Shown: piece by piece, positions 1-64,000 of the stretch
Layout: each line of letters opens with the position of its first letter
Numbering within the stretch: the first letter of the stretch is position 1
From: Nannobrachium achirus
Taxonomy: Eukaryota > Chordata > Actinopteri > Myctophiformes > Myctophidae
Length of the DNA stretch: 64,000 nucleotides
NCBI GenBank assembly: GCA_963921795.1
Contig: OY997652.1
Coordinates: 18,982,940 to 19,046,939, forward strand
Reading direction: 5' to 3'
The notes under the pieces: generated by a model
The model's input: only the letters and a program-made list of their open reading frames with translations
The model's database searches: none
Told to the model about the DNA's origin: nothing
Translations under genes and position numbers: made by a program

Positions 1-2587
1 TATCCGCCAATTGTTCCAGATGAGGCCACCTTAGAGCCGTCTCCGAAGTTGGAACGTGTGACTTGTCTTTTGGAATTAACTCCTGTGTGAAAACTGTTGT
101 TAACAGGATTCTTTTCTCCAAGTTGTATCCTCTTACTTGTAGGTTTGTCAATTTCTGACATGGTACGACAGTTGACCTTGTAGACATTGTTGATAGTCGC
201 ACTTTGACTTTCTCTTTGTCCGTCTTTAAGTCTTGGGCCACTTCATCAAGAATGAACGTCTTGTTGCTCTGTGTGTCTAAGAGCGCATAGACAAGAACTT
301 CTTGATCTGGCTGTTTTATGGATGAGACCCAGACTGGTACGATTGAGGACGTGTGTGTGTTTACACCTTCCTTTACGACTCTGGTGGCAGTTGTGAATGC
401 TGTTGCATTCACCTCTGTAGTATCTGCCTCTGTAGCGCTTGCCTCAGTATTTGAGTTGTCTTCTCTTTTAGGTCTTGACCTTTGTTGTTCGTTGAACTTC
501 TCATCATGCAAACATGTCGGATGTCTCCTCTGACATTGTTCACATGTGCTCTTGTCCTCACACTCCTTTGAGCGATGACCAGTCTTTAGACATCCAAAGC
601 AAAGCTTCTCTGTTTGCACAAACTTAACACGATCTTCAAGTGTCCTTTCTTGGAACTTTCTGCACTTGGTAAGGTCATGTCCTGTTCTTTCGCAGAGGAC
701 ACATGAGAGAGTCTTACTCTGTGTCATGTTTGTGGCCAATGTCTTTGCTTGAAAGGGTTGGCTTCGTGGTTGTCTTGGTTTCTCTCCTTCAGAGCTCCTT
801 ATTGCTTGTACTGAGGATATGGGATCACAAGCAATCTTTGCTTCTACTGACAGGAAGTCTACAAACTCTTTGAAAGAAGGATACTCAATCCCCTCTTGCC
901 TGTCTCTATTTACTTTGCGGTTCCAACTGGACACCAACCAATCTGGTAACTTCAGCAGTATCTTTTGATTTTCGCTGCAGTCGTTGAGAATATTCAATGA
1001 CGTAATGTGAGTCATTGCAGCTTCGCAGCCCCAGAGGAAATCTGCAAAATCTCTTAGCTCATAGCCGTCCTTAGTGCTTATCTTTGGCCATGCATGCAGC
1101 TTGTCTATGAAAGACCTTCCAATTAGGAATAGGTTTCCAAACCGTTCTTCTAACAGCTGCCAGGCTGTGTCGTATGCTTCTTCTGTGCCTAGTAGGAAGA
1201 AACCTTCAATGGCTTTCTTTGCAGCGCCCCCTAGGTACTTTCTCAGATAGTACAGTTTCTCTTCCTTTGAAATGTTTTTCTTGTCTATTAATGTTCTGAA
1301 AGACAGTTGCCAGCCTCTGAATTGCAAAGGGTCTCCAGTAAATACTGTGGGCTCTGGTGTTGGAAGACGATTTCCACTTATAGCTTCTGCTAGCTTATTG
1401 ACAAAATTAGTGCTGTCCTGTCCTTGTGGCAGATACATTGAATTTGATGTAGCTTGCTGTAGACTTTGGGAACTTGGGGATTGACTTGTGACTCGTTGCG
1501 GTATGAATGAGGGGTTTGAGTCGTGGAGGACTTGTGTTACAACCGTCTGAGATTGGGGAATGAATGGGTTGCTTGAGACTTGTGGAACTTGTACCGTAAC
1601 TGGTAGGGATCGAGGAATAAATGGGGAACTTGAAATGTTGAGATTTTGTGTTGGGACTGTCAGGGTCCGAGGGACGGAAGGGGAGTTTTCTGCTAGGTCA
1701 TACACCCTTACTCGAGCTTGTGCAGCATTCAGCTTCTTCACTTCCTCTAGGCGTTCTATCTTACGTTGCCTTTCTTTTATTGCTAGCTCTCTGGCCATCG
1801 TTTCAGCCTCCATCGCTTGTTGTCTGGACAACGTTTCAGCCTCCATCGCTTGTTTCTCAGTTTCGAACTGTGCCTGTCGTTCCTTTTCTTCCACTTGTAG
1901 CCTCAGAAGCTCTCTTGTTTCCCTCTCTTGTTCATCCAACACTGCCAGAACTTCTTGAGATGCAGCGGCTTCAGCTGCAGCCTCGTTTCTTTTGACTGTG
2001 TTGTTGCTTGAATGGGTATCACATTTCGACTGAGACGGTGGCTCTAACAAGGAACTTGTTGAATCTAAGATAGATCCAAAGTCAGGCCATAGTTCGTCAT
2101 CTTCTGATACATGCCTTTGGAGTCTCCTTGTTGCCTTCTGAATAATAAGGTGTGAAAGAGACACGCAGGTGTCTATCTTACGTCGCAAGTCTGGTTCAGG
2201 GGTTTCCAGTCGACGTAACTCTTCATAAATGGATGTTAACTCTGAGGTCATTCCCATGTTCTGAATTGCCTCTTGTAAGTCATCATCGGGAGCAGACACA
2301 TCAGACAAAGTGTCTTTGCTTATTTTTACCGCACACTTCCACTTGCAGAAAACAGTTCTGTACCGACGTTTTACACTCTTTAGCCTTTCTTCGTGAAGTT
2401 CTCTTCCCTTTTCTGTCAGGGTTCGACTTCTTTCACTTCTTCGTAGTGTTTCCACCTCTTCCGATTCGGTGGCTGTAGCCTCGGATAGAGATGCATTGAT
2501 ATTTTCATCTTCTGTAACTTGGGATTGGGAAGATGGATTCACTGTATTGGCATCTTCATAGCCGGTCTTGGTGCTTGGGTCAGACAT
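1..2587 (-). CDS. BEL/Pao-type retrotransposon Gag-Pol, N-terminal part (runs off window)
   Basis: An uninterrupted minus-strand frame of about 862 codons starts with ATG at 2587 and is still open at base 1. It has an acidic N-terminus, a long charged coiled coil (about 1730-2000, with an 11-residue tandem duplication near 1800-1866), a Ser/Pro/Gln-rich linker, and a region resembling the Pao-type gag domain (DUF1759, about 850-1400). Next come two CX2CX4HX4C zinc knuckles (about 545-705) and the start of an aspartic-protease-like domain around 262-296. There the expected D-T/S-G-S reads D-T-Q-S. Gag packages element RNA; the protease would process the polyprotein. Reverse transcriptase, RNase H and integrase should lie left of the window. 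No stop or frameshift is seen, so the copy looks young. It is antisense to atp6v0a2. The BEL/Pao assignment is from domain order and motifs, not a search. Confidence 0.85.
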   Translation of the reverse strand, partial: MSDPSTKTGYEDANTVNPSSQSQVTEDENINASLSEATATESEEVETLRRSERSRTLTEKGRELHEERLKSVKRRYRTVFCKWKCAVKISKDTLSDVSAPDDDLQEAIQNMGMTSELTSIYEELRRLETPEPDLRRKIDTCVSLSHLIIQKATRRLQRHVSEDDELWPDFGSILDSTSSLLEPPSQSKCDTHSSNNTVKRNEAAAEAAASQEVLAVLDEQERETRELLRLQVEEKERQAQFETEKQAMEAETLSRQQAMEAETMARELAIKERQRKIERLEEVKKLNAAQARVRVYDLAENSPSVPRTLTVPTQNLNISSSPFIPRSLPVTVQVPQVSSNPFIPQSQTVVTQVLHDSNPSFIPQRVTSQSPSSQSLQQATSNSMYLPQGQDSTNFVNKLAEAISGNRLPTPEPTVFTGDPLQFRGWQLSFRTLIDKKNISKEEKLYYLRKYLGGAAKKAIEGFFLLGTEEAYDTAWQLLEERFGNLFLIGRSFIDKLHAWPKISTKDGYELRDFADFLWGCEAAMTHITSLNILNDCSENQKILLKLPDWLVSSWNRKVNRDRQEGIEYPSFKEFVDFLSVEAKIACDPISSVQAIRSSEGEKPRQPRSQPFQAKTLATNMTQSKTLSCVLCERTGHDLTKCRKFQERTLEDRVKFVQTEKLCFGCLKTGHRSKECEDKSTCEQCQRRHPTCLHDEKFNEQQRSRPKREDNSNTEASATEADTTEVNATAFTTATRVVKEGVNTHTSSIVPVWVSSIKQPDQEVLVYALLDTQSNKTFILDEVAQDLKTDKEKVKVRLSTMSTRSTVVPCQKLTNLQVRGYNLEKRILLTTVFTQELIPKDKSHVPTSETALRWPHLEQLAD

Positions 2588-4211
2588 TTTGAATGAATGT
2601 ATGGCATGGAACGTGTGAATGAAGAGTTTGAAGTGTGTCTAATAGTGTGTTAACTGTGTGTAAAATCCTAAATAACTGTAGTGTACTGTGGGTGTGAAGG
2701 TAACTTCAATTTCAAAACAAAAAGAAACAACCTTGGCGAAATGCAAAATTCAACCTTAAATGCAGAGAAAATACCTTAGAAATACCTTAAATCACTTATT
2801 CTTTAAATAAGGAAATATTTTTACAACAGCGGAGTTGCCCTTTAACCTTAGTTACTCTTCAGCAAAAGCCAAAAATAAAAACAAAACTTAGGTAGTTCTC
2901 CTTTAAACTTCTTAGTTTAGGAGTAAAACCAAATGAGTAGTCCTTTAAACCTTTACTTTATATCAAAATAAAATGAGATTGTTGTCCTTTAACTTCTTAA
3001 ACCTTGTTCAAAGTACAGAATGAATTTATCCTTTTAACTTATTTATCATGAAATGCAAAACGACTTTAAACCCTTTAGTTTAGAAACACAATATCACATT
3101 AATATCAACTTGAATGTCTCTTCTTTTTATAACTCTGATAACTTGCTTATGATCTTCTTCTTAAACCTTGTGCAATGTGACAACTACCAGCACATTAGAA
3201 TTGTCCCAAACGTGAAGGCTAAACTAAGCAGGGAAAATAGATCTGAGTCCTTGTTGCACTTTCCAAGTTTAACCACTTCTCACACCACCTTAACTTGAGG
3301 ATTGTGGCAGAGAACTTCTTGGCTTTAGCTTGAAACGTTGCGCTTTTAACACAGTCTATCACCGTTGCTTGTCGTTATGCCGACACCTACTTTGTGGGCT
3401 TTGCTTAGTTGAAAGCTGGATCTTCGTTGCGTTGTCACCCGCGGTGGTTTCGTTGTCTCTCCTACCCGTGATGAGCAGTCGAGTTCTCACTGTAGCTCCC
3501 TTCACAACAAACACAGGTCGGCGTCGGTTCTTTATGAAAACGGGCAGTTTATTCTCCTCCTCTCTTCTCCTCCAAACATGCCGTGAGAACTAGGTTCACA
3601 CACATAATAAACAATAATCAATAACTTGTACAGTACTCAAACAGTGAAGCATACATGAAATGAAAATACAATAAACATGAAATGCGCGATGCGCAGTTAA
3701 GTGTCCATCAAACAGAGCGTCCACATGAAAGACAAATCTAAACATAGAATACCTCGGTGGCCGCTATTGTGAACGGAGGTTCTTCTTCTTGAGTTGCTCA
3801 GTCCTTTAGTCTTTCTTTTCACCGTCTTTCTTTGACTTTAGACGTATTTTAAACTTATAATAAAACTTAAGAGGTGCATCACATTAAGAGCAGTAGGACG
3901 CAGAGCTCAGCTTGTGCTCTAGGCAGAGCAGGTCTGTTTGTTACACCTGTGAGCAATGACATGTAATCAAGCCTACATCAAAGAGGTCCCGTGTGCAGCT
4001 AATAGACAGTCAGTGAATCTTTGTTCCATCCCATAATGTTTTTAACCACATCTTAATATTATACATTTTTAACCTTACATGAAATCACTTATGAACCCAA
4101 ATATGTATTTATACCATGAACTTATAAGATTATTTATGCTTTATGAACTTATGACCATTAATTATTATATTTTAGCAATTTTAGTATTTTTATAGTTTTT
4201 AGCTTGTAACA
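1..4211 (-). mobile_element. BEL/Pao LTR retrotransposon, 5' portion, antisense in an atp6v0a2 intron
   Basis: The polyprotein frame starts at 2587, so the leader and 5' LTR should lie at higher coordinates. The AT-rich stretch 2588-4211 contains no host exon. On the minus strand the sequence at 4211-4205 reads TGTTACA, a plausible LTR start with TG. I could not fix the inner LTR edge or primer-binding site, because the other LTR is outside the window. The element lies only 135 bp upstream of the atp6v0a2 exon at 4347. Boundaries are inferred. Confidence 0.55.
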
Positions 4212-4346
4212 GCACTTACACAGACTGTTTCACCGTTACATCATCACCATTTAACATTTGAGTACATTCCGATGGAATATAGCCTGGCTGCAGCCCCCGA
4301 ATCACTGAAACGAAATGAAAATTCAGGCTGAGTGTCTGTGTTGCAG

Positions 4347-7300
4347 TTTGACTTTGCAGATGTTCTCCTGCACCAGTCCATCCATACCATTGAATACTGC
4401 TTGGGCTGTATCTCCAACACGGCGTCCTATCTGCGTCTGTGGGCGCTCAGCTTGGCCCATGCCCGTAAGTGCATTGTCAGCAGTTCTGTAAGGGATAATG
4501 AATGGCTCCGTGGTGAATGACGATATATAACATGCCGAAGGGATGTTATATATCGTCATTCACCAAGGAGCCATTCATTATCCCGCTTATTACCCGGCTA
4601 CTAAATAAAATGAATAATTTGACTCAAAACTAAAAACAAAACAAAGTATTTCCTTGTTTAAAGACGTCTGGAAGTGTTCCACAAGTGTTGCGCTGGGCGT
4701 CCCCCTAGTGCGACACGGTCGCCTTGGAAAACAAGGAAGTGGTGATTAGATAGAATCCATTTTCTGACACTACGTTGTCTATTTCTCGCTTAAAATATTT
4801 TTAAAAACATTCTTGAGAGCAACGTTTAGTTCTAAATGTCGCTGTGTGTTTGTTTACATGGCTGACATATTGGATACAGCACAAGATTCACGCAGTGCAG
4901 CTTGACTGCAGCAGGTGCTCTGAGTCTTTGATTAGGCAGCGGTCTGTTATAGAGCGGAGCGGTCTGTTATCCAGAAATAACAGACCGCTGATTTCAGCAA
5001 CTGACCAATCAGAATCAAGCATTCAAACAAGCCGGGTAATAAATGAAGATATTTCCACACCCTACTCTGCGACGGTATTTATCTGTTGTTGTTGCTGTTT
5101 TGTTCCTTAGAGCTGTCTGAGGTTTTGTGGGCCATGGTGATGCGCCTGGGTCTGAGGATCACTACCAGAATAGGAGTGTTATTTTTGGTGCCTGTATTTG
5201 GCCTTTTTGCTACACTCACCGTGTCCATCCTTCTAGTCATGGAGGGCCTTTCAGCCTTCCTCCATGCTCTCCGCCTCCACTGGTGAGTACCGCCTCACAA
5301 GGGCGTCACAAGGTGGGGAAAAGTGGGACTGAGTTACTAGGGCCCAAGGTGGAGGGGCCTTAATTATTTTATACTTTAGCTATTGAAAAATAGCAGATAC
5401 ACAAGCTCACAGCACGGCACTCGTAAGCTTGTAGATCTGCTATTTTTGAAGAGTCGTGAAAATGTGTGCAAATCTTTGAATATATTTATTTTTCAAGCGC
5501 ACATTTGTAACTCAAATTTTGCTTCTGGGGGTCCTTGGAACTAAATATTTTGCGATGGGTGTCCGTGGCCAAATACATATGGGGGTCCATCACATGAAAA
5601 GGTTTGAGCACCACTGACATAGAAACATAGGTTTTTCAAAAAACCTTAGAGGATTTGAAATATTGAAAGACTCACACATGTTCACGATTTTTCAAAAATA
5701 GCAGATCTACAAGCTTGTATATCTGCTATTTTTCAATAGTTAAAGCACAAAATCATGCATAATAATGCGTTCCTAGTCTAAATGGGTTAAACCTCCTCCT
5801 CCACCTATGAAGATCATTCATGGGGGGCCCGCAGTGAATCCTTGTACCCAGGGCCCAGGGAATTTGGTGTGACACCCCTGCCGCCTTATGTCATTGATAG
5901 TTTCACCTCTACAATGTAGTGTTGGTTAAGGTTTATTAACAACTTTCAACCTGGTGTCCCTATTATGGGCACATCATTATGGGCTAAATGTTTTTTAAAG
6001 TGATAAACCTTTTTGGTCTGTGTTTTATTTTTTTCTCTATGAAAGAAAAACAATAGCATTGTATTAATTTACTCCTAATGACCAAATAAAACTACTATTA
6101 CCGCTTCTAACAACCCTCGACGAAAGGTGTCAGGAGGAAGTTTATTCTGACGTCACTACAGTAGGGGTCTTCAACGTTTTCAGGCCAAGGACCCCTTAAG
6201 GGCCATTTATAGTTACGTATGGTTGATTTTGTGTACGTTTGGGGGTGATACAGTACGTACGGTAATTGCGTTGACATTCATAGTACCGTACGGTCTCTGT
6301 GTTACAGGGTTCAATAAAGCCTATATGTACATACTATATCCACTAGATGGCACCCAAATGCATCTTCCCAATGAGCAAATGCTACATGCTACATACATAG
6401 CGCCTACATTGTTGACAGAGAGGTTTATAGACACCCTTGGAGGATACACTCGGATTGAACGACACTAACCATCGGCGCTAGTCACTGTGCTGTCTGGGTA
6501 TAATATAAAAAGGACTGGAGAATGGATGAGCGTGGACACATGCCGTTGCGACCGCCTAGAGCGCAATCTCAAGGGGGGCGCCGCCGACAGTTAATGAGCC
6601 ACGGTAGCCACCCAAACCGACCCAAAACCGACTAAAAACACCCCAATACCCGCAAAAATCGTGTGCACGGGAGTGGAGAGAGACGCATTCGAGAGAGCCC
6701 AGTTGGTACTAGGTAGAGAGCGCTGATTAGGCTGACATGCGGGTCTGCGTCCTGGCCTGTTCACTGTTCAGCGTGTACTTGTGTTTTTTTTTTGTTTGTT
6801 TTTTTTACTTCCTCCTACGAAATGGATACAAGAAAAAAAGACGAAACATTTCTCCCTCTACTGCCCCCACGGTTGACACAAGTTCGCCACGGGTAGTTCA
6901 TGTGTACGTACGTTTTTATCGGTTTTAGTCCGTCAGGTTGAGTGTTGTCCGTAAGGTTACTGAGAGAGACAATTACGTCCGGAGCTACGGAGAGACCGGA
7001 TTAAATTACTCTCCCCCTCCGTTTCTTGTGTATTCCTGCGGTCCTTAAGTACTACTATGCATGGTACTTTAGTTGAGAGAGAGATTAAACAGGGACCCAC
7101 AACCTTTTCATATATTCCATATATTTTCATCGTTTGACAGCACAATCAACAGTGTATTTTGGATTCATTTCAATTTGTGTTTTCAGATATTTAACCACTT
7201 GAGCCTTCATTACCTATAATAAACTTGACCTTTCACTCTGTACTTAGTCTGCTCTTTTAACCCTCTACACCAAACCTCTTTGCCGAAGATAGATGATCTA

Positions 7301-7615
7301 CAAGCTTCACAATGCCTCGCAGCGTGTGGCGTTGTGAGCTTGTAGATCTGCTATTTTTGGCTACAGTTCTCAGAATATGGACACTAGGGTTCAAGTGGTT
7401 AATATAAAAAAGGAAAAAGACCCTATCACTCAAAGATATGGAGGATCCCCTGTTGAAGACCCATGCACTACAGTGTATTTACTAAAAAGGATTTTTTTTT
7501 TTTTAATTTCAGGGTGGAGTTCCAGAACAAATTCTACCACGGGACAGGTGTTAAGTTTGTCCCTTTCGACTTCTCCCTGCTGCCCTCGGTATGTGAGCAA
7601 GATGGCTTACTGTAA
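4347..7615 (+). CDS. atp6v0a2: V-type proton ATPase 116 kDa subunit a, a2-like, last three coding exons
   Basis: Coding exons are 4347-4464, 5111-5282 and 7513-7615 (stop TAA), with GT-AG introns and compatible phases (Gln split at the first junction, Trp at the second). Subunit a is the membrane stator of the Vo sector and supplies the two half-channels for proton movement. The exons encode its C-terminal membrane region, including the hallmark segments [29 protein letters not shown] and [16 protein letters not shown]. The tail [10 protein letters not shown] resembles mammalian a2 more than a1, a3 or a4, hence the symbol; the a or b fish copy cannot be told. Earlier exons lie left of the window, beyond the BEL/Pao element. 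Both introns carry MITEs, one starting 8 bp into the second intron. Candidate poly(A) signals occur at about 8606 and 8726. Confidence 0.93.
4492..4584. repeat. Snap-back palindrome, arms about 42 bp
   Basis: The sequence from GGGATAATGAATGGCTCC returns as its reverse complement up to 4584, with one or two mismatches and a loop of under 10 bp. It begins 27 bp after the splice donor of the atp6v0a2 exon ending at 4464, and could form a strong stem in the pre-mRNA. Confidence 0.9.
4587..5042. mobile_element. Non-autonomous DNA element with 13-bp TIRs
   Basis: TTATTACCCGGCT at 4587-4599 is perfectly inverted as AGCCGGGTAATAA at 5030-5042. Inside, the 12-mer GCGGTCTGTTAT occurs twice directly (about 4940-4974) and once inverted (about 4979). 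There is no coding capacity. The snap-back at 4492-4584 abuts the left end and may belong to the same element. Superfamily unknown. Confidence 0.75.
5386..5447. repeat. GATCTACAAGC-type hairpin
   Basis: The left arm AAAAATAGCAGATACACAAGC pairs with GCTTGTAGATCTGCTATTTTT after a short loop. It is the first of two in the family B MITE. Confidence 0.9.
5694..5733. repeat. GATCTACAAGC-type hairpin, near-perfect 40-bp palindrome
   Basis: The two 20-bp halves are reverse complements with one mismatch and no loop. It is the minimal form of the hairpin seen across the window. Confidence 0.92.
6199..7068. mobile_element. PIF/Harbinger-like non-autonomous element nested in a hAT MITE
   Basis: Compared with the uninterrupted family A copies, this 870-bp block sits between TTA (6196-6198) and TTA (7069-7071), the 3-bp target duplication typical of PIF/Harbinger. 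The ends are imperfect inverted repeats (AGGGCCATTTATAGT against AGTACCATGCATAGT, 11 of 15). No open frame resembles a transposase. Confidence 0.65.
7282..7361. repeat. GATCTACAAGC-type hairpin in family A MITE
   Basis: GATCTACAAGCTTCACAATGCC pairs with the reverse complement around GGCGTTGTGAGCTTGTAGATC. The outer bases GCC and GGC extend the stem. Confidence 0.88.
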
Positions 7616-8471
7616 CAAAGGGACAAAGGGCCGCACTGGACGTGTGTGGGGAAATGGATGACTTTTATAATTAAGAAGGAAGCTGAAGGTTTGAGCAATG
7701 CACACTGTGATACTGACAACAGATAGAAACTCATTGTCATAGCGATGTTTTTTCCACCATGGCAATGTTTAAACTATATGTTATTGGCTGCACTGACTGC
7801 CTTACATGGTTGCCACCGTATCCAGCAAACCTCTGAAAACCTTGGGGTTTAAAGTTCTTAATCTAAGAATTATCTCATTTTGTAGGTACAGTATATATGC
7901 TATACACTATTGGTTGGTCCATAATTGGGCAAATTCTAACATTTGATTTGCTTTGTGCTGTGTAAAATATTTTTTTGTAATATTTATTACTTGATATGTC
8001 CAATTAACATATGTTCGGGGCAATACAAATATGTTACAACAGTATACTTCATATCACGCATCCTGATTTTTGAGTGCCATATAGATTAGCTCCCGATGAT
8101 GAAAAGTGAACAGCTGAGGGGTTGTGAAGTTATTCAATGCTGCTTATTCATGTGATGAAGATACTTGTTGGCAAAGATCATCAAAGTTCCGCTGATAAAT
8201 GTTGTTACTAATATTAAGGAAAGAAGAAAAAGACATCACAACCTTTTAGTGAAAGATACTGTCACAACGCACTTTTCAAAGAACAATGTAGAAATGATTG
8301 TACAAGGAAAATATCTGAATTTCCACCATTGACTGTGATGATGCCAAATGAAAATAATCTTCAACTGTTAGCTATTTACTTTAATTTAATGCTTATTTAA
8401 AGATAACCTCCCCTGCAATAAATAGGGAAATGTTCCTGAAGAAGTCAAGGCGCCTTAGTTCTTTCTTCAGA
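7616..8471. other. Probable atp6v0a2 3' UTR and adjoining AT-rich DNA
   Basis: AT-rich, non-coding. No repeat or second gene was recognised. An AATAAA-type hexamer is near 8417, with others at about 8606 and 8726 inside and beyond the following duplicated block. Confidence 0.4.
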
Positions 8472-8706
8472 TGATACTGCTTATAGCATCTTTTGGTGAT
8501 GATTGGTTAAATTATAATTATTTAGGCCTAAATTGTTGTCAGTATAAGGCTCTAATCCTATTTTACAATTTTTGTGTTGGATAAGGTTTGCAAGAAATGC
8601 CAGCAAATAAAATGTTTATGCTCAAAGATATATCTTATTTCCTGTTTCCCTCTAAATCTAATTCAATCGTCAGACTCTACAGTATGTTTTCATGTTTACT
8701 GACTGA
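8472..8706. repeat. Local duplication, copy 1
   Basis: This block recurs in the same orientation at 11251-11465. The two share long identical runs such as GGTGATGATTGGTTAAAT and CTCAAAGATATATCTTATTT, with small indels. The spacing is about 2.8 kb. Confidence 0.88.
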
Positions 8707-9149
8707 GACACTTTCTTGTCAGCTCCAATAAAACTAGGCTACACAGGGGGGAAAAGAATTATGGAAAGATTCCTAATGGCTGGACTTGTTTGACAAAATG
8801 TGATGTAAAAACACAAACAAACGTAAGGTGTTGTAAGAAGTTAGAACACATAGCAGTCTATCTGTGATGTCACTTAACTCTTTATACTGTTGGTACAGAA
8901 CACATTGCAGTAGGTGTGGACCGACTAGTACTTCTGCAATGAAGATGAGCAGTTCCAGGGGATATAGGTATGTTGGTGTGTTTACTAATGATAAGAGACT
9001 GAAATATAAACAGTAAATCTCAGTAATTACGTATGAGAACATCTTTACTAACCACATTTAAACTTTGCAACAGAAATAATGCTAACATTGCCATCCAAAA
9101 ATAAATCCCAGGTATAAATCACAAAGGGCACCATCTTCTGAACAGTTGT

Positions 9150-9345
9150 CACTATTGACCACATAGCTGCGTGGTTAGTGAGCTTGCCTGGGGAACCAGA
9201 GCCCCTGGTTGTCGCAGGTATGATTCCAGGCCAGGCCAGCTATGTGTCACAGTTTCCCTGAGCAGCAAGACACCCAACCTCTAATTGCTCCCCCCTCCAC
9301 GCTCCTCTGTGGGCAACTGAAGTTCCCCCTTGGGATAAAATAACC
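9150..9345 (+). mobile_element. tRNA-derived SINE-like element
   Basis: TGGTTAGTGAGCTTGCCTGG resembles a tRNA A box and GGTATGATTCC a B box, about 45 bp apart. The following body (TTTCCCTGAGCAGCAAGACA) is SINE-like. It does not fold as a functional tRNA. Confidence 0.6.
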
Positions 9346-9653
9346 CATAAAACCATATTTAACCGACATGTATAGAGTATTCAAATACAGTATTAATTTG
9401 GATTGGAGGTGGTCAACCTATTCTACCATTAAGAAATGTAGACCTTGATATCGGGTAGGACTCGTTTTACAAAGTCAATTAAATAATTTGAAGAAGATGG
9501 CACAGGGCTAGACTAACGTGCATGTCATTAATGGCAATTTTGAAACAGTTGATAACCTAGTCTGTCCATCGTGGTTTGTCTACATGGACGGAGTGCTTCT
9601 TACTCAACACCAACTCACTTGTGTAGAGTGACTCGCTTAGGGGCACCTAATGA

Positions 9654-9782
9654 AGCAATAAGCCACAAGAGGCGAGTGGTTACCTGGTATTTTACACCGG
9701 CTGAGAGGCGTAGCCGAGTGTCTCCAACACACTCAGCCGGTGTAAAATACAGGTAACCACAAGCCTCACGTGGCTTATTGCT
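9654..9782. mobile_element. Fold-back MITE
   Basis: AGCAATAAGCCAC through TTTTACACCGGCTGAG is inverted as CTCAGCCGGTGTAAAA through GTGGCTTATTGCT. The arms are about 50 bp with a few mismatches and the loop about 25 bp. Confidence 0.85.
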
Positions 9783-9959
9783 TTTCTAAAACAGTTACAA
9801 TATGGCACCATGAAAAATCATAGACATGTACCAATTAAAACTGTTCTATTTCACTAATAATTCACTATAAGGTCTGCTCTGCAAGAAAGTAGTCCCCAGC
9901 TACAAGAAAGTAGTTCCCAGCCTTTTTGTACTCGGGACTCGTGTATGCTTTTTGGAACG

Positions 9960-10398
9960 TTTGGCTAAAAGTACAAAAGTATTGGTATCAAAATGTACTT
10001 CAAGAACAGTAAATCATTATGTAAGTAAAAGTACTGCAGAATGTCCTATTTAAATTTTCAAATGTGTACAAATATTTTGAAAATAACAGATCTACAACCT
10101 TGCAGATTGGCTATTTTCTCATGGCCGAAATGTACATAGGGCTGACATTTTTTAATGTAAGTTTTGTAATAATAATCAAATTCTACAAAGTAACCGCAGT
10201 AGTAACTAAACCTTCCAAATAATTGTAGATGATTAAAAGTGTAATATTTGGATCTGAGATGTGGAGGAGTAGAATTAAAAGTATTGGAAATGGGGAAATA
10301 CTCAGGTAAAGTACAATTTAAATACCTAAAAATTGTACTTATTACAGTACTACAGTAAATGTTGGCTACTTAGTTACTTTACACCACTGGTTGTTGCT
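9960..10398. mobile_element. Degenerate MITE rich in 'AAAAGTACAAAAGTATTGG' motifs
   Basis: It resembles the blocks at 18127-18440, 19020-19400 and 62612-62800. The right end ACTTTACACCACTG mirrors CAGTGGTGTAAAAAGTAAC at about 62611. The internal hairpin is at 10078-10117. Confidence 0.6.
10078..10117. repeat. GATCTACAAGC-type hairpin, diverged
   Basis: GAAAATAACAGATCTACAAC pairs imperfectly with GCAGATTGGCTATTTTC. Confidence 0.7.
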
Positions 10399-10407
10399 CA
10401 CCTAGCA

Positions 10408-10850
10408 CAGTGGTTCTCAACCTTTTCAGGCTGTGGCACACAAAATAAGCATGGTACCCCCATCCTGAAGAGCACTAAGAGACGAGGAATATTATTTTTT
10501 GTGGATATTTTTCTGCCTTTATTGATAGTGAACAGTAGACTGACAGGAAATGGAGTTGTATCCACAACACGCTGTCGGTCTGGATTAAAAGCCTATATGT
10601 GCCTGGACTGCTACACTAGCCTGCAGGCCCAATGTTATCTTTTACACAGGTTACAGATGATTTTCCAAGGTCTCAAAACAGAACACAACACACAGTGTTG
10701 TTATTGGTTTTATTTCAGATTTTCATTGAAATCAAGAGGTTTGTCACTCATACAGGTACAGGCAGAGAAATGTTGGTGTGCTGTTGCTGTTCAGGTTGAT
10801 GGAGTTATCCCTTAAAGATCACTAAGTTAAGGTAAGGATATGCCTTACTG
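10408..10850. mobile_element. Remnants of a hAT MITE end and of the GACAGGAAATGG SINE
   Basis: CAGTGGTTCTCAACC at 10408 is a typical hAT MITE end without a matching right end. TTTATTGATAG...CAGTAGACTGACAGGAAATGG (about 10518-10553) matches the SINEs at 16680 and 61140. The 160-codon frame over this DNA is chance. Confidence 0.5.
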
Positions 10851-11250
10851 TGTAGAACCTTTTTTTCCCCCCCAAGGTGATTGGTGTAATTCCCCTAATA
10901 GACCACAGGAAGGAGGTAGTGTTCCACAAATCTTTATACACTGGGTCAAATGGGTTCTGTGTGTAGAGTTGTTTTATTAAAAATGTAGCCTATATTACAC
11001 CCACTTGTTTCTGATATAGCCTTAATAGTTTATTTGTTTTTATTTATTAGATATGACAGTATATGCCTTCCTTTTTATTCTTCTACAATTCAGGCTTGTC
11101 AGATGCCCCGCTTCTCTTTCCAATTCCCTCGCTATTATGATCTAACTCGGCTATCCCCTGTCTATTAATTGAGTTTCTTTGATATCACAAGGACTCATTC
11201 ACGTTCACCATATTTTTGATAGTTCAATATCTTTCTGAGTTATCAGACTT

Positions 11251-11465
11251 GATATTGCGTAAAGCATCTTGGTGATGATTGGTTAAATCATTTTATTTAG
11301 GCCTAAATAGTTGTCAGTATGAGGCTCTATTTCTATTTTACAAATTTTTTGTTGGATAAAGATGGCAAGAAATGCCAGAAAATTCAATGCTTGTTCTCAA
11401 AGATATATCTTATTTTCTCTCTAAATCTAATTCAATCAGTATGTTTTCATGTGTATTGACTGAAT
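11251..11465. repeat. Local duplication, copy 2
   Basis: Diverged direct copy of 8472-8706. No flanking target duplication is evident, so a segmental duplication or a low-copy repeat is possible. Confidence 0.88.
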
Positions 11466-12480
11466 CTATCTCTTATTAGACTCGCTATAATGTTCTATCC
11501 AGCTAATTTTACTGAAATATCCTAGTGAGTGATCTTCTATCTTGTCTGTTTTGGATTCTCTGATGCAATGTGTCTTCTGAGTGGATATAGCACTTACTGT
11601 AGATCATATACTGTACATAAATTATAACATAATTATGCAGAACATTTTGTCCTTTTCCTTTATATACCCAGGGACTTATATCGGTCATGCATCTTATGAA
11701 CATCCTTACTTCAAGGCAAGCTCTCTCCCGCCCTACACTGTTTTTCTGTCTCCCTCCCTCTTTCCCCCAGAATGACGACAGTCAGAGCTGAATGAAATGA
11801 CCTTCCTTTAGACTCCTCCTCCTATTCTGTAAAAAGGAGGGAGAGAGAGAGAGAGGCAAGGTGAATGAAAAAGAGGAAGTGTAGCTATAGAGCTACATCT
11901 ATCTCCATCCACATTGTAAAGACAATAGGGAGCAATGAGGGCATTCTTCTTAACTAGTTTCCCGTGGTAAGTAACCTCTTTATTACCTGCAGTTATACCG
12001 TGAACAAGATCAAAAGTGGGCTTCAGATGCTGGAATTTGTAGCTGTTAGGGTGTGTACCTTCATGAGGTTAAAAGACTTGGAAGTGGCTTCACAGAGCAG
12101 TCAGTGTAAAAATAGGTGTTAAGCTAAATATGATGGTTACACGGCTCTCTATTCAAAAAGTAGATTATTTCAGAACCTCAAAACACAAATGGGTCTGCAT
12201 GTGACACTCTTTGAGAATTGGCCCAGTTATTACATTGTCTATTTCTAAAAGGGGTGTGTCTCTTGAGTGCTCAGTGCTCCTAATACTCTCAGTTAGAATT
12301 TAGGCATTCATCTGAAGTGTGCAAACAACGCTTTCTCTTATTCTTACTGCAGCTGCTTATCTCTATAGGCAACGACTAGATCATAAAAGGTGACATGTAA
12401 ACCATCAGTATTTGTTTGTTTTGTTTCTTTGGATGGCTTTGATCATTGGGATTTTGGATTCAAGTTAACATTTACCACTT
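11466..12480. other. Intergenic DNA, nothing recognised
   Basis: AT-rich, with a short (GA)n at about 11838-11856. No exon-like segment with splice sites was recognised. Confidence 0.4.
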
Positions 12481-12540
12481 AAATAGCTGATCACGTTGCA
12501 TGGTGATGTGTTGTGTGAGCTTGTAGATCTGCAATTTTTT
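12481..12540. repeat. GATCTACAAGC-type hairpin, decayed left arm
   Basis: AAATAGCTGATCACGTTGCA has lost the CTACAAGCT segment. The right arm GTGAGCTTGTAGATCTGCAA is preserved. Confidence 0.65.
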
Positions 12541-12915
12541 ATAAAAGTTAAAGTAGTTAAGACACTATAATCAGGATTTTAACACATGAGCTCATCCCAT
12601 TTGGAAGGTTTGAATGTTGGAATGTATCTTAACATGTATTTTCGAAAACAATTTAGCTTTATTGTTTTTTTTTTGTGTGTGTGCGTTAAATTGCTGCAGC
12701 CATCGCAGATCCAGTTGCAACAAAAATAATACATTTGGAGATTTGAACACAAAACGGTGTCAAACAACTGTCGCTCTCACTGCGTGTGGGTTTAAAATCT
12801 GAATTCTATTTAGATAAGAAAATAACTCCCCTAAAGGAGGAATCAGTGCAGCTGTTGTTGTGGAGCAGACTTGCATTAACTATTTAAACCCTCTACATTA
12901 GTTGTACATCACATA

Positions 12916-12972
12916 GCGAAAATGATCTACAAGCTCACAACAGTATGGTGCTGTTTCATTGTTTTTGCAGAA
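12916..12972. repeat. GATCTACAAGC-type left arm
   Basis: GCGAAAATGATCTACAAGC followed by TCACAACAG; the right arm is decayed beyond recognition. Confidence 0.55.
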
Positions 12973-13215
12973 TGTTTCCCTATGACATGTCCAGAATAGT
13001 GATGCTAGGGTTCATGTGGTTAGGAAAGTGAATCTTTGATCATTTCCACATTCCCTCTCTTCCTCCCTATTGGTGATCACTTTATCTTCAGTCATTCAGT
13101 GATGAGTCATATGTCTCATACTGAAGGCAAGGAATAAGCACAGCACATGTATATATGCTTTTCTCATTATGATTTGTCACCCACTTGCTTTCTTGTTTTC
13201 ACTCATATTCATTAG

Positions 13216-13880
13216 TAGCTCTGGTCCATAGCGTTAGTGGAGTTCTCCCTAACGCTATGTGCCTCTACCTCCGTATTCCTTGGCAAAACCGGAACACCCC
13301 GCCGTCTGGTCCAAAAATAACAAAAACTGTTTCGCCCCTCATCAAACCAAAGGTATCAGTGGACAGTTGAAAGCTTACTCTACTTAGTGGACGAGGTCTG
13401 AGCCCCCCACCACACGATTAAAATACATTTCTAGGGCAAAATGAAAAATATTCTACCAGATGGAGACGCTCTTCCAGGTTTTTACGAAACAGCGCTTCTA
13501 ACGTCGCAGAGTTGAATAACACCCAGTGAGACTAATGCTCATTGTAATTCGGTCCTCTGACCTGCGCGGCAGTAGTGAGTTGGCACCTTGATGGCGACGA
13601 CAAATAGTGAAAAACGAGAAGAAATGGAGTCTCCATCCGGTAGAATATTTTTCATTTTGCCCTAGAAATGTATTTTAATCGTGTGGTGGGGGGCTCAGCC
13701 CGCGTCCACTAAGTAGAGTAAGCTATCAACTGTCCACTGATACCTTTGGTTTGATGAGGGGTGAAACAGTTTTTGTTATTTTCGGACCAGACGGTGGGGT
13801 TTTGCGGTTTTGCCAAGGAATACGGAGGTAGAGGAACATAGCGTTAGGGAGAACTCCACTAACGCTATGGACCAGAGCTA
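13216..13880. mobile_element. Mutator-like fold-back element with 9-bp target duplication
   Basis: The 665-bp element starts TAGCTCTGGTCCATAGCG and ends with its reverse complement. The inverted arms run about 240 bp each (13216-13455 against about 13640-13880) with high identity, around a central spacer of about 185 bp. ATTCATTAG flanks both sides (13207-13215 and 13881-13889). Long TIRs plus a 9-bp duplication fit MULEs. There is no transposase gene. Confidence 0.9.
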
Positions 13881-14338
13881 ATTCATTAGTATGAGTTTCC
13901 CATTTATTTATTCCATAGATTGAATTATCAATGTCTGTTGATATACTGTAGATGTGTGATATAGAGTGATATCATGTGTATTTGTCTTACCATAACTGCA
14001 TATGGGTCGTGAAATCATTACAAATTCCAGAATGAGTTTTAATTCTCTCCTTTAAATCTTCTCAGCTCCTGACTGTTTACACTAATCCACTTTAGCTTGA
14101 CTGCATGTATTTAATTTCATGGGCCTACATTTAATTCAGGCAATGTGTCTGGACGATTGCACCTTGCACACAGACAAACAGAAAAAAGCAGTGGAATATT
14201 CCTGTAACTGTTATACCCATAGAGCTATAATAATAGGGTTATACCAGACATAATAGGATGTCAGCAGTTTTCAGCATCAGGCAAGGTGACTGGAAAAGGG
14301 GAAGGGTTGCTTTTTAAATGGCAGCCAGGCCACAGTAT

Positions 14339-14462
14339 GTTTTAATATCTCTGGAATAAAGTTAATACGACGTATTATGCCAGAGATATTAAAACAAACT
14401 GAATACAATCACATTTGTAAACGTATTAGATTTACAAATGTGATTGCAAGTGGCTTGTATTC
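14339..14462. repeat. Two adjacent hairpins
   Basis: GTTTTAATATCTCTGG (14339-14354) is perfectly inverted at 14380-14395. GAATACAATCACATTTGTAA (from 14401) is inverted with an insertion at 14431-14462. Probably a fold-back mobile element; no target duplication identified. Confidence 0.8.
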
Positions 14463-14654
14463 AAGTGGCAGTCTATTGAACTGTTCTCTTGCGAGGTGAG
14501 ATGTAATAATCTCCAGTAATAATCTGACGCCCCTCTTGGTAAATGGCAATAAGCCAGTCTCTCGGTCCTGTATCTCAAGAGCTGAGACTGATGCTTTACC
14601 TCATGCCGGAGAGTAATGCGTCATCTCTTGTTGTTTTTTTCTCGCCTCAGCTGC

Positions 14655-14762
14655 TATAAATAGCTCAACCTCCCAATGACACAGTCCTGTGTTTCCAGGA
14701 CAACCACGTTCATTCATAGCTTTCTGGCATCGTAGAGGAAAGGAACATGTGGAGGAGAGTGC
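14655..14762 (+). promoter_or_regulatory. Candidate TATA promoter and alternative first exon for osbp2
   Basis: TATAAATA at 14655-14662 is followed 85 bp later by an ATG (14747) in context GGAACATGTGG, then by a possible donor at 14763 (GTAAAG). The exon would encode MWRRV. It is the only promoter-like signal seen between the end of atp6v0a2 and the osbp2 exons, where a short start lacking the PH domain would be expected. No transcript evidence. Confidence 0.3.
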
Positions 14763-15315
14763 GTAAAGCCTCTCTCTTTACTCCTGAAGCCTATTTTATA
14801 CTTATACTTTGTCATAAAACACAATGTTTGCTTCGTACTATCTCCTTGTCTATCTGATATCAAGGAACATCTATACAGCCTATTGTAGTGACGCTGTTAC
14901 GTAATGGAAAAATAACATGGGGACAGTATGACCTTCAGTAATACCCGAGTGTCATACGGTCATTTTTAATTTATGTAATTATTGCTCAGTTCAGTTGCTT
15001 GTATGCTTTATGAATATAGGTTTATGAATGTGATTGAAATATGAATGACCTTCCTTTCTCCTCCACCTTTGGTGGAAGATGACTCAGGAGATGAGCTTCT
15101 TGCACCACAAGAGGACAGCGCACTGACTTAGCGGGCACTCAGGACTTTGGCCATAAAGCTTGATTTCCTGCAAGAGTTCACGGTCACTCACAGTGCCGCC
15201 CTCGCCTCTACTAGTGTAGGCTATTGGTGAAAGTGCAGGGATCAACTGATGGCACAGACAAACTGAATACTACTCTCTCTTCCACATCTTACAATGTGAG
15301 TTTGTCTAATTTGAG

Positions 15316-15373
15316 TAGCTCTGGTCCATAGCATTAGAAGGAATTCTCCTTCTAACACTATGGACCAGAGCTA
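15316..15373. mobile_element. Minimal second copy of the Mutator-like fold-back
   Basis: It carries the same terminus, TAGCTCTGGTCCATAGC, joined to its reverse complement across a 13-bp middle. The flanks TAATTTGAG (15307-15315) and CAATTTGAG (15374-15382) give an 8/9 target duplication. It lacks the whole interior of the 665-bp copy. Confidence 0.85.
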
Positions 15374-15445
15374 CAATTTGAGGTGCATTCTTTATTGTCT
15401 CCGCCAGGCCAAAGGCGTTGAAGAGACAATGTTTTGCAAAAGTCC

Positions 15446-15638
15446 CATAGAGATTTACAAAAATATTTATATCAATTATTTTAAGCCTAGAATCAAGCCA
15501 TCCAGGATTGTGGTGAATCATGACAATAAAACCCTTGATTAATTTAATTATATGATATACTACATTTAATAAATACCCTTTGTTTATTATTATTCTAGGC
15601 TTAAGATAATTGATATAAATATTTTGTAAATCTCTATG
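15446..15638. repeat. Fold-back, arms about 47 bp
   Basis: CATAGAGATTTACAAAAATA through GCCTAGAAT (15446-15493) is inverted at 15592-15638 with a few differences. The loop is about 98 bp. Confidence 0.85.
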
Positions 15639-16041
15639 AGAAAAGTGAATGGTTGATTTTTTTGTGGCACCAGTAAATCACGCCCACTGTTATGCCCTGG
15701 CCAATAGCATGTCTACTCTGATGCATCACCGGCTGCTACTACACTGTCACCTGAGAGTGAAGATGCAGTTGCTTATAGGAGTCTAGTCACTAGTGTCACT
15801 AATCTAGTGCAGTGACAGAGAATGCCTTCTCTACCTGGCTTCCCACCCACGAACATGGCTATTTGGGTTCATTGGAACGCCCGGCACGGTGTAGGATTCA
15901 AACCCCAGTCTCTTCGATACTGTGCTGCACCCTCTGATGAACAGTAATCATTGTAATGGGAACGCCAGCAGGTGTCATTCCATTTTACTAGTGAATGGTG
16001 CTTATGAGGTCTACATTGATGGGATCTAGATATTGTGTGTT
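15639..16041. other. Non-coding DNA upstream of osbp2 exons
   Basis: It contains a short stretch near 15890-15935 that looks like the reverse of a tRNA-derived SINE B box (GATTCAAACCCCAG). No exon is supported. Confidence 0.3.
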
Positions 16042-16221
16042 TACACCTCAGGCTCCTCTGGACCTTTCGGAAATAGCAGAAACTCACATGGCCGGAGGTG
16101 GCAAAAGGCCCTGCATGCAGCATGAGAGAGAACATCTCCACCATATGGAGGAGACCATTGGACAGCTAGCCAGCACAACAGCCTAGAAAGAGCCTGGAGC
16201 AAGAATCCCAGTTCCAAACAG
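16042..16221 (+). pseudogene. osbp2: osbp2 coiled-coil exon with several frame-disrupting changes
   Basis: Translated piecewise, this segment gives AETHM, RRWQKALHA, EREHLHHMEETIGQLA and HNSLERAWSKNPSSKQ. These follow the ORP4/OSBP coiled coil (family pattern AETHSRKWQRALQ...LEETIEQLAKQHNSLERA). No single frame holds them: there seem to be two extra bases near 16091, one extra near 16122, and a net one-base loss near 16171 that puts a TAG in frame. Upstream sequence (16042-16073) also looks like a mutated version of the expected CRDFLELA. The acceptor is TTTACACCTCAG (or the AG before 16075); the donor after 16221 is GTTAAA. Either the exon is decaying or the assembly has local errors. Confidence 0.5.
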
Positions 16222-16422
16222 GTTAAAAGCATATATCCTCTCTCTCTGGCTCTTTCTATCTCTATCTCTTCATCTCTCTCTCTCTCTCACCACCTTCATC
16301 CTCGTCCTCAACAAATGACTTTGGTTTCACTTTGGTTTATGGCTGATATTTTTTGTACTGTAATACAAGGACTGCGCCACAAACAGTGACCTCAATCACC
16401 TCACTGTTTTCGCAGCAGCTGA

Positions 16423-19400
16423 TGTGGAGGCAACTCCAAGAAGGAGAGGTGTGGAGACAACAAGGAGAATGAGTTAATTGGTGCCATGGAGGAATCTCCT
16501 GCATTCATATCTGTGAATGCCAATGACCACACAAAGCACAAGTAAGATTTCAGCTCTTTAAGAGGAGTTATATACAGTAGGATCATCTATTCTAAACACA
16601 GCTCCTCTGATGTACCAGTAAGTTAATTATGACATCACTACCTCAATCCTGGATCATCTTACCTTTAAAAAAGAAAATAGGGGCTTTTATGCCTTTTTTG
16701 ATAGGACAGTAGACTGACAGGAAATGGGGGGAGAGATGGGGAGTGACACACTGCAAATCGGGAATCGAGCCGGCGCCGCCGCCAGGCATCCATGCCTATG
16801 TGGCAATTCCTAAGTGGTATGCGCCTGGACCAGTAGGCCAGCGGGTGCCCTGGATCATCTTATGTGATGTCATAATTAACATACATTAAAATGGAGAAAA
16901 GTACTTAGGTAAATTAAGCAACGTTGTAAAGAAATATTGTGGATACAATTTCTCTCAGGCACTCAGGGAGTAATCAGAGTATGATGAGTGGAGGAATTCC
17001 CGATGACTGGAGCCACAATGACAACGTAAGTCCCCAGCAGGCATTCGACATTACAGCTGTAGCACTATGCTGCTTACATTAAAACGCATTCGACATTACA
17101 GCTGTATGTCTATGCTTACATTAAGAGTACCTCAACTATTGTTGTTTTCTTCTTTTTAACCAGGACTCGACCAGCTCAAACCACACACAGCTACAAAGAA
17201 CCAGACGCAACCGTATCCCTGACAAACCCAATTATTCCCTCAGCCTATGGGGCATCATGAAGAACTGCATCGGCAGAGAGCTGTCCAAGATACCCATGCC
17301 TGTAAAGACGTTTGACTTATCAACTGGTTATGATGTAGTCTTTGTCTTCTTTGTATTGTTTAACACTTTACCTCCAGATTGTATGACAAACAGTGAAAAT
17401 AACAGATCCACTGTGTGCTTGTGCTGTTTTCACTATTTCAGATTGTTACAATATTTTTACATTTCTGGTTTCTTTTTCATTTTTTGAGAATAATTGAAAT
17501 TCTTGGAAAAATGTCACCCATACACGCCCAAGGAATGCCAGGGTTGAATATTGTGTTCCTCTCTAGTGTGTCTTTAGAAGTGTTGCAGGTTAGGGATGGG
17601 ACGATATGGAAGTTTCACAATTTCACGTTTTTTGTGACTAAAGAAATTGCGATTTAGTAGAGATTGAACAAAGGACTACATCAAGTATGTTATTTCCAGG
17701 TCTGTTTTACCAATTAGATGGTTTAAATGGTACCGAATATGCAGCTCGACTGAGGATAATCTCCACGATACGATTATTGTGAGTGTTTTTTATCATGATA
17801 AACGATAATAACGATTATCGTCCCACCCCTACTGCAGGTAAACTTCAACGAGCCCTTGTCGATGCTGCAGCGTCTGACCGAGGACCTGGAGTACAGTGAG
17901 CTTCTGGACCGGGCCGCGCACTGTGACTCCTCCTTGGAGCAGATGTGCTTGGTGGCAGCCTTCTCGGTCAGCTCCTACTCCACAACGGCCCACCGCACAG
18001 CAAAGCCCTTCAATCCTCTCCTCGGGGAGACATATGAGCTGGACCGCTTAGACGAGTATGGATATCGCTCCATCTCTGAACAGGTGAGGCACACAGTGGT
18101 GGGGAAACGTTCTCACATTTTTTTACTTGAGTAAAAATATCAAAACTGCAATGTATGTAGAAAAACTGTTACACAATTCAAAATTGACTTTCAAAAGTAC
18201 AAAAGTAACGGTATCAAAAAGTTGGACGCAGCTTCTCACTCAATGTGTGTGAGAAACCTTTGGACTGGTAGTGTATGTTTTGTAATATTAATCAAAATCT
18301 ACAAAGTAACTAAGTAACTCAAGTTTTCATATAATTGTAGTGGAATAAAAGTACAATATTTTCCTCTGAGGTGTAGTGGAAGTAAAAGTATAGACATTTG
18401 GAAATACTCCAGTAAAGTAAAAAATACCTCAACCACCACTGCACAGAGATACACATGCACTGATTGTTGGGTGGTGGAATACTTGACCATTACTTTTCAA
18501 GAAATGGTAAAGAGTAGTGCTCTTTGTGCTCAAATGGAGCTGTCGTGGCAGGAATTAATCAGACATATGTTCCCTCTAGTTTACACACAACAAGAGAACC
18601 CAAATAGATGGAGGCTTGGTTAGTGGACAGAGCCATACATGGCTCTTTTTATATGACGTGCTAGATTTACAAATAGTTACTCTGACAGCCTGCCAACAGG
18701 TGAGAACAGGTTTGCTTATGACTAAACTGTGTGTTGTAAATTGACCTGCATGGTGACCAGATGACCTCCTAGTAAAGGAATATACTGTAGGAGGCATAAC
18801 TATAATCAAATAGTCAATCAAAACAGTGTAGTATCACATTATTACAGATCCACTCTAGTTATTTAGTCACCAGCTCTTTATTTATACTACACAAATATTT
18901 ATAAAACACACGTTCCACCTGGTAGATACAAGAATTCACATTGATCATTGATAACAACAAAAACACACTCACTTGCAATGTGGAAATACTCTGTTACAAA
19001 TAAAGTCAGTCAGGAATTCCAGATGTACTTGAGTAAAAGTACAAAGGTATTGGCATCAAAATGTACTTAAAGTACCAAAAGTACAAGTACTCATTATGCA
19101 AAATGTCCCATTTCAAGTTTTCAAATATATAAAAGTCTTTTGAAAATAGCCGATTTACTTGTAGATCGGCTATTTTCATTTGCCCAAAGTGTATAGATTG
19201 AAGTGGTTAATGTATGTTCTGTGATAATAATCAATGTACAAAGTAACTAGTAAATAAAGTTTTCATATAAATGTAGTGGAGTAAAAGTAAAATATTTGGA
19301 TCTGAGATATCGTGGAGTAGAAGTAAAAGTATTGGAAACCGGAAGTCCTCAAGTAAAGTACAAATACCACAAAATTGTATTTAAAATTGTACTTAAGTAG

Positions 19401-22400
19401 CCTACACCAGTGTTTCTCAACCTTTTTTCTGCATGGGCACACTTCTCATGTCTCAAGAATCCATGGGCACACCAACATAATACAGGGGTGTAAATATCGT
19501 CACTGTCGGGAAGAAACCTTGTATCTCCAAGTTTCAAATTTGTAAGTTTCTTCGCAAAGTAAAGCCCTGCTTCATCATACAAGGCTGTCGCACAACAGTA
19601 GTGAAAACAGCAGATCTACAAGCACGCTTGTAGATCGGCTGTTTTCACTAGTTTAAATCATTTTTATAATGATAAATACAATACTGGCTTTCAAGCAGTT
19701 TCAAGGGGCACACTTGACCCTTCTCAGGGGCACACCAAATGTCCCCAGGCACAGTGGTTGAGAAACACTGGCCTACAGCACTGGATGCCATTCTTTCCCT
19801 CTCAGGTCAGTCATCATCCCCCAGCCGCTGCACACCATGTGTCGTCACAACGAGGCTGGACCCTGAGGCAGGACATTACCATCGACAGCAAGTTCCGTGG
19901 GAAATATATCTCTGTCATGCCTTTAGGTGAGAGCAAGGATGAATAATTATGGTGCTGACAATTCTGACGAAATCACAGAAATACTGTAGATTAAAACTGC
20001 AATCTGTAAACTTCTATGCCCTATGGTATTCGAACCCTGGACCCCTGTGTGAGTGCCAACATGTCAAAAGATGTTTTTGAGCTATAATGGAAAGTCCATC
20101 TGGGCAGAGGATAAATTACTATTTGACCCTAATGCAATACCTCTTGTCAACCAGTAGTGGTCCTATCTAACCACAGGATCTAGCATGTACAGTACAGCAA
20201 CTACACCCACCGCAGTTGTGTTAGTTATATTGTAATAACATACTCTACCATACCGATTGGTCAACATAACATTTTATTCAATTAAAAAAGTGATGGATTG
20301 CAGCTTTAAAGTGAAAACAGATGAAAATAAATTCATATTTTTGTTACTATTGTGCACTTTTGGTCATCTTCTTTTTTTCTCTGTAGGCTGTATTCACCTC
20401 GAATTCCACTCAAGTGGGAATCATTATGTCTGGAGCAAAGTCACCTCCACTGTGCACAACATCATTGTAGGAAAGTTGTGGATTGATCAGGTGTGTTATG
20501 TTAAATAAATGTGAAGATATTTGATCCTAGTTTGTTAGTCATGGTATATATTTCTTTCCCTTTCAATTCTTCCTCTCTTTCTCAAACCCTGTCTTCCTCT
20601 GTGATTATTTCCTCCTCCTCTTTTACTGTTTGTAGTCTGGTGACATTGAAATAATTAATAGCACTACCAAGGACACCTGCCACCTCAAGTTCACCCCCTA
20701 TAGCTACTTCTCCAGAGAGGTCCCACACAAAGTAAGTCTATTATCCCTTCAGTCATTGCTTCTTTTAAGATTCACTTGGTAATAATGACCATATTTATTG
20801 GTGTCTATTTTCTTCTTACATAATACTCCACAAAAGCACAGCTTACAATATGACTAGACTTGAATAAAATAATACATGACTAGTCAGGAGAAGTAATCAA
20901 AAATAAACAAGACATAAACAATTTACCCCATCTTTGTCATTGTCTCAAGGTAACAGGGGTGGTAGAGGACAGTGAAGGAACAGCACATTATATTTTGTCT
21001 GGAACCTGGGACGACAAGATGGAGAGTGCCAAGATAGTGGACAGCAGCGAAGGAATTGGAGGGTCTGAAGGCAAACAAAAGATGGTTTATCAGACTCTTC
21101 CACCAAAACTGCTGTGGAAGAAATACCCACTACCGTATGTTCATTTTCAGTCCACCCCATTATTTCCAACGCATCTTATAAGAAAACCTGTACCACTTAA
21201 GCTAAATTTGCAGGTGTCGCACGCCAATGTCATGTGCTGAAAATAGCAGATCTACAGGCTCACAGTGTGACGCGATTCGACACATTGTGAGTTTGTAGAT
21301 CTGCCATTTACAAGCTTTAAAATCCTTTCCCATTACTATCTTTTTCGCCTACCCCATATTTCATTCCTTTTGTGTCACCTGTCGCCCAATGCACAGGGAT
21401 AATGCGGAAAACATGCACTTCTTCTCTACCCTGGCTCTGACTCTGAATGAGCCAGAAGAAGGTGTGGCCCCCACTGACAGCCGCATGCGTCCTGATCAGC
21501 GCCTCATGGAGGCGGGTCTGTGGGATGAAGCTAATGTCCACAAACTGCGTCTAGAGGAACAACAAAGACACGAAAGAAGGAGGATGGAGGCACAAGCAAA
21601 CGAAGCCCTGGAACAAGGTACAGTATGCAGACAGAGAGAAGCAGGGGACAGGGAGGATTTTCTGGTCCCCGGGAGAGGGGAAATAGCTTTTTACGGCTTC
21701 AGCCAGCTGTTGGCTACTCAGATGGTTTTGATCAGGGGCGTCACAAGGGGGGAAAAAGTGGGACTGAGTTACTAGGGCCCAAGGTGGAGGGGCCTTAATT
21801 ATTTTATACTTTAGTTATTGAAAAATAGTAGATCTACAAGCTCACAGCTGCGAGCGTGTAGATCTGCTATTTTTGAAAAGTTGTGAAAATCTGTGCAAAT
21901 CTTTGAATACAGTAATTTCCGGACTATAAGGCGCACCGGACTATAAGGCGCACTGTCAATGAATGGTCTATTTTAACTGTTTTCATATATAAGGCGCACC
22001 GGACTATAAGGCGCACATAATAGACGCTACCATTGTGTTATGCATCCAACAGATGGAGCTGTGCTAAAGGGAATGTCAATGTCAATGAATGATCCATATA
22101 TAAGGCGCACTGGACTATAAGGCGCACTGTAGTTTTTTGAGAAAATTAAAGGCTTTTAAGTGCGCCTTATAGTCCGGAAAATACGGGTATATGTATTCTT
22201 TAAGCGAACATTTGTAACTCAAATATTTAGATGGGGATCCGTGGCCAAATACATATCAGTTCTGGGGTCCTTTAAATGAAAGAATTGAGCACCACTGGCA
22301 TAGAAACATAGGTTTTTCAAAAAACCTTAGAAGGATATGAAATATTCAGACTCCGCACAAATGTTAAAAAATAACAGATCTATAAGCTCGCAGCACGGCA

Positions 22401-22702
22401 CTCGGTGCCGCGCTGTGAGCTTGTATATCTGCTATTTTTCAATAGTTAAAGTACCCAGGGCCCAGAATTTGGTGCGACATCCCTGGTTTTGATCAGCGGA
22501 GAATATTGAGCGGTGTGAAGTAACAACATCATAGTTGACTAACTTGCCGTACCCTTCAGGCCAAGACTTCGAGGGTCACCAGCCACTGTGGTTTGAGAGG
22601 AGGACAGACGATGCAACAGGGGAGTGCACCTACGTCTACAAGGGTGGCTACTGGGAGGCTAAAGAACAACGAGACTGGAGGCAATGTCCTGCCATCTTCT
22701 AA
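16423..22702 (+). CDS. osbp2: Oxysterol-binding protein 2 (ORP4), ORD-domain exons
   Basis: Clean exons are 16959-17025, 17164-17301, 17838-18083, 19806-19926, 20387-20490, 20636-20731, 20950-21134, 21397-21617 and 22560-22702 (TAA), with all phases compatible. An exon ending at 16541 precedes them; only its 3' part (from about 16458, NKENE...GAMEESPAF) is in frame. The product has the full lipid-binding ORD, including the family fingerprint EQVSHHPP across the 18083/19806 junction, and ends in GGYWEAKEQRDWRQCPAIF. ORPs bind sterols and PI4P and act at membrane contacts. OSBP2 is chosen over OSBP from stretches such as EQMCLVAAFSVSSYSTT and KQKMVYQTLPPKLLWKKYPLP, and from slc35e4 next door. 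No PH-domain exon was found between 7.6 and 16 kb, so this may be an ORP4-short type gene. Confidence 0.93.
16680..16855 (-). mobile_element. tRNA-derived SINE, GACAGGAAATGG family
   Basis: It carries TTTTATGCC...TTTTTGATAGGACAGTAGACTGACAGGAAATGG...GAGTGACAC, then GGGAATCGAGCC, which is a reversed B-box-like sequence, and a reversed A-box-like end. It matches 61140-61315. It lies in an osbp2 intron. Confidence 0.7.
17591..17831. mobile_element. hAT-type MITE abutting an osbp2 splice acceptor
   Basis: It starts TAGGGATGGGACGAT and ends ATCGTCCCACCCCTA. The flanks TTGCAGGT (17583-17590) and CTGCAGGT (17832-17839) form an 8-bp target duplication (7/8). The right copy contains the working acceptor CTGCAG and the first two exon bases (exon starts 17838). 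The left copy is a duplicated acceptor. Confidence 0.9.
18127..18440. mobile_element. Degenerate 'AAAAGTACAAAAGTA' MITE in osbp2 intron
   Basis: It shares CTACAAAGTAACTAAGTAA, TATAATTGTAGTGGA and GAAATACTCCAGTAAAGTA with the copies at 9960 and 19020. Confidence 0.6.
19020..19399. mobile_element. 'AAAAGTACAAAAGTA' MITE with hairpin, in osbp2 intron
   Basis: Same family as 9960-10398. It contains the palindrome at 19141-19178 and is directly followed by another hAT MITE. Confidence 0.65.
19141..19178. repeat. GATCTACAAGC-type hairpin, short form
   Basis: TGAAAATAGCCGATTTAC pairs with GTAGATCGGCTATTTTCA, almost without a loop. Confidence 0.85.
19408..19770. mobile_element. hAT-type MITE, family C (CAGTGTTTCTCAACC ends)
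   Basis: TIRs are CAGTGTTTCTCAACC and GGTTGAGAAACACTG. Flanks GCCTACAC (19400-19407) and GCCTACAG (19771-19778) match 7/8. It ends 35 bp upstream of the osbp2 exon at 19806. Its core (about 19490-19680) is homologous to the core of the 57092-57557 element although the ends differ. Confidence 0.9.
19599..19650. repeat. GATCTACAAGC-type hairpin
   Basis: TAGTGAAAACAGCAGATC...GATCGGCTGTTTTCACTA, with a short GCAC loop. Confidence 0.92.
21239..21309. repeat. GATCTACAAGC-type hairpin in osbp2 intron, no visible host element
   Basis: AAATAGCAGATCTACAGGCTCACAGTGT... pairs with ACATTGTGAGTTTGTAGATCTGCCATTT. No MITE ends were recognised around it. Confidence 0.88.
21820..21876. repeat. GATCTACAAGC-type hairpin
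   Basis: AAAAATAGTAGATCTACAAGC...GTGTAGATCTGCTATTTTT; positional equivalent of 5386-5447. Confidence 0.9.
21910..22187. mobile_element. MITE with GGACTATAAGGCGCAC repeats, TA target site
   Basis: Its ends CAGTAATTTCCGGACTATAA and TTATAGTCCGGAAAATACGGG are inverted, flanked by TA on both sides. The unit GGACTATAAGGCGCAC recurs inside. It splits the family B MITE. Confidence 0.85.
22365..22439. repeat. GATCTACAAGC-type hairpin
   Basis: AAAAAATAACAGATCTATAAGC...GCTTGTATATCTGCTATTTTT with a GC-rich inner stem (GCAGCACGGCAC / GTGCCGCGCTGT). Confidence 0.9.
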
Positions 22703-24282
22703 GATTGTTTCCTCTGCCTCTGTTTTTGCTTGTATGAGCGTGCGTGCATACAATGCCAATTTATATAACAGACTTTTCACTTACGTACTTCAAATCACAC
22801 CTGCCCTTCTATAACATCTGCAACTTTACAAAGGCAAGCATTTGGTTGGTGTGTTTGTTCTCCAAAATACTTGGCAGAGAGAACTGTTTTAAATGATTTG
22901 TGTCTACTCTACGGTATGTAGTTACGGGTAAGAAAATGTGAACTGCAGAGAAATGATTGCCATATTGAAGCAATATTTCATCATAAGTGATGGTATCTCT
23001 TGGGAGAGCGTAGAAAAGGGACAATACTTTCTGTCTGCACTCATTGGATGACCTTTTCTCAAAGCTGGGTTGAACAAAGTATTCCTCCAGCTTCAGTCTG
23101 ACTTTGACAACAGATTGTGAACGGACTGCAGCAATACATTCCACAGTGGAAATATGCATTACTCCCATTCAGTTTGTGAGAACTTTTTATATTTTTGTTA
23201 GAATCACACAAATTGTGTCTTTAGAGATGTATATTCACCATTCTGACATTGCTTGTTAGAGATATTAAGGTCATTACTGTATATACCAAGCCAGATGGAG
23301 GTCCCCATGTATGCATAATTGAACCACATTATATTATATTATATATTTTTGTGCCTGGTTGCATAGAATATCTTGAGTTAACCCCCAGCTTTCACCCAGA
23401 AAAAGGTTAATAAGATAGGTACGTGCAACTCAATGCAGGATAAGGTAAGGAAAGTTTCAAGGATATGACTTACTAAAGAGTTTTATGTAACATAACTTGA
23501 CATAAAGATGTATGGTGCTGGTACTATATGTACATTCCTGTATTAACAAGCTGTGTGTCCCTAAAAACATTTATTATGCACTTCTGCATTCTGTGTGAAT
23601 CACAGATGATTGTAATATAATGTAAAAAGCCTGTTTGATTTTGGCCTGTGTATAACAAAAGTAATATAGAATTACCTCATATACTGTTTTATTACTGGAA
23701 GAGAATATTGATTGTTCTCAGCTGTCTTGAACATTTACAGTATATTCTGTCAGAACAAATTTGTGTAAGCATAATCTTAAATGGATTAAAAAATAATTCA
23801 AAAGATAATTAGATTCATATCCAAGTTATGTAATTGTATAAGGTGCAACTGAGATCAATAACAATAATAATGCACATACTGTATTTACATTTGCCTCGTG
23901 GCAATTAAACATGCAACTAAGTTGTTTTGAAGACATAGCTACGGTATGCATGATTTTAGAGTTACTTAACACTACACTAGTAAAAGCCCTCATCACTAGC
24001 AGATTGTATTTAGATTCTCACTGAACATGATGTGAACTCACCTTTTGTGCCCTATGACCTGGAAAAAATTAAACTTTGAGCAAAAAAAAAAAAAAAAAAA
24101 CTGTGCTTCTTCACAACCACTGTCAACAGAGAGCCCTGTGGCAGGGCCCTGGGAACTAAATGTCGGTTGGTCTGTGAGTCCACCAACACTTAAAATTGCA
24201 TATAGGTCTCAAACAAGGTACCTCAAAAGTTACTGGCAGGATAACTAAGACATTTGCTGACCCCATGACCTTTCCCCTAGTG
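22703..24282. other. osbp2 3' UTR and intergenic DNA
   Basis: AT-rich without recognised repeats apart from an A18 run at 24083-24100. The osbp2 polyadenylation site was not pinned down. Confidence 0.4.
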
Positions 24283-24713
24283 CAGGGGTCTTCAACGTTT
24301 TCAGGCCAAGGACCCCTTAGTTGAGAGAGAGATGAAGCAGGGACCCCCACAACCTGTTCATATATTCCATATAGTTTCATTGTTTGACAGCACAATCATC
24401 AGTGTATTTTGAATTCATGTCAATTTGTGTTTTCAGATATCTAACCACTTGAACCGTCTCACTCTGTACTCTTTTTGCCCTCTACACCAGAGCTCTTTGC
24501 CAAAAATAGCTGATGTACAAGCTCACAACGCCCGTTGTGAGATTGTAGATACAGCTATTTTGGCAAAGGTTCTCAGAATATGGACGCTTGGGTTCAAGTG
24601 GTTAATATAAAAAGGGAGGAAAAGAAGTTTCTATCACACAAAGATTTGGAGGACCCCCTGTAGTAACTCTGAGGACCCCCTAGGGGTCCCGGACCCCCTG
24701 TTGAATACCCCTG
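24283..24713. mobile_element. hAT-type MITE, family A copy 2 (intact)
   Basis: It starts CAGGGGTCTTCAACG and ends GTTGAATACCCCTG. A perfect 8-bp target duplication CCCTAGTG lies at 24275-24282 and 24714-24721. It is the reference copy for the family. The internal hairpin is at 24495-24566. Confidence 0.93.
24495..24566. repeat. GATCTACAAGC-type hairpin in family A MITE
   Basis: TTGCCAAAAATAGCTGATGT...ATACAGCTATTTTGGCAA with inner stem CTCACAACG / CGTTGTGAG. Confidence 0.9.
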
Positions 24714-25044
24714 CCCTAGTGCCACCTGTGTGCCAAAATGTGCCAAAACAACTGATAATCGAATAGACTGTGCCTTACTGATTTGAGTGAAAACCATGAC
24801 CATTCCTAGCGCCATCTTTAGGCCAAAATGTCAAATTCCCCACAAAATACTCTTAAAGTTCCCAAACAAAATATCTTGGAAGCTGCTACATGGGGTTTTA
24901 AGAGCAGTGTGACCTCAAGTGCCTGCTAGTGGGGTTTTAAGACTTTTTGTCTTGATAATACACAAGTGACATGTGGGAGGAATCCAAATAAAAGCTCATG
25001 ATGACCCACCATCTCTATATCTCTAACCTAGTACAGATTCTCTA

Positions 25045-25110
25045 GGGCGGTGGTTTTCAAAATGGGGTTTGGGGACCCCCAGGGGTCCTTGAGGTGGTTC
25101 CCTTATAAAA
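25045..25110. mobile_element. hAT MITE fragment
   Basis: GGTGGTTTTCAAAATGGGG...GGGGACCCCCAGGGGTCC resembles the first 60 bp of fish hAT MITEs. No right end found. Confidence 0.4.
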
Positions 25111-25493
25111 GACAATGAAGAGCCACCTCTTTAATACAATAGGAATTCACCTAGGTTGCTAAGAAAGCCTGGTTATAAATGTTGTCTCCACATTTCACTT
25201 AATGGTTTAAACTGTACGTTTCCCTTGTTAATGGTTTTTAAAATGAGTTTTTGTAATGAAGTAATTTAATTTTCAGAACTAATTAGAGCAGACGTTGAGA
25301 AGCTTATGACAGGGTTGGAATAGAAAGCTGCGTGAAAGGACAGGGTCAGGGTGTTCTCTGGCTGGATCATTTGTGTGCATTTTACAACGTTCTCATTCAC
25401 CGCCCTGAGAACAGCATGTTCCACACTGACAGCCTGATATGCATCCCAGCTGAGCTTCTACAGCAGTTTTCTCAGGCAACTTCATGTGGGGTA

Positions 25494-25651
<158 letters not shown>

Positions 25652-26870
25652 GTCATTATAGCCTACATTTTGAGGTTTGAACAATGTTTTCCAACAGAGT
25701 TACTTGGTTAGGTATGCTTCACCTAAATTGGGTATTGGAGGTCTTTTAGAAAAACTTCATAGAATGCATGTATGGTATGTTATATCTTATATCACCTTTA
25801 TTTAACCAGAAAGTCACAGGTACAAACCTCTTTTAAAAGTGAGACCTGGCCAACAACAGAATTGTGGAACAATTACTCAAAGCAAAGATAAAAATAAAAT
25901 ACAACTACAAATGTAAAGATTAAGAGTACAGTACAGCATTAGTACTACAGGGTTTCAAAACACGAGCAAGACAGGACATACAGTACAGTAGACAGTGAAT
26001 CCATTATCCACCTTTTAAAATCTGATAATGAGATATTGTGTTCAAGTTTGAGATTTGCTTGCAAATATATCCAAGGACATTGATAAAACAAGCTTATCTT
26101 GCCTGCCCCAGTTCGAACAGCAGAAACTGTACAATGCAATCACATTGAGAACACAATGTGAACATGAAAACTTTGCCGAGGATATAATACAAATCCTAAG
26201 CACTGCAAAGGATGTCCAGTCAACTAAGTTGTACTACAGAATACAATGATCGGTCCTATATTTATATGTTGTACCATAGTCAGGCTGAGACCAAAAAGTC
26301 CAGCAAATAATATTTTCTTAAATTGCGTTCACACACAAAACAGCTAGAGAAAAATAAAGCAAGCTTAAATTAATCAAAATGTAAAAAGCTGGTTTGCATA
26401 GAGAATACATTGAATTGCAAAGCTGATTGTTTAGCTTTTCTCTGTGTGAATCGGGCTTTTGCATCCAAAAACAACTCAATGTAAATTGTAGATTATTTTT
26501 TGCAAGACATTAATATGCTGTTTAATGTAATGTTTTGTCCAACCAAATTCCAAAGTATTTGTAAATGTCAACGAATTAAAGGGTAATGACAACAGACCTG
26601 ATGGGAAGATCATGGCCTTTATAAGATCATGGCCTTTATTTTTACGTAATTTGATGTTTGCAGGGAGTTAAACTATAATTGTAGGTTAGTGAAGGCCAAC
26701 TCAGCTGAAGGAGCTCACCAATAGTCAATAGAGGACTGTAATGGTAATTACAATGTTCAAACTGGTCACACATATTATTTAAATGAGAAAATTAACACAT
26801 GCCTTATATGGTTATGATATAATATGATATTATATCATGGTTAAGATCAGCTGACACAGGGAGGCTGACT
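25652..26870. other. Intergenic DNA with a dispersed repeat fragment
   Basis: TTTATTTAACCAGAAAGTCACAGG...AGTGAGACCTGGCCAACAAC (about 25798-25858) resembles a common fish interspersed repeat. Nothing else was recognised; no exon-like segment. Confidence 0.4.
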
Positions 26871-26884
26871 GAACCCTCGCTTAA

Positions 26885-27203
26885 AAAAAACAAGACAACG
26901 ATCCACGCTCCTGGCCCCAAAACTGTGGAATAAACTCCCTGTTGCCCTTAGAACGGGGTCTGCCCCATGGTTCGAAGAGTCACTTCTTCAGACTCCAACC
27001 CTAACCCATACATAATGTAGCACTTGCCTACCCTCAATGACCATACATGTATTTTAGATAGCAATTTTTATTATAATGTTTTTATTGAAAAAGCGCTTGG
27101 TAGCCTACCTATGTTCTTCTTAGATTACTATTGCTGTGCGTTTGATGAATTGATGTATTACCTTGCTTATTTTAAATTGCTCTGGAAAATGCATAAAAAT
27201 AAT
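26885..27203 (+). mobile_element. LINE 3' fragment (L2-like)
   Basis: CCACGCTCCTGGCCCCAAAA...GTGGAATAAACTCCCTGTTGCC resembles the C-terminal reverse-transcriptase segment (PAPKLWNKLP-type) of fish L2 LINEs, with frame damage. The 3' region follows and is interrupted by the DNA transposon at 27211. Confidence 0.5.
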
Positions 27204-28242
27204 TGTAAATGGGTCAGTGACGTGACGCCCCAAAAAACATGTTTTTTAAAAAACTTTAAATAGCAGGCATAAAAATTATTTACTTTTGTTCTACTCACTC
27301 TCAACTTTATGGAAACACATTTTGTTTTTAGATATTTTATTGGAATCAGACTTTATTGAGCAGTTTGTTGTACTTGTGCCTAAAACCGTCATCTGGTGTG
27401 ACATGACAATAATTGTTCATAAAATGAAAATGGAGTACACCTTTCTTAAGTTACTCACTTTATCAAAGTCCTTTATCATAACTAACCTGTGATCCACTAT
27501 AGTTTTGTGAAAATTAATTGAATCTGTATATTTTTTTCATAATCAACACTCTGTGTGAGGCCCATGTTGTCGATCTTTCAACATATTTTAATTTTATTCT
27601 GACAAAAACTTTCTTTAAAATTACACAAATATTTGTGACTCTTCCTGATACTATTTTCTATGTAAACATACACATTTTTTCGGTTTCATCATTAATAAAG
27701 GTATGATTTCTCACTATTTGGAATGTCACACCAGATGACTTAGTGTCACACCAGATGACCATATCTTCATGTGTCAAAGCAAACTGTGTTTTAACCTACC
27801 TATTAGTGAGTACTGAACTTTACTGATTGATTAAACAATTACCCAGGAAAAACAGCAACAGTAAAATTGCTTTAACATTAAATAACATGGCCTTAATATT
27901 TCTGAACAGGATAGTATTGTTGGGCCTTAACATAGGATAACAAAGAATTGTAGTAGTAGATGGATGATGAGGATGTGCACAGGAATGCTACGCACACCTA
28001 AGTCTTCTGCCGGCCCACGGCAGAAGGATCTTAAAGAGACAATAAGGTGCATAGCCACACTGGGAGCCAAGGCAACATTTTATTAACACCAATTATTGGA
28101 AACAACTCAGCATTCAGGTGTATTACTTTTTTCCGAAGTCTCCTGAACTTGAACACAGCATTTTGAGTTGAACAAATTTATTTACGAATCATGTCGTTAC
28201 ACCACATCTCCACTAGCTAAAGAGTGCTGGGTTGTGCAACTC

Positions 28243-28309
28243 CGAAAATAGCTGATCTACAAGCTCTCGCAGCACAATGCGTTGAGAGCTTGTAGATCAG
28301 CTATTTTCG
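28243..28309. repeat. GATCTACAAGC-type hairpin inside the 4-kb transposon
   Basis: CGAAAATAGCTGATCTACAAGCTCTCGC... pairs with GCTTGTAGATCAGCTATTTTCG. The host is not a hAT MITE. Confidence 0.92.
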
Positions 28310-28389
28310 CTATGTTTGTCTCGGGTCCTACCTTACCTCATTGTCCAGTCCAGTGAGTGAAAGTACAAAAGTATTAGATTAGATTAGAA

Positions 28390-28493
28390 TAGACATTTAG
28401 ACTGCATTGTACATCAGCCAGTCACATTTGGTGAGGGTATCTAGACATTTAGACTGTATTGTACATCAGCCAGTCACATTTGGTGAGGGTAGC
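28390..28493. repeat. 52-bp tandem duplication at the 3' end of the transposon gene
   Basis: TAGACATTTAGACTG through TTTGGTGAGGGTA occurs twice in tandem, differing at one or two bases. The proximal copy holds the last codons and stop of exon C. Confidence 0.9.
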
Positions 28494-29913
28494 AAACCGT
28501 TTGCCCTGTTGCGGTTCTGCTATGCCACAGACAACTTCCTGCTCTTTGTAGAAAATGCAGTCTCGCCCCTTTGGCCAGACAAAACCATTTTTCATTTTTC
28601 CAAGTTGATTCATGCAGTTTATCTCTAGCCCCTCCTTATTAATGGTAACAATCTGCTCCACATATGGCTTTCCCTCATATTTGATTATGACAAACTGTCC
28701 TTGTGTGTATTCATCTGAGGAGGTGTCTGAATCCTCAGCTTGGGCCTCTCCAATAGATGCACTTGTGTCCAGCACCTGAGAAGACCTTCAGGAGGAGACA
28801 TTTAAATGTAATTTATTTGTCAGGTAGATTGTTTTTAGTAGTAAAATGTAATTACTAGCAAGTCCTCAAGTTTGCCAAGTATGTTATACTCACTGAGCTC
28901 CGGAAGCTGTTTTGGGCCTGCAGCTGACCTGGGAAGGGGGCAGTTCCGCAGATGGGCCACCACTTAGTTAAGGAAGAAAAGGAATGAATGGATGACATAA
29001 GTTACTTTATTGTCATTAAACAGGTACAATTACAGGTATCATAAAATTGGCAAAGAGAATGATTTAGTTATACTTACTCATCACTTGTCTTGTCACCTGG
29101 CACCTCAGCCCTGGAGACTTGGTCGAACTGTAATTTCCGTGGGTTGTGACAGGTGCAGATCTGAGGAAACTGGCAGAAACAACTCAGGTCTCTGTAAACT
29201 ATCTTTCCCGGGAAGATAGAAAGAACCTGGTGCGTAGTGCTGATGCCAGTCACTGGACGCACTGATGGAGGGACCATTTCATCCATGTTGGATATCTTCT
29301 CTTCTTCGATCCACATGACAGTGACTTTTTCAGAGGACTTCTGTAAATACTCACACAGATCCCTCGGTGTTTGTAGGTCACTGCCTCCGAGGACATACAT
29401 GTCTGCCTTACGCTTCAGCACCCCTCCCACACCATCAGGTGTGCCCTTTCCATGGGAACGCTCTGAAAAGTTCCAGGTGACCCTCTTGAATCCCCATGTA
29501 TAAGGAATGCTGCTCATGAGGAAGCAGTTTGTGCGATTCCGGTACTGGGTTGCTGGCCCATCACTGAGGACATGCAGGGTGTCAATTGCATTGTCTTGTT
29601 TTCCTCGGAAATCATCAATAACTGGCTTGATGTGTGCCCACACAGCACGCTCATCATGGCGTAAGGACTGTGAAATGGTGGCATAGCACTGGGAGCCACT
29701 GACTGAGTAGGCAACTCCGGTATGCACTGTTGCCTGCTGCCTATTGCCACCAAAATGAAACGCCTGAATCTCTGTGTTTAGTTTACATGCATAGTTCTCA
29801 GAAAAGTCTATATGCAAGACCATTTCATTGGGTTGGATGCTCTCCTTGATGTGTCTGAACTGCTTCACCTGATGAAGCCAGTTGAGCTGATGACTTGCAA
29901 TCGCACTGAGCCT
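28449..29913 (-). CDS. Transposase-like protein of the 4-kb element, three 3' exons
   Basis: On the minus strand, exon A (29913-29078) splices by GTAAGT to exon B (28962-28894), which splices by GTGAGT to exon C (28785-28449, stop). The joined frame of about 413 codons is open and in phase. Exon A contains HIDFSENY, then about 110 residues later LSDGPATQYRNR, then SHGKGTPDGVGG. The spacing of these acidic motifs suits an RNase H-like DDE/DDD catalytic core. I have seen similar proteins only as uncharacterised fish and invertebrate proteins and do not assign a superfamily. Exon C is acidic, then a small basic/aromatic domain. The 5' limit is uncertain: the frame is closed by TAA just upstream of about 29930, so N-terminal exons lie further right or are missing. 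Confidence 0.7.
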
Positions 29914-31223
29914 CTGGTTGAACACATCAGTGAGTCCAAATTAATCAATTTATTTGAATTGTGCCAAATCTATAACTAGTAGTCCTACTTTTTTTCCTTC
30001 TTTTTTTTTGTTTTGCTGTATCCAAGTAAGGATAAGAACAGCTATGGTTTTGTTTAAATGCCCTTCCTCCATATCCATTCATTCATCACTATACAGTATG
30101 TTTGTGTATTTTGGAAATAATAAAATCACATTTTCTGTACCACCCATTTTCTGTTGTCAAGTGTCTTATATTAACTGCTTATAACGGATAGTTATTATAA
30201 AGTGTTACCACAATATAAGGTTTAGGTTTCTGTGAAGGGGTTTCTGCTCTGTCTGATGAATTTGCTGTATCACCGAATGAAGCTAAATTAAATTATGTAA
30301 AAATGTTTAAAACGTTGTTTTAAACATGTTAAAATGTTTTAAATGGACAAAAGAAACATGGGACTTGTTATTTATTGTTATGTCTGTAGGAAAATACAGT
30401 ATATATCATCTGGTGTGACAATCAAGTCATCTGGCGTGACAAGCAGATATGTCACACCAGATGACGAAGTGTCACACCAGATGACGTTTTCTGCATTTAG
30501 GACTACCTTGAGGCTACCAGGTACACATTAGCATGCTAACAACATGCTAGCTATAACAAAACAACCTAGATTTACATGTAATTATGACCAAAGTTTCAAA
30601 TAACTTTTGCTTTATTAATGAAAAAGGTGTCACACCAGATGACATCCAGAAGTGCCACACTTGTCAAAGTTTCAACAAGATGGCATTTCATGAAAATGTT
30701 AAAATCATAACTCACCTCAGACACCTGTCTTGCAGTTGTGCTGGGAGTGCTGAATAGCCTTACAGAAGAAGGACCTCTCTAGCCCAGTAGGTGTCCAAAT
30801 TATTGCCTGTTTAATTTTTCCAAACTAGTGTCACACCAGATGATTTTGGTTTGGGGGACAAAATCTTTTTGATCAGAAATGACTGAAAACATTATGCTTG
30901 GACTTTGAAAAGATATAGGCTCACAAATAGACATTTTTTTTTTGCCTAAATTCATTTTTAAATGAATTTTAGCAATTCTTTTTCTTAGTTTTATTCAAGT
31001 TCCCACTTTGAGAAACAAGGTCGGGACAGTCACACCAGATGACATTTACCATGTTTGGTTGAAGATTCTGAAGAAATGAGGAATGAAATGTTTTAATCTT
31101 GAGTAAGTTCACATAAAGCTTAATGTCCTGCACAATATTCAGAAGGTTTTTGACAAATATATTTTTTATTTATACATGTTTGACACCGAGGACAGCGAAA
31201 ACGCTACGTCACGTCACCCACCC

Positions 31224-33168
31224 ACATGTAAATTGTTATGACAGTGTTGTGTCCTTAGGTTATCATTGGAGTCCAGGTCAAGGCCTACAGATCCTGAATG
31301 TGTAAACAGAGATATCCTATACATTTGTCAGCGGTTTTGGCATGATCATTTTCTATCTAATGACAGAGGACAATTGTTTAGAGATACTGTGTACCGCTTT
31401 GCGTGATTTTAGCCCTAACCCAAAAATGTGTTTTGCATGAATCGGCCTCATGGTGGCGCTAGAAGAGGGCCATGTGAGGAATGAGGTGTGGAGTTTGTGG
31501 TTTGGCAGCCAAGGAGTGTGTGTGCAAACAAGTTTGGCATGGATAGGGGCAATGGTGGCAAAGATATGAGTAGGGCAAAAGGGTGACGGACAGACAGACA
31601 GACAGACAGACTGACTGACTGACTGACGGTGGAAGCCTGATTTCAGACTCAGCAGAGAAACAGTCCACTCTGAGTGTGGACGGGTCTATGGGCTGGCCTG
31701 GAACCAGGCTAAGCCGATAGAGGTTTTGACAGTAACTGCGACCTGACGGTCGCAACTATCGGAGCACTGAGCAGCAAACAGAAAGCAGGCAGGCTTTCCA
31801 CAGGTACTGCAGCAGAAAGGATAGTGTGGTGGTGCACTGGCAGATTGTGGTGGCGCGAGGTTAGTACTGAGTGAGTCTGTCGGGTCCGACGAGGCAACTG
31901 GGATGCTGTCAAAGCAAAGATACTCCGAGAACAAGGTAAACAAAGTGATGTCGTGTCGTGTGAGTGGGGGGAATTGATGTGTAGACGCCTCGGGCTGGTG
32001 TCACATTGTTTACTCGCTTCACAATAATCAGCTGTAGTGTATTTACTAGTAGTCTCTTGGCCAGCTGACGTTTGTAGTCGCAGTAGAAGCCTCGCTAGCG
32101 CCGCGGGGCTAAAGTGATTTTTAGCATAACAACACAAGCTGAGGCCAGGGGACGTGCGACGTGCAGCTGTCCCGACCCCGGGTGTCAAATGACACCTCAT
32201 TTCTAAACGAAGGTTATTGTCATCTAACCTTGCTTGTGCCTTTCCCCCCGTGGGCTAAACAGCCTGATTTATAAGTATACCGGTCCGCCATATGGTGTTT
32301 CAGTAAATCGAGCATTATTTGACACGATCCATTGGCGTCGTTAACCAACATGACTGGATGGATTAGATGAATAAAGAACAGTCCAGTGATGGTGGCCGGC
32401 CGTGCTGCATAACACGCATATTAATTTGGTATGTTAACATTTGTGATTAATGATGTCAGTCAGAGTTGGATGGAGTTCAGCTGTTCAGGAGACTGGAGTT
32501 GTCAGTTTACAGTTTAGCGACACACACACACACACACGACATGATGACGATAGTTAATTTTGGGTATCACACGATACAGGCGCGATGAAGTAAGTTGCTA
32601 TTTAAAACTACAACATCCGATGTCACCCGTCACCGCGAGGCGTGGCTTATGTTTTACGAAGGACGACGGTTTCTTTAAATGAACTGTAAAAGAAAACAAA
32701 CTGTAAACACACGCAATTAAGAGTGGGCCCCTTTAAAAGAGACCTATTATAGCGACGTTATATTGAGCCAAGTCGTCATCGCCATCTTGCGATTTGCATG
32801 TTAAGATCTAACCAATCACGCCAGTCCCCGTTGTGAAGGAGTAGGCCTATCCACTTCTGTACACAGGGAGGGCCACTCTTACACAACCAGCTGCCAATGC
32901 AAAATAGAAGCACGTGTCTTCCAGTGGGGACTGAAAGCGCAAGTTAGTTCACTGAACGCCTCAGATCAGGTGTTACCGGGACGGCATATAGAAGAACAAG
33001 GCTTTATTTTTCAAACGACGTTAGGTTCTGAGTCTGACCGCCGGATTATTATGTAATGTTAACAGTCGTGAGTTCGCCACAGGCGGCCGCTCTTTTGGTG
33101 CCGTGTTCCTCCCACCCTTGTGAGATGCGAGTTGTTGTTGCGTTGCGTTCACGAAGCCAAGCCAAGCT
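31224..33168. promoter_or_regulatory. slc35e4 upstream region
   Basis: Between the transposon and the slc35e4 start codon, the DNA from about 31700 becomes richer in CpG (for example GCTAGCGCCGCGGGGC near 32093). It holds a CAGA/CTGA repeat (31589-31627), a short (CA)n at 32521 and an E-box CACGTG at about 32912. Promoter and 5' UTR probably lie here; no TSS can be set. Minus-strand frames of 85-163 codons have no recognisable domain. Confidence 0.4.
31589..31627. repeat. (CAGA)n(CTGA)n microsatellite
   Basis: About seven CAGA units followed by about four CTGA units. Confidence 0.95.
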
Positions 33169-36100
33169 ATGTGTTTACCTTGCAGAGACGAGGATGATAC
33201 GAACATGATCAACACCGATGGCTTCTCAAAATGCGAGGAGACTCGGCGGCGAGAGACGACGCGGAGGAGGCCCCCCGCGGAGATGCTTCATCTTCTGTCC
33301 GCCGTCGTTGTATGGCTCGTGACTGGAACTACCATCTCCAGTCTCAACAAATGGATCTTTGCTGTCTATAACTTTAGGTACCCTTTACTGTTGTCAGCAC
33401 TGCACATGCTGACAGCCATTGTTGTGGACTATGGGCTGATCAAGCTAAGAGTGATCAAGCACAAAGGGGCCGGGGAGCAGGAATTGACACCCACTGCTAA
33501 ATGCAAGGTGTTTCTACTAAGCTTGACATTTTGTGCCAGCATCGCTTTTGGAAACATGGGTCTGAACTATGTCCAGCTGTCATTTGCACAGATGATTTAC
33601 ACCACCACCCCACTCTTCACCCTGGCCATCTCCACACTGATCCTAGGCAAACAGCACCATATCCTCAAATACACAGCCATGATGCCAATATGCCTGGGAG
33701 CCTCTTTCAGCATCATGGGTGAGGTCCAGTTTGATCAGACCGGCTGCTTCTTTGTGTTTGCAGCCACTATGTTGAGAGGAGTCAAGAGCATTCAACAGAG
33801 TAAGTCCTGTCATTATTATGCACCACTGGTGTTTGTTTGAAGTATTTATTATAAGTTTGATAGGGAAAGGTACAGTTTCATGACAGTACAGTTCACTGGT
33901 ACACAACAGTCAACTAAAAGGAAACTCAGGTAAGACTAGGCTTATTTCCATTGAGATCCTTCTCTTTAACTCATATAACATTGAATGACAGACAGAACAC
34001 AATACTATGCAGTAGATATCATCAGAAAAACAGATGTAAATAAAAACAAAAAAACAAAGCAAAATAAAGTACCGTATATGAAGGGAGGGTAAGGTTATGC
34101 TAGGTTTATTGTTACCAGTTTGTCAGACAGTTGTCATTTAATGAAAACTTTAATGAATTAAAATGTTTAACAACTGCAACTATTTGATATACTAATGTAA
34201 ACTTTATCATGGAATCTTTTCAAGTGAAAGCGGTCAAATGCTGTTGACCTCAGAGTGTATTTTTGGTGTTTTCCTTGTCTACACCACTGACTGCGGTCTG
34301 AGCTTGTGGAACCTTTTTGCTCTCTGATTCATTCCTCAGTGTAACACACCCATGTGTTTTACGCCCAAGCTTGTTTCCCTGCTTTCTGTTCACCATGGAA
34401 ACCATTCAGGGTAGCCAATGAAGCCACACATGTCATGGTTAACCTGGGACTGTGGGCACAAATGGAACAAATGCAAGGGAATACAAATAGCAGGCAAACG
34501 TTTTATGTTTCTGGATTATGATTCAACAGGTCATTCCGCTCTCATTTCAAGAACATTAACGTAGGCAAAACAGATCAAGTTTTGACAGTGCAGCCAACAG
34601 TAGCAAGGGCTGTACAGTCACACAGCACTGCTATACAGACAGTTACTCAAATTAATTGAATTGATTAATTTTGCTTTAAATACCTCCTTGTTGACCTCAT
34701 ATCACTTTATTAAAGAAAAACAATTAAGTTTGTGCCGTATTTAGAAGCTCTGAGCTGACGGTCACCACTCGCCATTATGGTGTTTTACTTGTCATTTGTT
34801 AATGCAGCAGTGATGCAATTGTGTAAACTGACATTAAGCATGTCTTCTTTAATCAAAGGTGTGCTGCAGTTTCCTCAAAAGAGTGGACACCCTCTCATGA
34901 GGAGGTTGTCTTGTGTTCTAGCCGTCTCACTGTATTTGTTTACTTTTCAAATTGATATCAGCTGGGATATGTTATGTTAAGTGGTACCCTCACTAGAATC
35001 ATTTAGCTAATGTACTGTGCTCAGAGGGAATCGGGCTGGACTGGTAGTTTCTGGAGAGAAAAAAAGATATCCACTAGTACTGTGGTCAAGTGATGTATTT
35101 TGTGCAGTGGATTAGGGTTACTAATGTCATTAGTTCACATAATGTGATAGCTGTCTGGGAGAAAGAAACCACAATGTACAGTTTCTAAAATAAATGTATT
35201 CTGAGAGACTTAATGCAGCAATATATACTTGTACATAGAGGAGTGTTTGTAGCCTTATGAACAGAGAAGTAGACTTGTTTTCAGTTTGAGTCGTCCTACT
35301 GCTGCATTCACGCTAGCAGGACCGGCAACAAAAGCTACAAAACAACCAAGCATTTCCACTGCCAAGTCGCAGTTGAAGTGTTGCTCCTCAAGTCTCTCTG
35401 CGTGAATGAAAAGGGTAGGTTAAAATAGCACAGGGAACTGATCAATAGAAAGTTTTTATGGAATGGAGCAGGAATTGTGAAACAAAAATATACGATTGAT
35501 TGATTGATGCTTCACTGCGTCATTGGAGTGCTGAAAAAAAGTTGCAGTCAGCTTTTTCATGCAGCATCAGTTTGTAGCTTTGTGATGTCTTCCATTGAAA
35601 ATGACACAGCATTAGCCTGCCACATAAAATATTAGTGGGTTGAAGTAAAGAAGTAAGATTCCCTGTCATCTATCTCATTCTCAATGTTAAAAAGCTTATC
35701 CTACATACTATACTGCACATACTGTACTGACCATGAGCAAGATACTGGGGTTTACACAATGTTCTAGTGCTGCTCAGTGGCAAGCAGTTCAACCTAGTTA
35801 TACTGGATATATCCAAGGCATCGCTTTTGTCAGTTGTCACTGCACTCTATCTGACTATTATTGTGGTGAAGTGTATAGTCAGACAGATCAGTAGCTGGTA
35901 AAAGACATATTCAGCAGTAAAGGTTCTACTCTAATGTGGACCAATATTTGGAGACAACGAATTGTTTAAACAGATGAACATAGCAAATTTCTGTTTATTT
36001 TTCATTCATGGCTTACGGGTTGAATTCATCCTGAAATGCCAGAGTAATCATAGCGGGACCGTGTTGTCAGGTTTCAGTAAGCCATTTTAATACAGTGTCT

Positions 36101-37211
36101 CTTGCACTTGTAAAGGTCCCCATTAAAAATAAAATAAAAAATATTATTAAGTGTCACACTCTGTAGCAGTACAATGTATGCTCCTCACCAGGGTCTATCA
36201 TTCCATTCTATGTTCTATAGGTTGTTGATAGAGAGAGGTAGCCTTGCATAGCCAGCCTAAAAAGCTATCATAAAAGATATGAAAACATCAAATCAATTGA
36301 GCCAGCCGAAAGCCAGACCAATCAGCAGACTATGGGGAGTGGTTTAGATGATGACAACAAGCAGCTCCATATTTTAAATGACAACAATGGCTGAATCTTG
36401 TGAGTTTACTTCTTCCTGCAATAGAATCGATTAAAAAAGGCATTTCTCAGGGGAGTGCTTTCGCTCTTTTCCTGACTTGAAGTTGTTCACTGTCATTTCT
36501 GAATGGTTAATGTTGCAAGGTTTCTTGCATTGTTGATGCCCACAACCCAAATGAACCTTGCCAGATACATTTGCGTGAAGTTAAAATTGTGGTCTGGCTT
36601 AGGGTTAGGGTGAAGAGACTGAATTTGTGTTTGCTTTATCATCTTCATAACAAATTCTTTGTTATTTCTCAGGCATCCTTCTTCAGGAGGAGAAGATCAA
36701 CTCTGTTTTCCTGCTCTACATGATGTCAATTCCCAGTTTCTGTATCCTGACGGTGGCGGCTTTGGCCTTGGAAAACTGGGCCGTGCTCGAGTCTCCACTC
36801 CACTATGACTGCCACCTGTGGGTCTTCATACTGCTCAGTTGCCTAGGTTCTGTCATGTACAACCTTGCCAGCTGCTGTGTCATTACGCTCACGTCCGCGG
36901 TCACACTGCACATTCTGGGCAACCTGAGTGTGGTGGGCAACCTGCTGCTCTCCCAGTTGCTGTTTGGCAGCGAATTGTCTGCCCTCAGTTGTGCTGGGGT
37001 GGTGCTCACACTGTCTGGCATGCTTATCTATCAGAACTCAGAGTTTATTGGCAGCTATCTGGATTCACGGAGAGCCAAAGTTAAGGTTATAGGAGAGGTA
37101 GAGTTACCTACTGGGAATGAAGAGGGCGTGGACAATACAAATACATCTGAATGTACCGCGCCAGATCATCAGGAGAGAATACATGGTAAACGGGAAGACA
37201 AGCTGGACTGA
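33169..37211 (+). CDS. slc35e4: Solute carrier family 35 member E4 (putative nucleotide-sugar/triose-phosphate-type transporter)
   Basis: There are two exons, 33169-33799 and 36673-37211 (TGA), joined within a Ser codon, giving 389 aa. The N-terminus MCLPCRDEDD starts like mammalian SLC35E4 (MCRCP...), supporting this ATG. About ten hydrophobic segments make up the drug/metabolite transporter fold. Family-typical stretches include SSLNKWIF near residue 60, LLLSALHML, TTTPLFTLA, and LTSAVTLHILGNLSVVGN in exon 2. The tail is hydrophilic. The substrate of SLC35E4 is not established; localisation is presumably Golgi/endomembrane. In human 22q12.2 it lies beside OSBP2, as here. The 2.9-kb intron holds dispersed repeats. 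A poly(A) signal candidate is at 39499-39504. Confidence 0.95.
33841..34000. repeat. Dispersed repeat shared with 62872-63036
   Basis: Runs such as AAAGGTACAGTTTCATGAC, GTACAGTTCACTGGTACA and CTCATATAACATTGAATGAC are common to both. It lies in the slc35e4 intron; type unknown. Confidence 0.8.
34001..35300. other. slc35e4 intron, nothing recognised
   Basis: AT-rich intronic sequence. No exon-like segment or repeat family was identified. Confidence 0.4.
35305..35590. repeat. Dispersed repeat, copy in slc35e4 intron
   Basis: It shares GCATTCACGCTAGCAG..CAACAAAAGCTACAAA, GAATGAAAAGGGTAGG, AATGGAGCAGGAATTGTG and CTTCACTGCGTCATTGGA with 38294-38690. Ends resemble inverted repeats around GTAGCTTTTGTCGCTG, suggesting a MITE. 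Confidence 0.7.
35591..36672. other. slc35e4 intron, nothing recognised
   Basis: No exon-like segment or repeat family identified up to the acceptor at 36672. Confidence 0.4.
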
Positions 37212-37770
37212 ACTCGTAAGAGTAGGAGAATGCAGCGAATAATAAACGTGAATGATGGAAACCTTTGCTGTAGATGGGTCTAAATCAGACTGTACTGTGG
37301 TGGGGAGTAGCGGGTGGACTGACCTAATGAGGCCATTGTCAATAATGACACAGCTGAACATGTTAAGTTCAGTGTATTTTATTTTGTACTTCATTCACTG
37401 TGCCAATTTATTTATTTCTCTTATGGGCTCATGGAACTGGGGACGGACATAGACAAAGGTTGCCTTTTAAACAGTGACAATTGGAATTTTCTTCTTTGTA
37501 CATGCACTCATACATAGTCTCTAGTGGTATATGCATGCATGAGCACACTAAAATACTGTACTGTATGTGATACCTCATTAGGTATCCACACTGTCACTCA
37601 TACACACTGTGAAAATGTTCTCCTTTACAGAGGGATTTATACTTTTTTGCGTGCTGGTCTTGCATTGAAAAGAACCGATCTACAAGTAGATTGTAGTAGG
37701 CTGTAATCGGTGCGCGACACCATGCAACAAAGTATATGTATATCAAGCCCTTAATGGTTTGGGGGGCAGG

Positions 37771-38015
37771 TGTGGATATTGTACACTACAGATAACCTAA
37801 CATTATGGTGTTACGGTCAGAACTGTTACAGATATGAATATTGAACACTACAGATAATCTAATATTAATGTGTTACGGTCATATCTGGTAGAAAGCAGGG
37901 ATATTGTAAACTACAGTTAGCCTAATGTTATGGCTTTAGGTTGGAACTGGTAGAAAGCAGTAAGCACTACAGATAACCCACCGTTATGACTAAAGTCGGA
38001 ACTGGTAAGGCGCAC
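37771..38015. repeat. Degenerate tandem repeat, about four units of 60-70 bp
   Basis: Each unit contains ATATTG-ACACTACAGATAACCTAA, then GTTACGGTC and an AACTGGTA-type end. It lies in or near the slc35e4 3' UTR. Confidence 0.75.
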
Positions 38016-38293
38016 TCCACCTCCCGAGTTTGATGGGCACAATTTATTGAAAAAGCACTTGTATTGTTACCCAACAATGACCTGGTCCTGCCTGTCAGGA
38101 GACTGGGTTTTTATGGCAGCTTTTTGTGTGTGTCCGTGTGTGTGAGAGGACAAAAGGAAGCGTGTCAGGGGTACTGCATTTGTTGTAGAGCAATAGCTTT
38201 TGTCTGCATAAAGTTTACAAGGATGGACACATGCAGTTTTGCAAACCAACATTTTCATGTAATGTAATGGCATAGCACTTCTCCGGTCTCTTG

Positions 38294-38690
38294 TTGCATT
38301 CACATTATCAGCGACAAAAGCTACAAAGTGACCAAGGTTGGCCAGCTGCATTGCTGCTGTACGCAGCATGACTTGAGCAACACTGCGTACAGCAGTAAAT
38401 GAAAAGGGTAGGAAAAATTAAAAATAACTTTTTTCCCCTCCATTTACAGAATGGAGCAGGAATTGTGTAGAGAGAAGAGGAGTGAAAATGGTCAAACAAA
38501 AACATGATTGATTGACGCTTCACTGCGTCATTGGAATGCCAGATAAAAGCCAGCTCAACTACCTGTATATCTTTTTTGTAGTGTGTCATGCTGTCACAAG
38601 TGTCTAACATCTGTGTATAGTAAGTTTCATGACGCTGGCTTCATAGAAAATTACTTGTAGCTTGCTTTGTCGCTGCTAGTGAACACAGCA
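38294..38690. repeat. Dispersed repeat, copy downstream of slc35e4
   Basis: Partner of 35305-35590. Here the right end GTAGCTTGCTTTGTCGCTG is the inverse of the left-end CAGCGACAAAAGCTAC. Confidence 0.7.
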
Positions 38691-40541
38691 TTGGTCTGCT
38701 ACTAAAGCACAATACCTGGCTGAGTCCTTTCTTTAGACTAGTGCTATGACCCTCAGTGCAACCTCCCACTTTAGATCTAGATACTTTTGGAGAAAAATGT
38801 TCTCTTTAGAATTAATCAAATTACGGTATTAAGCGTTTTACAATGATGTATTCACTGCGACATACTTGCGTATATTATTAGGTTCTGAAATTCTCTAAGG
38901 AGTCTCACACAACTTTAGCTGTCTTTTCCCCATGGAAGTGTAGAGAGAGAGAGAGAGAGAAAGCCTTCCTTTCTGGTTGCCTCTAAAAAAAGGAAAATAC
39001 ATTTTCATTGAGCGACAGTGTCATTCCATGAAAATGTACTGAGTTTGTCTTGTCTTGTCTTGTCTTGTCTTGTCATGTAATTGTAAGTATAAATTAGCTG
39101 TATGCCAAAACAATGTTAATCCCTTGGTTGGTCTCCGTTGCAGTATGTCCATTCTTCAGGTGCCTCTGTTTGATTATTGGTTTAGTTGACCAGCAAAACT
39201 AGAAAACTGGCTTCTTACTACTGGGCAATGTTGTATGTTTTCTTTTAAGTATTTATGGTACGTTTTTAATTATTTTCTTTTTTTTTTGCAAAGTGGATTT
39301 TACACATTAACGACGTGACTACAGCATGTAATTGTTTTAGTATGGGTCAACATAGTCAAAGGCTTTGTCTTGCCATAATTGTATCCAAGAAATACAGTAA
39401 CTTAGAAAGAGCAGCTTATAAAACTATCTTGTCACACCTTTGAAATCTCATCCATGTGTCAATGTAGCTACTGATACCTTTGCTCACAACTAAGTATAAA
39501 TAAAGCCTTATTCTTCCTCTGCTCAAGCCAAGAGCTCAGATGAGCCAAACATGTATTTAATCCTCCCCCCCTGTATCAAAGGTGGCATACCTTTGCTTCA
39601 GATCTGATCTGCACGCAGTTGGGCTATGTTTGGTTATGATATTTCTAAGCCTGGGTTTCCGAGGCTATGATATTTCCAACTGACCATTCCAGACACATTC
39701 ATGATCACAATAAATTGCATGCTGTCAAGCTAAGCACAAGAAACAGATGCTATTTTAATACTAAAAGCAACATTCTTAAATGTTTTGCCGTAAGCATTAC
39801 AGTTGACAGGATGGCATTTAAAGAGTTTGAACTGTTAAGAATATTGACCATCAGTCAGAGCCTTCAAACCACAAACATGATGTGAGAACTCCTAATGAGT
39901 AAAATAACTGCTGGGGATTCCATGTTCTATTACAATACTAAGAAGAGCTGTAGCATTATTCACAATCCAGAATTCTATGCCCTCTCAATTCAAGGCATAT
40001 CTACTGCTCACGTATGGTAAATAATACCCTGCTGACTGCAAACATAATGACCACCTATTATTTTATTTTTTGATGTCATATTGTGCTGTCGGCCCATGAA
40101 CATTAATGTCTACTCCCATTCCAGATAATTTAGTTTTGATTGTTCAACACAATTTCTAATACTTTGATTGGTATGGCTGCTTGTTTTCATTGGTGTTGTT
40201 TTGGGGAGATTATGAAAGCGCATATTGCACTGACAAGTTAGATGCCACCTTCAAAGCGTTTGGCTTCTGTGTATATACCGTTTTGATTGTAAAGATTGTT
40301 GGATGTAAATAGTTATTTTATTATATTTATGTATTTTCCAGTCATGAATGGGTGGCTCAAATATACTGACTCAAGAACGACACATTGTCTCCTGTCTTCT
40401 TTTAGCAAAAAGTATGCTTTTGTTGTTAATTCAAGGCTTATTTTTGCATTTGTTACTGTCTTATCTCAGTTATGATTAGTTAAACACTTTTAGTCTCCAA
40501 ATTAAATCCCCAAAATATGTTAAAATCACACCCGTGTGAAC
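38691..40541. other. slc35e4 3' flank and intergenic DNA
   Basis: Contains an (AG)n at about 38942 and a (TGTCT)n run at 39043-39073. AATAAA is at 39499. No gene recognised. Confidence 0.4.
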
Positions 40542-40780
40542 TGAGCGGTGGTCCCCCCCCCCCCCCCCCTTCCCCCCTGTGTGTGTGTGTGTGTGTGTGC
40601 GTGTGTGCGTGCGTGCGTGCGTGCCTGCCTGGTCTGGCCTGGCCTGAACAACAGCGCCCCTCCCTTAACATGTGTGGTCAGAAAAGGTTACTGCAGGCTA
40701 CAGACAGACAGACAGACACGCAGACAGACAGACAGACCCACACACACGGCCACGTATAGGAGCGTTGTGACCACCGCTCA
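40542..40780. mobile_element. Element with TGAGCGGTGGTC inverted ends, copy 1
   Basis: TGAGCGGTGGTC and GACCACCGCTCA bound a body with a C-run, a short (TG)n and CAGACAGA repeats. It is homologous in reverse orientation to 43398-43769. Homology continues about 15-20 bp outside both ends (for example CGTGTGAAC), so true boundaries may lie further out. Confidence 0.75.
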
Positions 40781-42454
40781 AAAATGTACATGGTCAAATT
40801 TTATTCCATTAATAAATAAGACTGAAGGGCCATAATAATGCTATTATATGAAATGTCACATGGGATTGTAGTGAATGTGCTTGGACTGACCACTTGATGG
40901 TGCTGTTTGTGTAAATTATATAATAGTTTTGTATGAGCCAACAGGTTCTATTTCAGATTAAAAAAAGGAATGAAACATTTGGCTTACTCTGTCTACTGCC
41001 AAATTAGTGTGTCAATGTACATTAATGCATACAGGGAAGTGTATGTCCTGTCCTTCAATATGGAGAGGTCTATGCCCTGTAAACTGGGTGGCCCTGAGTA
41101 TCCATGAACCTTTTGCCTGAATAAGGCAGTGCTATTCGCTTGCTCTTTCTTTTGTTTTTTCTTCGTCTACTAGAGTTTAACCCCTTGCTCTCCTGCCATT
41201 GTGTGTGGTAAATTGTACATGGTCTCCAAAATAGTACAGCATTTAATGACAAATCGTCGTAATCGATGAAAATGATACGATTCTCAAATTCACCTAATGG
41301 TACTGTATATGGTATATTGAGCACTGGTAAAAGTATTGAGGAATGGAGCTGCATATACAGTAGTTGCAAATCCAATGTGTTCACTCCCCCCCCTTCCTAC
41401 AATGTCTTGGGAAGCTCATGTAAGCGACCTCCACTTACTCTCCAAACATGCATCCTTATGAAGTGCTATGGTAGGGGGTGTGATGACAGGGCTGGGTGCA
41501 AACACTTCAAGTTTTAAAGAAAGGGAGAGCAGGGGAAGGGAGACATTTAACCCTGCTAAGAAGGAGAGAACACACAACAACGGAATATATTTGGGAGAAA
41601 AACATCCTAACTGACAACAGCTACATCATTGCTTCACAGCAAACAAGGGACTGCATCCAGAAAACAGGTAGGTAACCTAGTACTGCCATACTGCCACATC
41701 CCAACACAATCCTTTACAAATCCCACAAATCAATTGATTTATGGTTGTTATTAATAGTTGTTGATGTGTAAGCGTAACTTAAACTCTTCATACAGTAGCT
41801 TGTCTAAGAACATTTTAGTACTATAATTAGATAGTTAATCAGGAGTTCAACTACATTACTATATTTGTACATGTATTGGGAATTTCTTTGGCTGCTCCTG
41901 AGCCAGTTGCTGAGTACTTCACAAAAGACAAACACATAGCACAGCTGCTTGGTTTATGTCAGTTAATGTTCACACAGAATGTTTACATTCAGATTGCTTA
42001 ACATAACAGACTGAAAATAGAATAGATACATTCTTTCCCTCACATTCATTAATGTCTGCTCAACAATCATCTTAATGTCCACCTTGTCTGTTCTGGCTGA
42101 TATTATGTTAAAGATTGAGTTTTTATAACTGATAATGCATACCGTTATTCTTTATACAAACTAATGTACATCCTACAAGCACATGCTGTCATGCATGTAA
42201 CTAACTACTTCTTCATTTGACCTCTTCAATGACTGAAATAATTTAATACAATAGCCTACATTTGCTGGTTGTCATTGTGTGACAGCCATACAAAACACAT
42301 CCAATATCTGTGACACAGCAATATCCTCTGAGTTAATTTAATTCTGTGTAAAAGTGGACCTATAAGAGTCGATTTGTACCCTACCCTCCAAATGAAGCTC
42401 ATAGTATGTATGATGGTGTGTATCTCTGTACTACAGTAGTCTCACACGCTGAAC
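40781..42454. promoter_or_regulatory. smtn-like upstream region with a likely 5' UTR exon
   Basis: A non-coding exon probably ends at 41667 (donor CAG/GTAGGT) and splices to the acceptor TAG just before 42441. No strong TATA box was seen. Otherwise nothing recognised. Confidence 0.4.
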
Positions 42455-45735
<3,281 letters not shown>

Positions 45736-46110
45736 ACGTTGAGATGTCTGACACGGTCTGTCATGATGACATGACTGTCTATGATATAGGGCTACATTTA
45801 ACAAATGATTCACAAATGTCCACTAGTTGTGTTCAAGTACCTACTAGCACAAGCACTTTGCATATAGCCTGAGTGTTTACTTTTTGTCTTTTTAATAGTT
45901 TGATTATAGTTTTACAGAACTGAGTAGGCCTATATTTGTATTTGTGCTTATCTGTGTCTATGTGTTTTGAGTAGACAGCTGGCCCTAGGATCAGTAGGCT
46001 ACATTCCATTGAGATTACACACATCTGTATTAATCTCTGTCAAAGCCATAGCAAATCTGGGAATAGCTTTTTATGGTACTGCTACGTGGGGTAGGCCGTG
46101 TTATAGCAGT

Positions 46111-46111
46111 G

Positions 46112-46186
<75 letters not shown>
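46111..46186. repeat. (TG)n microsatellite in smtn 3' region
   Basis: About 38 uninterrupted TG units. Confidence 0.97.
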
Positions 46187-46741
46187 ATGCACGTACATGT
46201 GTCTCCCTGTAATCAAAAGATTTAGGCTAGATAATGAGATCTACGTAATTGTTTGCCCCAACCCATTTCTCCACTGCCAGCTATGTTGTATGTTTTTGTA
46301 TTAGCTAAGTTATCTACACTTGATCAATAATCATATTTTTTATAACAATCATAAAAATAAAAGGTAAACTAAATATACGTGTAATATGTATATTCATGCA
46401 TCACATTCACATTTACTGTTTAACTTTTTTTCTTCTTCTTTTAATTTTTAAATTTTTTACACATAATGTCTATTACCCATAGCATCAATCATAGAATATC
46501 ATTGTGTTATGAGGCTGTCATTTGGACATCTTAAGCCATCTAGCATAGGCCTGCCCTGCCCTAGGCTATTTATTGCTAAGTTCTCATTTAACTGAGTGCT
46601 CCATTTACCAGCCTGATGTTTTAATTCTCAACATGTCAGATTCTAGAATAGCCTGTCATTGATAGGACAGATGTTATTTATGGATGGTAGACGTAGACCT
46701 TGAGCTACAGAAACAGTTGCACTTTCACACAAAAATAAATA

Positions 46742-46746
<5 letters not shown>

Positions 46747-46792
<46 letters not shown>

Positions 46793-46862
46793 GATGATTG
46801 TCCTATGGCATGAAACTCTGAGTTGCAAAACCATGTGAAGCTGTTGTGGTCCTTCAATACAC

Positions 46863-46912
<50 letters not shown>
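46747..46912. repeat. Two (TA)n microsatellites
   Basis: (TA)n at about 46747-46790 and 46866-46912, separated by about 75 bp of unique sequence. Confidence 0.95.
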
Positions 46913-46917
<5 letters not shown>

Positions 46918-47511
46918 AATATATCATTGAACTCAAGTCTCCTTTCTCTTTTTTTTAGACATATTTTCATGTCCCACTGTTGGCTATAGCCTATTGCCAC
47001 AATTCATGTAGTCTACTGTATTCATATCTAGGCTGCCTGCATGAAAACCTATTCCTTTGATAGCTGCCTGGAGCAGGTAACCTAGGCTAGCAGAAAGTGC
47101 ACAGCTGTCCTGTCCAGTGTAAGTGCGCAGCACAGTAGATTTAGTCAGAATCAGATTATAACGTTACTAATAAAGTAAGGAATGGTGTTATAGACGAAAC
47201 CATCGTGCAGCTCAGCCTCTGAAGATACAGAGACATCAAGTGTCACCAGTTCCTCTCGTGACCGCTCAGCCTATCTCAAGCGTGACAGTCGGTCGCTCGC
47301 TCGCTCGCTCGCTGTCCCAAACGTTGCTTTTTGCAACATTCAGACTGGTCGCGTCGATCGAATCGATATCGCGCTCAAATTGATGTGATAGACAGGCTAC
47401 CTTATGGCGTCCCATGCTTTGATCACAGTCTGGAGAACAACACAACCGATGCCTTGTCTCGTCTGATTCTGCGAGGTCGCTTGGCGATTCACCTTGGAAA
47501 ACGCATGAAAG
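46913..47511 (+). promoter_or_regulatory. Probable inpp5j promoter and 5' UTR exon
   Basis: A GC-richer stretch with a CTCG repeat (47286-47312) ends in a good donor, AAAG/GTAAGAG at 47511/47512. The exon continues the inpp5j frame back to a TGA near 47430 without an ATG in that frame, so it is treated as untranslated. Confidence 0.5.
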
Positions 47512-48728
47512 GTAAGAGATGTTGCGTTTAGGCAATATCAGCACAACAGATCTTTCATCTTTGCATTTATATTGCATCGTGCATTGTAAAATCATTACCA
47601 AGCCTTTTTTGCATGCAGCCTATATGGTTGGACTTGCAACTTGGACTATTTAATGTAGGCTATAATAGTGTCGGGTATTATTGACTTGCAGGCTTACATA
47701 ATCGACATAATAAGGTGCATTTGCCCCTTCACTTTGGAGCGTGGATTTGGAACACAGAATATTTGAGGTTAGGCCACATGGGATTTCCAGTTACCTGGAG
47801 ATCCTGAATGTCATCATGAATAAGTAAAGGGGTGTATTCCTATTTCCTATGGTAGGTATAATGGGAAACAATGGAAACTGCCTGCTTGTCTGATGTTGAC
47901 CTAGACAGAGTGAGATAAATATGTGCAATTAAATAGCCTACGATGTGACATATACTGTTTGAGGTGTTGTTGTGACTTTGTGTCCCATATGCAGATGTGA
48001 AGTGTTTTATCTCAGGCACTGGTGTCTGGTCTGTTAACCACTTGAACCCTGGCTCTCTATTTTGTGTGTGTCAACTCTTTATATACATGAAGATATTTTG
48101 ATATCCCCCTCCCCGGTTAATACTTTGTAAATAGGAGATCTGTCAGCTATTTAAAGACAAAGAATAAAGGAAGAAAATAGGGCTTAAGTGGTTAACATGT
48201 TGGGAAGGAGAGGGTGAGCAAGTAGGAGAGACAGACAGATAGAGAGAAAGCGAGAGGTAGAAGGGGGAGGGAGATGAAGAGCAGAGGCCTAGTTCTCCTT
48301 GCCATTAGTGATGCTCAGTGGTAAGGCAGGCTTTGATCCATACAGTAAATTACAGAACATTCTCTGCCCCACTACCAGCACATCCATCAACCCTTGGAAG
48401 AGGATCATAGACTATAAAACGTAGGGCTGTAGCGAGACCAAGTCAAGACCAAGACCGAGGCCAAGATATGTTTAATCCTAATTGAGGCAACTATGAAATA
48501 ATTCTGTTTTTCAAAAATATTTTAAGTAAAATATATCTTGATATAACGGAATGCAATCTTTTGATCTGAAACACTGAAATTGTATCTTAATCTGTGTGTC
48601 TTTGGAAAACCCCAGAATTGGGTATAAAACAGAAGAGTGCATGCCACCTTACTGATCATGAGAATCCTTGGCCCATAATAAACCAGTCTGTATTGCTACT
48701 GCATGTAGTAGACCTCTGAGTATTACAG
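47512..48728. other. inpp5j first intron
   Basis: Contains purine-rich GAGA tracts around 48200-48280. No repeat family recognised. Confidence 0.35.
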
Positions 48729-48807
48729 CCCTAAAAACATTGCCAGTCAACAGCTGTGTCGTCCAGAACGGAGACAAAAGTTGATCCCTCAGTCCAAATG
48801 TCTACCA

Positions 48808-58764
<9,957 letters not shown>

Positions 58765-58775
58765 GAGTTCTACAG

Positions 58776-59152
58776 CAGGGGTCTTCAATGTTTTCCAAGG
58801 ACCCCTTAGTTGAGAGAGAGATGAAGCAGGGACCCCCACAACCTATTCATAGATTCCATATACACGTAGTTCCATTGTTTGACAGCACAATCATCATTGT
58901 ATTTTGGATTCATGTCAATTTGTGTTTTCAGATTCGTATTTAACCACTTGAACCTGCTGCGAGGCGTTGTGAGCTTGTAGATCGGCTATTTCCGGCAAAG
59001 GCATTTGGTTCTCAGAATATGGACTCTAGGGTTCAAGTGGTTAATATAAAAAAGGAGAAAAAAAAGTTTTTATCACTCAAAGATTTGGAGGACCCCCTGT
59101 AGTAACTCTGAGGACGCCCTAGGGGTCCCGGACCCCCTGTTGAAGACCCCTG
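58776..59152. mobile_element. hAT-type MITE, family A copy 3, at the start of the inpp5j 3' UTR
   Basis: It starts CAGGGGTCTTCAATG and ends GTTGAAGACCCCTG. It has a perfect 8-bp target duplication TTCTACAG (58768-58775, 59153-59160). The inpp5j stop ends at 58764, so the duplication begins 3 bp after it. Only the right half of the internal hairpin remains (58957-58998). Confidence 0.95.
58957..58998. repeat. GATCTACAAGC-type hairpin, right arm only
   Basis: CTGCGAGGCGTTGTGAGCTT then GTAGATCGGCTATTTCCGGC. The left arm is deleted relative to the family A copies at 6162 and 24283. Confidence 0.85.
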
Positions 59153-59160
59153 TTCTACAG

Positions 59161-59649
59161 GCAATGATGTCAAAATTCAGAAAGAAACCTTAAAATGGGA
59201 AGGGAAAGGTGAATGGCAGGTATCAGAGCTGGTAATATCCATGCATTCAGATTCTGTCCAGACCCCACACTGTCGCTGTGCTCATAGAAGCAGCACGTCG
59301 TATGAATTGTAATCTAGTTTGCAACATTCCGCATTGTAGCCAGCAAGTACTCTATTACTGAATCTACCATTAGTGACTCCATTGCATACACAATGTATAC
59401 TTTGGAGTCAGACTGAGGCTCGTCCAGACTGCAAGCATTCAAGTCTATACCTTGCCCCAACAAGTGCTTTTATAGACTGATAATCAATGTCATAAACAAA
59501 CATGTTGAATGTGAAACCAGTCAGAGCAATGGAGTGGACCATTGTTATTGAGAGAAAATGATCCATTATCTTATATCAGAATCAGGACCCTGAACTATGA
59601 TGTTATGTAAGACTTCACAAAGTAGTGATGGTATCATAGTTCACACACG

Positions 59650-59699
<50 letters not shown>

Positions 59700-59723
59700 T
59701 GCGTGCGTGTTTGTGTGTGTGTG

Positions 59724-59776
<53 letters not shown>

Positions 59777-60245
59777 TTGTGTGTGTGTGTGTGTGTGTGT
59801 GCGCTTGCGTGCGTGCGTGCGCACGTGCGTGCGTGTGTGTGTGTGTGTGTGTGCATGTGTGCACGTGTGTGTGCGCGTGCGTGTGTGATGTATTCCCCAT
59901 CATCCCTTGGCAATAATATGTGAGTGACACTGGTTTGGAAAAGAACATGTTTTGACCCAGATTAATTATATAAATTCTCAATATCCATAAAATATATAAG
60001 AATAGTGATAGTGATCTTGGTACATTTTGCCATTTTAGTCATCCTGGTGTTATATCTCCATGTGACCCAACCAATGATCCAAGATCAGTGCTCTTTATTC
60101 TTAGGTTTGTGAATAAGGCCCCTGATCTATACAGATGAGTTATAGAGAGTTTATGTTTAGACTGTTGTGGATGTTTGGGACTTTGCATAGGCCTGGCAGT
60201 AAACACTGTTATTTTAGATGTGTGTGAGTGGAAGAAGAAAATAAA
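59161..60245. other. inpp5j 3' UTR and flank
   Basis: Contains the GT-rich microsatellite at 59653-59888 and a poly(A) signal candidate AATAAA at 60240-60245. Confidence 0.5.
59653..59888. repeat. Compound (TG)n/(TGCG)n microsatellite
   Basis: GT repeat with TTTG, TGCG and CATG interruptions. Frames on both strands here are artefacts. Confidence 0.96.
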
Positions 60246-61139
60246 AATATACTACATGCAAACGTTTTCCTTCGTGCTGGATAAACAACAATACTGTAAC
60301 AAGGGGAAAACATCTATACATAGTGTGTTGCCTAATGCTGTACTGCTGGGATGATAGTGTTGGGACAAAGTAAAGTCTTTATGAGCCAGAGATTTGAGAG
60401 AGGATGGAGACTGTAAGAAAGCAGCTTATCATGTGGGGAAATCATGTGGGTTGATATTCTGTGGCTACTGAATGGCATACAATTTATTTCCCACAGCCTT
60501 TTGGCTAAATATAAAATGTGTCAGCTGTCATTGCATATTTCCATGGCATTCATATAATGTTGCGCAGGATGTTGCACTATTATGTTTTGTATTGGCAAAT
60601 GCTGAGATTTCAATCCTGCCAGATAGATGCTCACAGCTTATAGAGGACCCCCTATTGTTAGCACTCAGGTTAATTACTCTGTGGATTAGCTCAGATGTGA
60701 AACCTAAGCGTTATACTCAAACAACAAGGGGATATTTGACTTTCTGTCAAATATAAGAAACTCCACCCGATTTGAGCAAAGCATGTCTGTTTATATTGTA
60801 GCTTGAGACTATACTTAAGCAAAACAGCCTGTCCTTAAAGCAATATTTAACTTGTAGAAATGTTTTGCACACTGAAGACACTTTCACTGTTAACTTTTCT
60901 GGGGATATTGACTGTGTCAATACAGTAATGATATTTTGCATGTATCTTGCTTGTAATGATAATTAAAAAGACGAAAGAAGAAACCCATATACACAGAATA
61001 AAATAATAGGGCAAAAATTGATTGTTAGAATTTTGAAATTGGGAAAGCAAAATCACTGCAGATCAACTTTCCTTGTTGGCTTTTCAAGAACTCCAATTGC
61101 ATTCAATTAAATGTCATATAGCCCATATGCTATTTTAAA
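60246..61139. other. Intergenic DNA, nothing recognised
   Basis: AT-rich, no exon or repeat family identified. Confidence 0.4.
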
Positions 61140-61315
61140 TGTATGGGCTCTTATGCCTTATTGATATGACAATAGACTGACAGGAAATGGGGAGAGAGAT
61201 GAGGAGTGACACGCAGTAAAGGTTGTTGGGAACGGGATTCAAACCCGCAACATGTTCTCAGGCTGGTGTTGAAACCTGTGCCAGCCCAGGACCACTACGT
61301 CGGCGCTCCCGGCCA
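61140..61315 (-). mobile_element. tRNA-derived SINE, GACAGGAAATGG family
   Basis: It carries TATTGATATGACAATAGACT, GACAGGAAATGGGGAGAGAG, GAGTGACACGCAG, then GGGATTCAAACCCGC (reversed B box) and a reversed A-box-like end. Partner of 16680-16855. Confidence 0.75.
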
Positions 61316-61899
61316 CATATACCCTATTTTAAGGCTACTGTGTAGTCTTGACAAAACAACTGGAAAGCCATCTGGCCAAATCAGTTGAGTGACTGTCCAA
61401 TTTAATGCCAAATTAATTTTCTCATTAATTTCAATTTAATTAATTAACATTGATCTTGAAATTGAAACTATTTGAATGACTAATATTTTCCGTGACTAAT
61501 GTCATGGAAAACTTGATCACTGAAATGTGTAGCTTTTCAATTATTCATTGTTTAAATTTAAATCTAAATTTAAACAATAAATGTAAACAAAGTTCTTAAT
61601 AACATAGTTGTTAAAATATGTTATTTACATATTTAACCTCCTGGACCCCTGATCTAATGTAAATAACGTATATGATTAGTTAGACCAGGGGTCTCCAGTC
61701 CCCTATAGAACGAGAGAACGTCTAGAACGCCTGGCGTCACTTTCCACACTACCAGTAGAAAGCCTGGTTTCTATTCCGCATTAACTAGAGTGATCCGCGC
61801 TAGAGCCCGCCTACTGTATCCGGTAACCACAACCTCACATACAATGCAAGCGCGAGTTCCGTACCAGCTCTACATCTAGACCGGATCAGCAACCTGAAA

Positions 61900-62240
61900 T
61901 GCGAATCGACCACAGTCAATTCTAACGCGAGCCCTCCCCTTTGCATCACATGGTCTTCATTCATTGGCTAAAACGATAAAGACACGGATTTGGGACCACT
62001 CGGCCAAAACACAGGTTCTTGTATCGTCTCTTATTTAAGCTGTGTGAGTGAACCGTCAACCCTCTATTTATAAGAAACGCAATCTTTCTATCGCGTTTAT
62101 GGTTTATTATCGGTAAGAGACAACCGGTTTTTGATAACTCGACAAATACATTGGAAAAGAACCACCACCGAGACTGCATTATTATCATTCTAAAAGCTAG
62201 TTTGCTATCTCGATTCTCGAGTGTTTTCAGGTCTTTTAAA
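61900..62240 (+). promoter_or_regulatory. mat2a promoter and 5' UTR
   Basis: An inverted CCAAT box (ATTGG, 61963-61967) lies about 65 bp upstream of a TATA-like TTATTTAAG (62031-62039). The 5' UTR then runs to the ATG at 62241. The spacing is typical of a focused promoter. Confidence 0.5.
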
Positions 62241-62334
62241 ATGAACGGCCAGCTGCTGAACGGTTTCCATAACTCTCTTATTGATGAAGGCTGTTTTCTC
62301 TTCACTTCTGAGTCGGTCGGAGAGGGACATCCAG
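62241..62334 (+). CDS. mat2a: S-adenosylmethionine synthase 2, first coding exon
   Basis: The exon encodes 31 residues plus one base: MNGQLLNGFH at the start and FLFTSESVGEGHP at the end, followed by a GTGAGT donor. TSESVGEGHP is the invariant N-terminal motif of methionine adenosyltransferases; its His contacts the ATP phosphates. MNGQL-NGFH and FLFTSES match MAT2A rather than MAT1A (MNGPV...). The enzyme makes S-adenosylmethionine from methionine and ATP in the cytosol and nucleus. The next exon (expected to begin with DKICDQ) was not found before 64000, so intron 1 exceeds 1.6 kb. Confidence 0.93.
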
Positions 62335-62610
62335 GTGAGTTGATCTGGTGGTCATCATGTCAGTTCTTTCCTGGAGAGGAGAACGAGCATGTTGGGCTTT
62401 TCTCAGCAGCAGCAGCAAGGTCATGTGTGGCATCATGTTGTTTAGCCTGCCCCTGCAGCGCATGCCTTCAGTCAGTCCTATTCAACGATCTTAAAAATAG
62501 CAGTAGGCTATAATACACAAAAGCATTGTACATCTCCTTTTGTAGTTGTTGAAAGATTATGTACGTTTTCGCCTGTAATGACGACATGCCCAAAATTGGT
62601 TGACAGTGGT

Positions 62611-62800
62611 GTAAAAAGTAACCGACTCAAACCGAGTACATTTACTCAAGTAATTACTACAAGTAATTATTTGGGTACAATTTCGAGGTGTTAGAACTTT
62701 ACTTGAGTATTTCCAATTTCCAATAATTGTACTTTTGCTCCACTACATCTCGGATCCAAATGTGTACTTTTACACTACATGTATTTGAAAACTTTTACTA
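62611..62800. mobile_element. 'CAGTGGTGTAAAAAGTAAC' MITE fragment in mat2a intron 1
   Basis: The left end is CAGTGGTGTAAAAAGTAAC, followed by TTTACTCAAGTAATTAC and TTTGCTCCACTACATCT blocks. It is the reverse-orientation relative of the elements at 9960 and 19020. Confidence 0.65.
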
Positions 62801-62871
62801 GTTACCTTGCAGAATATTTCTTATCTAATTGTATGTTAACATTACAAAACGACAGTATTGATTGATTGATT

Positions 62872-63036
62872 GAAGACTTTATTAGAAGTTTGCATAGGAA
62901 AAGGTACAGTTTCATGACGGTACAGTTCACTGGTACAAGGTCTACTAAAAGGAGATCCATGAAAAGACTAAGCTTATTTCCACTGGAAACCATTGAAGTA
63001 TCTCATATAACATTGAATGACAGACAAATAGAACAC
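62872..63036. repeat. Dispersed repeat shared with 33841-34000
   Basis: AAAAGGTACAGTTTCATGAC, GTACAGTTCACTGGTACA and CTCATATAACATTGAATGAC recur in the slc35e4 intron copy. Confidence 0.8.
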
Positions 63037-63249
63037 ATTCTTTGACTGTTATGTAATGATATCCACAGCCTACTCACAACAATAGTACCAGGCTGTGATA
63101 TCATTGATTCGTACAAATCATGCTATATTGCATCATTCAAAAAAACGTCTTCATTCGGGGGGTTGCTAATAATCAAGGCTAACCAACGCCACCACGTTCC
63201 TTCAGGCTCGGCCACGCGTGGAGCTTGTCAACGTAAAGAACGACGTCTT

Positions 63250-63333
63250 GCGCCGAAAACAGCTGATCTACAAGCCCACAACGCGTCGCGGGCGCAACTC
63301 GTTGTGAGCTTGATGATCTGCTACTTTTCGGCG
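63250..63333. repeat. GATCTACAAGC-type hairpin in mat2a intron 1
   Basis: GCGCCGAAAACAGCTGATCT... pairs with ...GATCTGCTACTTTTCGGCGC. The outer GCGCCG/CGGCGC extends the stem into flank. No enclosing MITE recognised. Confidence 0.9.
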
Positions 63334-64000
63334 CGCGGCACCGTTGTTATGGTAGCAATGGCTGCATTTCTGAACTGGAACATAGATAGACTAATCTTAT
63401 ATTTAAATAATTGGCTATGTTAAATGACCGCATAATGTGGTGGTCTAATGTAATGGAAGCGTGCAGGAGCCGGCTTGACAATATTATTTTTGTCCAGTCC
63501 AGACTTGTTAATGTTATCCTGGTGTTAGCCAGGTACAGTTACAGTAGTAGCAAACGGTTGCCACCGGTGTTGCATCATTTATTTCCCAAAGACTGATTCA
63601 TGAAGAAATCAAGAATAATCTTAAGAAATTCTATAAATCTTCATGCAACCAGACTTTCGGTTGCCTCTTCAAGAATAAAATGTTGAATAACTTTCTAATA
63701 GAAATTAAACATGTATTTCAACAGACAGATATCTTGCAGTTTATGTCATTGTATCAATGCATTTAACAACACAAGACTGTAGCAGTGTTTCCCATCTACT
63801 GTCTCAACAAAATGAAATGCTCTGCTGACTGGTCCTTCACTGCTGCAACCACATCACTGTGTTTTATGGTAATCTGTATATCTGGAAGCTTACATTGGCC
63901 AAGGATTTGTTACGAAACTCGCAAGCAAAACATTCCTTTAGTCATGGAAAACTTGCAAAGATCATGAAGTTTGATAATTCTGTGTTACATTCCTTAAAGA
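63334..64000. other. mat2a intron 1, nothing recognised
   Basis: AT-rich sequence without a recognised exon or repeat. Confidence 0.4.

Follow-up and report, generated by a model that had tools for sequence, protein, structure and literature searches.

Can one short hairpin be common to mobile elements of different families, and what then keeps its two arms complementary? This question is raised by the window, the whole 64-kb stretch of DNA analyzed here, in which one recurring hairpin had been predicted at 18 sites (Table 1).

Recurrence of one hairpin in the window and the genome

All 18 sites were matched by a single hairpin profile, a recovery that is partly by construction for the 17 sites from which the profile was built; the site at 58957, outside this training set, was also recovered. 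Independently of the profile, at least 8 of the 18 sites have an arm with no more than 1 mismatch to the 19-mer first described, and in 20 sequences made by mononucleotide shuffling of the window, single-arm matches at up to 4 mismatches numbered 0-1. Besides the weak 19th copy at 17395, the profile search of the window found a possible further arm at 37667 (E 0.009). When folded as DNA and compared with dinucleotide shuffles, 13 of the 17 two-armed sites are strong hairpins (z -4.7 to -15.1), and the sites at 10078, 12481, 12916 and 54937 lack such marked stability (z -1.1 to +0.6). The single arm at 58957 was correctly described, and its other arm is missing. The best-preserved copy, 57283..57371, is the centre of a 234-bp imperfect palindrome.

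The recurrence is larger than first stated. Exact two-arm core patterns number 79,657 in the 1.66-Gb source genome, against 0 for the reversed pattern. Profile matches in 264 kb amount to 95 (76 in 200 kb of sampled sequence and 19 in the window), and a search of the reversed sequence with the same profile gave 0 matches. Extrapolation from twenty 10-kb stretches gives about 630,000 copies (bootstrap 431,000-838,000), and the genome copy number is probably in the hundreds of thousands.

Table 1. Coordinates of hairpin copies and host elements in the window
Feature	Position	Strand	Details
hAT-type element, family III, two hairpins	5298..5880	+	ends CAAGGGCGTCAC / CAGGGGTGTCAC; 8-bp repeat CCGCCTCA/CCGCCTTA
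Hairpin, family III left	5386..5447		profile, folding
Hairpin, family III right, tip lost	5694..5733		profile, folding
Hairpin, family I	7282..7361		similar region ~7069-7453, the two ends not both found
Decayed hairpin, family II (CAGTGGTGTAAAGTA type)	10079..10118		profile, folding; predicted at 10078
Decayed hairpin, weakly similar to family I	12481..12540		within uncertain 2,965-bp end pair 11437-14401
Decayed hairpin, probable family I relic	12916..12970		within uncertain end pair 11437-14401
Weak 19th hairpin, TAGTG/CACTA-like flanks	17395..17431		profile, E 7e-4
Hairpin, family II, short stem	19142..19177		profile, folding; predicted at 19141
hAT element IVb	19408..19770	+	ends CAGTGTTTCTCAAC; 8-bp repeat GCCTACAC/GCCTACAG
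Hairpin in IVb, tip lost	19599..19650		profile, folding
Hairpin without host element found	21239..21310		next to an oxysterol-binding-protein-like gene or in one of its introns (weak, sub-threshold Pfam match)
hAT-type element, family III, two hairpins	21733..22485	+	ends CAGGGGCGTCAC; 8-bp repeat GTTTTGAT exact
Hairpin, family III left	21821..21874		profile, folding; predicted at 21820
Hairpin, family III right, full tip	22367..22439		profile, folding; predicted at 22365
hAT element, family I	24283..24713	+	ends CAGGGGTCTTCAAC; 8-bp repeat CCCTAGTG exact
Hairpin, family I, tip partly lost	24495..24568		profile, folding
Non-hAT transposon VII	27211..31223	-	ends GGGTCAGTGACGTGACG / GGGTGGGTGACGTGACG
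Hairpin within transposon VII	28243..28309		~140 bp past last coding piece found
Transposon VII coding pieces	28449-28787, 29074-29940	-
Decayed hairpin, no convincing host	54938..54986		profile, folding; predicted at 54937
hAT element V	55700..55917	+	ends CAGTGGTTCCCAAA; 8-bp repeat ATTTAAAA/ATTTAATA
Hairpin in V	55744..55822		profile, folding
hAT element IVa	57092..57557	+	ends CAGGGTTCCCCAAT; 8-bp repeat TTGTATGT exact
Best-preserved hairpin, in IVa	57283..57371		stem ~40 bp, 3-nt loop
hAT element, family I	58776..59152	+	8-bp repeat TTCTACAG exact
Single arm, family I, other arm missing	58959..58991		profile; predicted at 58957
Hairpin, no host found	63252..63332		outer stem GCGCCG/CGGCGC; predicted at 63250

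Host elements of the hairpin

Non-autonomous hAT MITEs are characterized by an 8-bp target duplication and CAG...CTG ends. Seven hairpin-bearing elements of the window fit this class, with duplications identical at 7 or 8 of 8 bases and terminal inverted repeats of the CAG...CTG type matching at 10-14 of 14 bases; three of them (5298-5880, 21733-22485 and 55700-55917) score near the 95% level of a random-position control that itself draws on real window elements. Around 7282, 12481, 12916, 17395, 19141, 21239, 28243, 37667 and 63250 no candidate 8-bp duplication was seen, and matches at 10078 and 54937 lie below the 90% level of the control. Unlike an ordinary group of such MITEs, the hairpin spans families with different ends, at least 6 kinds among the hAT elements that bear it, and also a non-hAT transposon. 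Among 25 raw matches to hAT-type end pairs in 264 kb, 10 have no profile hairpin (a mirror control also gave 9), one of the ten containing a truncated hairpin; the hairpin is thus not obligatory in hAT-type elements. Sampled family II copies without it have deletions or rearrangements around its position, and no clean empty site was seen.

Not all of the predicted sites represent separate hosts. The hairpins at 5386 and 5694 share one element, as do those at 21820 and 22365; the sites at 7282, 24495, 58957 and probably 12916 belong to one family (I), and those at 10078 and 19141 to another (II). Different contexts remain. When 60-bp flanks are compared, the 95 copies in 264 kb fall into about 34 contexts. 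Among 30 flanks taken from 15 of the 18 hairpins and compared in 435 pairs, alignments were confined to members of the same family. So far, with these contexts and a non-hAT host, the copies reduce neither to one MITE lineage nor to the frequency of such MITEs.

The predicted 4-kb non-hAT transposon is real. In place of an 8-bp target duplication it has 4-bp duplications, observed in 4 of 4 sister copies with both ends found (10 copies fetched), and its two coding pieces gave no Pfam match at E<=0.01. All 40 best-scoring copies of 912 candidates, the window copy included, extend across the hairpin, 35 of them with the top score and 5 with slightly lower ones, in a ranking whose query contained the hairpin, so that hairpin-less copies would escape notice. 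Transposon VII is a recently amplified family with many near-identical, hairpin-bearing copies.

Conservation and covariation of the arms

In comparisons of seven contexts of the window, 580 of 654 central-arm positions (89%) are identical. The tip is identical at 196 of 348 positions, with 44 of 58 tip pairs complementary, and outside the base only 19 of 75 positions are identical, yet 10 of 14 pairs are complementary. Both sides have changed in 14 of 38 pairs, a value reached in 0 of 500 shuffles and compared with at most 3 in slid controls, over which it is favoured by a pairing structure taken from one of the seven sequences. In 16 contexts, 46 double-changed cells were counted against a shuffle mean of 18.4 and a maximum of 31 (1000 shuffles). 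Compensatory changes between independent contexts, as expected of a maintained hairpin structure, are therefore present.

Individual copies behave differently. Sister copies are identical at 245 of 287 arm positions versus 1374 of 1580 elsewhere, which indicates that arms decay about as the rest of the element does and that it is the propagating elements, rather than the individual sites, in which pairing is maintained. Of the two proposed options, maintained arm identity or a recent hairpin, the first accordingly holds in active lineages; single copies have decayed, with arm mismatches at 50 of 357 positions (14%; 14 hairpins). In the same way, the suggestion of a sequence kept for its structure is borne out by covariation for propagating elements and fails for individual sites.

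Origin and maintenance of the hairpin

We tentatively favour a single ancestral palindrome, a module of about 73 nt that travels as a passenger in many non-autonomous hAT elements and in at least one non-hAT transposon, and that is maintained for its structure. The module has a stem of about 35 bp, a loop of about 3 nt and the central arm GATCTACAAGCTCACA. We read it as passing between transposon families and being retained for its structure. It may enter a new element when a neighbouring or ectopic hairpin is copied during repair of a DNA break or gap, an entry that would explain the lack of clear edge duplications, and the host's own transposition would then multiply it. Lineages with complementary arms might propagate better, so that structure would be maintained in master elements. 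The structure might act in DNA, being extruded in replication, excision or gap repair or bound by a protein of dyad symmetry, or else as a hairpin of RNA.

Against this reading, the identified hosts are mostly hAT elements with partly similar ends, so that many of them may share a common descent. Shared ancestry alone would imply an old hAT lineage with a structurally constrained hairpin, whose descendants diverged or swapped ends to the point that flanks no longer align, without any passage of the hairpin between elements, transposon VII being a single old capture. Families I, IVa, IVb and V do have similar ends (CAG.G..... CAA), the likeness in length of full hairpins points to one ancestor, and family III, with one hairpin near each end, may show the ancestral arrangement; deletion between the two could then have yielded elements with a single hairpin. 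However, IVa and IVb (the sites at 57287 and 19599) share their interior (p=0.002 on either side) and not their ends (p=0.11 and 0.42), their subterminal sequences being unrelated; arms differ by 17.8% between families versus 11.1% within, with unalignable flanks; and transposon VII, with its 4-bp duplications, is not a hAT element. We regard shared ancestry alone as unlikely, though a serious competitor.

An independently mobile mini-palindrome, transposing itself into many targets including transposons and introns, is improbable. It would suit the 23 of 34 contexts that are single-copy in 264 kb (several of them, with low scores, are perhaps decayed members of families), the sites at 21239, 54937 and 63250, around which an end-pair search of the window found no convincing host ends, and the share of this hairpin among sampled strong, non-low-complexity hairpins (48 of 100). 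At the edges of the hairpin, however, 29 anchored contexts gave no clear target duplication, lengths 3-8 being without a clear peak and 7-bp exact repeats occurring in 0 contexts (controls 0-3). For 2-bp repeats, the highest identity among about 200 offset pairs was 0.48 against a mean of 0.25 (sd 0.061), and it falls at symmetric positions into which the stem may extend. Entry by the hairpin's own transposition is consequently unsupported. Furthermore, the conserved part fades outwards with no single boundary, and host transposition explains the copies in identified hosts. The predicted copied module is supported as regards one hairpin in unrelated hosts, and its independent mobility is hypothetical.

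Covariation could also result from arm-to-arm correction by mutation, i.e. template switching within the palindrome without selection, the copy number reflecting hitch-hiking alone. Such copying likewise predicts covarying tips and bases, and yeast is documented to acquire templated foldback insertions where DNA breaks occur (PMC11724301). Nevertheless, the arm mismatch within copies resembles sister-copy divergence outside the arms (206 of 1580, 13%), which indicates that no correction is visible during residence, and the greater conservation of the central arm than of tip or base is unexpected under plain correction. We give this account little credence.

Still less probable is a maintained function in RNA, the hairpin serving as a small-RNA precursor, as double-stranded RNA or as a 3' end structure. 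The length of the stem, the conserved central arm, the variable yet paired tip and the position in transposon VII relative to the coding pieces would agree with it; Rfam, however, gave 0 matches in the window at the gathering score, and the sub-threshold matches over hairpins (MIR6140, two Flavi_ISFV_CRE and Clostridiales-1) are far below it. Lastly, a hot spot of inverted duplication is disfavoured, since independent duplications would vary in centre position, whereas among 14 measured hairpins the six longest, no two of them from the same context, have lengths of 71-76 nt; the remaining eight (36-65 nt) we read as having lost the tip.

Relation to known elements and significance

Small palindromes spread over a genome are represented by the Rickettsia palindromic elements and the mitochondrial double-hairpin elements, which are bacterial or organellar and are not known to be linked to nuclear transposon families. 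In zebrafish, the Angel fold-back elements (Izsvak et al. 1999, cited in PMC3636048) are described as high-copy elements that fold into a stable stem-loop through their inverted repeats, and compensatory changes are reported there in two copies within lncRNAs. The likeness lies in high-copy teleost DNA elements with stem-loop inverted repeats. By that description, however, Angel is one element family with covariation in single copies, whereas here a short hairpin is common to many families and covaries between them. Yeast mitochondrial GC clusters are also short palindromes at many sites, which according to PMC4478555 are under structural constraint and merge and shuffle with each other; unlike the present hairpin, they are mitochondrial and lie outside cut-and-paste transposons, and their mobility is known from population data.

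A broader proposition, which we consider rather doubtful, is that a nuclear palindromic module of about 73 nt passes from one cut-and-paste transposon to another across superfamilies, that it stays base-paired because pairing favours its spread, and that it ranks among the commonest sequences of the genome, a transposon parasite with neither a coding part nor a target duplication of its own. If true, families with different transposases would share and exchange a non-coding part defined by structure, an exchange that would stay hidden under family-by-family annotation. Probably hundreds of thousands of palindromes would then form a natural data set suited to direct tests of how DNA or RNA hairpins are maintained, how palindromes mediate repair and how new MITE families are born. 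For repeat annotation, a match to the hairpin does not identify the family.

Hairpin sites and abundance

All 18 hairpin sites of the original prediction were matched by a sequence profile of the hairpin when both strands of the window were searched; mismatch scans and folding were also run. The profile was built from 17 of these sites, and the remaining site, 58957, lay outside the model yet was matched; one of its arms is absent, as had been noted. The hairpin structure was likewise supported, as 13 of the 17 two-armed sites fold far more stably than dinucleotide shuffles, while folding was not far better than the shuffles at sites 10078, 12481, 12916, and 54937. An additional weak copy and a possible lone arm also emerged from the profile search of the window (see the table). 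The arm consensus is approximately YGAAAAYAGCWGATCTACAAGCTCACA, followed by a variable tip, and the best-preserved hairpins have a stem of about 35 bp and a loop of about 3 nt. The covariance model built on the 17-row alignment acquired no base pairs and was used purely as a sequence profile. Among 14 hairpins with edges set by hand, six from different contexts are 71-76 nt long and eight are 36-65 nt; the shorter ones are read here as the result of tip loss.

The recurrence claimed from the window extends to the whole genome (1,658,514,493 bp), in which the window spans C15:18982940-19046939 and the pattern GATCTACAAGC N10-40 GCTTGTAGATC occurs exactly 79,657 times and its reversed form 0 times. 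At E<=0.01, the profile found 76 hairpin loci in 200 kb, made up of twenty 10-kb stretches taken at the fixed coordinate 5.0 Mb on contigs 1-20, an arbitrary rather than random sample. Extrapolation gives a genome total of about 630,000 copies (95% bootstrap 431,000-838,000). The genome count predicts 9.6 exact patterns in the sampled 200 kb, where 11 occur; the window has 3. In the 264 kb formed by the window and the sampled stretches, 48 of 100 strong hairpins, low-complexity ones dropped, are the hairpin studied here; the next-largest cluster has 7 members, at least six of them from one stretch. When the entire 264 kb was reversed, the profile gave 0 matches.

Flank contexts

The 95 hairpins in the 264 kb fall into 34 flank clusters, or contexts, at 60 bp (11 multi-copy and 23 single), a threshold-dependent count that is 33 at two other settings. 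Some single-copy contexts have low profile scores, and some (L021_4587 and L017_8023, for instance) resemble, by eye, decayed members of the hAT-type host families III and V. The window comparison covered 435 pairs of flanks, 30 flanks in all, from 15 of the 18 hairpins (5694, 21820, and 58957 omitted). Only pairs inside families I (with 12916), II, and IV scored above the 99.9% shuffle level (20); between families, the highest score was 18 (p 0.0037 for a single pair, with about 1.6 expected among 435). Homology between the flanks of families I and II, where a common AAGTGGTTAAT stretch had been spotted by eye, was not significant in this test. On either side of the hairpin, families IVa and IVb have a common interior; their end regions are not shared.

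hAT-type host elements

Seven hAT-type elements in the window have matching ends and 8-bp duplications. At 200 random positions of the window the best end-pair score was 22.0 at the 95% level and 26.0 at the 99% level, a harsh control because its positions can fall in real elements; the weakest three of the seven score 21.5, 22.0, and 22.5, with family resemblance as further support. A scan not anchored on hairpins gave, at its first setting, 7 short elements, 6 of them with the hairpin, against 0 in the mirror control, and the seventh is a CA-microsatellite artefact. Laxer settings added three hairpin-free end pairs, with the mirror control rising to 2. Family III elements carry two hairpins, one close to each end, and the single hairpin of the other window elements lies at 0.38-0.60 of the element length; in hAT-type elements of the larger sample the position is 0.40-0.85.

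The end search in the window found no convincing hAT host around 21239, 28243, 54937, and 63250. Hairpins 12481 and 12916 fall inside an uncertain 2,965-bp end pair, a possible host that was left uncounted since its right end coincides with an end of a separate 69-bp palindrome. In the family III element at 21733-22485, CCGGACTATAAGGCGCAC repeats in both orientations interrupt the sequence between its two hairpins (21912-22184).

Coordinates of elements and palindromic features
Feature	Sequence	Position	Remark
hAT-type element	window	5298-5880	
hAT-type element	window	19408-19770	
hAT-type element	window	21733-22485	
hAT-type element	window	24283-24713	
hAT-type element	window	55700-55917	
hAT-type element	window	57092-57557	
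hAT-type element	window	58776-59152	
Transposon VII	window	27211-31223 (-)	hairpin at 28243-28309
Weak hairpin copy	window	17395	
Possible lone arm	window	37667	
Uncertain end pair	window	11437-14401	
Family-II-like element	window	18094-18440	no hairpin; middle replaced or deleted
Hairpin-free end pair	window	61100	laxer scan
Hairpin-free end pair	window	13210	laxer scan
Hairpin-free end pair	window	15473	laxer scan
Hairpin-free end pair	L015	4074	
Hairpin-free end pair	L021	965	
Hairpin-free end pair	L024	8181	
Hairpin-free end pair	L025	7490	
Hairpin-free end pair	L027	3706	
Hairpin-free end pair	L028	7325	
Hairpin-free end pair	L030	2130	
Strong single hairpin	window	4492-4584	unrelated
Strong single hairpin	window	9687-9750	unrelated
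Strong single hairpin	window	14333-14401	unrelated; the 69-bp palindrome
Strong single hairpin	window	52358-52410	unrelated

The window suggested that the hairpin is a strict need for hAT transposition (6 of 6 elements; 6 of 7 in the unanchored scan), but this reading was dropped because the larger sample has hAT-type elements without a profile hairpin. A profile hairpin is present in 15 of the 25 raw hAT-type end pairs of the 264 kb. The mirror control gave 9 matches, so some raw end pairs are due to chance, and at least three are artefactual: window 45666 (a microsatellite), and L012 7184 and L028 203 (hairpin arms as ends). Another pair scored as hairpin-free, L026 7082-7451, contains a truncated hairpin. 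Given the other hairpin-free end pairs of the 264 kb, the hairpin is common without being obligatory.

Transposon VII

A non-hAT transposon had been predicted as a further host, and this was borne out by transposon VII, which has the ends GGGTCAGTGACGTGACG / GGGTGGGTGACGTGACG and, in sister copies, 4-bp rather than 8-bp duplications. A 501-bp query spanning its hairpin gave 912 candidates. The best 40 of the 912 were scored, the window copy among them, and all 40 cover the full query, hairpin included, with the top score in 35 and a slightly lower one in 5; copies without the hairpin would not show, because the query held it and the best alone were scored. The exact 67-bp hairpin is present in all 3 copies from which pieces were fetched. 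Ends were fetched for ten copies and both were found in four, each with a 4-bp duplication (AAAT, AGAT, ATCA, and ACAT); the window copy is flanked by AAAT/ACAT. Two coding pieces had no Pfam match at E<=0.01. Among the 100 protein matches listed, the named relatives are mostly from teleosts, with some from insects, and the best is 84% identical (Carassius auratus). These relatives, together with the elements and genes seen, are among the grounds for taking the genome as that of a teleost. Since the best copies all have the hairpin, it was part of this non-hAT family at the time of its recent multiplication.

The C17 copy of transposon VII (L039-L040) is inserted within a family-III-type hairpin (left ...AAAAATAGCAGAT, right AGATATACAAGCTC..., AGAT duplicated). 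This is one of the ten copies with ends fetched and may be chance. Many TGTCACACCAGATGA copies lie in transposon VII at 27387-31043, in both orientations and on both sides of the coding pieces, and by eye a stretch of about 50 bp is tandemly repeated in the interval that separates the hairpin from the coding pieces (28390-28500).

Maintenance of pairing

The hairpin structure is maintained in propagating elements. In seven window contexts, 14 of 38 pairs changed on both sides, using a structure that came from one of the seven; 0 of 500 shuffles were as high, and slid controls reached at most 3. In the 264 kb, the hairpin is full-length in 18 of the 34 contexts, and anchoring succeeded for 16; these contain 46 double-changed cells, against a shuffle mean of 18.4 and a maximum of 31 in 1000. 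A test of the arms of 14 hairpins (58957, 12481, 12916, and 54937 omitted) gave 11 concordant changes vs 3.07 expected, and two choices of one hairpin per family gave 6 or 9 vs 2.1 or 2.6 (p 0.012, 0.0005). From central arm through base and tip to outside the base, between-context identity is 0.89, 0.77, 0.56, and 0.25, and within-hairpin complementarity is 0.91, 0.80, 0.76, and 0.71. One sampled type has a paired change within the central arm, ACATGC with GCATGT (L008 2553-2625).

The original suggestion that the arms are maintained or recent thus holds for active lineages, where covariation indicates that pairing is kept, but not for individual sites, where sister copies decay. Summed over seven sister comparisons, three of them using common family I copies, arms are identical at 245/287 positions vs 1374/1580 for the rest. 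Two family I pairs had worse arms (p 0.043; <0.001), in the second case owing to the missing arm of 58957, and a family IV pair had better ones (44/44 vs 60/67, p 0.041); the other four comparisons showed no clear difference between arms and rest. Mismatches within single hairpins occupy 50 of 357 arm positions in 14 hairpins. Arms near-identical at insertion, followed by independent decay, would fit.

Origin of the hairpin

The hairpin is real, very abundant, and common to element families and superfamilies, and its structure is kept in active lineages. The full set of observations is best explained by a module passing between transposons. The copied module of the original prediction is favored by the occurrence of one hairpin across families and superfamilies; however, no clear target duplication was found at the hairpin edges, which counts against it, and a hairpin with its own target duplication was rejected as a candidate. 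When 2-bp sequences at the two edges are compared, the highest identity is 0.48 (against a mean of 0.25, sd 0.061; the best of about 200 offset pairs). This peak lies at symmetric positions, 13 bases beyond the core, where continued pairing could be its cause, and longer lengths have no such peak. Also counted against passage between transposons are the hairpin-free hAT-type end pairs and the sampled family II copies without the hairpin, in which deletion or rearrangement around the site leaves no clean empty site. Shared hAT ancestry, together with one capture by transposon VII, is a serious rival. A hot spot of inverted duplication, also proposed originally, is disfavored because the full hairpins are alike in length.

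Other sequences and palindromes

Predicted proteins with the whole or partial hairpin were retrieved in two protein searches that used the translated IVa hairpin (4 and 10, in total 13 distinct records, P0104-P0116, from ENA and a single MERC source); the hairpin is therefore not an oddity of the present assembly. By eye, several of these records run on into IVa or IVb flanks, in some the palindrome extends past the hairpin, and P0116 includes the left flank of element V. Two bacterial contigs matching the hairpin pattern were judged by eye to be unrelated. No exact hairpin match was found in viral contigs, none to the longer arm in bacterial genomes, and none to element I in phages. Within the open-access literature, as distinct from Repbase and subscription papers, no paper with the exact arm sequences, whether written as DNA or as RNA, was found, and nothing was recognized as the hairpin. 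Parts of a newt hAT paper (PMC11872487) and of PMC3878927 serve as background.

Besides the unrelated single hairpins of the table, the window contains another palindromic repeat, a 94% inverted repeat at 13201-13896 with arms of about 268 bp, the ends of which resemble a separate hairpin at 15315-15374.
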